Part shown: positions 1-40,234 of the stretch, one piece after another
Numbering within the stretch: the first letter of the stretch is position 1
Layout: each line of letters begins with the position of its first letter
Origin: Candidatus Poribacteria bacterium
Lineage (GTDB): Bacteria; Poribacteria; WGA-4E; B28-G17
DNA: 40,234 nucleotides
Assembly: GCA_021162805.1 (NCBI GenBank)
Contig: JAGGXZ010000229.1
Coordinates: 1 to 40,234, forward strand
Reading direction: 5' to 3'
Position numbers and translations under genes: made by a program
The notes under the pieces: model-generated
Seen by the model: only the letters and a program-made list of their open reading frames with translations
Told to the model about the DNA's origin: nothing
Database searches by the model: none

Positions 1-173
1 AAGGAGCGATCGGCGAAGATGGAGGCTTGTTTGAGGCGTGTGACGCACTTGTTGCCTGTCACGATCATCAGGGCAAAGATGTAGCTTTGGAAGTAGAGCC
101 AGTTCGGCTTTGTAAAGAGGTTGCGAAACTCCATAAGATAGGATATCATCACTATGGGGAAGAAGATCTCCAT
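1..173 (-). mobile_element. DDE transposase, N-terminal part (cut by window edge)
   Basis: An open minus-strand frame starts with ATG at 173, preceded by AAGGAG with a 7-base spacer, and runs off the window start after 57 codons. The translation contains FRNLFTKPNWLYFQSYIFAL followed by a basic Asn-Lys segment. This resembles the N-terminal helical part of IS4/IS701-like DDE transposases, which commonly have an FTKPxxxxFxxYxxGL-like stretch before the catalytic domain. The catalytic DDE residues would lie outside the window, so the family call is tentative. The space from 174 to 340, between this start and the end of the glycosyltransferase gene, holds no gene. It has a small perfect hairpin at 287-301 (CCGTC/GACGG) and presumably includes the left end of the element, but I could not identify a terminal inverted repeat or target duplication. 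Confidence 0.6.
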
Positions 174-340
174 TTGTTTTCTCCTTTTGCAGTTCCTTTT
201 TTTAGAGATGATACCTTCTCCCCCTTTCATCTGGCAACCAAAATCTGCGGAACTATAGGTAGGATTCAGAATCCCACAGACGAAGGCCGTCGTTCTGACG
301 GAACTTTCCGGTGGGATTACCAGCGTCTTTTAACTCTCTT

Positions 341-2077
341 TTAAATGGAGAGCGCCCTTTTTAACCCAGGCAGGAAATAATCGCTCACCACCACATCCCA
401 GTTCATCTTCGAGCCTATCTGATAGCCTGACCGTATCATCCCCTCCATCTGCTCGGGAGTTCTGGGCAGGTTGTGGAAGATCCTCTCCGCCACCTCCAGG
501 CTGTTTTGTCTTTCTATCTCATCCCGCTCGTAGAGTCCTATGGAAAGCAGCTCGCCCAGCTCCGTTTTCTCCTGAGGTAGTCTGGTATAGTTGGCCACGA
601 TCAGATTGGGCACCTCCTCACCGGAGGTTACCCTTTCCAGGAATCCCGCGCATCCGCAGACGTTGCTTATGACGCAGATTGCGCCGAAGCTTATCGGCTC
701 GACCTGGGCGATTCCGAAAGGTTCGTAGATCGACTGGCCGAACTCCACATCTGTACCCTTACGTATGTCCATAAACTCCATATCCTCCGGCATCCTGCTG
801 CCACATCGATCGCGGCTCCAGCCGAACTGGTTGACGAAGACGGCTTTGATCGCTTTGGAGTTCCTATTGAACTCCTCCACACCCACATAGAAATCGGCCT
901 CATATCCGACCAGGTCGGGATATCCTATCCTATGATTGACCGGCCAGCCGTATTCCTCCTCCATCCTCAGCACCTCTTCGATGCTTCTTCCGGTGCCGAT
1001 GAGGGTCGAGAGGAAGAACATCACGCCCGTTTTGCCCTCACCGACGAACATCTCGTCCAGATGCCTCAACACCTTCAGATCGCGCCAGAGCCCTTTGCTC
1101 GGCACTAACCTCGTGACATGGCTGAACACATAGTCGGGCTTGAATCCGAGGAGGGTTTCGGCATACCGCTGAAGCTTTTCCCTGGAGCTGAGTTTCTCCT
1201 CGATGGAGATCTCGTAGGCCGGAACGCCGTTATAGACCAGATCGATATTGACGGATGAGAATTCCGGTCCCAGAAATCGCAGCTCTTTAACCACGTAATC
1301 TCCCACGGCGAAGATGTTGTCACAGTGAATCGCCCTGGATATGAGGGCATGTTTGAAAAACCCATTTTGATCGCCGAAAACATCCCCTATGTATTTACCC
1401 TCCCTCATCGCCCTGTCGAGGACGTTGTAGAACATGGTGTCATGTCCTAGGTTCCCCTCGACGATCGGTCGGACGGTCGCCACCTCGTGGGCATAAAAGA
1501 TGGTTCTGAACCCGTCGTCCCTTTCAACCAGTGCCTTCAGCACGAAGGGCATCCCCATGAACTCATGAGAGACGATGAAATACGGGGCATCGTCGGGTGT
1601 AAGAAGCGTTTTCACCGCATCATATGCCGGCTCGGCCATCCTCAGATAAAGCTCGAACTCATCGCTATGTTCATATCTGTCCGATTGAAGTCCGAATCGC
1701 CTGTAGAGATTGGCCTTGAAAAAGTTCTCCCTATCGATGTGGATCGATGAGGTGTCCACCAGGATTACCTCGACCTCATTTTTCACATCGCTTATCCTGT
1801 CGATGAAATCCCGCTTCCCATAGACGATCCAGACATGATACTTCTCCTCAATGGGTTTGAACATCGATTTATATCCGCCCTTATCGATGCCTCCAAGGGA
1901 TGAGTAGAGCACCTCTCCATCTCCAAGCGGATCCTTCGGATCGAAGAGAGGACCGACCAATATGGTTCGGGAGATGTTTGAGATGTATTTCGGGGAGGTG
2001 AGCAACCCATGTAACACCGCCCCTATTCCCCCTATCTTCCTTACGGCCTCATGTGTGACGTGAATCACAGTGCTCAT
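341..2077 (-). CDS. GT-B glycosyltransferase, glycogen/starch synthase-like
   Basis: This 578-residue protein probably transfers a sugar from a nucleotide-sugar donor and acts in the cytoplasm. Near the N-terminus HEAVRKIGGIGAVLHGL matches the KxGGLGDV-type donor loop of GT5 glycogen synthases. About residue 460, SIYEPFGIAQVEPISFGAIC matches the E-P-x-G acceptor/donor loop of GT-B enzymes. The middle has a Rossmann-like stretch with VYNGVPA and SHVTRLVPSKG, also typical of GT4/GT5 enzymes. The start at 2077 is supported by AAGGAGG seven bases upstream. That ribosome-binding site overlaps the stop codon of the preceding membrane-protein gene, so the two are probably translated together. The length is slightly above the usual 480 residues of bacterial GlgA. 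The substrate cannot be told from sequence alone. The reverse-strand frames inside it are shadows. Confidence 0.75.
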   Translation of the reverse strand: MSTVIHVTHEAVRKIGGIGAVLHGLLTSPKYISNISRTILVGPLFDPKDPLGDGEVLYSSLGGIDKGGYKSMFKPIEEKYHVWIVYGKRDFIDRISDVKNEVEVILVDTSSIHIDRENFFKANLYRRFGLQSDRYEHSDEFELYLRMAEPAYDAVKTLLTPDDAPYFIVSHEFMGMPFVLKALVERDDGFRTIFYAHEVATVRPIVEGNLGHDTMFYNVLDRAMREGKYIGDVFGDQNGFFKHALISRAIHCDNIFAVGDYVVKELRFLGPEFSSVNIDLVYNGVPAYEISIEEKLSSREKLQRYAETLLGFKPDYVFSHVTRLVPSKGLWRDLKVLRHLDEMFVGEGKTGVMFFLSTLIGTGRSIEEVLRMEEEYGWPVNHRIGYPDLVGYEADFYVGVEEFNRNSKAIKAVFVNQFGWSRDRCGSRMPEDMEFMDIRKGTDVEFGQSIYEPFGIAQVEPISFGAICVISNVCGCAGFLERVTSGEEVPNLIVANYTRLPQEKTELGELLSIGLYERDEIERQNSLEVAERIFHNLPRTPEQMEGMIRSGYQIGSKMNWDVVVSDYFLPGLKRALSI

Positions 2078-2089
2078 CGAGCAACCTCC

Positions 2090-2827
2090 TTAAGATTTTA
2101 GAAATCTCCGTTGTCGACGGCCCGTCGACAGCCGCTTGATCGTAGCCAGAGAACACAGGATCAGAAAAGCACCGATGTATTCGATCGCTATCACGTGAAT
2201 TCTGGGATACCTGAATCTGTAAAATGACACCTCCGAGATCTCATAGAGATATTTCGTATGCATTGGATCACCCCCAAGCAGAGATGAGGCAACGATAACG
2301 GGATTGGAATCTATGGCAAATTTAATCAGTAATTGGGAATGTCCGGACGATCCGCCGAGAAGGAAATTGACCCAGAACACGGCGCTCATAAAAAGGGCGG
2401 CGATGATAAGGGCCGCTCCAGCTCCGTAGACCGGCTCATCGAAGAACAGACCGACCATCAACCCAAGTGACCCTGAGGCGAGGGATAAAATCAGGAGAAA
2501 AAAATGGAGTTTAATCATAGATGAAAGGGACATCAGATCGACAAATGGGTTGATCGTCAACCAGATCAGGAGCGATACGAAGGCCCAACCGGAAGCCCAC
2601 AGGAGAAGGGTTTGAATCTTACCTGAAAGTTCATTTAAATCCCCACTCAAGGCGACGCCGAGGATGATCGAGGTTATCAGGATCAAAACCGCTTCGGCAA
2701 GCGGCCAAAGTTCAACCCCCATACCGATCTTCATCGCCGATAACAGCCTGAGGATGAGACACATCGGGATCAGACAGGAGAGAAGAATTTGAAGCGGTCT
2801 TATCGGTTTGAATAGATCTCCTATCAT
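2090..2827 (-). CDS. Multi-pass membrane protein of unknown function
   Basis: The 245-residue product is very hydrophobic, with about six likely membrane spans: near residues 10-28, 42-60, 72-92, 106-128, 134-156 and 215-232. A soluble loop around residues 165-205 contains SNPVIVASSLLGGDP followed by an RFRYPRIHV stretch. That loop pattern recalls Yip1-like or ABC-2-permease-like small membrane proteins, but I see no diagnostic motif and do not assign a family. The ATG overlaps the stop of the upstream HepT gene (ATGA), and its own stop sits within the ribosome-binding site of the glycosyltransferase gene. It therefore belongs to the same transcript. It could be a membrane partner of the glycosyltransferase, which is only an inference from position. 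Confidence 0.65.
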   Translation of the reverse strand: MIGDLFKPIRPLQILLSCLIPMCLILRLLSAMKIGMGVELWPLAEAVLILITSIILGVALSGDLNELSGKIQTLLLWASGWAFVSLLIWLTINPFVDLMSLSSMIKLHFFLLILSLASGSLGLMVGLFFDEPVYGAGAALIIAALFMSAVFWVNFLLGGSSGHSQLLIKFAIDSNPVIVASSLLGGDPMHTKYLYEISEVSFYRFRYPRIHVIAIEYIGAFLILCSLATIKRLSTGRRQRRFLKS

Positions 2828-3267
2828 CCTGTATCTCCCGAGGATATCATTTCAATCCATCTGATTATCTCAGCGCCGAAGCGAGGGAAAACCTCAAGCC
2901 CCCTCCTGAAGGCTTTGAACACCTCCTCGGGATCAATCCGAATATATTCATGCGCCAGTATATTTCTGAGTCCGCCAAGGCCCTTTAACTCCTGACGAAG
3001 TCCTCCGGATATAACATCCCTTTCGCCAAGTTCCGCTATCAAACCCTCATATGAATCAGGATAAATCCCGAAACGGGCTGCGAGTATATGTGAGGCGATG
3101 TCGAAGATCAGGTTTGCCGCTGCCAGAAGCCCTCTCTCTATCGTCCATCTCAGGCTGAGATTCGATTTTATCCTCTCCGGATCAATCCCCTCATATTTTC
3201 TCAGCTCGGTTAGGACGGTATCCAGCTCTTCGAGTCTGCTCTGGATCGAGGAAATCTCCAAGGTCAT
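2824..3267 (-). CDS. hepT: HepT-like toxin (HEPN ribonuclease domain)
   Basis: This 147-residue, all-helical protein belongs to the HepT/DUF86 family of HEPN ribonucleases. The catalytic motif RX4HXY is intact as RNILAHEY at about residues 103-110. The preceding helices (SLRWTIERGLLAAANLIFDIASHI) match the usual HepT core. In known pairs such as the Shewanella MntA/HepT system, the toxin cleaves RNA and is silenced when MntA adds AMP to the tyrosine of this motif. Here the start codon overlaps the stop of the upstream MNT gene (ATGA), the usual antitoxin-first arrangement. The gene also overlaps the following membrane-protein gene by four bases. Since the motif is intact, the toxin should be active unless checked. 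The family call is firm; actual toxin activity is inferred. Confidence 0.88.
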   Translation of the reverse strand: MTLEISSIQSRLEELDTVLTELRKYEGIDPERIKSNLSLRWTIERGLLAAANLIFDIASHILAARFGIYPDSYEGLIAELGERDVISGGLRQELKGLGGLRNILAHEYIRIDPEEVFKAFRRGLEVFPRFGAEIIRWIEMISSGDTG

Positions 3268-3656
3268 GTGCTAAACCTCTTCTTGAGGATCTTGAGCCGA
3301 TTTCTCATTATCGGTTCGAAATCGAGGTATTTCCTCACGACGTCCATCTCGAACCTGTTCTCATCCTCGATGCTTCGTCTGTAGATGAGCCTACCGGTTC
3401 TTATGATTTGCATCTTCATGATCGGAGACGCCTCCTTCAGATCGATAAGATCCACACGTTCGGTGCTGAGATGTTCCATGATGAGAGGTCTTATCTCATC
3501 CATGTGTCCGTCGAAGAGCAGAGCGATATCCACATCCTCACCTTTTTCCCCTCTGGCAAGCGAACCGAAGAGATAGGCTAGAATGATCCCTCTCCTTTCA
3601 AACAGCTTAGGCAGCGTTTCGATTTTCCGCCATATATCTTCGGGAAGAGGACTTAT
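3264..3656 (-). CDS. mntA: MntA-like nucleotidyltransferase antitoxin with no standard start codon
   Basis: The frame encodes the minimal nucleotidyltransferase signature: YLFGSLARGEKGEDVDIALL, i.e. GSxARGE plus DVD, then a third acidic strand VDLIDL. This is the AMP-transferring partner of HepT, and it lies directly upstream of a hepT gene with an ATGA overlap. The first conventional start codon in frame is a GTG at 3533, but that lies after GSLARGE and would delete half of the active site. Open frame continues upstream to a stop at about 3710 with no ATG, GTG or TTG. The most natural start is position 3656, where ATA overlaps the TAA stop of the preceding gene (ATAA), exactly where a coupled ATGA would be expected. 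From there the product is 130 residues, normal for the family. Either an AUA start is used, the start has been lost by a G-to-A change, or the base is a sequencing error. Confidence 0.7.
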   Translation of the reverse strand: MSPLPEDIWRKIETLPKLFERRGIILAYLFGSLARGEKGEDVDIALLFDGHMDEIRPLIMEHLSTERVDLIDLKEASPIMKMQIIRTGRLIYRRSIEDENRFEMDVVRKYLDFEPIMRNRLKILKKRFST

Positions 3657-4702
3657 CCCTCTGAACCTTTCCTTAACCCCAATCTTTTCAACACCTCCAT
3701 AAATGCTTCAACGACATCGGGATCGAACTGAGTTCCCTTGTTGACCTCAAGTTCCCGAATTGCTATCTCGACCGGCATGGCATCACGGTACGCTCGTTTT
3801 GATGTCATAGCGTGGAAGGCGTCCGTTACGGCAATTATCCTGGAGAGAAGCGGGATGTCACTGCCGCTCAGCCCTTCCGGATATCCTCTTCCGTCCATTC
3901 TTTCATGATGATAGAGCACGATCGTAGCAGCATTTGCGTTGTGCCAGATCCTTTTAACGATCTCGGCACCGATGATGGGATGTTCCTTGATCGCCCTCCA
4001 CTCCTCATCGTTAAGAGGACCTTTCTTGTTGAGGATAGATCGGCTGATGTATAGCTTTCCGATGTCATGTAGCTCAGCGGCCAACTCTAAGTCGAATCTG
4101 ACCTCCTTCGGGAGATCGTAAATGTCGCCGATCGGATCAGTGAACCTCCTGACAGACATCAGATGCAGCTTAACGTATTCGTCTTTAATCCCCATCACCT
4201 CGACCAGAAGTTTCGCTTTCTCTATAGAGTGGCTCTTTTTGACCTCGAGGAGTTCTTCTCTCATAGAGAGGATCTTGGATCGGAGTCTTTCGTTTTCGAT
4301 CAACAGCCTTTTCATCTCCCGATCCTCACGAAGCCTCTTCTCTCTCCTTTTCAGCGCCTCCTCTATCTCCTCGATGAGCTTCTCGTGCGATAGGGGTCTT
4401 TCCAGATAGTCGAAGGCGCCATGCCTCAGAGAGTATCTTGCCGTAGGGATGCTGGGATATCCGGTGATCATGATGACCTCGGTCAGCGGGCTGACCTCCT
4501 TTATCTCGACCAGCAGATCCGTGCCCAGGAAATCCGGAAGCACGATATCGACCACGGCCACGTCATACTGATTGGCTTTTATCCTCTCGATTGCCTCGCG
4601 TCCGTTTTGGGCCGTATCGACCTGGAACCTGTCGCCAAGGATCAGCTTCATGGAGTCCAGAAATCCCTTTTTATCATCGACAAGCAGTATTTTCCCCGTC
4701 AT
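3653..4702 (-). CDS. Response regulator with HD-GYP-type phosphodiesterase domain
   Basis: The protein has an N-terminal receiver domain with the acidic pair in LLVDD, the phospho-acceptor Asp in VAVVDIVLPD and the conserved Lys region shifted to ERPLS. A charged coiled coil follows at about residues 115-170, then an HD-GYP domain. The HD-GYP motifs are present: HDIGK, HPIIG, HHERMDGRGYPEGL, and the helix with AMTSKRAYR. Such proteins usually hydrolyse cyclic di-GMP in response to a phosphorelay; no partner kinase is visible in the window. I prefer ATG at 4702, five bases after AGGTGG, over the GTG at 4711 that sits inside that ribosome-binding site. Note that the usual receiver Lys (KP) reads ERP here, which may alter signalling. 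The stop overlaps the probable start of the MNT antitoxin. The upstream M24 gene ends only 12 bases before this start. Confidence 0.88.
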   Translation of the reverse strand: MTGKILLVDDKKGFLDSMKLILGDRFQVDTAQNGREAIERIKANQYDVAVVDIVLPDFLGTDLLVEIKEVSPLTEVIMITGYPSIPTARYSLRHGAFDYLERPLSHEKLIEEIEEALKRREKRLREDREMKRLLIENERLRSKILSMREELLEVKKSHSIEKAKLLVEVMGIKDEYVKLHLMSVRRFTDPIGDIYDLPKEVRFDLELAAELHDIGKLYISRSILNKKGPLNDEEWRAIKEHPIIGAEIVKRIWHNANAATIVLYHHERMDGRGYPEGLSGSDIPLLSRIIAVTDAFHAMTSKRAYRDAMPVEIAIRELEVNKGTQFDPDVVEAFMEVLKRLGLRKGSEG

Positions 4703-4714
4703 CTCATCCACCTG

Positions 4715-6004
4715 TTATTTAAGTTCGAGCATCTTCGGATATTCCGAGAGCACCTCACATCCGCTTTCGGTCACCAACACATCGTCTTCTATTCTGACTC
4801 CACCGATTTGAGGATAATACAGGCCGGGCTCCACGGTCACGACATCTCCCTCCTCCAGGATTTCGGATGAGGATGAGATCCTAGGCCATTCGTGAACGTC
4901 GAGTCCGATACCGTGTCCGGTGCCGTGGAAGAAGCCCTGCATTTTGCCCTCCACCTCGCCCGTTTCAAATCCCATCTCCTTAAACGTCTCGACCACGACG
5001 TTATGGACATCCTTGCCGTCCACGCCGGGTTTTATCATATCGATAGCCCTTTCCTGGGCGAGCAGGACGGCGTCGAACATTTTCCTCACATCTTCGGATG
5101 CCGCACCTCGAACGACCGTCCTTGTCATATCAGCATGGTATCCGGTGTTAAGATCCTTCGGAAACAGATCTATGACGATCGGCTGATGTGGTTTCAGCGG
5201 TCCTGAGCCTCTATTGTGGGGCTCCGCCGACTGTGCTCCACATGCAACAATGGTATGCTTAGCCAGATAATCCATTCCTATCAGCGTTATACTTATCTCC
5301 CGTTTAATCCTTTCCGATGTAAGCGGTTCGCCATCATATATGAGCAGATCCCCCTGTATCCGTGAGCTGGAGATCATATCTATTGCCCTGTCTAGGGCGA
5401 TCTGGGCGGCCTTGATGGCGTTACGAATGAACTCCACCTCCTGAGGGGTTTTATGTCTCCGTTCCTCGAAAAAGGGCTCATCCTTGAAACTTACCTTATA
5501 TCCCCTTTCCCTCACCAGATCGGCGTACTTCACCCCGAAATTCGGCGGGACAATGAGCTTTCGTACGTTGAACTCCTCGAAAATCTCCTGAAGGACATCG
5601 GCGATTTTAGGGGATTCAACTCCTCTTTCCCTGCTCCTATTTATAAACCGCTTTAAAGGCAAAACCTCTCTGACCTTTGCCTGTGATCTCGCTCTGTCGA
5701 TCTCCAGATCGCTCAGGAAGATCGCCTCTCGATCGCGAGTTTTAAGGTATATGAATTTGTCGGGGGCGAGGAAACCCGTGGCGTAAAACATGTTTGAGTC
5801 ATTCTCGCTCGCCTCATAGATCAAAATCGCCGAACCGGGTTCAAGCTCCATCTCATACCTCGTGACTTCCAAGATGTAATTGGGAATTACGGGATAATTA
5901 TAATCGAAACCCAGGCGTATTTCAACCGGTCTGCCATTCCCTTGTCCCCCTGTCTCCCCTGCTTCCTGCCTCCTGTCTCCTATCGGTGATACTGCTACAC
6001 TCAA
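4715..6004 (-). CDS. M24 family Xaa-Pro aminopeptidase-like metallopeptidase
   Basis: This is a pita-bread-fold peptidase. The five metal ligands are all visible: Asp in IVIDLFP, Asp in HADMTRT, His in HGTGHGIG, Glu in VTVEPGLYY and Glu in VRIEDD. The N-terminal half (from about residue 55) is the creatinase/prolidase N-terminal domain, with SNMFYATGF as in PepP/PepQ relatives. It should cleave X-Pro bonds in peptides in the cytoplasm. The start is uncertain. The longest frame begins with TTG at 6004 inside a hairpin repeat, and residues 8-24 are translated from a GA-rich repeat also seen near 9.9 kb. An internal ATG at 5851 (residue 52) has GAGG seven bases before it, but starting there would drop the protein-like stretch before it. 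The original start may have been overwritten by repeat DNA. Confidence 0.85.
   Translation of the reverse strand: MSVAVSPIGDRRQEAGETGGQGNGRPVEIRLGFDYNYPVIPNYILEVTRYEMELEPGSAILIYEASENDSNMFYATGFLAPDKFIYLKTRDREAIFLSDLEIDRARSQAKVREVLPLKRFINRSRERGVESPKIADVLQEIFEEFNVRKLIVPPNFGVKYADLVRERGYKVSFKDEPFFEERRHKTPQEVEFIRNAIKAAQIALDRAIDMISSSRIQGDLLIYDGEPLTSERIKREISITLIGMDYLAKHTIVACGAQSAEPHNRGSGPLKPHQPIVIDLFPKDLNTGYHADMTRTVVRGAASEDVRKMFDAVLLAQERAIDMIKPGVDGKDVHNVVVETFKEMGFETGEVEGKMQGFFHGTGHGIGLDVHEWPRISSSSEILEEGDVVTVEPGLYYPQIGGVRIEDDVLVTESGCEVLSEYPKMLELK
5944..5984 (-). repeat. GA-rich dispersed repeat inside the M24 reading frame
   Basis: On the minus strand this stretch reads as repeated GGAGACAGG/GGAGGCAGG units. 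The same words (AGGAGGCAGGAGACAG) form the left arm of the terminator hairpin at 9889-9903. Translated, it gives the low-complexity DRRQEAGETGGQG at the N-terminus of the M24 peptidase, which does not look like part of the family fold. Confidence 0.5.
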
Positions 6005-6018
6005 AGGAAATTTGAGCG
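5995..6018. repeat. Short hairpin repeat, copy 1
   Basis: A 24-base element with the inverted arms CTCAAA and TTTGAG. It matches the element at 28328-28351 in 20 of 24 positions. Both copies lie just upstream of, or at, the 5' end of a minus-strand gene. It overlaps the TTG proposed as the M24 start. Confidence 0.5.
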
Positions 6019-6048
6019 ATCCTATAATTTCCCACGACAGGTGCGGCC

Positions 6049-9000
6049 TTAACGCAGAGAGAGGAGCAGGGGCACAAGGGGCTGAACGGCGAACGTCCGC
6101 TCAAATTCTCTCCTCCCAATTAGATCGAACGCCCCCACAGGCTTTCCATCCCGATATACACGGGCGCGCAGCGGCTGGCGGGTGTAGTTACATATATTGA
6201 CGAGGATGCGGTCGCCAAGGCGCGCCGCGAGATACTCGACCCCCCAAAGCGGCTCATTGTTTTCACCGCGCAACGTGACCTCGCGTCGAACGCCGAGTTG
6301 ACCGATGTTCGCCTCGAGCCAGCGCCAGATCTCCTTTTCATCTGCATCGGCAGGGAAAACACGAACGGGCACAAGCGGAATCGAATCGCGCGGCTCATCA
6401 TATTCAGTCCTTCCCAGGAAATCCTCACCGATGAAGACGACCTTTACGCCGGATCGGATGAGTCTCTCCAGAGCACGTACCGTCGTATCGGGCGTATGCG
6501 TCACGCGCGGCACGATGATGAGCCTCACGTCTCGAAGCGGAAGCGGCCTCTCACCGGTTTCAACGAAACGTCGCAGTTGCCTCTCGGTCACGAAGCCGAG
6601 CTTGACGCCGACGAAGTTCGCTGCCGTATACGCCCGTTTCAGGGCGTCGAGATGTGCGTTTGAGTAAACGACGCTTGCCCAGGAATGTAGCAGGACGATC
6701 TGTGGAGCCAGGCGTTGTATCGCCGTTACCTCACGGGACAGCCGGTTCAGATCGAGACATGTTCTGCCGACCTCGGCGGCGCAGTCCGGTCGGTGCATGA
6801 TGCTTCCCGCGAAGTCGCTTGTGGGCGAAAAGGTGCGCTCCCACACCCAGATCGTCGTGGCGCCCTGTCCGTGAACGGCGCCCTGCCATAGCACGTTTCG
6901 GATGTGCCTGGGTGGGATGTCGCCGAAATAGCGGTCGGGAATCAGGTGGTTTTCGGAGTTGAAGACGGGCTTGTCCGCGACGCTACACTGGAGGTCATAG
7001 GCCATGTTCTCGATGAGCCACTCGTTGGCCCACTCACCGTGCCGCGCGTACCACTTCACGCAATCGTTGCCGTTGATCTGGCTCAGCTCGCCGAACAGCT
7101 CCGGATCAACACCCCAGATCACCTCTCGTCTGCCGAACGGCATCCACATCATTATCTTCGCGTGCACCGGCAGATCGGGGGCCATTCCGTGGATGATGTC
7201 CGCCATCCATCTGTGCCAGCCGGCGAACCGCTCCATGTTGAAGATCGCCCAGTCGTAATAGATCGGCTCCGGCTCAAGCTCCGGCTTTGGGACTTCGATC
7301 TCGTCGAACGATTCGAAGCTCGTGTGCCAGTGATTGTTGAGCGTCTCGATGTCGCCGTGTTTCTCACGCAGCCACCTGCGCCACCGTCTGAGCGTAAACC
7401 TGCATTCCCGGCTATCGACGTAGATCGGCTCGTTGCTTAAGCAGATGCTGTGCAGGGCGGGATGATCTTTGATCTGCGGGATGACGTGTCGGAGGAATCG
7501 TTCGAGCAGGTCGCGGCTTTCGGGCGCGTCGATACAACACTTCAGAAAACCGCCATGGCATGCGCGAAGATGAGGATACTTTTCCAGCGCCCATCCGGGA
7601 AAATAGTGCGGGCTGATAAGGAGATTGACCATCACGTTCGCCCTCGCCGCTCGATCGCAGATACGCAGGAAATCCTCGACAGCCCTGTTATCCACCTTCC
7701 CCTCGGCGGGGAACACGGAGTTAGGTCCGAACTCGATCTGGATGATGTTAACGCCGTAGTCCGGGAACCTCTCGATGTCGTGGCGTACCTGTCCGAAGTG
7801 GCCGTAGCCCAGGAAGAAGATCGGCCGGCGATCGCGATGGGTATCTCCCTTCTCGTCGATCCATTGCGCCTCACCGATGAACGAGGTGCCGTTGATCTCA
7901 AGATCGGACGTGACGTAATGCACGGCTGGTGGGAGAGAGGTTTTGCCTTTGAGAGCTGTATCAACGCGTGAGAGCTCATTGTGGAGCATACGTTCCATCG
8001 TGACGGCGGCATCCCATGCGCGGCCGATCTCGCCGCCTTCAACGTCATCAAACGCATAGCCGATGAAATCGCGGACGATAGATGCCGTCACGCGCGGGTA
8101 TGTCGTATCCGTCCCCATCTCGTCCAGTTTTTCAAGCTCACGTTCAAACTCCGAAAGCAGATCGCGCACCTTCTCGATCTGCCTGAGCACTGCCTCACGC
8201 GGGTATAGCTGAAACTCAATTTCTGTGCTGACGATCGGTTTCACGCCTTGAACCGGCTCAAACCATGCACGCACACGATAACGTCCGAGCCGGGCATCAG
8301 AACATTTCCAGCCGACTTTCACATCATAGGCGCCGGCGTCGAAATTGATCTCTTTTACAGCCCGGCTCACGCTCTCACCTGTGTCCGTCCACTCGATAAG
8401 TGCGCTCAACCTCGCCCGACCGACGTTATCGGGCAGATAAAGCGATCCCCTGAGTTCCAGTTGGTCTTCGGCGAAGACACAGTCGTAAATTGGGTAACGA
8501 TCCGGCTTCCAGATCGGCATGAGCGTGCCGCCACGATACTCGACGCTCCTCGGCGGAGGCAGCTCAAGTTCGAGGCTCGGCCGCGGCTCCTCAAAGTCTG
8601 GGATGTAAGGCGTCGGTCGGTCGCCCTCCTCGAGCTTCACATCATCTATCCAGAACCCTCCTGTCGGGCTTTCGGTCACGATCATGAGCGAGAAGCTCGT
8701 CTCGTCAGACTCGGTCGTGAAACTTCTCCACACGCGCACCCATCTTCCGCCGGTTGTGACGCGCGGGAACCTCGCCCTAACGCGCCATCCCTTGCCACCT
8801 CCGATCCATGCTATACCCGCCCCTTCAGTGCGCACATAGCAGCTCACCGTGTAAGTTGTGTTGGGTTTCACCGGTATTCCGTCCACGAGCCCGAACCACC
8901 CGTAAACGTGAGGTCCAAACGGCGTGCCGTTCGTGATTTTGATCGAGCGGTCGCCTGATCGGGCGATCGCCTCGTCAACCACCATCGTCGCGTCCGTGTT

Positions 9001-9195
9001 GCGCCTGTCCCATCTCCAGCGACGGGGATGGCTGTTGTCGTCTATCTCCTCAAACGAGGAGTTCGGCACGAGGTTCGGATTCACCCGCGCCGGCTGGACG
9101 CTGATATTCATCTCTTCCTCCTTCGCATCACCCCGTAGTATCACGCCGAATAACCCGATAGCAATGATAATCAGAAACTGTTGGATTATCCTCAT
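6049..9195 (-). CDS. Secreted GH42-like glycoside hydrolase with N-terminal carbohydrate-binding module
   Basis: The product of about 1048 residues starts with a signal peptide (MRIIQQFLIIIAIGLFGVIL). A CenC-like carbohydrate-binding jelly roll follows at about residues 35-195, with NLVPNSSFEE and GGFWIDDVKLEEG as bounds. After a beta-rich linker, a TIM barrel at about 440-840 resembles family GH42 and related clan A enzymes. The likely acid/base is Glu in LSNEP (about residue 588) and the likely nucleophile is Glu in FNSENH (about 747); the LNNHWHTSF motif recalls the GH42 LNxxWGTxF. The C-terminal part resembles the GH42 trimerisation domain, with RLIIVPRV and VKVVFIGE strands. Activity on beta-galactosides or related glycans outside the cytoplasm is inferred. 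I chose ATG at 9195; a TTG at 9204 is possible. The gene looks richer in CGC and GCG codons than its neighbours, which may mean transfer. Confidence 0.82.
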   Translation of the reverse strand: MRIIQQFLIIIAIGLFGVILRGDAKEEEMNISVQPARVNPNLVPNSSFEEIDDNSHPRRWRWDRRNTDATMVVDEAIARSGDRSIKITNGTPFGPHVYGWFGLVDGIPVKPNTTYTVSCYVRTEGAGIAWIGGGKGWRVRARFPRVTTGGRWVRVWRSFTTESDETSFSLMIVTESPTGGFWIDDVKLEEGDRPTPYIPDFEEPRPSLELELPPPRSVEYRGGTLMPIWKPDRYPIYDCVFAEDQLELRGSLYLPDNVGRARLSALIEWTDTGESVSRAVKEINFDAGAYDVKVGWKCSDARLGRYRVRAWFEPVQGVKPIVSTEIEFQLYPREAVLRQIEKVRDLLSEFERELEKLDEMGTDTTYPRVTASIVRDFIGYAFDDVEGGEIGRAWDAAVTMERMLHNELSRVDTALKGKTSLPPAVHYVTSDLEINGTSFIGEAQWIDEKGDTHRDRRPIFFLGYGHFGQVRHDIERFPDYGVNIIQIEFGPNSVFPAEGKVDNRAVEDFLRICDRAARANVMVNLLISPHYFPGWALEKYPHLRACHGGFLKCCIDAPESRDLLERFLRHVIPQIKDHPALHSICLSNEPIYVDSRECRFTLRRWRRWLREKHGDIETLNNHWHTSFESFDEIEVPKPELEPEPIYYDWAIFNMERFAGWHRWMADIIHGMAPDLPVHAKIMMWMPFGRREVIWGVDPELFGELSQINGNDCVKWYARHGEWANEWLIENMAYDLQCSVADKPVFNSENHLIPDRYFGDIPPRHIRNVLWQGAVHGQGATTIWVWERTFSPTSDFAGSIMHRPDCAAEVGRTCLDLNRLSREVTAIQRLAPQIVLLHSWASVVYSNAHLDALKRAYTAANFVGVKLGFVTERQLRRFVETGERPLPLRDVRLIIVPRVTHTPDTTVRALERLIRSGVKVVFIGEDFLGRTEYDEPRDSIPLVPVRVFPADADEKEIWRWLEANIGQLGVRREVTLRGENNEPLWGVEYLAARLGDRILVNICNYTRQPLRARVYRDGKPVGAFDLIGRREFERTFAVQPLVPLLLSLR

Positions 9196-9314
9196 CTTTC
9201 CCAAGTTGAAAAGCTCAGGGCATAAAATCTACGGCTTTCGCTCGTATTGTACCACCGGAGGGCTGAGAAGGTCAAGATGAAGCTGTGAGAGGTAGACCTG
9301 GCGCGATGCAAAAG

Positions 9315-9343
9315 TTGCGGAAATCACCCGGGGGTGATAAAAT
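9315..9343 (+). promoter_or_regulatory. Sigma70-like promoter with palindromic operator candidate
   Basis: TTGCGG (9315-9320) and TAAAAT (9338-9343) are separated by exactly 17 bases, close to the sigma70 consensus. The spacer carries an inverted repeat at 9323-9338, with arms ATCACCC and GGGTGAT around GG. A repressor bound there would block the polymerase. It lies 47 bases upstream of the ATG of the small secreted protein gene, whose ribosome-binding site is GGAGG. The rest of 9205-9389 between the two divergent genes shows nothing else I can name. Confidence 0.5.
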
Positions 9344-9389
9344 AATCTGTGGTATGTAAAGGCTAATATGAAAGGAGGGTTGGAAGAGG

Positions 9390-9879
9390 ATGAAAGCCGT
9401 TGTTTTCCCTCTGTTGATCTGCATACTTGTATCGATCCTCACGGCCACTTTCGCCGAAGCTAATCAGAAGAAGGAGGGACAAGGCGTTTGGAGAAACGCA
9501 GTGAAATACCTGAAATCTCCAAAACCCAAAGTCCGACCTGAGATCGTCAGATGGAAACCATTTGCCACCACGATCTATCTCGGCACCTTGAAGAACTGCG
9601 GAACGATAATCTACCCTGCTAGGCCCAGATATAGGATTGAATTCCCCTCGAGAGTCCTATACAACGTTGCCATTACTCCATATTGGGGGACGATGACCGC
9701 TTTTCCATCGAGACCATGGCCTTGATGGCCTACTTCAATAGGGGATTTGTCAATGGGCGTCGCAACAACGACAATGGGGGGTGAAATCGGTTCAGAGGGC
9801 TGAAATGATGGTGGGAGGAGATAACAACACCCGATTGGGCATTCCGATAGGTCGCCTGATCGAGTGGGATCCGATATAG
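9390..9879 (+). pseudogene. Small secreted protein, apparently frameshifted twice in G tracts
   Basis: The gene starts at ATG 9390 after GAAAGGAGGGTTGGAAGAGG. It has a clear signal peptide (MKAVVFPLLICILVSILTA, then TFAEA). As written it stops at 9725 after 111 residues, and its last part looks like noise. If one G is added to the G5 tract at 9685-9689, the frame continues as PYWGDDDRFSIETMALMAYF and on to NGRRNNDNGG. If one G is also added to the G6 tract at 9776-9781, it continues through VKSVQRAEMMVGGDNNTRLG to a stop at 9877-9879. The repaired product is 163 residues and reads as ordinary protein throughout. I do not recognise a family. Causes could be gene decay, homopolymer sequencing errors, or slippage-based switching. 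It is the only plus-strand gene, with its own promoter and a hairpin terminator downstream. Confidence 0.55.
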
Positions 9880-9888
9880 AGCGATATT

Positions 9889-9938
9889 AGGAGGCAGGAG
9901 ACAGAATCTAGCATTTTTGTCTCCCGCCTCCTGTTTTT
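9889..9938 (+). terminator. Hairpin terminator between convergent genes
   Basis: A 15-base stem (AGGAGGCAGGAGACA at 9889-9903, complement at 9918-9932, one G-U pair) is followed on the plus strand by GTTTTT. It sits 10 bases past the end of the small secreted gene and 16 bases past the stop of the giant minus-strand gene, so it may serve both, although the minus side has no T run. The left arm resembles the GA-rich repeat at 5944-5984. Confidence 0.65.
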
Positions 9939-9947
9939 CGGTTTCCT

Positions 9948-12900
9948 CTACTTCAATATGACCATCCTTCTCACGAATTCCCTACCACCGACCACCATCT
10001 GGTAGACGTATATCCCGCTTGCCACTTTCTCGCCCATCTCGTTTCTTCCGTCCCAGTATGCGGCCGAAGATCTGGAGGTGTAGTAGCCCGCCCGAAGATA
10101 TCCCATGTTCAGTGTCCTGACCAATTTGCCGGTCATGTCGTAGATGCGGATCACCACGTCGGCGTCTTCAGCGAGCTGGAAGGGTATCCAGGTCTCGGGA
10201 TTGAACGGGTTGGGATAGTTGGGGAGCAAAGCGGTGCGTTTCGGGGTGGGTCGGAGCTGGATCTCGATCCTCACCAGTCCGGCGGCGATCTCCTCGGGGG
10301 TTATTCGATGCAGAACCGGTTCGGCGCAATACCCTATGGGAGCATCAACTGTTACCTTGATCAGATCCCCGATCTCGTGCTCGATGCCGAGCTTCATCAG
10401 CGCAACGGCAAATCCTCCGTTTTCAACCTCAGCCGTTTCACTTATCCCCCTGGTGACATTCTCCACCCTGACGTTCACGCCTTCGGTCATTCCGGCTAGA
10501 TCGCCCTCGATGACGACGAGTGGCGAGCTCTCAGACGAGGAAAGTACGATGGCAGGTGCGGCTGCTCCTTCCTCGGTGGACCAAGTTTCGCCCTCAAAGG
10601 TATATGTGGCATCGGATTTGGCGATGACGAGATAACCGGCTCCACCTCGCACATCCACGTTCCACTTCGATTCCGCGGCGGTTTGTGGTATGAGCGCCTT
10701 GAACTTGTTCTCGGAGCTGTCAAACCAGAGAAGGGTGGTTATGGCATCGCCAAAATACGACATGAAATCGCTCAGCTTCATCGGTTCAGCGGGCTTGACA
10801 GGCATGGCGATGAGGTTCACGCCCTTATGTATTGATACCGTTCCGTCCCATGCATATCCCTCCAGGTCGAGCGTCACGGGCTCCTTCAACGATGTCAGAT
10901 ATCCTTCGTTTCCGCTTATGGGCGTCTGAGCGGCCTTCGGATCTCCCGGCAGCAGCACATCGAATTTCCCTCTTTCGACGTTATATCGGAGTATGAACCT
11001 CGCTGCATCGCCCATGGCGTTCATCAGATCGGCCACGGTGGTTATGTTCGGATCGCTCACCGGTACTGAGAACAGGTTCAGCCCGGCGCTCAAGCTCAGC
11101 GTGAAGGGCCTTGCCGTCTGGATCAACACCAGAGCGAGCGTTCCCAGTCTCGAGGTTCGAGCGGTAAGGGTCATCGTCGCCTCATCCACCGTTTGATCTT
11201 CAACCGCCACCCATTCATCGTTCACCCTGAGGTAGAGCGTCGGCATGAACCTCTTCAGATCCACGGTCGTGGGTATCGGGACGATCACGGTCGCATCGCC
11301 CCCAAGCGCTTCGACCGGCAGACCGTCCTGGCCGTAGACGGAGAAGTCAAAGGCGATCGGAACAGTTCCCAGATCGGGTATCGAGCTGATGGCGAGGGGG
11401 GCTATGGAGAGGCTCACCTTGAAACTCGGCGTTCCCCCAGGTATCGATCCCTCACTCAACTGAACGGATGCGAGATCGGGGTAGTCAATCGCCGCTGCAT
11501 CGGGCGATCTGAAGATCCGGGCGGCGACGTTATCGGAGAGAGCCTCTTTGCCCTCATTGCCCGCGGCATCTATCGGTGTGACAGCGTAGAAATATGTCTT
11601 ATCGATCTGGACGGTCGGATCGCGGTATTCGGTCTTATCGATGTTCTGGGCTATCAGCAGGTCATCTGAGACGGAGGTGATGGGAGAGTCGGATCGGTAG
11701 ATGTTGTATTTCGCCGCTTCATCGGTTCCACTCCAGCTCAAAAGCACGCTTCTGCCGTCGAGGGAAACCCTCGCACGGAGATCGGTGGGTTGAGCGGTCG
11801 GCGGCTGAACGTCGAGATAGACGATTTGTGGATCAGTCGTGGCCTTGTTCCCCGCGAGGTCTATCGCCTCGATCTGGACGGTGTTTTTGCCTTCAGCGAG
11901 CGTGGCGGTCCACCGGAAGCTGAGAGCGGGCGTCAAGGCGTTCCGCTCGCCGTTGAGGATCACGGTCAACTCGCTCAACTCCTCATCGCTCCATCCGACG
12001 AGCATCGCCTGAGGTTTATTCGTATATTCGGCGATGATGAAGTTCACCTTGGGCGGTGTCTGATCGAGCGTCACCCTCACCGGGTCGGATAACTCGCTCT
12101 GGTTGCCCGCTTTGTCGACGGCATAGGCGGTGATGGTGTTTTCGCCCTTGGAGAGGATGACGTCTTGCACCGTAAACGAGCCGTCATCATTGACATCGGC
12201 CGATCCGGCCTCAACGCCATCCACCAGAACGGTTACGCTGAGGGGATTGTCCGGCGTGGCGTTCGGAACGGTTCCCGTCACATCCACGTTCTTCTGATTG
12301 GTAGGCGATGTGATCGGATCGAGCACGGGTTTATCCGGTGCCTCAGTCACCACGTAGAAGCTCCATTGGGTTTCATCCTGGTTTCCGGCTTTATCAGCGG
12401 CGACAACTTTGACGGTATTTTCGCCGATCTGGATCGGGTTCTGGTTCTGCTCCTGTAACTGTTTGACGTTTATAAGGAGGGTTCCCGATCTTCTGTTGAG
12501 GCTTACAGCGTTTCTCATCGACGACCATCCCAACTGTTCGATCGGAATCTGAACGCCGTTTATGAACACCGTGACGTTACTCCAATCCACGCCGCTATCG
12601 CCGTCAAGTATTACGATGAGTATCATCTGTAGCAACGTCAAGTTGATGGATGAACCGGGGGCAGGGCTCTGATTGGCGAAGTCCGGAGGAACTTCGTCCG
12701 TATAGGAAGTGTCAACTGTGAAGGTGCTCGATGCGGTGCTGATATTGCCTGCCACATCTGCGGCGGTCACCTCGAACGTGTAGCTTTCGCCGTCCTGAAG
12801 CGGTTGGCCGATCTGATATGAGATCTCGCCGCTCGCCGGGTCATAATTGAAGTCGGTTATCTCCTGGCCGTTGAGGAGGAGCCGGAGCGAGGATCGATCG

Positions 12901-15900
12901 ATCCCATAGTTATCGGTCAGGGCGGCCGACAGAGTCGGCGTGGCGTTGGAGATAACCGAACCGTCCCCAGGCGCCATGGCGCTTATCTGAGGCGACGTGG
13001 TATCGATGATGAAGCTCCAGCTCACCAACATCGGGTTGCCAACTTTATCCTCGGCATAGAGGATGATCAGATGCTCTCCTTCATCCAGAACCGCGGGCGT
13101 ATAGCTGACCGTTCCGTCGGCAAAGGTCGCCTCCACCTGAACCCTATCCAGGCTCATGACGATCGAATCGGGTGCAACACCGCTCAGATCGTCCGATATC
13201 GTCGCGCCGATGGAGCCTATCCCGTTGAGCACCGCTCCGTCGACAGGGCTGAAGTTACCCGCTGTCGGAGAAGCGATGTCATAGCCGACCTGGACCGGAT
13301 CGGATCGATCGCTGACGTTGCCATAACTGTCCTGTGCCTCGGCCGTGATGGCATTCACGCCAGGCGTGAGAGGCACGTTCCCCTTTGAGAACCTACCGGT
13401 GTCATCCGCGACGGCCGTTCCAGCCGGTATGTCGTTTACGAAGATCTTGACGAGAGAACCGGGTTCAGCGACGCCGGAGAGGGCGATGGCGCTTTCGGAG
13501 ACGAATTGGGGTAACGGATCGAGAACGGGTTTTACGGCTTTCGTCTTCACGGCGAAGTTGACGGCATCCTCCGCTTTGTTGCCGTTGTTGTCGGAGACAG
13601 AGGCCGAGATAGCATGTTCGCCGTCGGCGAGAGGGGAGACAGGCGTGAAGGTAGCCGTATCGGTCGTCTCATCGAACTGATACTCCACCGTCGTGCCGTC
13701 AAGCATGACCGATATCGAGTTCGGATCGACATCGGATTGGGGATCTGAGAAGACCACCGAGAAGGTCGGCCGGTTTTCGGTCAAAACATCACCCTCGTTC
13801 ACGGAAAATCTGATAGTCGGTGGAGTGGTATCGAGTATCGCCGTGTTGACCAGGAAGGTAGCGGAGACAGGTGTAGCCTGATTTCCGGCTCTATCGGAAC
13901 ATCTGACCTCGAATTCATGCTGAGATCTATCGTCGAACGGTCCCGCCTGATAGGTCAGTATGCCGGTTGAGGGATCATAGCTGAACCCGGTGACCGGCTG
14001 ACCGTCCAGAATCAGCTCGATCGATTCGGGATCGACGCCGCTCACCCTGCTTGAGGTCGGATCGGACAGCGTAGCGGTTAAGGTCGGTGTTAGGGAACCA
14101 GTAACGGTTGAAGGCTCAAGGGCGGTGATGACCGGAGAAACGGTATCGAGTAGCACCTCGACCGGCTGGGAGAGCTCGCTCGTGTTCCCGACGGAATCGG
14201 TGGCGGTCGCAGTTATATCGTTCATCCCTTCAGCGAGCGTCAGGTCTGTCGAAAAGGCGCCTGTGTTGGAGTCAGCGTTAACGGTGGCAATCGGGTCGCC
14301 GTTGAGATATATTTTGACAATCGATCCGGGCTCAGCTGTGCCTGTGAGGGTCAGCGCGGGCTGATTCGTTGGGGTGTTTGGCTGTTCGAGCGTGGGCGGC
14401 TGTGGTGGAGTGGAATCGACGGTGAAACCGAAGCTCGACGTGCCCTCATTATCGTTGTTATCTTGCGCCGAAAGCGTCACGGTATAAGCGCCGTCGGTGA
14501 GCGGCGATGCCGGAGTGGTGCTTATCCTACCCGTGGATTCGTCGAAATTGATCCCCGCCAGCGGCACGGAGTTGCCCTCCGAATCAGCGAGCTCCACCGA
14601 AACGGAGCCCTTCTTGATCCCGCTCGGATCGGTGACGATCGCCGAGATGGCCGGCTGAGGATCGGGTATCGTGCTTCCATCGGCGGGCGCGAACTGGCTG
14701 AAGGTCGGCGGCTCGGTATCCTGAGCGTATACGTTGACCGTGAAGCTCCAGCTCGCTGTGCCCGTGTTTCCGACCCCATCGCCGACCTCGACGCTTACCG
14801 TATACTGCGCCCTGTTAACTAGGTCGGAGTCGGGCGTGTAACTCAAGAGACCGGTGTTGGGATCGAAGGTCGGGTTAAGAGCGAACGTTTGCCCTCCAAC
14901 AGCGAGCGTCATCGTTATGCTGTGGGGGACTATTCCGCTCAGATCATCGGTCAACGTGGCCGAGATCACAGGCCGCCTTGTGATAACCGTGCCACCGTCC
15001 GGAGGTGTCAATCCGGCGATAGAGGGTGGTGTCGTGTCTACGATAAGCTCTGTCGGTGGGGTGGGATCGCTCGTGTTGCCCGAGCTGTCGGTCGCCGTAG
15101 CGGTCACCTGATAGAGCCCGTCCGCCAGATCGGTTATCTCTATCGAGAAAGTCCCGTCATCTCCGCTCGTGCCCGTCCCGCGGACTATGCCGTTTAACAT
15201 CACATTAACCGTATCGCCCGATTCAGGTTGACCGCCTTCTCTGTCGTAGACCGTTCCGGTGACGGTGATCGAGGTTTGACCGGTGGGCGAGGTTATCGGA
15301 TCAAGCAGTATGTAGGGCGGGATGGTATCGGGGACGGTGACGATGAGGGTGTCGGTGTCAGTGTTACCGGCTGCATCCTCAACCTGAAGTGTGACAGTGT
15401 ATGTCCCGAAAGCTGAATATCCGCCGCTCAAGGTCGGATTAGGTCCTGTCAGATCAGGGGACTCGAAATCCACCCCGTCGCTCGCATCGATATCCCACTT
15501 ATAGCTTACTATCCCGATGTTGTCGGTCGATCCTCTGCCGTCAAAGGCTACATCCTGCCCCAGTTCGACCCTCTGATCCGGCCCGGCGTTGGCGGTTGGA
15601 GGATCATTATCGACGACGGTTATCGTATACGAACCGGCCTCGGGTGTTCTGGTTGTGTTACCCAAACCGTCTGAGGCGATGATATAGTATGAGATCGGAT
15701 CGACTGAGGTAAGCGGTATCTGGATCTGGTATCTGAACTCATCCGGCCCCACCTTACCCATCGTCTGGGCGGTGCCATCCAGATAGATATCCGCTGATAT
15801 CGGCTCGGTCGGATCCTGAGCGGTCAACGCTATCTCGATGACCTCCCCCGTGGTGCCCTGAGCATCTCCCGTGACCTGCGCAATCGTCGGTCCGTCGCCG

Positions 15901-18900
15901 TCCAGTCTGAGAGTAACGGCGTCCGAGACGTTATATTCCGGGGCCGTGGCGGTTATCCAGACATCTCCGGAGGTCATTCCAGCGATGTAGAGGGTTGAGA
16001 ACCTGCCGTTTTCATCCGTGGTGCCGCTTGTCTGGGCTAGACTGCCCATTCCCTCGGTCACGGTCAGTTCGACCTGTGCGTTTGGAGTAGGTTGACCGTT
16101 CGAGATGAGGGTGGCGATCACCTCGGCCGTGGAGGTCCCATCGGCTTTAAGCAGCGTCGGAGTTACAGAGAGGACGATGGCGTTTTCGACGTTGACGACC
16201 GTTATATGTACCGTCATCTCACCTGAGAGCGGCGGGGTGCGGTTATCGGTGGCGGTAAACGTCACGTCATATTCGCCCGCCTGTTCGAAGTTGGGGGTGA
16301 AGGTAAACTGGCCCGTGACCGGATCGAACTCGGCGCCTTCGGGCAAACCGGCCGCTGAAAGGGTTACAGGATCGCCATCGGGATCAACCGCTGTTACGAT
16401 GAAACTCAACGTTTCGCCCTCGTTGATCGTCTGATCGGCTATCTCCACAAGCTCCGGCGCCCTGTTGGGAGGAGGCGAGACGGTGACGGTCGATAAGCTT
16501 AGCTCGCTCACTCCTCCATCATCGTCCTTGACGCGCAATGCGACGGTGTAAGTGCCTTCCCTTTCATAAGTGACAGTTGGGTTTTGTTCGGTGGAGTCTA
16601 CGTCAAATGTGATCCCATCGTAATTGAAATCCCACTCATAGGTGAGCGTATCGGCTGGCACATCGCTTCCAGATCCCTGGAGCTCTATCGGCTCGCCCGC
16701 TATCCCATCATATGGCCCATGAGCATCGGCGGTCGGAGGGAGATTGCTGACGTCAACCGTAGCGGTACCGCTTGCCGATCCGCCGTCATCGTCCGTCACG
16801 AGAACTCCAACCGTATATGTGCCGTTATCCGGGAAGGTATATTCGACCGTAGCTCCCGTCGCATCGTCATATTCCCCATCCCCGTCCAGATCCCACGCAT
16901 ATGACAGCGTATCGGCCGGCACATCCGTAGCCGTGGCGGTCAGGGTTATCGGTTGCCCCTCATCTCCTGAAAACGGCCCGAGGGTTCCCAAAACGGGAGG
17001 CTTATTGTTCACCGTCACAACGGCGCTGGCTGTGGAGTAATCCCCGTCGTCATCCGTGACCTTCAATCCGACGGTGAACTGACCGTCATCGGGATAACTC
17101 ACGCTCGTCGTCACTCCGGTCGCGTCATCATACTGTCCATCGTTATCCAGATCCCACTCATAGCTCACTATGGTTCCGTCTGGATCATACGAGCTACCTG
17201 CATCTAAAACCGCTGATTCGCCTTCATATATAGTGTATTCTCCTAACACAGCCACGGGAGGATCATTGACAGGATTGACGGTGATGCTCACCGTTGCCTC
17301 GGTGCTGTCCACCAACCCATCGTTCACCTTGAAGGTGAAACTATCTGAACCATGGAAGTTCAGGTTGGGGGTGTATGTCAGATTGGGAGCTGTCCCACTG
17401 AGAGTGCCGTTTGCAGGCTGAGTAACTATGATGAATGTGAGAGTGTCTTCATCCACATCGCTTCCTGTCAGCGTGATGTCCACTGGCGTGTCCTCATCCG
17501 TCTCCACAGCCTGGGAATCGGCAATAGGCGTATCGTTGACGGAGTTCACCGTGATGCTCACCGTTGCCTCGGTGCTGTCCACCAACCCATCGTTCACCTT
17601 GAAGGTGAAACTATCTGAACCATGGAAGTTCAGGTTGGGGGTGTATGTCAGATTGGGAGCTGTCCCACTGAGGTTTCCATTTGTGGGCTGAGAGACGATA
17701 ATGAACGTCAGAGTATCCCCATCCACATCGCTTCCTGTCAGCGTGATGTCCACTGGCGTGTCCTCGTCCGTCTCCACAGCCTGGGAATCGGCAACAGGTG
17801 GGGTATTTATCTTGATGTGTGCGCTTCGGATGTCAGTAACGTCCGTTGTGATACGCTCTGAGTCGAAAAACTTAACATCAGAGCATGTAAGAAGAACTTG
17901 ACCGCTTTTGAGAGCCTTAAATTGTATTCCGACAATGGGCCCAGTACCATCCGGTGCCTGTTCGGGATCCTGGCCTGGGAGACTATTCGAAAGGCTAATA
18001 ACCCCGGGTGTGGAGAGATCGACCTGGAGGAAAGTCTCGCCATCAGCGGATGTGACGAGGAAGCTGCCCTCTGTAATGCTGTCCTGAACAACCTCTAAGT
18101 ATTGAGGGTCGTAGTTGAGCTTGAAGTTGTATGAGTCGAGGTTGGTGACGTCTATGGCGGCGATCTCGACGTCAAATGTGCTTCCGGGGCTGACCGTCAG
18201 GGCATCCTGTATACCACTGGCGGACGGATTCAGATCGACCGCTATGGCAGGTGTGGGCCTCGGAACGTTCAGGGTTGCGGGAGTCACGGATGGGGTGAAT
18301 CTGTTCCGCTCGGAATCGAAAAGAGCGGGCGATACTATGTCGATCGATATATCCCCACCGCCGATCACCTTGAACTGCATCGTCGCCAGAACTCCATCTC
18401 CATCAGGAGCTTCCTCAGGATCTTGCCCCGGCAGTGAATTGCTCAGCCATACCTCGCCGGGTTTGGAGGTATCAGCCTGGAAGAAGGATTCGCCGTCCAC
18501 AGTCGTCCGAAGGAAATCGCCCTCGACAACGGATCCCCCCACCAGTTTCAGCTTGAATGGGTTGTAGGTCACCTTGAAGTCGTATGAGTCGAGGTTAACG
18601 GCATTTCGGATCTCAACTTGAACCGTGATTATATCCCCCAGAGCTGCCGTCGTAGTATTGACGATCACAATTAGAGCTTGAGCGTTCGGATCGGGTCCGG
18701 TTACAATCGATTCGGGTGAATTATTCGTCACGTCGTCTCTCTCTCGGTTTGAATCGAACAGAACCGCCTTATCGAACCGGATCGGTATCTCTCCACCGCC
18801 TATGAGGGTAAAACGCATCGTAGCGATCACACCTGTTCCGTCAGGCGCTTCCTCCGGATCCTGGCCGGGAAGCGAGTAGCTGATGGAGATCTTACCGGGC

Positions 18901-19226
18901 TTCGACGTGTCCTTCATGAGAAAATCGGCTGTACCGACGGGGAGGAAGTCCCCCGGAGCGATTGAGCCGGGATCGAGTTTCAACTTGAACGGGTTATACT
19001 CCAGCTCGATATCGAATGAGTCGAGGTTCGTCACGTCCTGGGCTATTATCGCCACATCGACCCCGTCACCTAAATTCGCCTGAAGATCGGTTTGTATGCC
19101 TGAGATAGATGAATCGAGATCGATAACGAGACTGGCCTGGGCGTTAACCGCTGTATAGCCCTGCGTTACTAACGATAGGGCTAAGGTTAAAACCAGAGAT
19201 ACGGTTAAAATCACCCGTCTACTCAT
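9948..19226 (-). CDS. Giant surface protein: three cohesin-like modules, Ig/PKD/cadherin-like stalk, C-terminal sorting-type domain
   Basis: This 3092-residue protein starts at ATG 19226 behind AGGAGG with 6-base spacing, with a signal peptide ending near residue 30. Three cohesin-like modules follow (about 30-180, 185-325 and 330-475), each with an NLDSY/F core and the first two with SLPGQDPEEAPDG. Next come two nearly identical cadherin-like repeats (476-655), three PKD domains (656-912), a putative-Ig domain (912-1005), an invasin-type Big_1 domain (1010-1105), another PKD (about 1198-1280), then a long series of Ig-like units with TDxxGNxS and DTTPP linkers to about 2470. A fibronectin III domain spans 2478-2572, then a duplicated GxNLxxxP module (2714-2878) and the C-terminal domain (2997-3092) with LLPNYPNPFNPETWIPFQL. 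It has no dockerin. By known cohesin behaviour it could act as an extracellular scaffold that binds dockerin proteins encoded just upstream; this is inference. The final domain suggests a surface or secretion signal. Confidence 0.85.
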   Translation of the reverse strand: MSRRVILTVSLVLTLALSLVTQGYTAVNAQASLVIDLDSSISGIQTDLQANLGDGVDVAIIAQDVTNLDSFDIELEYNPFKLKLDPGSIAPGDFLPVGTADFLMKDTSKPGKISISYSLPGQDPEEAPDGTGVIATMRFTLIGGGEIPIRFDKAVLFDSNRERDDVTNNSPESIVTGPDPNAQALIVIVNTTTAALGDIITVQVEIRNAVNLDSYDFKVTYNPFKLKLVGGSVVEGDFLRTTVDGESFFQADTSKPGEVWLSNSLPGQDPEEAPDGDGVLATMQFKVIGGGDISIDIVSPALFDSERNRFTPSVTPATLNVPRPTPAIAVDLNPSASGIQDALTVSPGSTFDVEIAAIDVTNLDSYNFKLNYDPQYLEVVQDSITEGSFLVTSADGETFLQVDLSTPGVISLSNSLPGQDPEQAPDGTGPIVGIQFKALKSGQVLLTCSDVKFFDSERITTDVTDIRSAHIKINTPPVADSQAVETDEDTPVDITLTGSDVDGDTLTFIIVSQPTNGNLSGTAPNLTYTPNLNFHGSDSFTFKVNDGLVDSTEATVSITVNSVNDTPIADSQAVETDEDTPVDITLTGSDVDEDTLTFIIVTQPANGTLSGTAPNLTYTPNLNFHGSDSFTFKVNDGLVDSTEATVSITVNPVNDPPVAVLGEYTIYEGESAVLDAGSSYDPDGTIVSYEWDLDNDGQYDDATGVTTSVSYPDDGQFTVGLKVTDDDGDYSTASAVVTVNNKPPVLGTLGPFSGDEGQPITLTATATDVPADTLSYAWDLDGDGEYDDATGATVEYTFPDNGTYTVGVLVTDDDGGSASGTATVDVSNLPPTADAHGPYDGIAGEPIELQGSGSDVPADTLTYEWDFNYDGITFDVDSTEQNPTVTYEREGTYTVALRVKDDDGGVSELSLSTVTVSPPPNRAPELVEIADQTINEGETLSFIVTAVDPDGDPVTLSAAGLPEGAEFDPVTGQFTFTPNFEQAGEYDVTFTATDNRTPPLSGEMTVHITVVNVENAIVLSVTPTLLKADGTSTAEVIATLISNGQPTPNAQVELTVTEGMGSLAQTSGTTDENGRFSTLYIAGMTSGDVWITATAPEYNVSDAVTLRLDGDGPTIAQVTGDAQGTTGEVIEIALTAQDPTEPISADIYLDGTAQTMGKVGPDEFRYQIQIPLTSVDPISYYIIASDGLGNTTRTPEAGSYTITVVDNDPPTANAGPDQRVELGQDVAFDGRGSTDNIGIVSYKWDIDASDGVDFESPDLTGPNPTLSGGYSAFGTYTVTLQVEDAAGNTDTDTLIVTVPDTIPPYILLDPITSPTGQTSITVTGTVYDREGGQPESGDTVNVMLNGIVRGTGTSGDDGTFSIEITDLADGLYQVTATATDSSGNTSDPTPPTELIVDTTPPSIAGLTPPDGGTVITRRPVISATLTDDLSGIVPHSITMTLAVGGQTFALNPTFDPNTGLLSYTPDSDLVNRAQYTVSVEVGDGVGNTGTASWSFTVNVYAQDTEPPTFSQFAPADGSTIPDPQPAISAIVTDPSGIKKGSVSVELADSEGNSVPLAGINFDESTGRISTTPASPLTDGAYTVTLSAQDNNDNEGTSSFGFTVDSTPPQPPTLEQPNTPTNQPALTLTGTAEPGSIVKIYLNGDPIATVNADSNTGAFSTDLTLAEGMNDITATATDSVGNTSELSQPVEVLLDTVSPVITALEPSTVTGSLTPTLTATLSDPTSSRVSGVDPESIELILDGQPVTGFSYDPSTGILTYQAGPFDDRSQHEFEVRCSDRAGNQATPVSATFLVNTAILDTTPPTIRFSVNEGDVLTENRPTFSVVFSDPQSDVDPNSISVMLDGTTVEYQFDETTDTATFTPVSPLADGEHAISASVSDNNGNKAEDAVNFAVKTKAVKPVLDPLPQFVSESAIALSGVAEPGSLVKIFVNDIPAGTAVADDTGRFSKGNVPLTPGVNAITAEAQDSYGNVSDRSDPVQVGYDIASPTAGNFSPVDGAVLNGIGSIGATISDDLSGVAPDSIVMSLDRVQVEATFADGTVSYTPAVLDEGEHLIILYAEDKVGNPMLVSWSFIIDTTSPQISAMAPGDGSVISNATPTLSAALTDNYGIDRSSLRLLLNGQEITDFNYDPASGEISYQIGQPLQDGESYTFEVTAADVAGNISTASSTFTVDTSYTDEVPPDFANQSPAPGSSINLTLLQMILIVILDGDSGVDWSNVTVFINGVQIPIEQLGWSSMRNAVSLNRRSGTLLINVKQLQEQNQNPIQIGENTVKVVAADKAGNQDETQWSFYVVTEAPDKPVLDPITSPTNQKNVDVTGTVPNATPDNPLSVTVLVDGVEAGSADVNDDGSFTVQDVILSKGENTITAYAVDKAGNQSELSDPVRVTLDQTPPKVNFIIAEYTNKPQAMLVGWSDEELSELTVILNGERNALTPALSFRWTATLAEGKNTVQIEAIDLAGNKATTDPQIVYLDVQPPTAQPTDLRARVSLDGRSVLLSWSGTDEAAKYNIYRSDSPITSVSDDLLIAQNIDKTEYRDPTVQIDKTYFYAVTPIDAAGNEGKEALSDNVAARIFRSPDAAAIDYPDLASVQLSEGSIPGGTPSFKVSLSIAPLAISSIPDLGTVPIAFDFSVYGQDGLPVEALGGDATVIVPIPTTVDLKRFMPTLYLRVNDEWVAVEDQTVDEATMTLTARTSRLGTLALVLIQTARPFTLSLSAGLNLFSVPVSDPNITTVADLMNAMGDAARFILRYNVERGKFDVLLPGDPKAAQTPISGNEGYLTSLKEPVTLDLEGYAWDGTVSIHKGVNLIAMPVKPAEPMKLSDFMSYFGDAITTLLWFDSSENKFKALIPQTAAESKWNVDVRGGAGYLVIAKSDATYTFEGETWSTEEGAAAPAIVLSSSESSPLVVIEGDLAGMTEGVNVRVENVTRGISETAEVENGGFAVALMKLGIEHEIGDLIKVTVDAPIGYCAEPVLHRITPEEIAAGLVRIEIQLRPTPKRTALLPNYPNPFNPETWIPFQLAEDADVVIRIYDMTGKLVRTLNMGYLRAGYYTSRSSAAYWDGRNEMGEKVASGIYVYQMVVGGREFVRRMVILK
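17281..17794 (-). repeat. 270-bp tandem duplication in the giant gene
   Basis: Positions 17281-17402 and 17551-17672 are identical over 122 bases. Positions 17450-17524 and 17720-17794 are identical but for one base. The period is 270 bp, one 90-residue cadherin-like module (core DEDTPVDITLTGSDVD). The short part between the two identical blocks differs more, which suggests recent duplication followed by gene conversion or change in one loop. Confidence 0.9.
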
Positions 19227-19260
19227 CTTTTACCTCCTGGGAGAATGTGATGTCCATCAT

Positions 19261-19276
19261 CCGTCCTAACGGACGG
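19261..19276 (-). other. Leader hairpin before the giant gene
   Basis: CCGTCC and GGACGG form a perfect six-pair stem with a four-base loop, 35 bases upstream of the start codon at 19226. There is no T run, so it is more likely an mRNA leader structure or a repeat remnant than a terminator. Similar small CCGT-type hairpins occur at 287-301 and within 36998-37007. Confidence 0.35.
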
Positions 19277-19316
19277 CAGATATTCTTTACAACCTTATCG
19301 AGCCGAGCGTTTCAGT

Positions 19317-19691
19317 TCATTGCAATCCGGCGTTGGGTTGGATATTTATACCGAGTGACAATGTCACCCGGATGGGATTGCTGCCATCCCTGGTCATTAT
19401 ATATACCTCAAAATCCCTCACGCGATTGCTGCTGAACAACAACTGTCCCTCAGACACCCATGCCGGATCGGTATCCACTGCCATGTCCTCCGTCAACCTC
19501 CTTACGTTGCTGCCATTCGGTTTCATCAAATATATCTCCGCGTTGCCATCACGGTCGCTCACAAAAGCGATATCTCCTCCATCAGGACTCCACGCCGGTC
19601 GTCCATCATTGGCGGCATGGTTGGTTACGTTGACCGTATCCCCCCTTTTTCTTAGCATCCAACGAAGCATTTTATACTCAGCCCCGGTCAT
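19317..19691 (-). pseudogene. TolB-like (PD40) propeller fragment
   Basis: The 124-residue frame contains two clear PD40/TolB beta-propeller blades (PAWSPDGGDIAFVSDRDGNA and PAWVSEGQLLFSSNRVRDFE). Its C-terminal end (VTLSLGINIQPNAGLQ) parallels that of the 2366-residue protein (LTSSLGENTQPSGK), so it looks like a genuine protein end. It lacks a signal peptide, has no convincing ribosome-binding site, and begins directly after the stop of the preceding gene (TGATGAGGAATG). Two or three blades cannot close a propeller. I read it as the leftover 3' end of a larger surface-protein gene, though it could be expressed by read-through coupling. The space 19227-19316 that follows contains only the leader hairpin and ribosome-binding site of the giant gene. 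Confidence 0.55.
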
Positions 19692-19697
19692 TCCTCA

Positions 19698-21083
19698 TCA
19701 CTTCAGTACCACAAGTCTCCTTGTGAGCGATTTCCCGGCGGCCTTCATTCGATAGATGTAAATTCCGCTTGCCACTCTCTCACCAAGCTCGTTCCTGCCA
19801 TCCCAATATGCTGCCCTGCTTCTGCTCGTATAATACCCTGCCCGTTTGAAACCCAGATCTAACCTCCTCACCAGGTGTCCGTTAATATCGTATATCTCAA
19901 TTTCCACCTTTGTCCCAATAGATAGCTGGAACGGTATCCAGGTCTCGGGGTTAAACGGATTGGGATAGTTGGGCAACAGCGCCGTTCTATTCGGTACGAG
20001 GTCCACCCGTCCCCCATGCAGTTCCAACCTCACGCCTTCATTCAGTTTTGCTCTCTCTATCTCTATCTCCGTCCCATCCCGATTTTCCCCGATGAGCTCG
20101 AATTCCAGTTGCAGCATCTTCCCCTTTCCTGAAGGCATCGCCTCAGATCCGGCGAAGACCACCCTTAGCTTTCCAGCATCGCACGTTTGCTCGACCAGAT
20201 ATCCCTCCGTCAGATCGGTGGTCTCGACCTTCACAAACCTCAGCATATTGGGATCGAACCGCAGCGATATATCGCCTGATATCACTCCTCCGGCGTCGTC
20301 TATCTCAACGGGGACCTTCACCTTTCCCCCTTCGACTTTTCCATCTGCCACTTTCAGCACCCTAGGGGTCAGAAAAGCCGGCGGCGCTCCCTGTCCTCCC
20401 AGAACGGGAAACACCCTGATCTTACCCACCACTTTCATCAGCACCAGGGCGGCGTCATATGGGTTAACCCCGTTCCGACCACTCACGTCGGCCAGAGGCA
20501 GCACCTCATCGGGAAGCTTTTCTCTCCCGACCACATGGAGTAATATCTTCGACGCGTCATATGCCGTGATAAGGCCGTTATCCGTGACATCGCCGTAGAA
20601 TTTAACGGTCAATACTCCACTGTGACCCACCGCATCTTGATCCTCCAATGCCTCACTCGCTTTAACGGCTGAGAGGGATTCGACTGTGACAGGTATCTCC
20701 CTATCCTCCACCGCACCGATCTTAAACTGTAGGGTTATGATATTCCCATCCCCCGTGTATCCGGCTCCCAGAACCCAGCTAAACCTCACCCGATCGGCAT
20801 CTGAGGGAAAGGTCTCGGGATTAACGGCGTAGAGGGCATTTTGAAGGTTAGCCACGGTCGCGGGGGAGATGTTCAGCAGTTCGAGTTTATCGGGTGGATA
20901 GGCGATGTCAAAGGTGACGTTTCCAAGCGTATCGGCATTGGAAAGCATCACCTGTAATGTGAAGGTCTCGCCCTGTCGGACCGTCTTCGATTCGACGTTT
21001 AGCTCCAGAGCGATGGACGCGGAACATATAAATACCACCATAAACGCTGCTGAAATCAGATACCCCACCATTTTCTTCCTCAT
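19698..21083 (-). CDS. Cohesin-dockerin-cohesin protein with C-terminal sorting-type domain
   Basis: I start at ATG 21083, seven bases after GGGAGG; an ATG at 21107 would place that ribosome-binding site inside the gene. The 461-residue product has a signal peptide, a cohesin-like domain (about 25-160, with VTFDIAYPPDKLELL), a dockerin-like pair (163-221, GDVTDNGLITAYDASKILL and ADVSGRNGVNPYDAALVL), a second cohesin-like domain (about 240-365, with SGDISLRFDPNMLRFV) and the C-terminal domain (LLPNYPNPFNPETWIPFQL to the end). The second calcium loop is degenerate: RN replaces the usual DG. Having both partners in one chain would let it act as an adaptor that extends a cohesin-dockerin network, as type II modules do in cellulosomes. 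It lies between the 2366-residue gene (27 bases) and a TolB-like fragment (6 bases). The role is inferred; the domains are clear. Confidence 0.83.
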   Translation of the reverse strand: MRKKMVGYLISAAFMVVFICSASIALELNVESKTVRQGETFTLQVMLSNADTLGNVTFDIAYPPDKLELLNISPATVANLQNALYAVNPETFPSDADRVRFSWVLGAGYTGDGNIITLQFKIGAVEDREIPVTVESLSAVKASEALEDQDAVGHSGVLTVKFYGDVTDNGLITAYDASKILLHVVGREKLPDEVLPLADVSGRNGVNPYDAALVLMKVVGKIRVFPVLGGQGAPPAFLTPRVLKVADGKVEGGKVKVPVEIDDAGGVISGDISLRFDPNMLRFVKVETTDLTEGYLVEQTCDAGKLRVVFAGSEAMPSGKGKMLQLEFELIGENRDGTEIEIERAKLNEGVRLELHGGRVDLVPNRTALLPNYPNPFNPETWIPFQLSIGTKVEIEIYDINGHLVRRLDLGFKRAGYYTSRSRAAYWDGRNELGERVASGIYIYRMKAAGKSLTRRLVVLK

Positions 21084-21110
21084 CGTTTTTCCTCCCTTAT
21101 TATGCATGTT

Positions 21111-24100
21111 CTACTTCCCGCTCGGCTGTGTGTTCTCGCCGAGCGATGAAGTAAGCCTGCGCACGCCGCCTCCGCCAGGACGCATCTGATATATCTCCCA
21201 TCCCGCGTTTCTCAGCGAGGTGAACAGGATAGCCCCCTCCGTCGTCCAGCATGGGTCTCTCTCAGGCGAGGGGCTGCTCGTCAAGTTCACCACGTCGCTT
21301 CCATCCGCCTTCATCACGTAAATATCTCCTTCACCTTCATTATCCGAGATGAAAGCTATCATGCTACCATCGGGAGACCAGGTTGGGTCAACCTCGTTTG
21401 CAGGGGAGTCGGTCAATTGAGTGAGGTTAGTTCCATCAGCGTTCACCACGAATATATCCCAGTTTCCGTTCTTATTGGAAGCGAAGGCTATTTTAGTTCC
21501 GTCAGGCGACCAAACGGGATTCCTCTCCTCCGAGCCGGGTAGCTCAATTACCTTTCTGGGAACTGGCTGTCTTGCCACGCATACCGTCCGTATCATCAGA
21601 TTGCTGTCCAGCTCCTTCCACTCTCCCATCTGCCGGAGGTAGCTTCTCATCATCGGAATCGTGGTGTCCTGACCGATGGAAATAGGAACGAAATCCATTT
21701 CAATCTCTACAACGAAATCGGATGGCACGGCGATATTTCCCACGTCAGCGACGCACCAGCCATCCTCGCTTACCTTAACCGTTCCGCTTGCTACTATTAT
21801 ATCGCCCGGCTTGTCGGATTGCCAGTTCAATATTACCCAAGTTAGGTCTCTTTGGAAAGTGGGAGCTTCGGCGATAAAGAACTTCAATTTGTGAACCTCC
21901 CCTTCGCCGGGTATCTCAAAGTGGACAGCTAAGGTCAAGCCTTGTTGGTATTTGCCTATTTGCGAGTCAGCTTCTCCGTCGTCGTAGCTCAGTTCTACCT
22001 CCTTCCGTTCTCCGTTCTCAAGGACGTATATCTCAGCTTCGCCGTCCTGCTCGCCAATGTATACCAGCTTGTCGCCGTCAGGGGACCAGTCGGGGTCGTA
22101 TTCGTTGCCGGGGTAGTTCGTGAGCAGGGCTTTATCCCTTCCACTTGGGTTCATCTTCCATATATCCAAGCTTCCGCCTGCGTCCGAGACATACGCTATT
22201 TTTACGCCGTCTGGGGATACGCTTGGGCTTCTGTCTATTCCCTCTCTTTCCGTCAATCGGATGTCATCGTACCCGATGTGGAAGTATATCTCCTCATCTC
22301 CATTTCTTGTGGATGTGTAGGCGAACTCTTTTAGGGTTTGCCGGCTCTCCAGTCGGACCGTTCCGAACTCAGATGTATTTCCATCCGGGTCTATCAAAAC
22401 TCCGTGTAGGTTCATTCCCTCTGGAGGGTTACAGGAGACGGTGAACCTTCTCCCCCTCAGGTGGGAGGAGCCGAGTAGCTTTTCCCCCTCGTCGCCGTAG
22501 TCGGCGTATATCTCAACCACGCTCCCTTTCGGCGCTGATTCCACTTCGCCTGAGACGTAGTGTTCGCCTATCTCGGTGATGACGGGCGGTTGTATTCCCT
22601 TGTTCGCTCCACCTTCAAGGCAAATTCCCTTGAGGAGGTTACTGGTTATCACGTTGCTTGTTATATGGTTGTTGACTGAGCTTGCACCTGAGATTTTCAC
22701 TCCATCTCCGATGTTTTTGGTTATCCTGTTTTGAGCTATAACAGTTCCGCACGCACCGTCAGTTATCAATATCCCTTCCCGTGAACATTCACTTACGGTG
22801 TTGCCGACCACCAACGCCTCCGATGCTGTGTGAATCTCTATACCTCTTTCGCCACTCATTATCTCGTTGTTGCGAATCTCAAGCTCTGCGATGTTTCCCT
22901 GAACGTATATACAGGCTTTATCTGGCACAGCGATGAGGTTGCCCGCTCCGTCCTCTATCCCTCCGATTAGGATGTTTCTTCCGCCCGTTATCTTCACTCC
23001 ACCGCCGGTTATACTGAGATTCGCCACCTTCACGTCGTCGCTTTCCCCGGTTATCAGGAGGGCGTCTCCTCCATTCGCTCGGATTTGTCCACTCTTGCCC
23101 TTCGTTTTCGGCGTGCCTATGCGGACTCCCCTTGAGCTGTCTACAAGCATCTCGCCGTTTTCAAGCGTAAACTGGGCATCGTTATCCTTTGGTAGGATTG
23201 AGATGTCCTCGGAGTTTTTGATGGCGATGGTGGAGGAATCGCTCTCCACACGGTTTGGGGCAAGTCTCACGCCGGTTGAGTTTTCAACAAGGATTCCCGA
23301 GTAAGCTTTGAAGCTGATTATTTCAACGTTTTGAGAGTTGGAGATATGTATGGCGTTTTGAGCGGTCCCGTGAAGTAGCAGGTCGCTTCCGAAGATGTCT
23401 CGGCTTCCGCTGATATGGACCCCGCCTTTTTCGGAAATGATGAAGTCAAAAAACTTCACATTTGAGGAGTTTGAGATTGCGACCGCTGTTTCCGAGTTCC
23501 CTTCCATACGTATCCGCACCTTCGTAAGGATGACATCCGATTCCTCAAGGGATAGTCCAGTTTTGTGGATGTTTCGGAGCATACAGGCCGTAAGGGAGGT
23601 GGAGGTAGTGTTGATGAATTTTACACCTGTATCTGCGCCATAAACGCAGACCTGTTCAAACTCGCAGTCGCTCGTGTTTTCCACCAAAAATCCCATTCCG
23701 ACCTTAGGTTGCTGGTCCTTCACCTCATACGGGCGGACATCTCTACCGGAATGGTCTGTGAAATTCGCACCTATATCGCACCAGTATACTTTGACCAGCG
23801 GGAATCTCTCCTCGCCCGGAGCCCACTGCTTGGAGATACCGCTGATTTTCACCCCGCCAAGTCCGTTGAACAGCAGATAGCACCTTTTTATCTCTGTCCC
23901 CACCGGTCCGTCAGCTATGAGGATTCCGTATCCGCCGTTTGGCGACTTGTCCTCGTAATGTTGTCCTACCTCGGTAAGTCCCCCGATTATGTTGAAGTCA
24001 GTGTTCTCGCCGGTAATGGCGATGCCGTTGCCTGAATTGCCGGTAATACAATAGCTGTAGGTGATGACGTTATGGTGCGCCCCTTCGTTTATCAGTATGC

Positions 24101-27100
24101 CGTCTCCCTTGTTATCTACACACTGTAGGAGTTTCATTCTGTTATAGCTTGCCCCTTTGGTAATCAGTATGCCGGCTCCGTTGTTGTTTTGAGCGGTGCA
24201 ATATTCCATGAAGTTGTGATGCGAGTTATTCTGAATCACCACGCCTGCCCCTTCGTTGTTTGAAAACACCCCGCTTATTTTGTTGTAGGAGGTTTCCGAC
24301 CCTTCCATCAAAAGTCCACACAGGTTAGATTCACATTTGCCATATATCTCGTTATGATTAGCGCCGTTACGCACGATATATCCATACCCTTTATTTCTGG
24401 AGGACGAAACGCTGATGTCGTTGTTAGCGGTATTAGCTCCCTCAATGACGGCACCGTTTTGATTTTCATCAAGGCTGGCATCGGTCGCTACTAATATTTT
24501 ATTCCACTTGCATCCGTCGTATAGGTGGACGCCATCTCCTCCGTTGCCCTTTCCGCTGATGCCTTTTATTTCGTTGGAAACCGCATTTATAAGCTCCACA
24601 CCAGCACCGCCGTTGCCCGATATTTCAAGAATTGACAAGCGGTTATAGGAGGTGTTCTCCAGGTGAATTCCAGCCCCTTTATTGTTCATGATTGATAGGC
24701 TTTCACGTAGCTCAATGTGGTTTCCTCTCCCTCCAATTATGCTCAATCCGTTTCCACCGCAGTTAGATATAGCTGGTTTACCTTCAGGTGCGAATACGAG
24801 GACGATGTGGTTATCCACCCCGTTTTCCACCCTTATCCCATCACCCTTGCAATTCTCAACATACTTAACAAGCTCAATGGTGTTTCCTGAGCCATTCTTC
24901 ACGTATATCCCACATCCGTCGGAGTTTACTATGCAGTCAGTGTTAACTATCCAATTCCCATTTCCGCCTTCTATCGTTAAGCCTCCATTTATCCCTTCAT
25001 GAACACGGACGGTGTTTCCGTCTCCCGTGATTTTAAGGTCTCCTGAGAGTTTGCGGATTTCAATTTCGTTCCAGCTTCCCAGCGTCAGAGTTCCTCCTAT
25101 CACCTTCACATCGCTCTTTACTCCTGATATAATATCGCCCGCCTCAAGCTTAATGGCTGAACAGCAATGGGTTACGTTCCTCTTCAGCACGATTTCGTCC
25201 TGGAAGCCTTTTCCGCCAATCTTTCCGAAGATATAATCTTCTCTTTCTTCCTTCCAATCGTCCAAGAACGGGTTTATCTCCCCGTTAGCTATCAGTATGG
25301 CTTCGTCAAGGGTGAGTTCCCCATCCGGGTTTACCCCCTGAGCGGGGGAGGAAACTACCATGTAAAATCCATCAGGGAGTTCAGGCTTCTCGGGTATTGT
25401 CACCATATCGGCTTTGTAGGTAACCACACATTGAGCATTGCCCGCAGGTGTGCTAACCTTCACCGTCTTTTGACCTTCACTGTCAAGGGTTGGGCAGACG
25501 AACTTAACGAGGTTGTTGTTGATGACCGCATACTTGATTGGGTAGGAATAACCGCTGACCGATACCCTCACCAAATCAGACCAATAGCCGAAATTATCTC
25601 CTCTTATCTCAACCAGCACTCCGGGATGGATTATCTGCGGGCTGACCTCATTTATAACAGGTTGACCTAAGACGGTAAAATCAAGGGAGTTGCTTTTGCC
25701 CTCAGGCGATTCAATGTAGAAGCTGACCTTGCCAGCGGGTAAACCTTCGGGAGCTTTAACCGCATACCAATTCGCTCTATCCTCATCCTCCCAGCTTATA
25801 CGGGCTTCTTTATCCCCAAAGAAGACTTTATCAGAGGTTTTCACGTTATACGCTTTGAAGTAGATATACTGTGCCATGAAGTAGGGGTTCTGATTTGGGA
25901 AACCGACATCGGGGTCCAGCTCCACCAGTCTCGGTATCCGCTTGACGTTGAGACGGAAGCCTGAGAACCCTTCACAATAGGAGGTTTTGATGTATACCTC
26001 GTAGTATCCCCAGGGGCAATCTTCGGGAATCTGGAATTCAATCATGTCGCCGGCGTCCGAGACGTCGGTTACTATCATCTTTATCCCTTCGTCCTCCCAT
26101 CCTTTTTTGAGCCAGACCTCATTTTTGTCCGTCCCACGAGGGTCAAAATTCCGTCCCATTATCCTCACCTTCTCACCGGGAGCGACCTTATCTGGTCTCG
26201 GAGGTATGCCTCTGACCTCCCAATCAAACGGCGTTCCCACGATTACGAACCCCGTCTCCATCGGCGAAAGCTCCAGACCGAAATACTCTATCAGACCTAT
26301 CCCTGCCATTCCAGCTAACCGCTCGCCTATCGGTCCGAGATAGGATATGGCGTCGGTTACCCCCATTATCCCGCTTGCGACCTTCGCCACCTTGCCGAGG
26401 TATCCCCCGCTTTTCGTCAGCATCTCCTCAACTTTGGAATACCCCATATTCACCGCCTCTATCGTAGCCTGCTTTATCATCGCATCTATCCCGTCCTTCA
26501 GCACCCTAACGACCCGTCTGAACCGCTCGTCCTTGTCCATAGCCTCGTTCAGCCCGTTTGGGAACTCCCGCAGTGTAGCCCTTTCCAGCGCTCCCATCGT
26601 CGCCCTCAGCATCTCTCGCCTGCTGTTGCTGTCAAATATGTTCATTATCCCAAGCGTTCCGTCTACTATGTCCACGACTAACATCGCCATATTCAGATAT
26701 AGGGCTCTATCTAAATCCTCCTTCAGCTCAGGGGTGTTCTCCACGAAATCCAGCTCGCCGTTATCCACGCTACGGTCAAATATCGGGGCGAACAGCCTTA
26801 TCACGTATACCCCTTCTCTATCGGGCAGTTTGATTTCGCTTTCGCCCCCTGCCCCTGTCATATCCAGCGAATCCACCATGTCGCTCATAATGGTAGTTAT
26901 AATGGCGAACCTTCTCGTTATCGCCTTGCCAAGCCTCATCTGCCTGACGGTGAACCCATCTGACTCACGCTGGTAGAACTGGTGTAGATCGGCGTCCGTC
27001 AGGCTTTTCCCGCCTTTTGGGAAGAAATCGTAGAGCTTATCCCTATCTATCTCCGCCACCCTTACGACCCAATCCATCGGATTGGTCTGGATGGTGTCAA

Positions 27101-28211
27101 TCTCAACTCCGTCCTCAGTTCTGTCCACCGTCAACGTCCTTATATCCCCACTGTAAAGGGCTGTTGAACGGTAGGTCCTCGCAGGGGCACCCCCGCTTTT
27201 GGGAGGTTTATATTCATCCGGCAACCTGCTCGCCACGGACTCCACCGCTTCCTTCAACGCTTGAGTTATCCTCTCGTCGCTTAGCGGGTCGGCTGAGTTC
27301 GGAAACACCTCCTCTATCACCTTTGCGAGCTCACCGACTTTGGGGTCCGTCTTTATCGTCTCCCACACATCCTTCGCATCTCCCAAATCAGGGGAGAAGA
27401 AGAACGGGGAAAGGAAAACAAGGGCTTCCGCCGTAGTTGCGGAGCTTATCTCCTCCTCGCTGGGGGACGAGCTTGGGAAGTAAACCCTCATGTAGGAGAG
27501 CTTGTCGTGGGTTGTGGGCAAAGCGTTGACTAAGGTCCAGTAGTCCTCGCTGACCGCAACCTTCCCGATGCCATCGCTGTTTATATCTTCGGCATCACCG
27601 TAGGGGGTATACAGTTTGAACTTCCTTCCCTCCCCCTCAGGGGGAATGAACTTGAAGGAAGCTTCTTTCAGCACCAGAAACTCCTCATCCGTTCGGCACC
27701 ATCCTCCCGGCGTCATCACCAGAATAGGGGAGGTTTTCGCACCCGGGGGGACAATCGCTACGAGCTGGTCGCCTGTAGAGGACACCACCTCCGCAGGTTC
27801 AACCCCGAACATAACTATATTCTCGTGGGGATTCGCCGACACGAAGTTTTCTCCCCGGATTGTAACTCTCGTCCCCGGCGAACCGCTTGATGGAGAGAAC
27901 GAGGTTATAGACGGGCTACGATAGACGCCCGTTATCTCCCCTTCGGAGACCGTCCCCACGACGTATCTCAGAATTTGGAGGGCATCGCTCTTATCGACTT
28001 TCCCGTCGCCTCCTGGAGGGAAGACATCAGCCTCATGCCAAAACGGATCGTCCTGGGAGGGCTGAGGTATCCTTCCTTCCAATATGAGGATGATCTTAAG
28101 CGCATCCTTCCCGTCGATTACACCGTCATCGTTAACGTCTCCTTTAAGCCCATATGCGAGAGCCGTTGAGAGAGACAAGACGAGAATAAGAGAGAACACA
28201 CGGCACACCAT
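21111..28211 (-). CDS. Large exported dockerin/TIG/beta-helix/beta-propeller protein
   Basis: Translation probably starts at ATG 28211 after AAGGAG with a five-base spacer, giving 2366 residues; the frame is open further up to 28268 but without support. A signal peptide (MVCRVFSLILVLSLSTALA) is followed by a dockerin (about 24-90: GDVNDDGVIDGKDALKI and GGDGKVDKSDALQIL) and a TIG/IPT domain (about 97-175, TRVTIRGENF). A helical, largely unassigned region follows, then further TIG domains (about 660-930), a very long parallel beta-helix (about 940-1870, with repeated NxIxGxxxNN turns), and PD40 propeller blades to the end (about 1960-2366). The propeller is interrupted by some 130 residues of beta-sandwich type (DLTWVILNWQSDKPGDIIVA). 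It has no PNPFNP domain, unlike its neighbours. The beta-helix could bind or cleave polysaccharide, but no lyase catalytic motif is recognisable. Confidence 0.82.
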   Translation of the reverse strand: MVCRVFSLILVLSLSTALAYGLKGDVNDDGVIDGKDALKIILILEGRIPQPSQDDPFWHEADVFPPGGDGKVDKSDALQILRYVVGTVSEGEITGVYRSPSITSFSPSSGSPGTRVTIRGENFVSANPHENIVMFGVEPAEVVSSTGDQLVAIVPPGAKTSPILVMTPGGWCRTDEEFLVLKEASFKFIPPEGEGRKFKLYTPYGDAEDINSDGIGKVAVSEDYWTLVNALPTTHDKLSYMRVYFPSSSPSEEEISSATTAEALVFLSPFFFSPDLGDAKDVWETIKTDPKVGELAKVIEEVFPNSADPLSDERITQALKEAVESVASRLPDEYKPPKSGGAPARTYRSTALYSGDIRTLTVDRTEDGVEIDTIQTNPMDWVVRVAEIDRDKLYDFFPKGGKSLTDADLHQFYQRESDGFTVRQMRLGKAITRRFAIITTIMSDMVDSLDMTGAGGESEIKLPDREGVYVIRLFAPIFDRSVDNGELDFVENTPELKEDLDRALYLNMAMLVVDIVDGTLGIMNIFDSNSRREMLRATMGALERATLREFPNGLNEAMDKDERFRRVVRVLKDGIDAMIKQATIEAVNMGYSKVEEMLTKSGGYLGKVAKVASGIMGVTDAISYLGPIGERLAGMAGIGLIEYFGLELSPMETGFVIVGTPFDWEVRGIPPRPDKVAPGEKVRIMGRNFDPRGTDKNEVWLKKGWEDEGIKMIVTDVSDAGDMIEFQIPEDCPWGYYEVYIKTSYCEGFSGFRLNVKRIPRLVELDPDVGFPNQNPYFMAQYIYFKAYNVKTSDKVFFGDKEARISWEDEDRANWYAVKAPEGLPAGKVSFYIESPEGKSNSLDFTVLGQPVINEVSPQIIHPGVLVEIRGDNFGYWSDLVRVSVSGYSYPIKYAVINNNLVKFVCPTLDSEGQKTVKVSTPAGNAQCVVTYKADMVTIPEKPELPDGFYMVVSSPAQGVNPDGELTLDEAILIANGEINPFLDDWKEEREDYIFGKIGGKGFQDEIVLKRNVTHCCSAIKLEAGDIISGVKSDVKVIGGTLTLGSWNEIEIRKLSGDLKITGDGNTVRVHEGINGGLTIEGGNGNWIVNTDCIVNSDGCGIYVKNGSGNTIELVKYVENCKGDGIRVENGVDNHIVLVFAPEGKPAISNCGGNGLSIIGGRGNHIELRESLSIMNNKGAGIHLENTSYNRLSILEISGNGGAGVELINAVSNEIKGISGKGNGGDGVHLYDGCKWNKILVATDASLDENQNGAVIEGANTANNDISVSSSRNKGYGYIVRNGANHNEIYGKCESNLCGLLMEGSETSYNKISGVFSNNEGAGVVIQNNSHHNFMEYCTAQNNNGAGILITKGASYNRMKLLQCVDNKGDGILINEGAHHNVITYSYCITGNSGNGIAITGENTDFNIIGGLTEVGQHYEDKSPNGGYGILIADGPVGTEIKRCYLLFNGLGGVKISGISKQWAPGEERFPLVKVYWCDIGANFTDHSGRDVRPYEVKDQQPKVGMGFLVENTSDCEFEQVCVYGADTGVKFINTTSTSLTACMLRNIHKTGLSLEESDVILTKVRIRMEGNSETAVAISNSSNVKFFDFIISEKGGVHISGSRDIFGSDLLLHGTAQNAIHISNSQNVEIISFKAYSGILVENSTGVRLAPNRVESDSSTIAIKNSEDISILPKDNDAQFTLENGEMLVDSSRGVRIGTPKTKGKSGQIRANGGDALLITGESDDVKVANLSITGGGVKITGGRNILIGGIEDGAGNLIAVPDKACIYVQGNIAELEIRNNEIMSGERGIEIHTASEALVVGNTVSECSREGILITDGACGTVIAQNRITKNIGDGVKISGASSVNNHITSNVITSNLLKGICLEGGANKGIQPPVITEIGEHYVSGEVESAPKGSVVEIYADYGDEGEKLLGSSHLRGRRFTVSCNPPEGMNLHGVLIDPDGNTSEFGTVRLESRQTLKEFAYTSTRNGDEEIYFHIGYDDIRLTEREGIDRSPSVSPDGVKIAYVSDAGGSLDIWKMNPSGRDKALLTNYPGNEYDPDWSPDGDKLVYIGEQDGEAEIYVLENGERKEVELSYDDGEADSQIGKYQQGLTLAVHFEIPGEGEVHKLKFFIAEAPTFQRDLTWVILNWQSDKPGDIIVASGTVKVSEDGWCVADVGNIAVPSDFVVEIEMDFVPISIGQDTTIPMMRSYLRQMGEWKELDSNLMIRTVCVARQPVPRKVIELPGSEERNPVWSPDGTKIAFASNKNGNWDIFVVNADGTNLTQLTDSPANEVDPTWSPDGSMIAFISDNEGEGDIYVMKADGSDVVNLTSSPSPERDPCWTTEGAILFTSLRNAGWEIYQMRPGGGGVRRLTSSLGENTQPSGK

Positions 28212-28246
28212 TTTTTCTCCTTTCTTACACGGTGGATTGTGGTTTA

Positions 28247-28265
28247 CCAGACGGAGAACGTCTGG
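28247..28265 (-). other. Leader hairpin before the 2366-aa gene
   Basis: CCAGACG and CGTCTGG form a perfect seven-pair stem with a five-base loop, 35 bases upstream of the ATG at 28211. The spacing to the start matches that of the leader hairpin before the giant gene. It may stabilise the mRNA or bind a regulator; no T run follows. Confidence 0.4.
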
Positions 28266-28327
28266 CATTCTCGTTTTAACGCTATAATGTTTCCCATCTC
28301 TAGCTCACCGTCCCCCCATGGGTAATC

Positions 28328-28351
28328 CTACACTCAAGGAGAATTCGAGCG
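28328..28351. repeat. Short hairpin repeat, copy 2
   Basis: Second copy of the 24-base element at 5995-6018 (20 of 24 identical), sharing CTACACTCAA at one end and GAGCG at the other. It lies 117 bases upstream of the 2366-residue gene. The remainder of the 28212-28456 space has no gene. Confidence 0.5.
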
Positions 28352-28456
28352 TAAGCATTTACCCTCGTCTCAGATCCTATCACCGACCATGTCAACTATC
28401 CACAGTACTGGGTCCAGCACCTCCACATCACAGCTTTGAGAGGTCTATGTTCTTTA

Positions 28457-31400
28457 TTATCTCAGAATAACCATCTTCCTGACAAATGCTTTCCCATCGA
28501 CCTGGAGCTGGTAGATGTATACCCCGCTCGCCACCCTCTCTCCTTGTTTGTTCCTACCATCCCAATATACTGCCCTCGATCGAGATATATAGTTTCCGGA
28601 GTCCACATGGCCTAGGTCAAATTTCCTCACCAGTTTTCCCGTCATGTCATATATCTTTATTATTACGTCAGCGTCATCTGCAAGCCTAAAGGGTATCCAG
28701 GTTTCAGGGTTGAACGGGTTGGGGTAGTTCTGAAGCAGCTCCGTCCGGGCGGGGATAAGCTCCACCATGCCGTTTTCCAATTTCACATCCACGTTCTCGT
28801 TCAGCTTACCCCTCTCCAGCTTCAGACGTGCGTATTCCGACGTATCGTCCATCACCTCAAATTCAAGATAAACCAGTTCTCTCGATTCCCCGGATCTAAT
28901 CCCGGCAAAGGCAAGCTTCAACATATCTCCCTCAACTCTGCTTTCGAGGCTGAAATTGCTCCTCGCTCCGATGAATTTAAGGGCTTTTCCGTCGAACCTT
29001 ATCGTTATCTCACCTGAGATTATCCCCTTCGGATCATCCACTAGGATGGGAATCGTGATCCGCTCGCCCGGCCTTGCCCTCAAGGATGTGAGGGAAATCG
29101 TGCGTGATTCAGCTTTCAGCGACGGCGCTCCTTCTCCTGATGCGAACTCCCCTATCAATCCCACGACGAACTGGAGGATTCTGGCCGCATCGAGAGCACT
29201 CACCTCCCCATTTCCGGTGACATCTGCCGCCTTAAGCTGCGTCTCGGATAGCTCCTCCTTGCCGACCAGATATCTGAGTATCTCAGCGGCGTCGTAGGCT
29301 GTGATCCTCCCGTCTCCTGAGACATCACCCAACGTTGATCTCCCACCCTTCAGCTTAGCCCTCAAAAGTGGGGTATCCGGATCGTTCGATCGGATCTCGA
29401 GAACGGCCTCTTTCACCCCCGGGCTCTGCGGACGGAACTCTATCCTCACCTGGCAGCTTTCTCCAGGCTGTATCGCCCGGTTCAAGCAGTTATCCTGAAG
29501 GATCCGGAACTCCGAGGCATCCGGCCCCGTTACAGAGATCGATCCGATATTCAGATCGCCTTGTCCTCCGTTTGAGACGGTCAGGCTCAGCTCCTTTGTG
29601 TCACCCGGCAAGACCGATCCGAAGTTAAGGGTTGAGGAGGACACGAGTATATTCGGAGCGGTGGAGATGCCGGGACCGTTGGCATCCACTATCCTTCCGT
29701 TCGACGTCAGATCGTCGTCGCCTCTTTCACCGTCCACGAGATGAAGTGTGATCACATTCCCGTTTATCTCAGCGCCGGTCTGACCGTCGAAGAGGAACTC
29801 ATACCAGTGCGGAGAGGCGTTCGTCGGCTCAGGCCCATATTTGTAGTAGGTGTTCGGAGCGCTGCCACTGGGCAGGTAGACCGTCACCGTCACCGATCCT
29901 CCCGGAGGGATGTTCTCGATCCTGAAGCTGAAGAGCCCCCACTGCAGATCCAAACCCTGCGGCGGGCTCTGTGGGAGATCATTGGGATCAACGTGATAGA
30001 CGTCCTCGAGGATCGTCCCCTGGGGCGAAGCGATCGTGACGTATCCCCGGCCGTTGTAGGTATGGAGCGATTCCACGTTCGGCTGCTCGCCGTCTGGAAC
30101 GCCATCGCTGTTCCCATCATAATTCTCCTGAACCCCCTCAGGCCCCCATTCCTCATAAGGACGTATCACTCCGCCGCGGACAGCTATGACTTTAAACAGA
30201 TCATCTTTGGATGCGAGCGAAACGTGTCCATCACCAAGTCCCACGATGAAGGCCTTGGTTTTAGAGCCTCCCGATTCCGTAGTGGAGGTCCAATAGGAGT
30301 AGATACTGCCTTGATTGTTGTCGAGCAGGTTATCGAAGCCCTGGGAATATAGATACTGGTCCGGGTGCGTCTCCCAGTAATCGATCAAAGATCTCAACTC
30401 CTTGACGTTCGGCAGCCTCCAGTCGGTGTATCCTTCCACATCGAGATTTGACACGAGATTCAGCGCCTCACTCCATCTCACTCTGCCGTTGGCGAGATCA
30501 GCGTTTCTGGTCCACATCAGCCCTGTGAGGTTGTCAACGATCACATCCTGATACGTCGTGAACCTGTGGATCGGCCACTCCATGCCCTGATCGTCGATCA
30601 TGGAGCCGGACGGTTTGGGAAGCTGTATGATGGGCGGCCCGTTGCTCGGAAGCTGCTCAGGCCCGCGCACCGGCCAGACGCAGGCGACGAAGTTGAAGGT
30701 AGGGGTCTCCTCATCGGTCTCCAACTGTACCACCGTTCCTCTTGTGGACGACCAGTAGTAGTAAGGTCCCGTATCGTCGAAAACCTTCTCATTACCGCTC
30801 CTCGCGCTTCCCAGCCAGAGATAGGATTGTTCTCCGTAGTTCAGCAGGCTCTCAAGCTCGTTTATGTTCGGCAACCTCCAGTCGGTGTATCCGGCGTTAC
30901 AATCGGCATAGGTTCCGTCGTTCATCCTCTGTATGAACATACCGGCGTATCTCCTGGAGACAAGCCCGTCTCCGGGGTCTCCGTTTTCGTTCGGATCGTC
31001 CTGTTCGGGAGGGGCGTCGAACTCAGGGTGAAATTCCTTTATAGGATTTGCACATTTAAGCCACATAAGCCCCGTTAGCTTGTCCGTCACTGTTCCATCG
31101 CCGTTGTCGATGAACCTCTCCCTTGCATCCAGCGGCCAAGGGACGCCGGCACGAACTTGGCCGTCCAGTCCCTCAGCCCATCTGTCGTAGCGGTCGATCA
31201 GGTCTCCATAGGGATCATAACATTCCGTCTGACCCGTTCTGGGCAGGCCGACGAGACCGCATATCCCCTCGACCGGTATCTCGAACGAGTCGTTGAAGGC
31301 TCCCGTCGAGATGATAAGTCTCGTCTTCTTCTTCAGACCGAGGGAGGTCGGCGAGAAGGCGAGCACCACCTCACGCGATCCATACGGGCTGAGGTATCCG

Positions 31401-34400
31401 GAACCGGAGCCGGACTTTATGCTGAACTGATCCGCGTTATCGCCCTCCAGCCGAATGTCGCTGATTTGAACTCGGAGGCCGGAGAGGTTCCTTATGGCGA
31501 CCCTGCAGGTTGAGGATTCACCCCGGATAACGGTGTGGAAATCGATCCTCTCAGGCCAGACCGCAAGCAACGGTATCAGTCCATTCTCATCGAATCCGTA
31601 GCTTTCCACCCGATCGACAAGCGGATATGGGTCGTCGTTATCATACTGGCTCGTCTGGTACGGCTGATCCCAGATCCCGTTGTGATCGGCATCCAACCCC
31701 TGCGGCGGCACGGCCGGATGATGCTCCAGGTAATCGTCCCAGTAGTTTCCAAGGTATCCGTGGAACTGCTGACCGTTATACCGGTAATCCACCTCCACGA
31801 GGGTATGCCATTGCGTCTCCGGGCTGCCCCCGGCGTCTGAGAGGGCGTTGTTGGTGTTCTGCAGGAAGTCGTTCAGGAAGATGAAGTTGCCCTGAGGCCT
31901 TGATCCCGTCGACACGCCGGTGTGGTTCCCTCTGACGATGTTGAGAAAGATCAGGTTGCTGCCGGAGGGGAGCTCCAGGCCTACCTGGTTTCCCTCCAGC
32001 AGGTTGCGGGATATCCGGTTGTCGGTGCCGCCGCCGGTCGGCGCAAAGGATATGCCGGCAGCTCGGTTGTCCGATATGGTGTTTCGGGTTATCAGGTTGC
32101 CATTTGAGCCGTAGAGGTAAATCCCCTGGCCGTTGCCCCGGATCTCGTTGTTTGAAATGGTGTTTCCACCTGATAACTCCAGATCTATTCCGATGTCGTT
32201 GCCGGTTATCGTGTTATCGGAGATGATACAGTTATGGGAGCGGACCAGAGTCACTCCGGCCACGGAGGTTCCCGTAGAGCCTGTTATCTCCAGACTCTGA
32301 ATCACAACCCCATCCGCCGCTATCGAGAAGACGGATTTTGATGGATCTTCAGCTCGAATCGTGACGTTGGCATCGGAGGCAGCTCTGATCGTCAGGGATT
32401 TGTCAATGGCAATGTTGTCGAGGAGCACTCCCTGCCCTTCGATCACGAGCGTATCCCCTTCGAGGGCCTGATTGACGGCTTCGCTTATGGTGTCGAACGT
32501 CTCGTCCGTCCTGATGTTTCTGACCTGTAAGGAGGTGGGAGAAACAGCGGGTGCGTTCTGGTCAATTATTACACCGTTCTGGGCCAGATCATCGTCTCCC
32601 CTTCCCCCGTCTACGAGATGAAGCGTAATCACGTTCCCGTTCATCTCGGCACCGGTCTGACCATCGAAGAGGAACTCATACCAGTGCTCATTAGGGTCGT
32701 CGGATGTGGGACCGTACTTGTAGTAGGAAACGGGATCCGAACCCTGCGGCAGATAAAGCGTTACAGCCGCCTCGGTCACGCCGGGGTCAAGCTCTATCTG
32801 GAAGCTGAAGAATCCCCATGGGAAGTTCGCATCCTGGGGAGCATCCTGCGGATGGGGGTTATCCATCGTCCTGACATCCCTCAGAGAACCACCGGAGCAC
32901 GCAAGCGTGACGTAGTATGAACCGTCGAAGGTGTGAATGGAAGTTACATTTCCCTGCTGCCAATCGGGAATGCCGTCGTTGTTGCCGTCATAGTTGGGGT
33001 CATTTCCCTGAGGCCCCTGTTCCTCCGAATCAGCCACGCCGTCCCCGTCCTCCTCCCATTTCAGCCTTGTCTCCTCCGTGACCATGTTGTTCTGATCGTT
33101 GGGGTCAAGTGAAGTGGTGGCGCAGGTAACGGTGGCGGTGTTGACGATTCTATCGTAGGCGATATCATAAGGTGCCTGGACCGTGATGGTAAGGGTGGCC
33201 TGCTGGTTGGTGTCCAAACCCGGTATGTGCCAGTTGACGGAGTGTGATTGCTGATCGTAGCTGGCGTTCCCTACGGAAGGGGTGGCGCTGACGAAACTCG
33301 CCTGGAAAGGAAGCTCATCCCCCACATCGGCATACTCCACAGGATCAGGACCGTGATTCACAACCGTCAAGGTATAGGTCACCTGCTCGCCGATCGTCAC
33401 GGGATCGGGCGAGTCGGTCTTCGTTATCTCCAGATCGGAGATCGGCGCGGATTTATACTCGTAAGCTCCGATATCGGGTGCGCTCCCCTGAGATCTGGGC
33501 ATATATTCAAGATCGACAAGAGGTATTCCGGTTCCGCTCATTCCAGCATCTATAGCCGGGCTTCCCTGCTGGAGGTGATAGTCTCCTTCCGTTCCCCAGG
33601 CGGGAGATACAAAGAGAGGATCACGTGAAAGGTTCCCCTCCCCGAGTTCTCCCGCCTCTATCTGTGCGGCCGTGTAATCCCTACCATTCGCATATACCTG
33701 AACGTCCTGCCCAGGGCGGTAGAAAATGCAGTGTTCGGCGGTGAAGTTCACCACATCGCTTATGTAGACTATTCCCCCTCCACCGGCGATGATGGTATTA
33801 CGCATCACCAGCGTGATCGGATTGGCGGTGCTCGGATATAGCGGGTCCGGATACTGAACATACATGGAATAGGCCTCTCTTGTGGGATTGTCATGGACGG
33901 TGGTGTTGACGATCTCGAAATGGGCGTTGAGCTGCTCGATCTGGTCTATCACTATCCCAGCCCACGGCGAAGCTCCTCCCACGCCATCCCCTGTGCCGTA
34001 GATAAGGCAGTTCTCTATCTTGCTGTTATCCCCCCAAAGCTTTATCCCATCGCAGGAGTTATTGGCGACGATGCAATTGTGAATGTAGGTGTTCTGCGCT
34101 TTAGAGTCCAGCCCATCCCCTTTGTTGTGTTCGACGATACAATCGGCTATTTCCACAGGCCCGTCCGAAGGCTCTATCCCGAACCCATCCGGTCGATCAT
34201 AGGGATTATTGGGGTTATCCTCGACGCCTTGGTAGTAGTGTCCGCTATAAGAGAGATGACATCCTCTAATGACGACGTCCCTCCACCCACCTTGACTCCC
34301 TCTGGGTCCTCCCAGTCCTCCGAAACCGCAGTGATGGACCCGGCAGTTCTCGACCAGAAGATCCTCCACATCTTGAATGTTCATCCCGAATTCATCTATG

Positions 34401-34870
34401 TGGTGGATGTGGAGGTTTTTGAGGACGATATGGCTTGCGGGACTACCAAGGATCTCCAGACCGTCCCTGAATAAGGCGCCACCATCGCTCGTTATTTCGA
34501 TGTTTTCTATCCTGACATAGCTGCATCCCGAGAGATCTATCGCCGTCAACAGGTTGCCTCTTCCGGCTAATATAGGGGTGTTTTCCTCCTCGCCGATTAT
34601 GGTGATCCAGGCATCGGAACGACCTGATGTGGGAGCGATTATATCGTCCGGATACCGACTCAGGACATATCTTCCGCCGAGGATGATAAGGGTATCGCCC
34701 GGTTGGAGCTGCCTGGAACCATATCCGGGTGTTGCCCATGGATGATCATGCGTGCCCGGATTGGAGTTATCGCCGTTAGGGGAGACGTAGTAGATGCTCC
34801 CGTAGAGCTGCGACACACCTACAGAGGCAAGTCCTATAAGGATCAGGATGGCGAGAGCTTTTCTAGTCAT
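28457..34870 (-). CDS. Exported beta-helix, DUF1566, dockerin and cohesin-like protein with C-terminal sorting-type domain
   Basis: This 2137-residue protein starts at ATG 34870 after GAGGAGGAAG. It has a signal peptide, a right-handed beta-helix (about 25-470, with YYVSPNGDNSNPGT as in DUF1565 proteins), a DUF11 domain (477-587), a choice-of-anchor U-like domain (about 620-765), a second NosD-type beta-helix (783-1057), an ASH-type domain (1097-1203), two DUF1566/Lcl domains (1253-1403 and 1447-1567, each with YTDWRLPN), a second choice-of-anchor U-like domain (1587-1743), an ASH/choice-of-anchor D domain (1743-1840), a dockerin (1848-1912), a cohesin-like domain (1913-2040) and the terminal domain with LLQNYPNPFNPETWIPFRL. 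The two anchor-U copies share the blocks HWYEFLFDGQTGAE and NGNVITLHLVDG. Its start overlaps the upstream protease gene by eight bases (ATGACTAG). It is probably a surface adhesin or glycan-binding protein; no catalytic site was recognised. Confidence 0.83.
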   Translation of the reverse strand: MTRKALAILILIGLASVGVSQLYGSIYYVSPNGDNSNPGTHDHPWATPGYGSRQLQPGDTLIILGGRYVLSRYPDDIIAPTSGRSDAWITIIGEEENTPILAGRGNLLTAIDLSGCSYVRIENIEITSDGGALFRDGLEILGSPASHIVLKNLHIHHIDEFGMNIQDVEDLLVENCRVHHCGFGGLGGPRGSQGGWRDVVIRGCHLSYSGHYYQGVEDNPNNPYDRPDGFGIEPSDGPVEIADCIVEHNKGDGLDSKAQNTYIHNCIVANNSCDGIKLWGDNSKIENCLIYGTGDGVGGASPWAGIVIDQIEQLNAHFEIVNTTVHDNPTREAYSMYVQYPDPLYPSTANPITLVMRNTIIAGGGGIVYISDVVNFTAEHCIFYRPGQDVQVYANGRDYTAAQIEAGELGEGNLSRDPLFVSPAWGTEGDYHLQQGSPAIDAGMSGTGIPLVDLEYMPRSQGSAPDIGAYEYKSAPISDLEITKTDSPDPVTIGEQVTYTLTVVNHGPDPVEYADVGDELPFQASFVSATPSVGNASYDQQSHSVNWHIPGLDTNQQATLTITVQAPYDIAYDRIVNTATVTCATTSLDPNDQNNMVTEETRLKWEEDGDGVADSEEQGPQGNDPNYDGNNDGIPDWQQGNVTSIHTFDGSYYVTLACSGGSLRDVRTMDNPHPQDAPQDANFPWGFFSFQIELDPGVTEAAVTLYLPQGSDPVSYYKYGPTSDDPNEHWYEFLFDGQTGAEMNGNVITLHLVDGGRGDDDLAQNGVIIDQNAPAVSPTSLQVRNIRTDETFDTISEAVNQALEGDTLVIEGQGVLLDNIAIDKSLTIRAASDANVTIRAEDPSKSVFSIAADGVVIQSLEITGSTGTSVAGVTLVRSHNCIISDNTITGNDIGIDLELSGGNTISNNEIRGNGQGIYLYGSNGNLITRNTISDNRAAGISFAPTGGGTDNRISRNLLEGNQVGLELPSGSNLIFLNIVRGNHTGVSTGSRPQGNFIFLNDFLQNTNNALSDAGGSPETQWHTLVEVDYRYNGQQFHGYLGNYWDDYLEHHPAVPPQGLDADHNGIWDQPYQTSQYDNDDPYPLVDRVESYGFDENGLIPLLAVWPERIDFHTVIRGESSTCRVAIRNLSGLRVQISDIRLEGDNADQFSIKSGSGSGYLSPYGSREVVLAFSPTSLGLKKKTRLIISTGAFNDSFEIPVEGICGLVGLPRTGQTECYDPYGDLIDRYDRWAEGLDGQVRAGVPWPLDARERFIDNGDGTVTDKLTGLMWLKCANPIKEFHPEFDAPPEQDDPNENGDPGDGLVSRRYAGMFIQRMNDGTYADCNAGYTDWRLPNINELESLLNYGEQSYLWLGSARSGNEKVFDDTGPYYYWSSTRGTVVQLETDEETPTFNFVACVWPVRGPEQLPSNGPPIIQLPKPSGSMIDDQGMEWPIHRFTTYQDVIVDNLTGLMWTRNADLANGRVRWSEALNLVSNLDVEGYTDWRLPNVKELRSLIDYWETHPDQYLYSQGFDNLLDNNQGSIYSYWTSTTESGGSKTKAFIVGLGDGHVSLASKDDLFKVIAVRGGVIRPYEEWGPEGVQENYDGNSDGVPDGEQPNVESLHTYNGRGYVTIASPQGTILEDVYHVDPNDLPQSPPQGLDLQWGLFSFRIENIPPGGSVTVTVYLPSGSAPNTYYKYGPEPTNASPHWYEFLFDGQTGAEINGNVITLHLVDGERGDDDLTSNGRIVDANGPGISTAPNILVSSSTLNFGSVLPGDTKELSLTVSNGGQGDLNIGSISVTGPDASEFRILQDNCLNRAIQPGESCQVRIEFRPQSPGVKEAVLEIRSNDPDTPLLRAKLKGGRSTLGDVSGDGRITAYDAAEILRYLVGKEELSETQLKAADVTGNGEVSALDAARILQFVVGLIGEFASGEGAPSLKAESRTISLTSLRARPGERITIPILVDDPKGIISGEITIRFDGKALKFIGARSNFSLESRVEGDMLKLAFAGIRSGESRELVYLEFEVMDDTSEYARLKLERGKLNENVDVKLENGMVELIPARTELLQNYPNPFNPETWIPFRLADDADVIIKIYDMTGKLVRKFDLGHVDSGNYISRSRAVYWDGRNKQGERVASGVYIYQLQVDGKAFVRKMVILR

Positions 34871-36956
34871 GGCCCTTCCTCCTCATGGACATGTTTCGGG
34901 ATGAAGCGGTTCCTCTCTTTTCTTCACCGATCTTTTCGCCTGAATGCGCCGATTTATCCAGCCCGACCACGAATTTCAAGATTGAAATGACATCATGGGG
35001 GGTTACCCTGTCATCGCCGTCCACATCGGCTATCTTTCTTTCATCCTCCGATAGATCTCTCAGCCCGGCACATGATTGCAGGACCAAAGACGCGTCGAAC
35101 GCCGTTATCCTCCCGTTTCCCGTCACGTCGCCGGGCTGAACCACATAAGCATAAAAAGGGATCTCGATCGATGAGGATGCCGGATCACCGGCTTTCACGG
35201 TCAATTTGCCGGAATGTTTACCGAGCTCATCTGAGAGAAAATTCACCTCCACCTCAGCGCTGGAACCGGGTGGGATAAAAAGCGAGGTGACGGAAAATGT
35301 GATCTCCGGAGGTCCAACCAGATCAATTGACACCATATTCTCCCCGGTGTTTGATATGGTCAGGATCAGCTTTTTCGGTTTCCCGATGAGAACCTCACCG
35401 AAGCGAAGTTTGGAAGGTTGCACAGATATGGCGGATGAGGGAAGGATATGATATCGCGAGTAGATCGTCCCCAACTCGTCCTCCATATCGAATTCCATCG
35501 CTGACCAGTCTTCTTTGAATTCAATTATATCCTTTGGCATCGCCACATCCATCACCCTCCAGAGCTCTGAAAGCTCGCCGTTGATCGGATCATCGTCCAC
35601 CTCCGGCTGGTGATCCTGGCTTTGAGGCGTATCGGCTATATCCCACAACACGCTTGCTACTGCTCCCTCGACGATCGAGCCGTCCTCATTATTGCCATTT
35701 CCATTTGGATCGCCGCTCCACCACTCGTTCTCCTCGATGTTCGGCGTGGACTTGTTGATCCAATACGTGACGTTGAAGGCGTTATCATCCACGAGGGCCT
35801 CGAAGAACTCCGCCCATCCCTCGGTCATCGCGAATCCCCTGTCGGAGACCGTGGTGAGCTGATGGGAACCCTCATAGATCTTATCAGGAAGGTTATAAGC
35901 GTTATAGTCATAAAGGGCGGACATAACCGAGTGCCCGTATTCATGGATGATCGTCGTTCGTCGCCATTCCCACCCTGTCGGTATGGTTATCGACTCGTCA
36001 TATATCTTCCCGTCTGAATGATACCAGTAATGATAATAAGGCCAGTTGCCGCTGGGATACTCCACCCTTATCCTTCTCCTCGACCATCCCAACTTTTCCA
36101 TCAGGAAATCGTGGGCATCCATAACGGTATCGTGAATAAATCCTAACATCCTGTAAGGATTGGCGGAATCGAAGATGTAATCTATCCTATAGCTCCCTGT
36201 CTGCGATATGGAATGGGATATAGATCGAAACCGATATACGTTCTGATCCGAATCTGTGAGAGATAAAACATCGTTTTCAAACCGTACTTCAATGCATATC
36301 GAAAGGGGAAGATTGCTGGATATGGAAAAGAGATATTCTCCGTCTCGATCGGTAAACGCCTCCCCGAGCACCGTCTCTTCCGGGGTGGAGATAAGCCTCA
36401 CTTTGACGGATCGGACGGGTTTTTCGACCTGAGCGTTATCGTCGAAATAGAGTATTTTGCCGGAGATCGTCGTCGTCCCACCAGGGGCGAAGGAGAGAAC
36501 TCTTAAGCGGAGTTTAGCGAGGTATTGAGATGGGGCGAGGCTGACGCCGAAAGTTGAGCTGGGGATAGATAGGGTAAACTGCTGAGACACCTTCCTCCCG
36601 TCGGCTAACATGGCGTAGACGGAGACGTGCAGCGAAGGAACAGGAGATGTGAACTTTATACGGACGGAATAGGATCTCTCGTCGCCATATGAGATGGTAT
36701 CGTTGAACTCCGTCCTCTCACCCAGGACTTTAACGCCGCGGGGAAGCCTGAAGACCACCTTCACACTGACCCGGTCAACATGTTCTTTGAGGTGTAGGTG
36801 CAGGGTTAAAATATTCTCATGATCTATCATCGGCCGGTCCGACAGCTCCATCTTCCCTTCTAGGAGCTGAGGGTAAAGCCTATCGGCATATGAAGTACCC
36901 ACCGTAACGGCCACAAGCAAAGCTGTGCTCAGATAGAATATCTCCCTTAATCTCAT
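34863..36956 (-). CDS. Exported zinc metalloprotease with C-terminal dockerin
   Basis: The 697-residue product has a signal peptide (ending near SYADR), Ig-like N-terminal domains, and a carboxypeptidase-regulatory-like domain with ISGKILYFDD and FTDRDGEYLFSIS at about 160-225. A gluzincin-type protease domain follows, with HEYGHS at about residue 340 (the HExxH zinc motif) and GWAEFFE at about 380 supplying a likely third ligand. An ASH-type domain (about 515-605) and a dockerin (609-665: GDVTGNGRITAFDASLVL and ADVDGDDRVTPHDVISIL) come next. A short basic tail (RNMSMRRKGHD) follows the dockerin. It should be exported and docked to a cohesin, several of which are encoded just downstream. The GGAG directly abuts the ATG at 36956, an unusually short spacing; an AAGG further up (13 bases before) may help. 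The stop overlaps the next gene, so the two proteins are probably made together. Confidence 0.85.
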   Translation of the reverse strand: MRLREIFYLSTALLVAVTVGTSYADRLYPQLLEGKMELSDRPMIDHENILTLHLHLKEHVDRVSVKVVFRLPRGVKVLGERTEFNDTISYGDERSYSVRIKFTSPVPSLHVSVYAMLADGRKVSQQFTLSIPSSTFGVSLAPSQYLAKLRLRVLSFAPGGTTTISGKILYFDDNAQVEKPVRSVKVRLISTPEETVLGEAFTDRDGEYLFSISSNLPLSICIEVRFENDVLSLTDSDQNVYRFRSISHSISQTGSYRIDYIFDSANPYRMLGFIHDTVMDAHDFLMEKLGWSRRRIRVEYPSGNWPYYHYWYHSDGKIYDESITIPTGWEWRRTTIIHEYGHSVMSALYDYNAYNLPDKIYEGSHQLTTVSDRGFAMTEGWAEFFEALVDDNAFNVTYWINKSTPNIEENEWWSGDPNGNGNNEDGSIVEGAVASVLWDIADTPQSQDHQPEVDDDPINGELSELWRVMDVAMPKDIIEFKEDWSAMEFDMEDELGTIYSRYHILPSSAISVQPSKLRFGEVLIGKPKKLILTISNTGENMVSIDLVGPPEITFSVTSLFIPPGSSAEVEVNFLSDELGKHSGKLTVKAGDPASSSIEIPFYAYVVQPGDVTGNGRITAFDASLVLQSCAGLRDLSEDERKIADVDGDDRVTPHDVISILKFVVGLDKSAHSGEKIGEEKRGTASSRNMSMRRKGHD

Positions 36957-36972
36957 CTCCTAATCGCCTTAC

Positions 36973-37034
36973 TTTTGCAGGGCAGAACCACCACCCCGTC
37001 GGAAACGGCGGCACATAAAGTGCTGCCCTACGAA
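36973..37034. repeat. Intergenic palindromic repeat
   Basis: The outer arms (TTTTGCAGGGCAG at 36973-36985 and CTGCCCTACGAAA at 37022-37034) pair with few mismatches around an inner CCGT/ACGG hairpin. It occupies the 125-base gap between the coiled-coil gene and the metalloprotease gene. It looks like a REP/MITE-type dispersed element; without genome data the copy number is unknown. Confidence 0.5.
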
Positions 37035-37081
37035 AGTGTTACCATGGTTGTAAACTATCTCCTCTTCCATCACCTTAGACC

Positions 37082-37534
37082 TCATTTTTTAAAGAGCACT
37101 GTTAATATGATGGTGACCAGCATCGGGAGCAATACGCCGACGATTATCCCTACCAGATATCTGAAGTTTTTATGGATTTCATCTTTCAGTCCATCTATTT
37201 TTGAGTTCAGCTCTCCTATTTCCCTCATCACTTCGGTCCTCAATCTATCGTCCCTGCTTAGCATTTCATCTCTCAACTCGTTCATCTCAGACCTCAGCCT
37301 GCCTATCTCTCCCATCACCTCAGTCCGTAACCCATCGATCCTGGTATGCATCTCAGCTCGCATGTCGCTCATCTCTGCCCTCAAACTGGCTATCTCCCCT
37401 CTCAGCGTATCCGTCTCTGACTTCACGGCGTTGCGCAGATCGCTTATCTCCACCTCTATGTGATTCAACCTCTGATTGATCTGTTCCATTATCCCTTCAA
37501 GCCTTGCCAGCCTTTCTTCCATGCTCTCTTCCAT
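37082..37534 (-). CDS. Coiled-coil protein with C-terminal membrane tail
   Basis: The 150-residue protein is almost entirely heptad repeats (LRxEMxxxRxE patterns, about residues 5-120), followed by one hydrophobic segment (LVGIIVGVLLPMLVTIILTV) and a short KK end. This is a tail-anchored layout with the coiled coil probably on the cytoplasmic side. It starts with ATG 37534, two bases after the stop of the dockerin protein gene (TAAAGATG), and its ribosome-binding site GAGGAG lies inside that gene. Translational coupling is therefore likely. It resembles the two shorter proteins encoded at 39131-39427 and 39491-39862 in layout and in the N-terminal LEERxARxEGIxxQ motif. The function is unknown; oligomerisation at the membrane is inferred. 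Confidence 0.78.
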   Translation of the reverse strand: MEESMEERLARLEGIMEQINQRLNHIEVEISDLRNAVKSETDTLRGEIASLRAEMSDMRAEMHTRIDGLRTEVMGEIGRLRSEMNELRDEMLSRDDRLRTEVMREIGELNSKIDGLKDEIHKNFRYLVGIIVGVLLPMLVTIILTVLFKK

Positions 37535-37536
37535 CT

Positions 37537-39108
37537 TTAGCGCTCCTCAACGGGGAAATTTTCGATCAACCCAACTACCCTCCTGAGGATGAGGGCGGCA
37601 TCGTAGGCTGTGATTTTCCCGTCGCCGCTGACGTCGGCCGCCTCGAGGGCCTCCTGGGATAGATCTTCAAGACCGACTATGTGTCTCAGGACGAACACCG
37701 CATCATAGGGGGTCACCCTGCCATCGCCGCTCACGTCGCCGAAGAGCACCCCTTCCATCATGAATTCCATCTCGCCCATCTCATCGCCGGAGGAGCCATC
37801 GGATACGATCAGTTTCGGGATCAACCGGCCTCTGCTTTTAGGCTCGAAGGAGAGCTCTATTTCGGCCTCGTCGTTCGGCGGCAGGTTCAGTGAATCTATC
37901 TTTTCACCATTCAGCTTGAAAATCACGCCATCTATCCCCTCACCCTCCAGTTTTAGTTTGAGATGAAGGGGTGAATCCGACATGTTCCTGAGCCTAAGCT
38001 TACGCCTTACCAGTTTTCCTAACGGGTATCTCCCCAGTCTGATCCTAGGCGATATAATCGGAGGTGGGGAGACCGGCCTTATCGGAAGAACGGGGATGAT
38101 GATCGCTGGAGGCTCCCACGGCTCGATCTGCATGGAGCCGATCCCCTCGGACGGCTCATATTCCGGGTCTCCTTCGAAAACCGCCTTGATTTCGATCCTC
38201 TTTTCAGACGGAGCCATAACGAAACACATGAGCTTTGCTATCCCTTCATCGTTCGTCTTCGCCCTACCTTTGTAGAGGCCGTCCATGTAGAACTTGACAG
38301 GTTTAGCCGAAAGCGGGTTGCCGTCGGAATCTTTCAAGACAGCGGTGACTTTTACAAGCTGGCCCAATCTGCATCGTACCTCCGGCACCTCGATCGAGGT
38401 TTCCTTTCGTTCCACCGATTCCCCCAAGGTGAAGATCACCTCGACGTTTCTCCTGGGCAGATAGAACCACCCCGAGGAATGAAATTCGAGATAAACCCCC
38501 TCTCCGTTCTTTGACAGAGAGAGATCCACTGGTTTGTATTTCACCACGTTCGAATCGGGAGGCAATTTGACGAATAGGTCGATGCTCTCATATCTTTTCG
38601 TAAAGACCCTGCCCGTCCCGAAGGCATATCTCAGGAGATATTCGCCCTCGTTTTCAGTTAGTTCATGTGAGTATCTTACATCTATTTCGATCTTCCGTGC
38701 CTCAGAGATGGACAGCTTACATTGAATGAGCTGGAAGTCCTTAAATTCGGGATATGGGTTTTCTATGACTTCATATTCGAGCTCCCTTTCTGTTCCGTCC
38801 TCGTCCTTCACGATCACCTTTATATCTTGGGCGTTTGGGGGAACCGGAAAGTGGATTATAAGATCCTGGGGGATCTCTATCCGCTTACCTACATCCGGCC
38901 AGTCCAGGCCTGGTATTCTCACGCTCATCTTGGCCTTACAGATGACGTCGGAGAGGAGTTTATCATCCTGGTTTGAAACTACGATCCTGACGTCCTCGTT
39001 GAACAGCTCAATCCGGAGCTTGCCTATAAGGATCGGATTTGCCCCGGCGTTCAATACGAACCCGATGGATAAGATTAGAGAGGTAAAAATCGCCGCTATA
39101 CCTTTCAT
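37537..39108 (-). CDS. Exported dockerin protein with Ig-like domains
   Basis: The 523-residue product starts at ATG 39108 behind AAGGAGGAAGGAGA. It has a signal peptide (MKGIAAIFTSLILSIGFVL), beta-rich domains of unknown type (about 25-240), a Big-type Ig domain (about 245-325, with VTAVLKDSDGNPLSAKPVKF), a Pro/Ile-rich hinge (PIRPVSPPPIISPRI), an ASH-like domain (about 355-450) and a C-terminal dockerin (456-513: GDVSGDGRVTPYDAVFVL and ADVSGDGKITAYDAALIL). Both calcium loops are intact. No catalytic motif is visible, so it may be a structural or binding subunit. It is wedged between two coiled-coil membrane-tail genes, and its stop is two bases from the next start. Confidence 0.8.
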   Translation of the reverse strand: MKGIAAIFTSLILSIGFVLNAGANPILIGKLRIELFNEDVRIVVSNQDDKLLSDVICKAKMSVRIPGLDWPDVGKRIEIPQDLIIHFPVPPNAQDIKVIVKDEDGTERELEYEVIENPYPEFKDFQLIQCKLSISEARKIEIDVRYSHELTENEGEYLLRYAFGTGRVFTKRYESIDLFVKLPPDSNVVKYKPVDLSLSKNGEGVYLEFHSSGWFYLPRRNVEVIFTLGESVERKETSIEVPEVRCRLGQLVKVTAVLKDSDGNPLSAKPVKFYMDGLYKGRAKTNDEGIAKLMCFVMAPSEKRIEIKAVFEGDPEYEPSEGIGSMQIEPWEPPAIIIPVLPIRPVSPPPIISPRIRLGRYPLGKLVRRKLRLRNMSDSPLHLKLKLEGEGIDGVIFKLNGEKIDSLNLPPNDEAEIELSFEPKSRGRLIPKLIVSDGSSGDEMGEMEFMMEGVLFGDVSGDGRVTPYDAVFVLRHIVGLEDLSQEALEAADVSGDGKITAYDAALILRRVVGLIENFPVEER

Positions 39109-39130
39109 TCTCCTTCCTCCTTGAGCTTTG

Positions 39131-39427
39131 CTATTTCAACGTTGAGGTTATGATGGCGGCCATCAATGTGGCCCATGAGCCTATCAGGGCGGCTATGATC
39201 CATTTCATGAAGCTGTAAAATCTATCGTCCATCCTCCGGAATCCCTCTCTCATTTCCTCTCTTAGCCCGTTGATCTCGTTTCTCATCTCCTCTCTCAGTC
39301 CTCTGATCTCTACTCTTGTCTCTTCTCTCAGTTCCTTCAATTCAGCCTCGACTCTGCCCAGACGCTTATCCATCTGATCTAATATCCCTTCCATCCTCGC
39401 GACTCTCTCCTCAAGCGCCTCGTCCAT
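39131..39427 (-). CDS. Small coiled-coil protein with C-terminal membrane tail, paralogue A
   Basis: I start at ATG 39427, six bases after GGGGGAGG, giving 98 residues (MDEALEERVARMEG). The body is a charged coiled coil with GLREEMRNEINGLREEMREG, then MDDRFYSFMKWIIAALIGSW and a hydrophobic tail. It is nearly identical at both ends to the neighbour at 39491-39862, from which it differs mainly by fewer internal repeat units. A tandem duplication is the simplest origin. It is probably a membrane-attached oligomer; its role is unknown. Confidence 0.75.
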   Translation of the reverse strand: MDEALEERVARMEGILDQMDKRLGRVEAELKELREETRVEIRGLREEMRNEINGLREEMREGFRRMDDRFYSFMKWIIAALIGSWATLMAAIITSTLK

Positions 39428-39469
39428 TCTAAACCTCCCCCTTTCTATCAAGCCTTCCCCCCGGGGAAT

Positions 39470-39486
39470 GCCCGTAAATACCGGGC
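39470..39486. other. GC-rich hairpin between the coiled-coil paralogues
   Basis: GCCCG and CGGGC with a seven-base loop lie in the 63-base gap between the two paralogous genes. No T run follows on the minus strand, so read-through is likely; it may tune mRNA stability. Confidence 0.35.
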
Positions 39487-39490
39487 CCGA

Positions 39491-39862
39491 TCATTTCAAC
39501 ATCAGCGTCAGTATAGCGGCCATCAATGTGGCCCATGAGCCTATCAGGGCGGCTATGATCCATCTCATGAAGCTGTAAAATCTATCATCCATCCTCTGGA
39601 ATCTATCGTCTATCCTCTGGAACCTATCGTCTATCCTTCGGAATCCCTCTCTCATTTCTTCCCTCAGCCCGTTGATCTCGTTTCTCATCTCCTCTCTCAG
39701 TCCGGCTATTTCCCCCTTCATCTCCTGTCTAAGCCCTCTTATCTCCAGCGTCATCTCGTTTCTCAGCTCTTTCAACTCGGACTCAACTCCGCCCAGCCGT
39801 TTATCCATCTGACCCAATATCCCCTCTACTTTGGCAACTCTCTCCTCAAGCGCCTCGTCCAT
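39491..39862 (-). CDS. Small coiled-coil protein with C-terminal membrane tail, paralogue B
   Basis: The start at ATG 39862 follows AGGAGG with six bases between, giving 123 residues; the frame is open to 39919 but without support. It has the same MDEALEERVAKVEGILGQMD start and the same FYSFMRWIIAALIGSWATLM membrane tail as its neighbour at 39131-39427. It carries additional coiled-coil heptads. Three of these are recent copies of a seven-residue unit (RIDDRFQ). The repeat unit equals one heptad, so each copy lengthens the rod without breaking the register. It is the second gene after the C-terminal-domain protein at the window edge. Function unknown. Confidence 0.75.
   Translation of the reverse strand: MDEALEERVAKVEGILGQMDKRLGGVESELKELRNEMTLEIRGLRQEMKGEIAGLREEMRNEINGLREEMREGFRRIDDRFQRIDDRFQRMDDRFYSFMRWIIAALIGSWATLMAAILTLMLK
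39582..39644 (-). repeat. Three 21-bp tandem repeats within paralogue B
   Basis: Units at 39582-39602, 39603-39623 and 39624-39644 differ by only a few bases and each encodes one heptad of the DDRFQR(I/M) type. Paralogue A has a single unit at the matching place. Confidence 0.85.
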
Positions 39863-39881
39863 CCCAAACCTCCTAGCTGAT

Positions 39882-39927
39882 GTAAGAGAGTGAGGAGAGA
39901 TCTTAGAAACCCTCCTCACCCTCTCAC
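39882..39927. other. Long intergenic hairpin
   Basis: GTAAGAGAGTGAGGAG (39882-39897) and CTCCTCACCCTCTCAC (39912-39927) pair over 16 positions with two G-U-type mismatches. It lies between the C-terminal-domain gene at the window edge and paralogue B. It could end transcription of the first gene weakly, but no T run follows on the minus strand. Confidence 0.45.
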
Positions 39928-39938
39928 TCCATTACTCC

Positions 39939-40234
39939 TCACTTCAGAATGACCATCTTCCTAGCGAACACCTTGCTTCCAGCTTGCATCTGGTAGATGT
40001 AGATTCCGCTTGCTACTTTCTCGCCCAGCTCGTTCCTGCCATCCCAGTATGCGGCTTCGGTGCGGCCCAGATACAGCCCGGCAGGGAGATATCCGAGGTG
40101 TAGCGTCCTGATAAGGTTGCCGTGCAGATCGTAGATTCGGATCGTTACCTCAGAGGCTTCCTTGAGCTGGAAGGGTATCCACGTCTCAGGGTTGAACGGG
40201 TTCGGGTAGTTCTGCAGCAGTTTCGTCTTTTCAA
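39939..40234 (-). CDS. C-terminal end of a surface protein with the sorting-type domain (cut by window edge)
   Basis: A minus-strand frame enters from beyond the window and stops with TGA at 39939-39941. The 98 visible codons are the complete C-terminal domain: LLQNYPNPFNPETWIPFQL, then VTIRIYDLHGNLIRTLHLGY, AAYWDGRNELGEKVASGIYI and a final KMVILK. It is the fourth example of this domain in the window. Whether the missing part carries a dockerin or cohesin is not visible. Confidence 0.85.
   Translation of the reverse strand, partial: EKTKLLQNYPNPFNPETWIPFQLKEASEVTIRIYDLHGNLIRTLHLGYLPAGLYLGRTEAAYWDGRNELGEKVASGIYIYQMQAGSKVFARKMVILK

Follow-up and report, generated by a model that had tools for sequence, protein, structure and literature searches.

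Cohesin-dockerin pairing ranks among the strongest protein-protein interactions that biology and biotechnology make use of, and knowledge of it comes mostly from cellulose-degrading Clostridia. The window studied here (the whole 40,234-nt stretch of DNA analyzed) belongs to an uncultured marine member of the Poribacteria phylum, and its positions 9948 to 39108 hold six protein genes, all on the minus strand (p523, p697, p2137, p2385, p469, and p3092; Table 1). A preliminary description had read this block as a locally encoded, cellulosome-like surface complex without cellulases, raising the question of whether its modules are genuine and what they would assemble. We consider it somewhat more likely than not that the block is one part of a type IX-sorted, non-cellulosomal, genome-wide cohesin-dockerin network located at the outer surface of the Poribacterium.

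Cohesin and dockerin modules in the block and in the genome

Modules were detected with the curated Pfam cut-offs of 22.9 bits for PF00404 (dockerin) and 24.1 bits for PF00963 (cohesin). This search gave six cohesins, namely, three in p3092 (75.5 bits summed), two in p469 (63.8 bits), and one in p2137, together with four dockerins above the cut-off, those of p523, p697, p2137, and p2385. The dockerin of p469 scored 16.8 bits, under the cut-off, but matched solved (PDB) dockerins with an E value of 4.4e-9. Pfam thus agrees, to within a few residues, with the five dockerins and six cohesin modules noticed earlier, and both kinds of module coexist above the curated cut-offs in one genome; among 14 control genomes, cohesin matches were found in one and dockerin matches in two. 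The cohesin and dockerin modules of the block are confirmed as genuine.

The whole genome (4.35 Mb) yielded 31 cohesin and 23 dockerin matches, so that about 0.2 of each would be expected in 29 kb; the block holds six cohesins, four dockerins above the cut-off, and one weak dockerin. With just 6 of the 31 cohesin matches in the block, a purely local network is rejected: the network is genome-wide, not local as first described.

We then considered whether the cohesin-like modules could be unrelated Ig domains. An AF2 model of p469, based on a 21-sequence alignment, reached a pLDDT of 84.6 and a pTM of 0.81 (a single-sequence run on residues 9 to 369 reached a pLDDT of only 42 and was discarded). 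Compared with solved cohesins by Foldseek, the model matched 2xdh with the highest target TM-score, 0.83, and 3ul4 with 0.79. This resemblance, together with the Pfam ranking, rules out unrelated Ig domains as the identity of the modules; the fold check covers p469 only, the cohesins of p3092 and p2137 being assigned by Pfam.

Table 1. Features of the gene block and its neighbor (positions in the window)
Feature	Position	Strand	Description
p523	37537..39108	-	secreted Ig/ASH-domain protein; class-A dockerin at C terminus; no CTD
p523 dockerin	37576..37740	-	residues 457-510; PF00404 48-52.6 bits
p697	34863..36956	-	putative zinc metalloprotease with ASH domain; C-terminal class-A dockerin; no CTD
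p697 HEYGH motif	35931-35945	-	EGWAEFF further along the chain
p697 dockerin	34989..35135	-	residues 608-656; PF00404 32.4-36.7 bits
p2137	28457..34870	-	beta-helix/DUF11/NosD/Lcl_C/ASH, then dockerin-cohesin-CTD
p2137 dockerin	29177..29332	-	residues 1847-1898; PF00404 52.0-57.4 bits, best of the genome
p2137 cohesin	28829..29098	-	PF00963 27.1 bits (genome search); between dockerin and CTD
p2137 type IX-like CTD	28466..28726	-	PF18962 29.6 bits; TIGR04183 34.4 bits
p2385	21111..28268	-	divergent N-terminal dockerin, TIG domains, beta-helix, PD40 propeller; no CTD
p2385 dockerin	27960..28145	-	N-terminal; PF00404 27.1-31.8 bits
p469	19698..21107	-	cohesin-dockerin-cohesin-CTD; adaptor-like
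p469 cohesin 1	20652..21005	-	PF00963 38.0 bits
p469 dockerin	20442..20597	-	residues 171-222 (about 163-214 from likelier start); degenerate loop 2
p469 cohesin 2	20073..20336	-	PF00963 31.1 bits
p469 type IX-like CTD	19707..19967	-	TIGR04183 34.4 bits
p3092	9948..19226	-	three N-terminal cohesins, long Ig/PKD/cadherin-type run, CTD; scaffold candidate
p3092 cohesin 1	18726..19082	-	PF00963 34.8 bits
p3092 cohesin 2	18321..18668	-	PF00963 41.9 bits; 56% identity to cohesin 1
p3092 cohesin 3	17856..18197	-	PF00963 45.7 bits
p3092 type IX-like CTD	9957..10217	-	PF18962
GH42-like secreted protein with CBM4_9	6049-9204		neighbor of the block; no dockerin

For two proteins the likelier start lies downstream of the first ATG, giving 2366 instead of 2385 aa for p2385 (likelier start at 28211) and 461 instead of 469 aa for p469. 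The p2385 dockerin accordingly spans residues 42 to 103 of the longest open reading frame, or about 23 to 84 from the likelier start. The p2137 and p697 genes overlap by 8 nt, at the start of the former and the end of the latter; operon structure was judged from gene spacing alone.

Dockerin loops and recognition classes

Reading of the loops showed that both calcium loops carry ligands at the usual positions of a type I dockerin in p523 (DVSGDGRVTPYD and DVSGDGKITAYD), p697, and p2137. In p469, loop 2 of the dockerin (DVSGRNGVNPYD) misses the usual ligand at position 5, and loop 2 of p2385 has a 3-residue insertion and a different recognition pair (the pairs of this dockerin are GK and KS). 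The p2385 dockerin is of a different class and may not share a partner with the others. A loop-1 pair of AY, AF, SF, VY, or PY was present in 23 of 25 dockerins scanned at non-Bacillota loci, and AY at loop 1 in just 2 of 64 scanned Bacillota dockerins. A putative dockerin specificity class with A or S and Y or F at positions 10 and 11 is directly testable.

It could be argued that the modules have lost mutual recognition and persist as calcium-binding linkers or adhesion Ig domains, a view in line with reports of non-cellulosomal dockerins proposed as adhesins (PMC10066038), with class-B dockerins that adjoin a CTD and have no cohesin alongside, and with a genome (G003) in which dockerins are present and a profile search found no cohesin match. 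We regard this as improbable, since the class-A recognition pair is conserved across phyla, cohesins 2 and 3 of p3092 are 77% identical to those of the orthologue in MAG B28_G17 (sister genus; the nearest named relative), and dockerin genes adjoin cohesin genes in many phyla. In B28_G17, the p3092 orthologue directly follows a terminal-dockerin gene, with a gap of about 14 nt, an arrangement in favor of the proposed network.

Type IX-like sorting domains and the dockerin-cohesin-CTD cassette

A type IX-like C-terminal sorting domain (CTD) terminates p3092, p469, and p2137, passing the TIGR04183 cut-off in p469 and p2137 and the PF18962 cut-off in p3092. As each of the three ends in its own CTD, they are probably attached individually. 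The search for the type IX apparatus covered SprA alone and revealed a SprA/Sov-like protein of 2010 aa (TIGR04189, 161.5 bits against a cut-off of 200; E value, 1.8e-47), as well as a SprA_N match marginally above its cut-off. In the network that we favor, p3092, p469, and p2137 would be exported and attached through the type IX-like CTD, displaying their cohesins, while p523 and p697, which have signal peptides and no CTD, would be retained there through their C-terminal class-A dockerins, which would bind these cohesins in a calcium-dependent manner.

A compact dockerin-cohesin-CTD cassette closes both p2137 and p469. About 12 proteins of this genome carry it, in all cases with only short spacers between modules, and MAGs of Latescibacterota, Ignavibacteria, and Bacteroidetes show the same order, often beside a cohesin scaffold gene. 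Within the phylum, the full dockerin-cohesin unit is patchy and largely absent from the biggest family; this patchiness and the atypical second loops of the p469 and p2385 dockerins count against the network. Module order was read with HMMs built on own-genome matches, which makes their E values on those proteins circular; they were used for order and not as evidence of homology. The layout of p469 fits the adaptor role proposed for it in the preliminary description, and p2137 has the same adaptor layout and is not plain cargo. The two, each with a dockerin, a cohesin, and a CTD one after another, would act as adaptors able to dock to a scaffold and accept a further dockerin.

The short spacers also suit a different arrangement, in which the cassette dockerin clasps the cohesin of its own chain, forming a closed, rigid stalk before the CTD, a spacer like the X-dockerin dyad, so that only terminal-dockerin proteins dock in trans. 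The pTM of the three-domain p469 model, high for freely hinged modules, points the same way. We nevertheless find such a clasp rather unlikely, as p523 and p697 carry terminal dockerins of the same class in chains with no cohesin, indicating that the class needs no partner in cis.

A broader idea, which we put forward as possible but doubtful, is that the cassette is a trans-phylum adaptor providing each type IX-sorted protein with a plug and a socket, CTD-less proteins being held at the surface via docking. If so, anchored plug-and-socket proteins could be connected in chains or in a lateral lattice, CTD-less proteins would reach or stay on the surface via CTD-bearing partners, possibly co-exported with them, and the dockerin would substitute for the type IX sorting signal. 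The relatives of p697 bear on the network that we favor. All nine class relatives with a visible dockerin have one of class B, six of them with a CTD as well, as has the p697 paralogue of the same genome; p697 stands alone in combining a class-A dockerin with the lack of a CTD. However, two relatives end in a class-B dockerin without a CTD, showing that the exchange of CTD for dockerin is not clean.

Cargo of the proposed network

The protease, beta-helix, and propeller cargo described earlier was recovered as domains of p697, p2137, and p2385, and p697, a putative metalloprotease with its HEYGH motif and terminal dockerin, is a dockerin-bearing enzyme. In p3092, the proposed scaffold, no catalytic domain was found beside the three cohesins. 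Other scanned dockerin/cohesin proteins contain nuclease, M23, C13, DUF3160, BNR/sortilin, PD40, and beta-helix domains, those with SNase and C13 domains being encoded elsewhere in the genome; none of these scanned proteins has a cellulase domain.

The GH42-like secreted protein with CBM4_9 that adjoins the block, and the beta-helix proteins, which could be lyases, might suggest a true polysaccharide-degrading cellulosome with cellulases encoded elsewhere in the genome. This is very unlikely: the GH42-like neighbor has no dockerin, and no CBM3 appeared among the best 25 of the 28 Pfam families matched by p3092. The reported lack of GH9 cellulases holds genome-wide (95% complete), two control genomes giving GH9 matches; a GH48 search gave no match in this genome or in any control genome. 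A cellulosome with distant cellulases is rejected on the basis of the genome-wide GH9 search combined with the cargo scan. Of the cellulosome-like surface complex first envisaged, the modules, the scaffold and adaptor candidates, and the non-cellulase cargo stand, while its type IX-like CTDs and genome-wide extent had been missed.

Comparison with known systems

If confirmed, the network would make the cohesin-dockerin pair a general surface-assembly device tied to type IX-like secretion in uncultured phyla, where its cargo would be proteases and structural proteins. It would also explain, in a way that can be tested, how secreted proteins lacking a CTD are retained on such surfaces.

The block shares with the clostridial cellulosome a multi-cohesin scaffold, an adaptor with dockerin and cohesin (ScaB), and terminal dockerins (PMC12484212). 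A dockerin-bearing S8 protease (PDB 8x39) is a minor cargo there, a likeness to p697, and the p469 and p523 dockerins have their best sequence matches among clostridial cellulosome dockerins. The clostridial system differs in its cellulase cargo, CBM3, Gram-positive anchoring, and dockerin recognition residues. The sole solved cohesin matched by the p469 sequence (E value, 0.0011) is the non-cellulosomal 2xdh of Archaeoglobus fulgidus, which is archaeal, a single cohesin structure, and devoid of a type IX sorting domain.

Like the network proposed here, the "planctosome" of freshwater Planctomycetes (Nemodlikiaceae) is non-cellulolytic, with metallopeptidase cargo and a dockerin-plus-cohesin adaptor, but its proposed anchor is a lamin-tail domain rather than a type IX CTD, and its other cargo differs (PMC6461901). 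The cellulosome-like complex of Ca. Stygibacter (Cloacimonadota) resembles the present system in its giant 3755-aa cohesin scaffold, which bears a type IX CTD, and in its dockerin-bearing peptidases, and no cellulosome-type cellulases are reported for it; it differs in the CBM2/CBM3 on its scaffold and the GH18 and GH57 in its cargo, and the portion of that report considered here describes no dockerin-cohesin-CTD adaptor cassette (PMC8542988). Systems similar to the present one have thus already been described, in Ca. Stygibacter and as the "planctosome"; the main feature overlooked in the preliminary description is the dockerin-cohesin-CTD cassette.

Cohesin and dockerin modules in the window and genome

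Pfam agreed with the dockerins (PF00404) and cohesins (PF00963) listed in the preliminary description, at positions within a few residues. Only the dockerin of p469 (pN denotes a window protein of N residues) scored under the Pfam cut-off (16.8 versus 22.9 bits), and its comparison with solved dockerins gave an E value of 4.4e-9. Inspection of the loops showed the expected ligands in the dockerins of p523, p697 and p2137; loop 2 was atypical in those of p469 and p2385. An AlphaFold2 model of p469 residues 25-367, computed from 21 aligned sequences, reached a mean pLDDT of 84.6 and a pTM of 0.81. In a Foldseek search of the PDB, the Acetivibrio ScaA cohesin dyad ranked first, followed by many cohesins at target TM-scores of about 0.7 to 0.83, the highest being that of 2xdh from Archaeoglobus, with integrin ectodomains further down the list (TMt 0.14). 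Since cohesins top the list, the p469 modules are predicted to fold as cohesins, as had been proposed, rather than as unrelated Ig domains; in p2137 and p3092, the three-cohesin scaffold candidate, cohesins were assigned by Pfam.

The whole genome (4.35 Mb) gave 31 cohesin and 23 dockerin matches, while only 1 and 2, respectively, of 14 control genomes gave any, indicating that the cohesin-dockerin finding is real and part of something larger. Across this genome and 39 relatives, cohesins occurred in 39 of 40 and dockerins in all 40. One relative of the same class (G009) shows a large family expansion: it has 44 cohesin matches, and its dockerin-cohesin proteins, about 20 or more in number, appear to have an insertion separating the two dockerin loops.

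Organization of the gene block

The first 8 nt of p2137 overlap the end of p697, and p2385 and p469 are a few nucleotides apart. As a further CTD (type IX-like C-terminal sorting domain) protein ends just upstream, the cluster may extend beyond the window. Interspersed with the dockerin genes and ahead of them are genes for three small coiled-coil proteins that resemble one another and have a hydrophobic segment at the C-terminus. p124 resembles the end of p2385, with p469 in between, and looks like a duplication remnant.

Coordinates of the gene block and of individual features
Feature	Position	Strand	Description
Eight-gene block	39108 to 9948	minus	consecutive; short gaps or overlaps; p523, p150, p697, p2137, p2385, p469, p124, p3092
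CTD protein	39942-40229		C-terminal end, at window's edge
Coiled-coil proteins	37082-37534, 39131-39451, 39491-39919		
p124	19317-19691		PD40 propeller fragment without signal peptide
W-A-x-M/I-K cohesin proteins	L003:3533-5479, L006:2566-3957, L007:11292-11792		own genome

A dockerin-cohesin-CTD cassette

The C-termini of p469 and p2137, overlooked in the preliminary description, consist of a dockerin, a cohesin and a CTD of the Por_Secre_tail/TIGR04183 type. About 12 proteins of the genome have this order with short spacers, although the HMMs used were built from the same protein set and thus give module order, not independent homology. The query for a scan of named genomes was the dockerin-cohesin module of p2137/p469, with CTDs and neighboring genes excluded. 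Candidatus Poribacteria were recovered, with the same-family MAG B28_G17 (QNBQ01) as best match. The full cassette was present in other Poribacteria (L062, L064, L077, L091, L105) and, outside the phylum, in Latescibacterota (L063), Ignavibacteria (L065, L074) and Bacteroidetes (L066, L067, L070, L071, L072); no CTD was found in the Bacillota loci of the scan. At L065, L070, L071, L072 and L074, a cohesin protein, in most cases CTD bearing, is encoded by the adjacent reading frame, which overlaps or lies at a distance of 3-63 nt. The distribution of the complete unit among Poribacteria is patchy: it occurs in families f1, f4 and f5, in part of f3 and f8, and in the two more distant genomes of the phylum, whereas family f2 gave mostly cohesin-only matches. 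In a Methanosarcinales MAG (L129), an archaeon, tandem genes have the orders cohesin-cohesin-dockerin and cohesin-dockerin.

Dockerin classes and the p697 protease

The genome harbors at least four dockerin classes: class A (TAYDA-type; p523, p697, p2137, p469 and others), class B (NIFDLVLVGRHFGEK-type, mostly immediately ahead of a CTD), class C (VDQADILPIGLHWN, carrying an insertion) and outliers such as p2385. Positions 10-11 of clostridial dockerins are recognition residues. In loop 1, these positions were A/S/P/V plus Y/F in 23 of 25 dockerins from non-Bacillota loci of the scan, whereas AA, AE, IR and others dominated in Bacillota (AY, 2/64), a contrast that is a tendency only because the tblastn filter is biased toward the query's own dockerin type.

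Relatives with 35-40% identity to the core of p697, a putative zinc metalloprotease (HEYGH, followed by EGWAEFF), occur in 11 other genomes of the class. All nine with a visible dockerin carry class B, which runs on into a CTD in six, as in the own-genome paralogue on contig C64; two stop at the dockerin and one is cut by the contig end. p697 is the sole class-A member of this comparison, its dockerin being terminal and the CTD absent. In B28_G17, a different cargo (a repeat/ASH protein lacking its 5' end) terminates in a class-A dockerin, and the p3092 orthologue follows after about 14 nt; cohesins 2-3 of this orthologue share 77% identity with their p3092 counterparts. This gene order and conservation provide our best evidence for a putative cargo-scaffold partnership.

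The cargo had been described as free of GH9 and GH48 cellulases. Indeed, GH9 was absent from the whole genome, while control genomes did give matches; the GH48 search matched neither this genome nor any control. Of the 29 other own-genome dockerin/cohesin proteins, 23 were scanned with Pfam; these showed SNase, M23, C13, DUF3160, BNR/sortilin, WD40, PD40, LRR and beta-helix domains but no cellulase. A GH42-like secreted protein without dockerin adjoins the block.

Probable export route and proposed working

The genome has 33 PF18962 matches and encodes a 2010-residue protein that matches SprA_N as well as TIGR04189, the latter at 161.5 bits (E 1.8e-47) and so short of the 200-bit equivalog cut-off; a type IX-like export route is therefore likely. 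Three CTD-less cohesin proteins have a short motif in common at the C-terminus, W-A-x-M/I-K (TTWAEMKLRGMR, TPWAKIKAMR, SIWAEMKKAG), which may be a further signal for sorting or anchoring.

Most likely, a type IX-like system would place the CTD proteins p3092, p469 and p2137 on the surface, where these proteins would offer their cohesins; p523 and p697 would dock through their terminal dockerins, presumably depending on calcium, and p469 and p2137 could additionally plug into another cohesin. The main rival is that the dockerin-cohesin cassette clasps in cis, and the pTM of the predicted p469 structure is compatible with such a rigid arrangement.

Relation to known systems

Systems of this kind are already known. 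In Candidatus Stygibacter, a CTD-anchored cohesin scaffold is accompanied by dockerin-bearing peptidases and non-cellulase glycosidases (PMC8542988), and the planctosome is a proposed peptidase complex whose adaptor combines dockerin and cohesin (PMC6461901). Our literature search found no paper combining Poribacteria, cohesin and dockerin. Given these precedents, novelty is confined to specific parts: the phylum, the dockerin-cohesin-CTD cassette shared across phyla together with the scaffold gene beside it, and the presence of a terminal class-A dockerin in the p697 protease.
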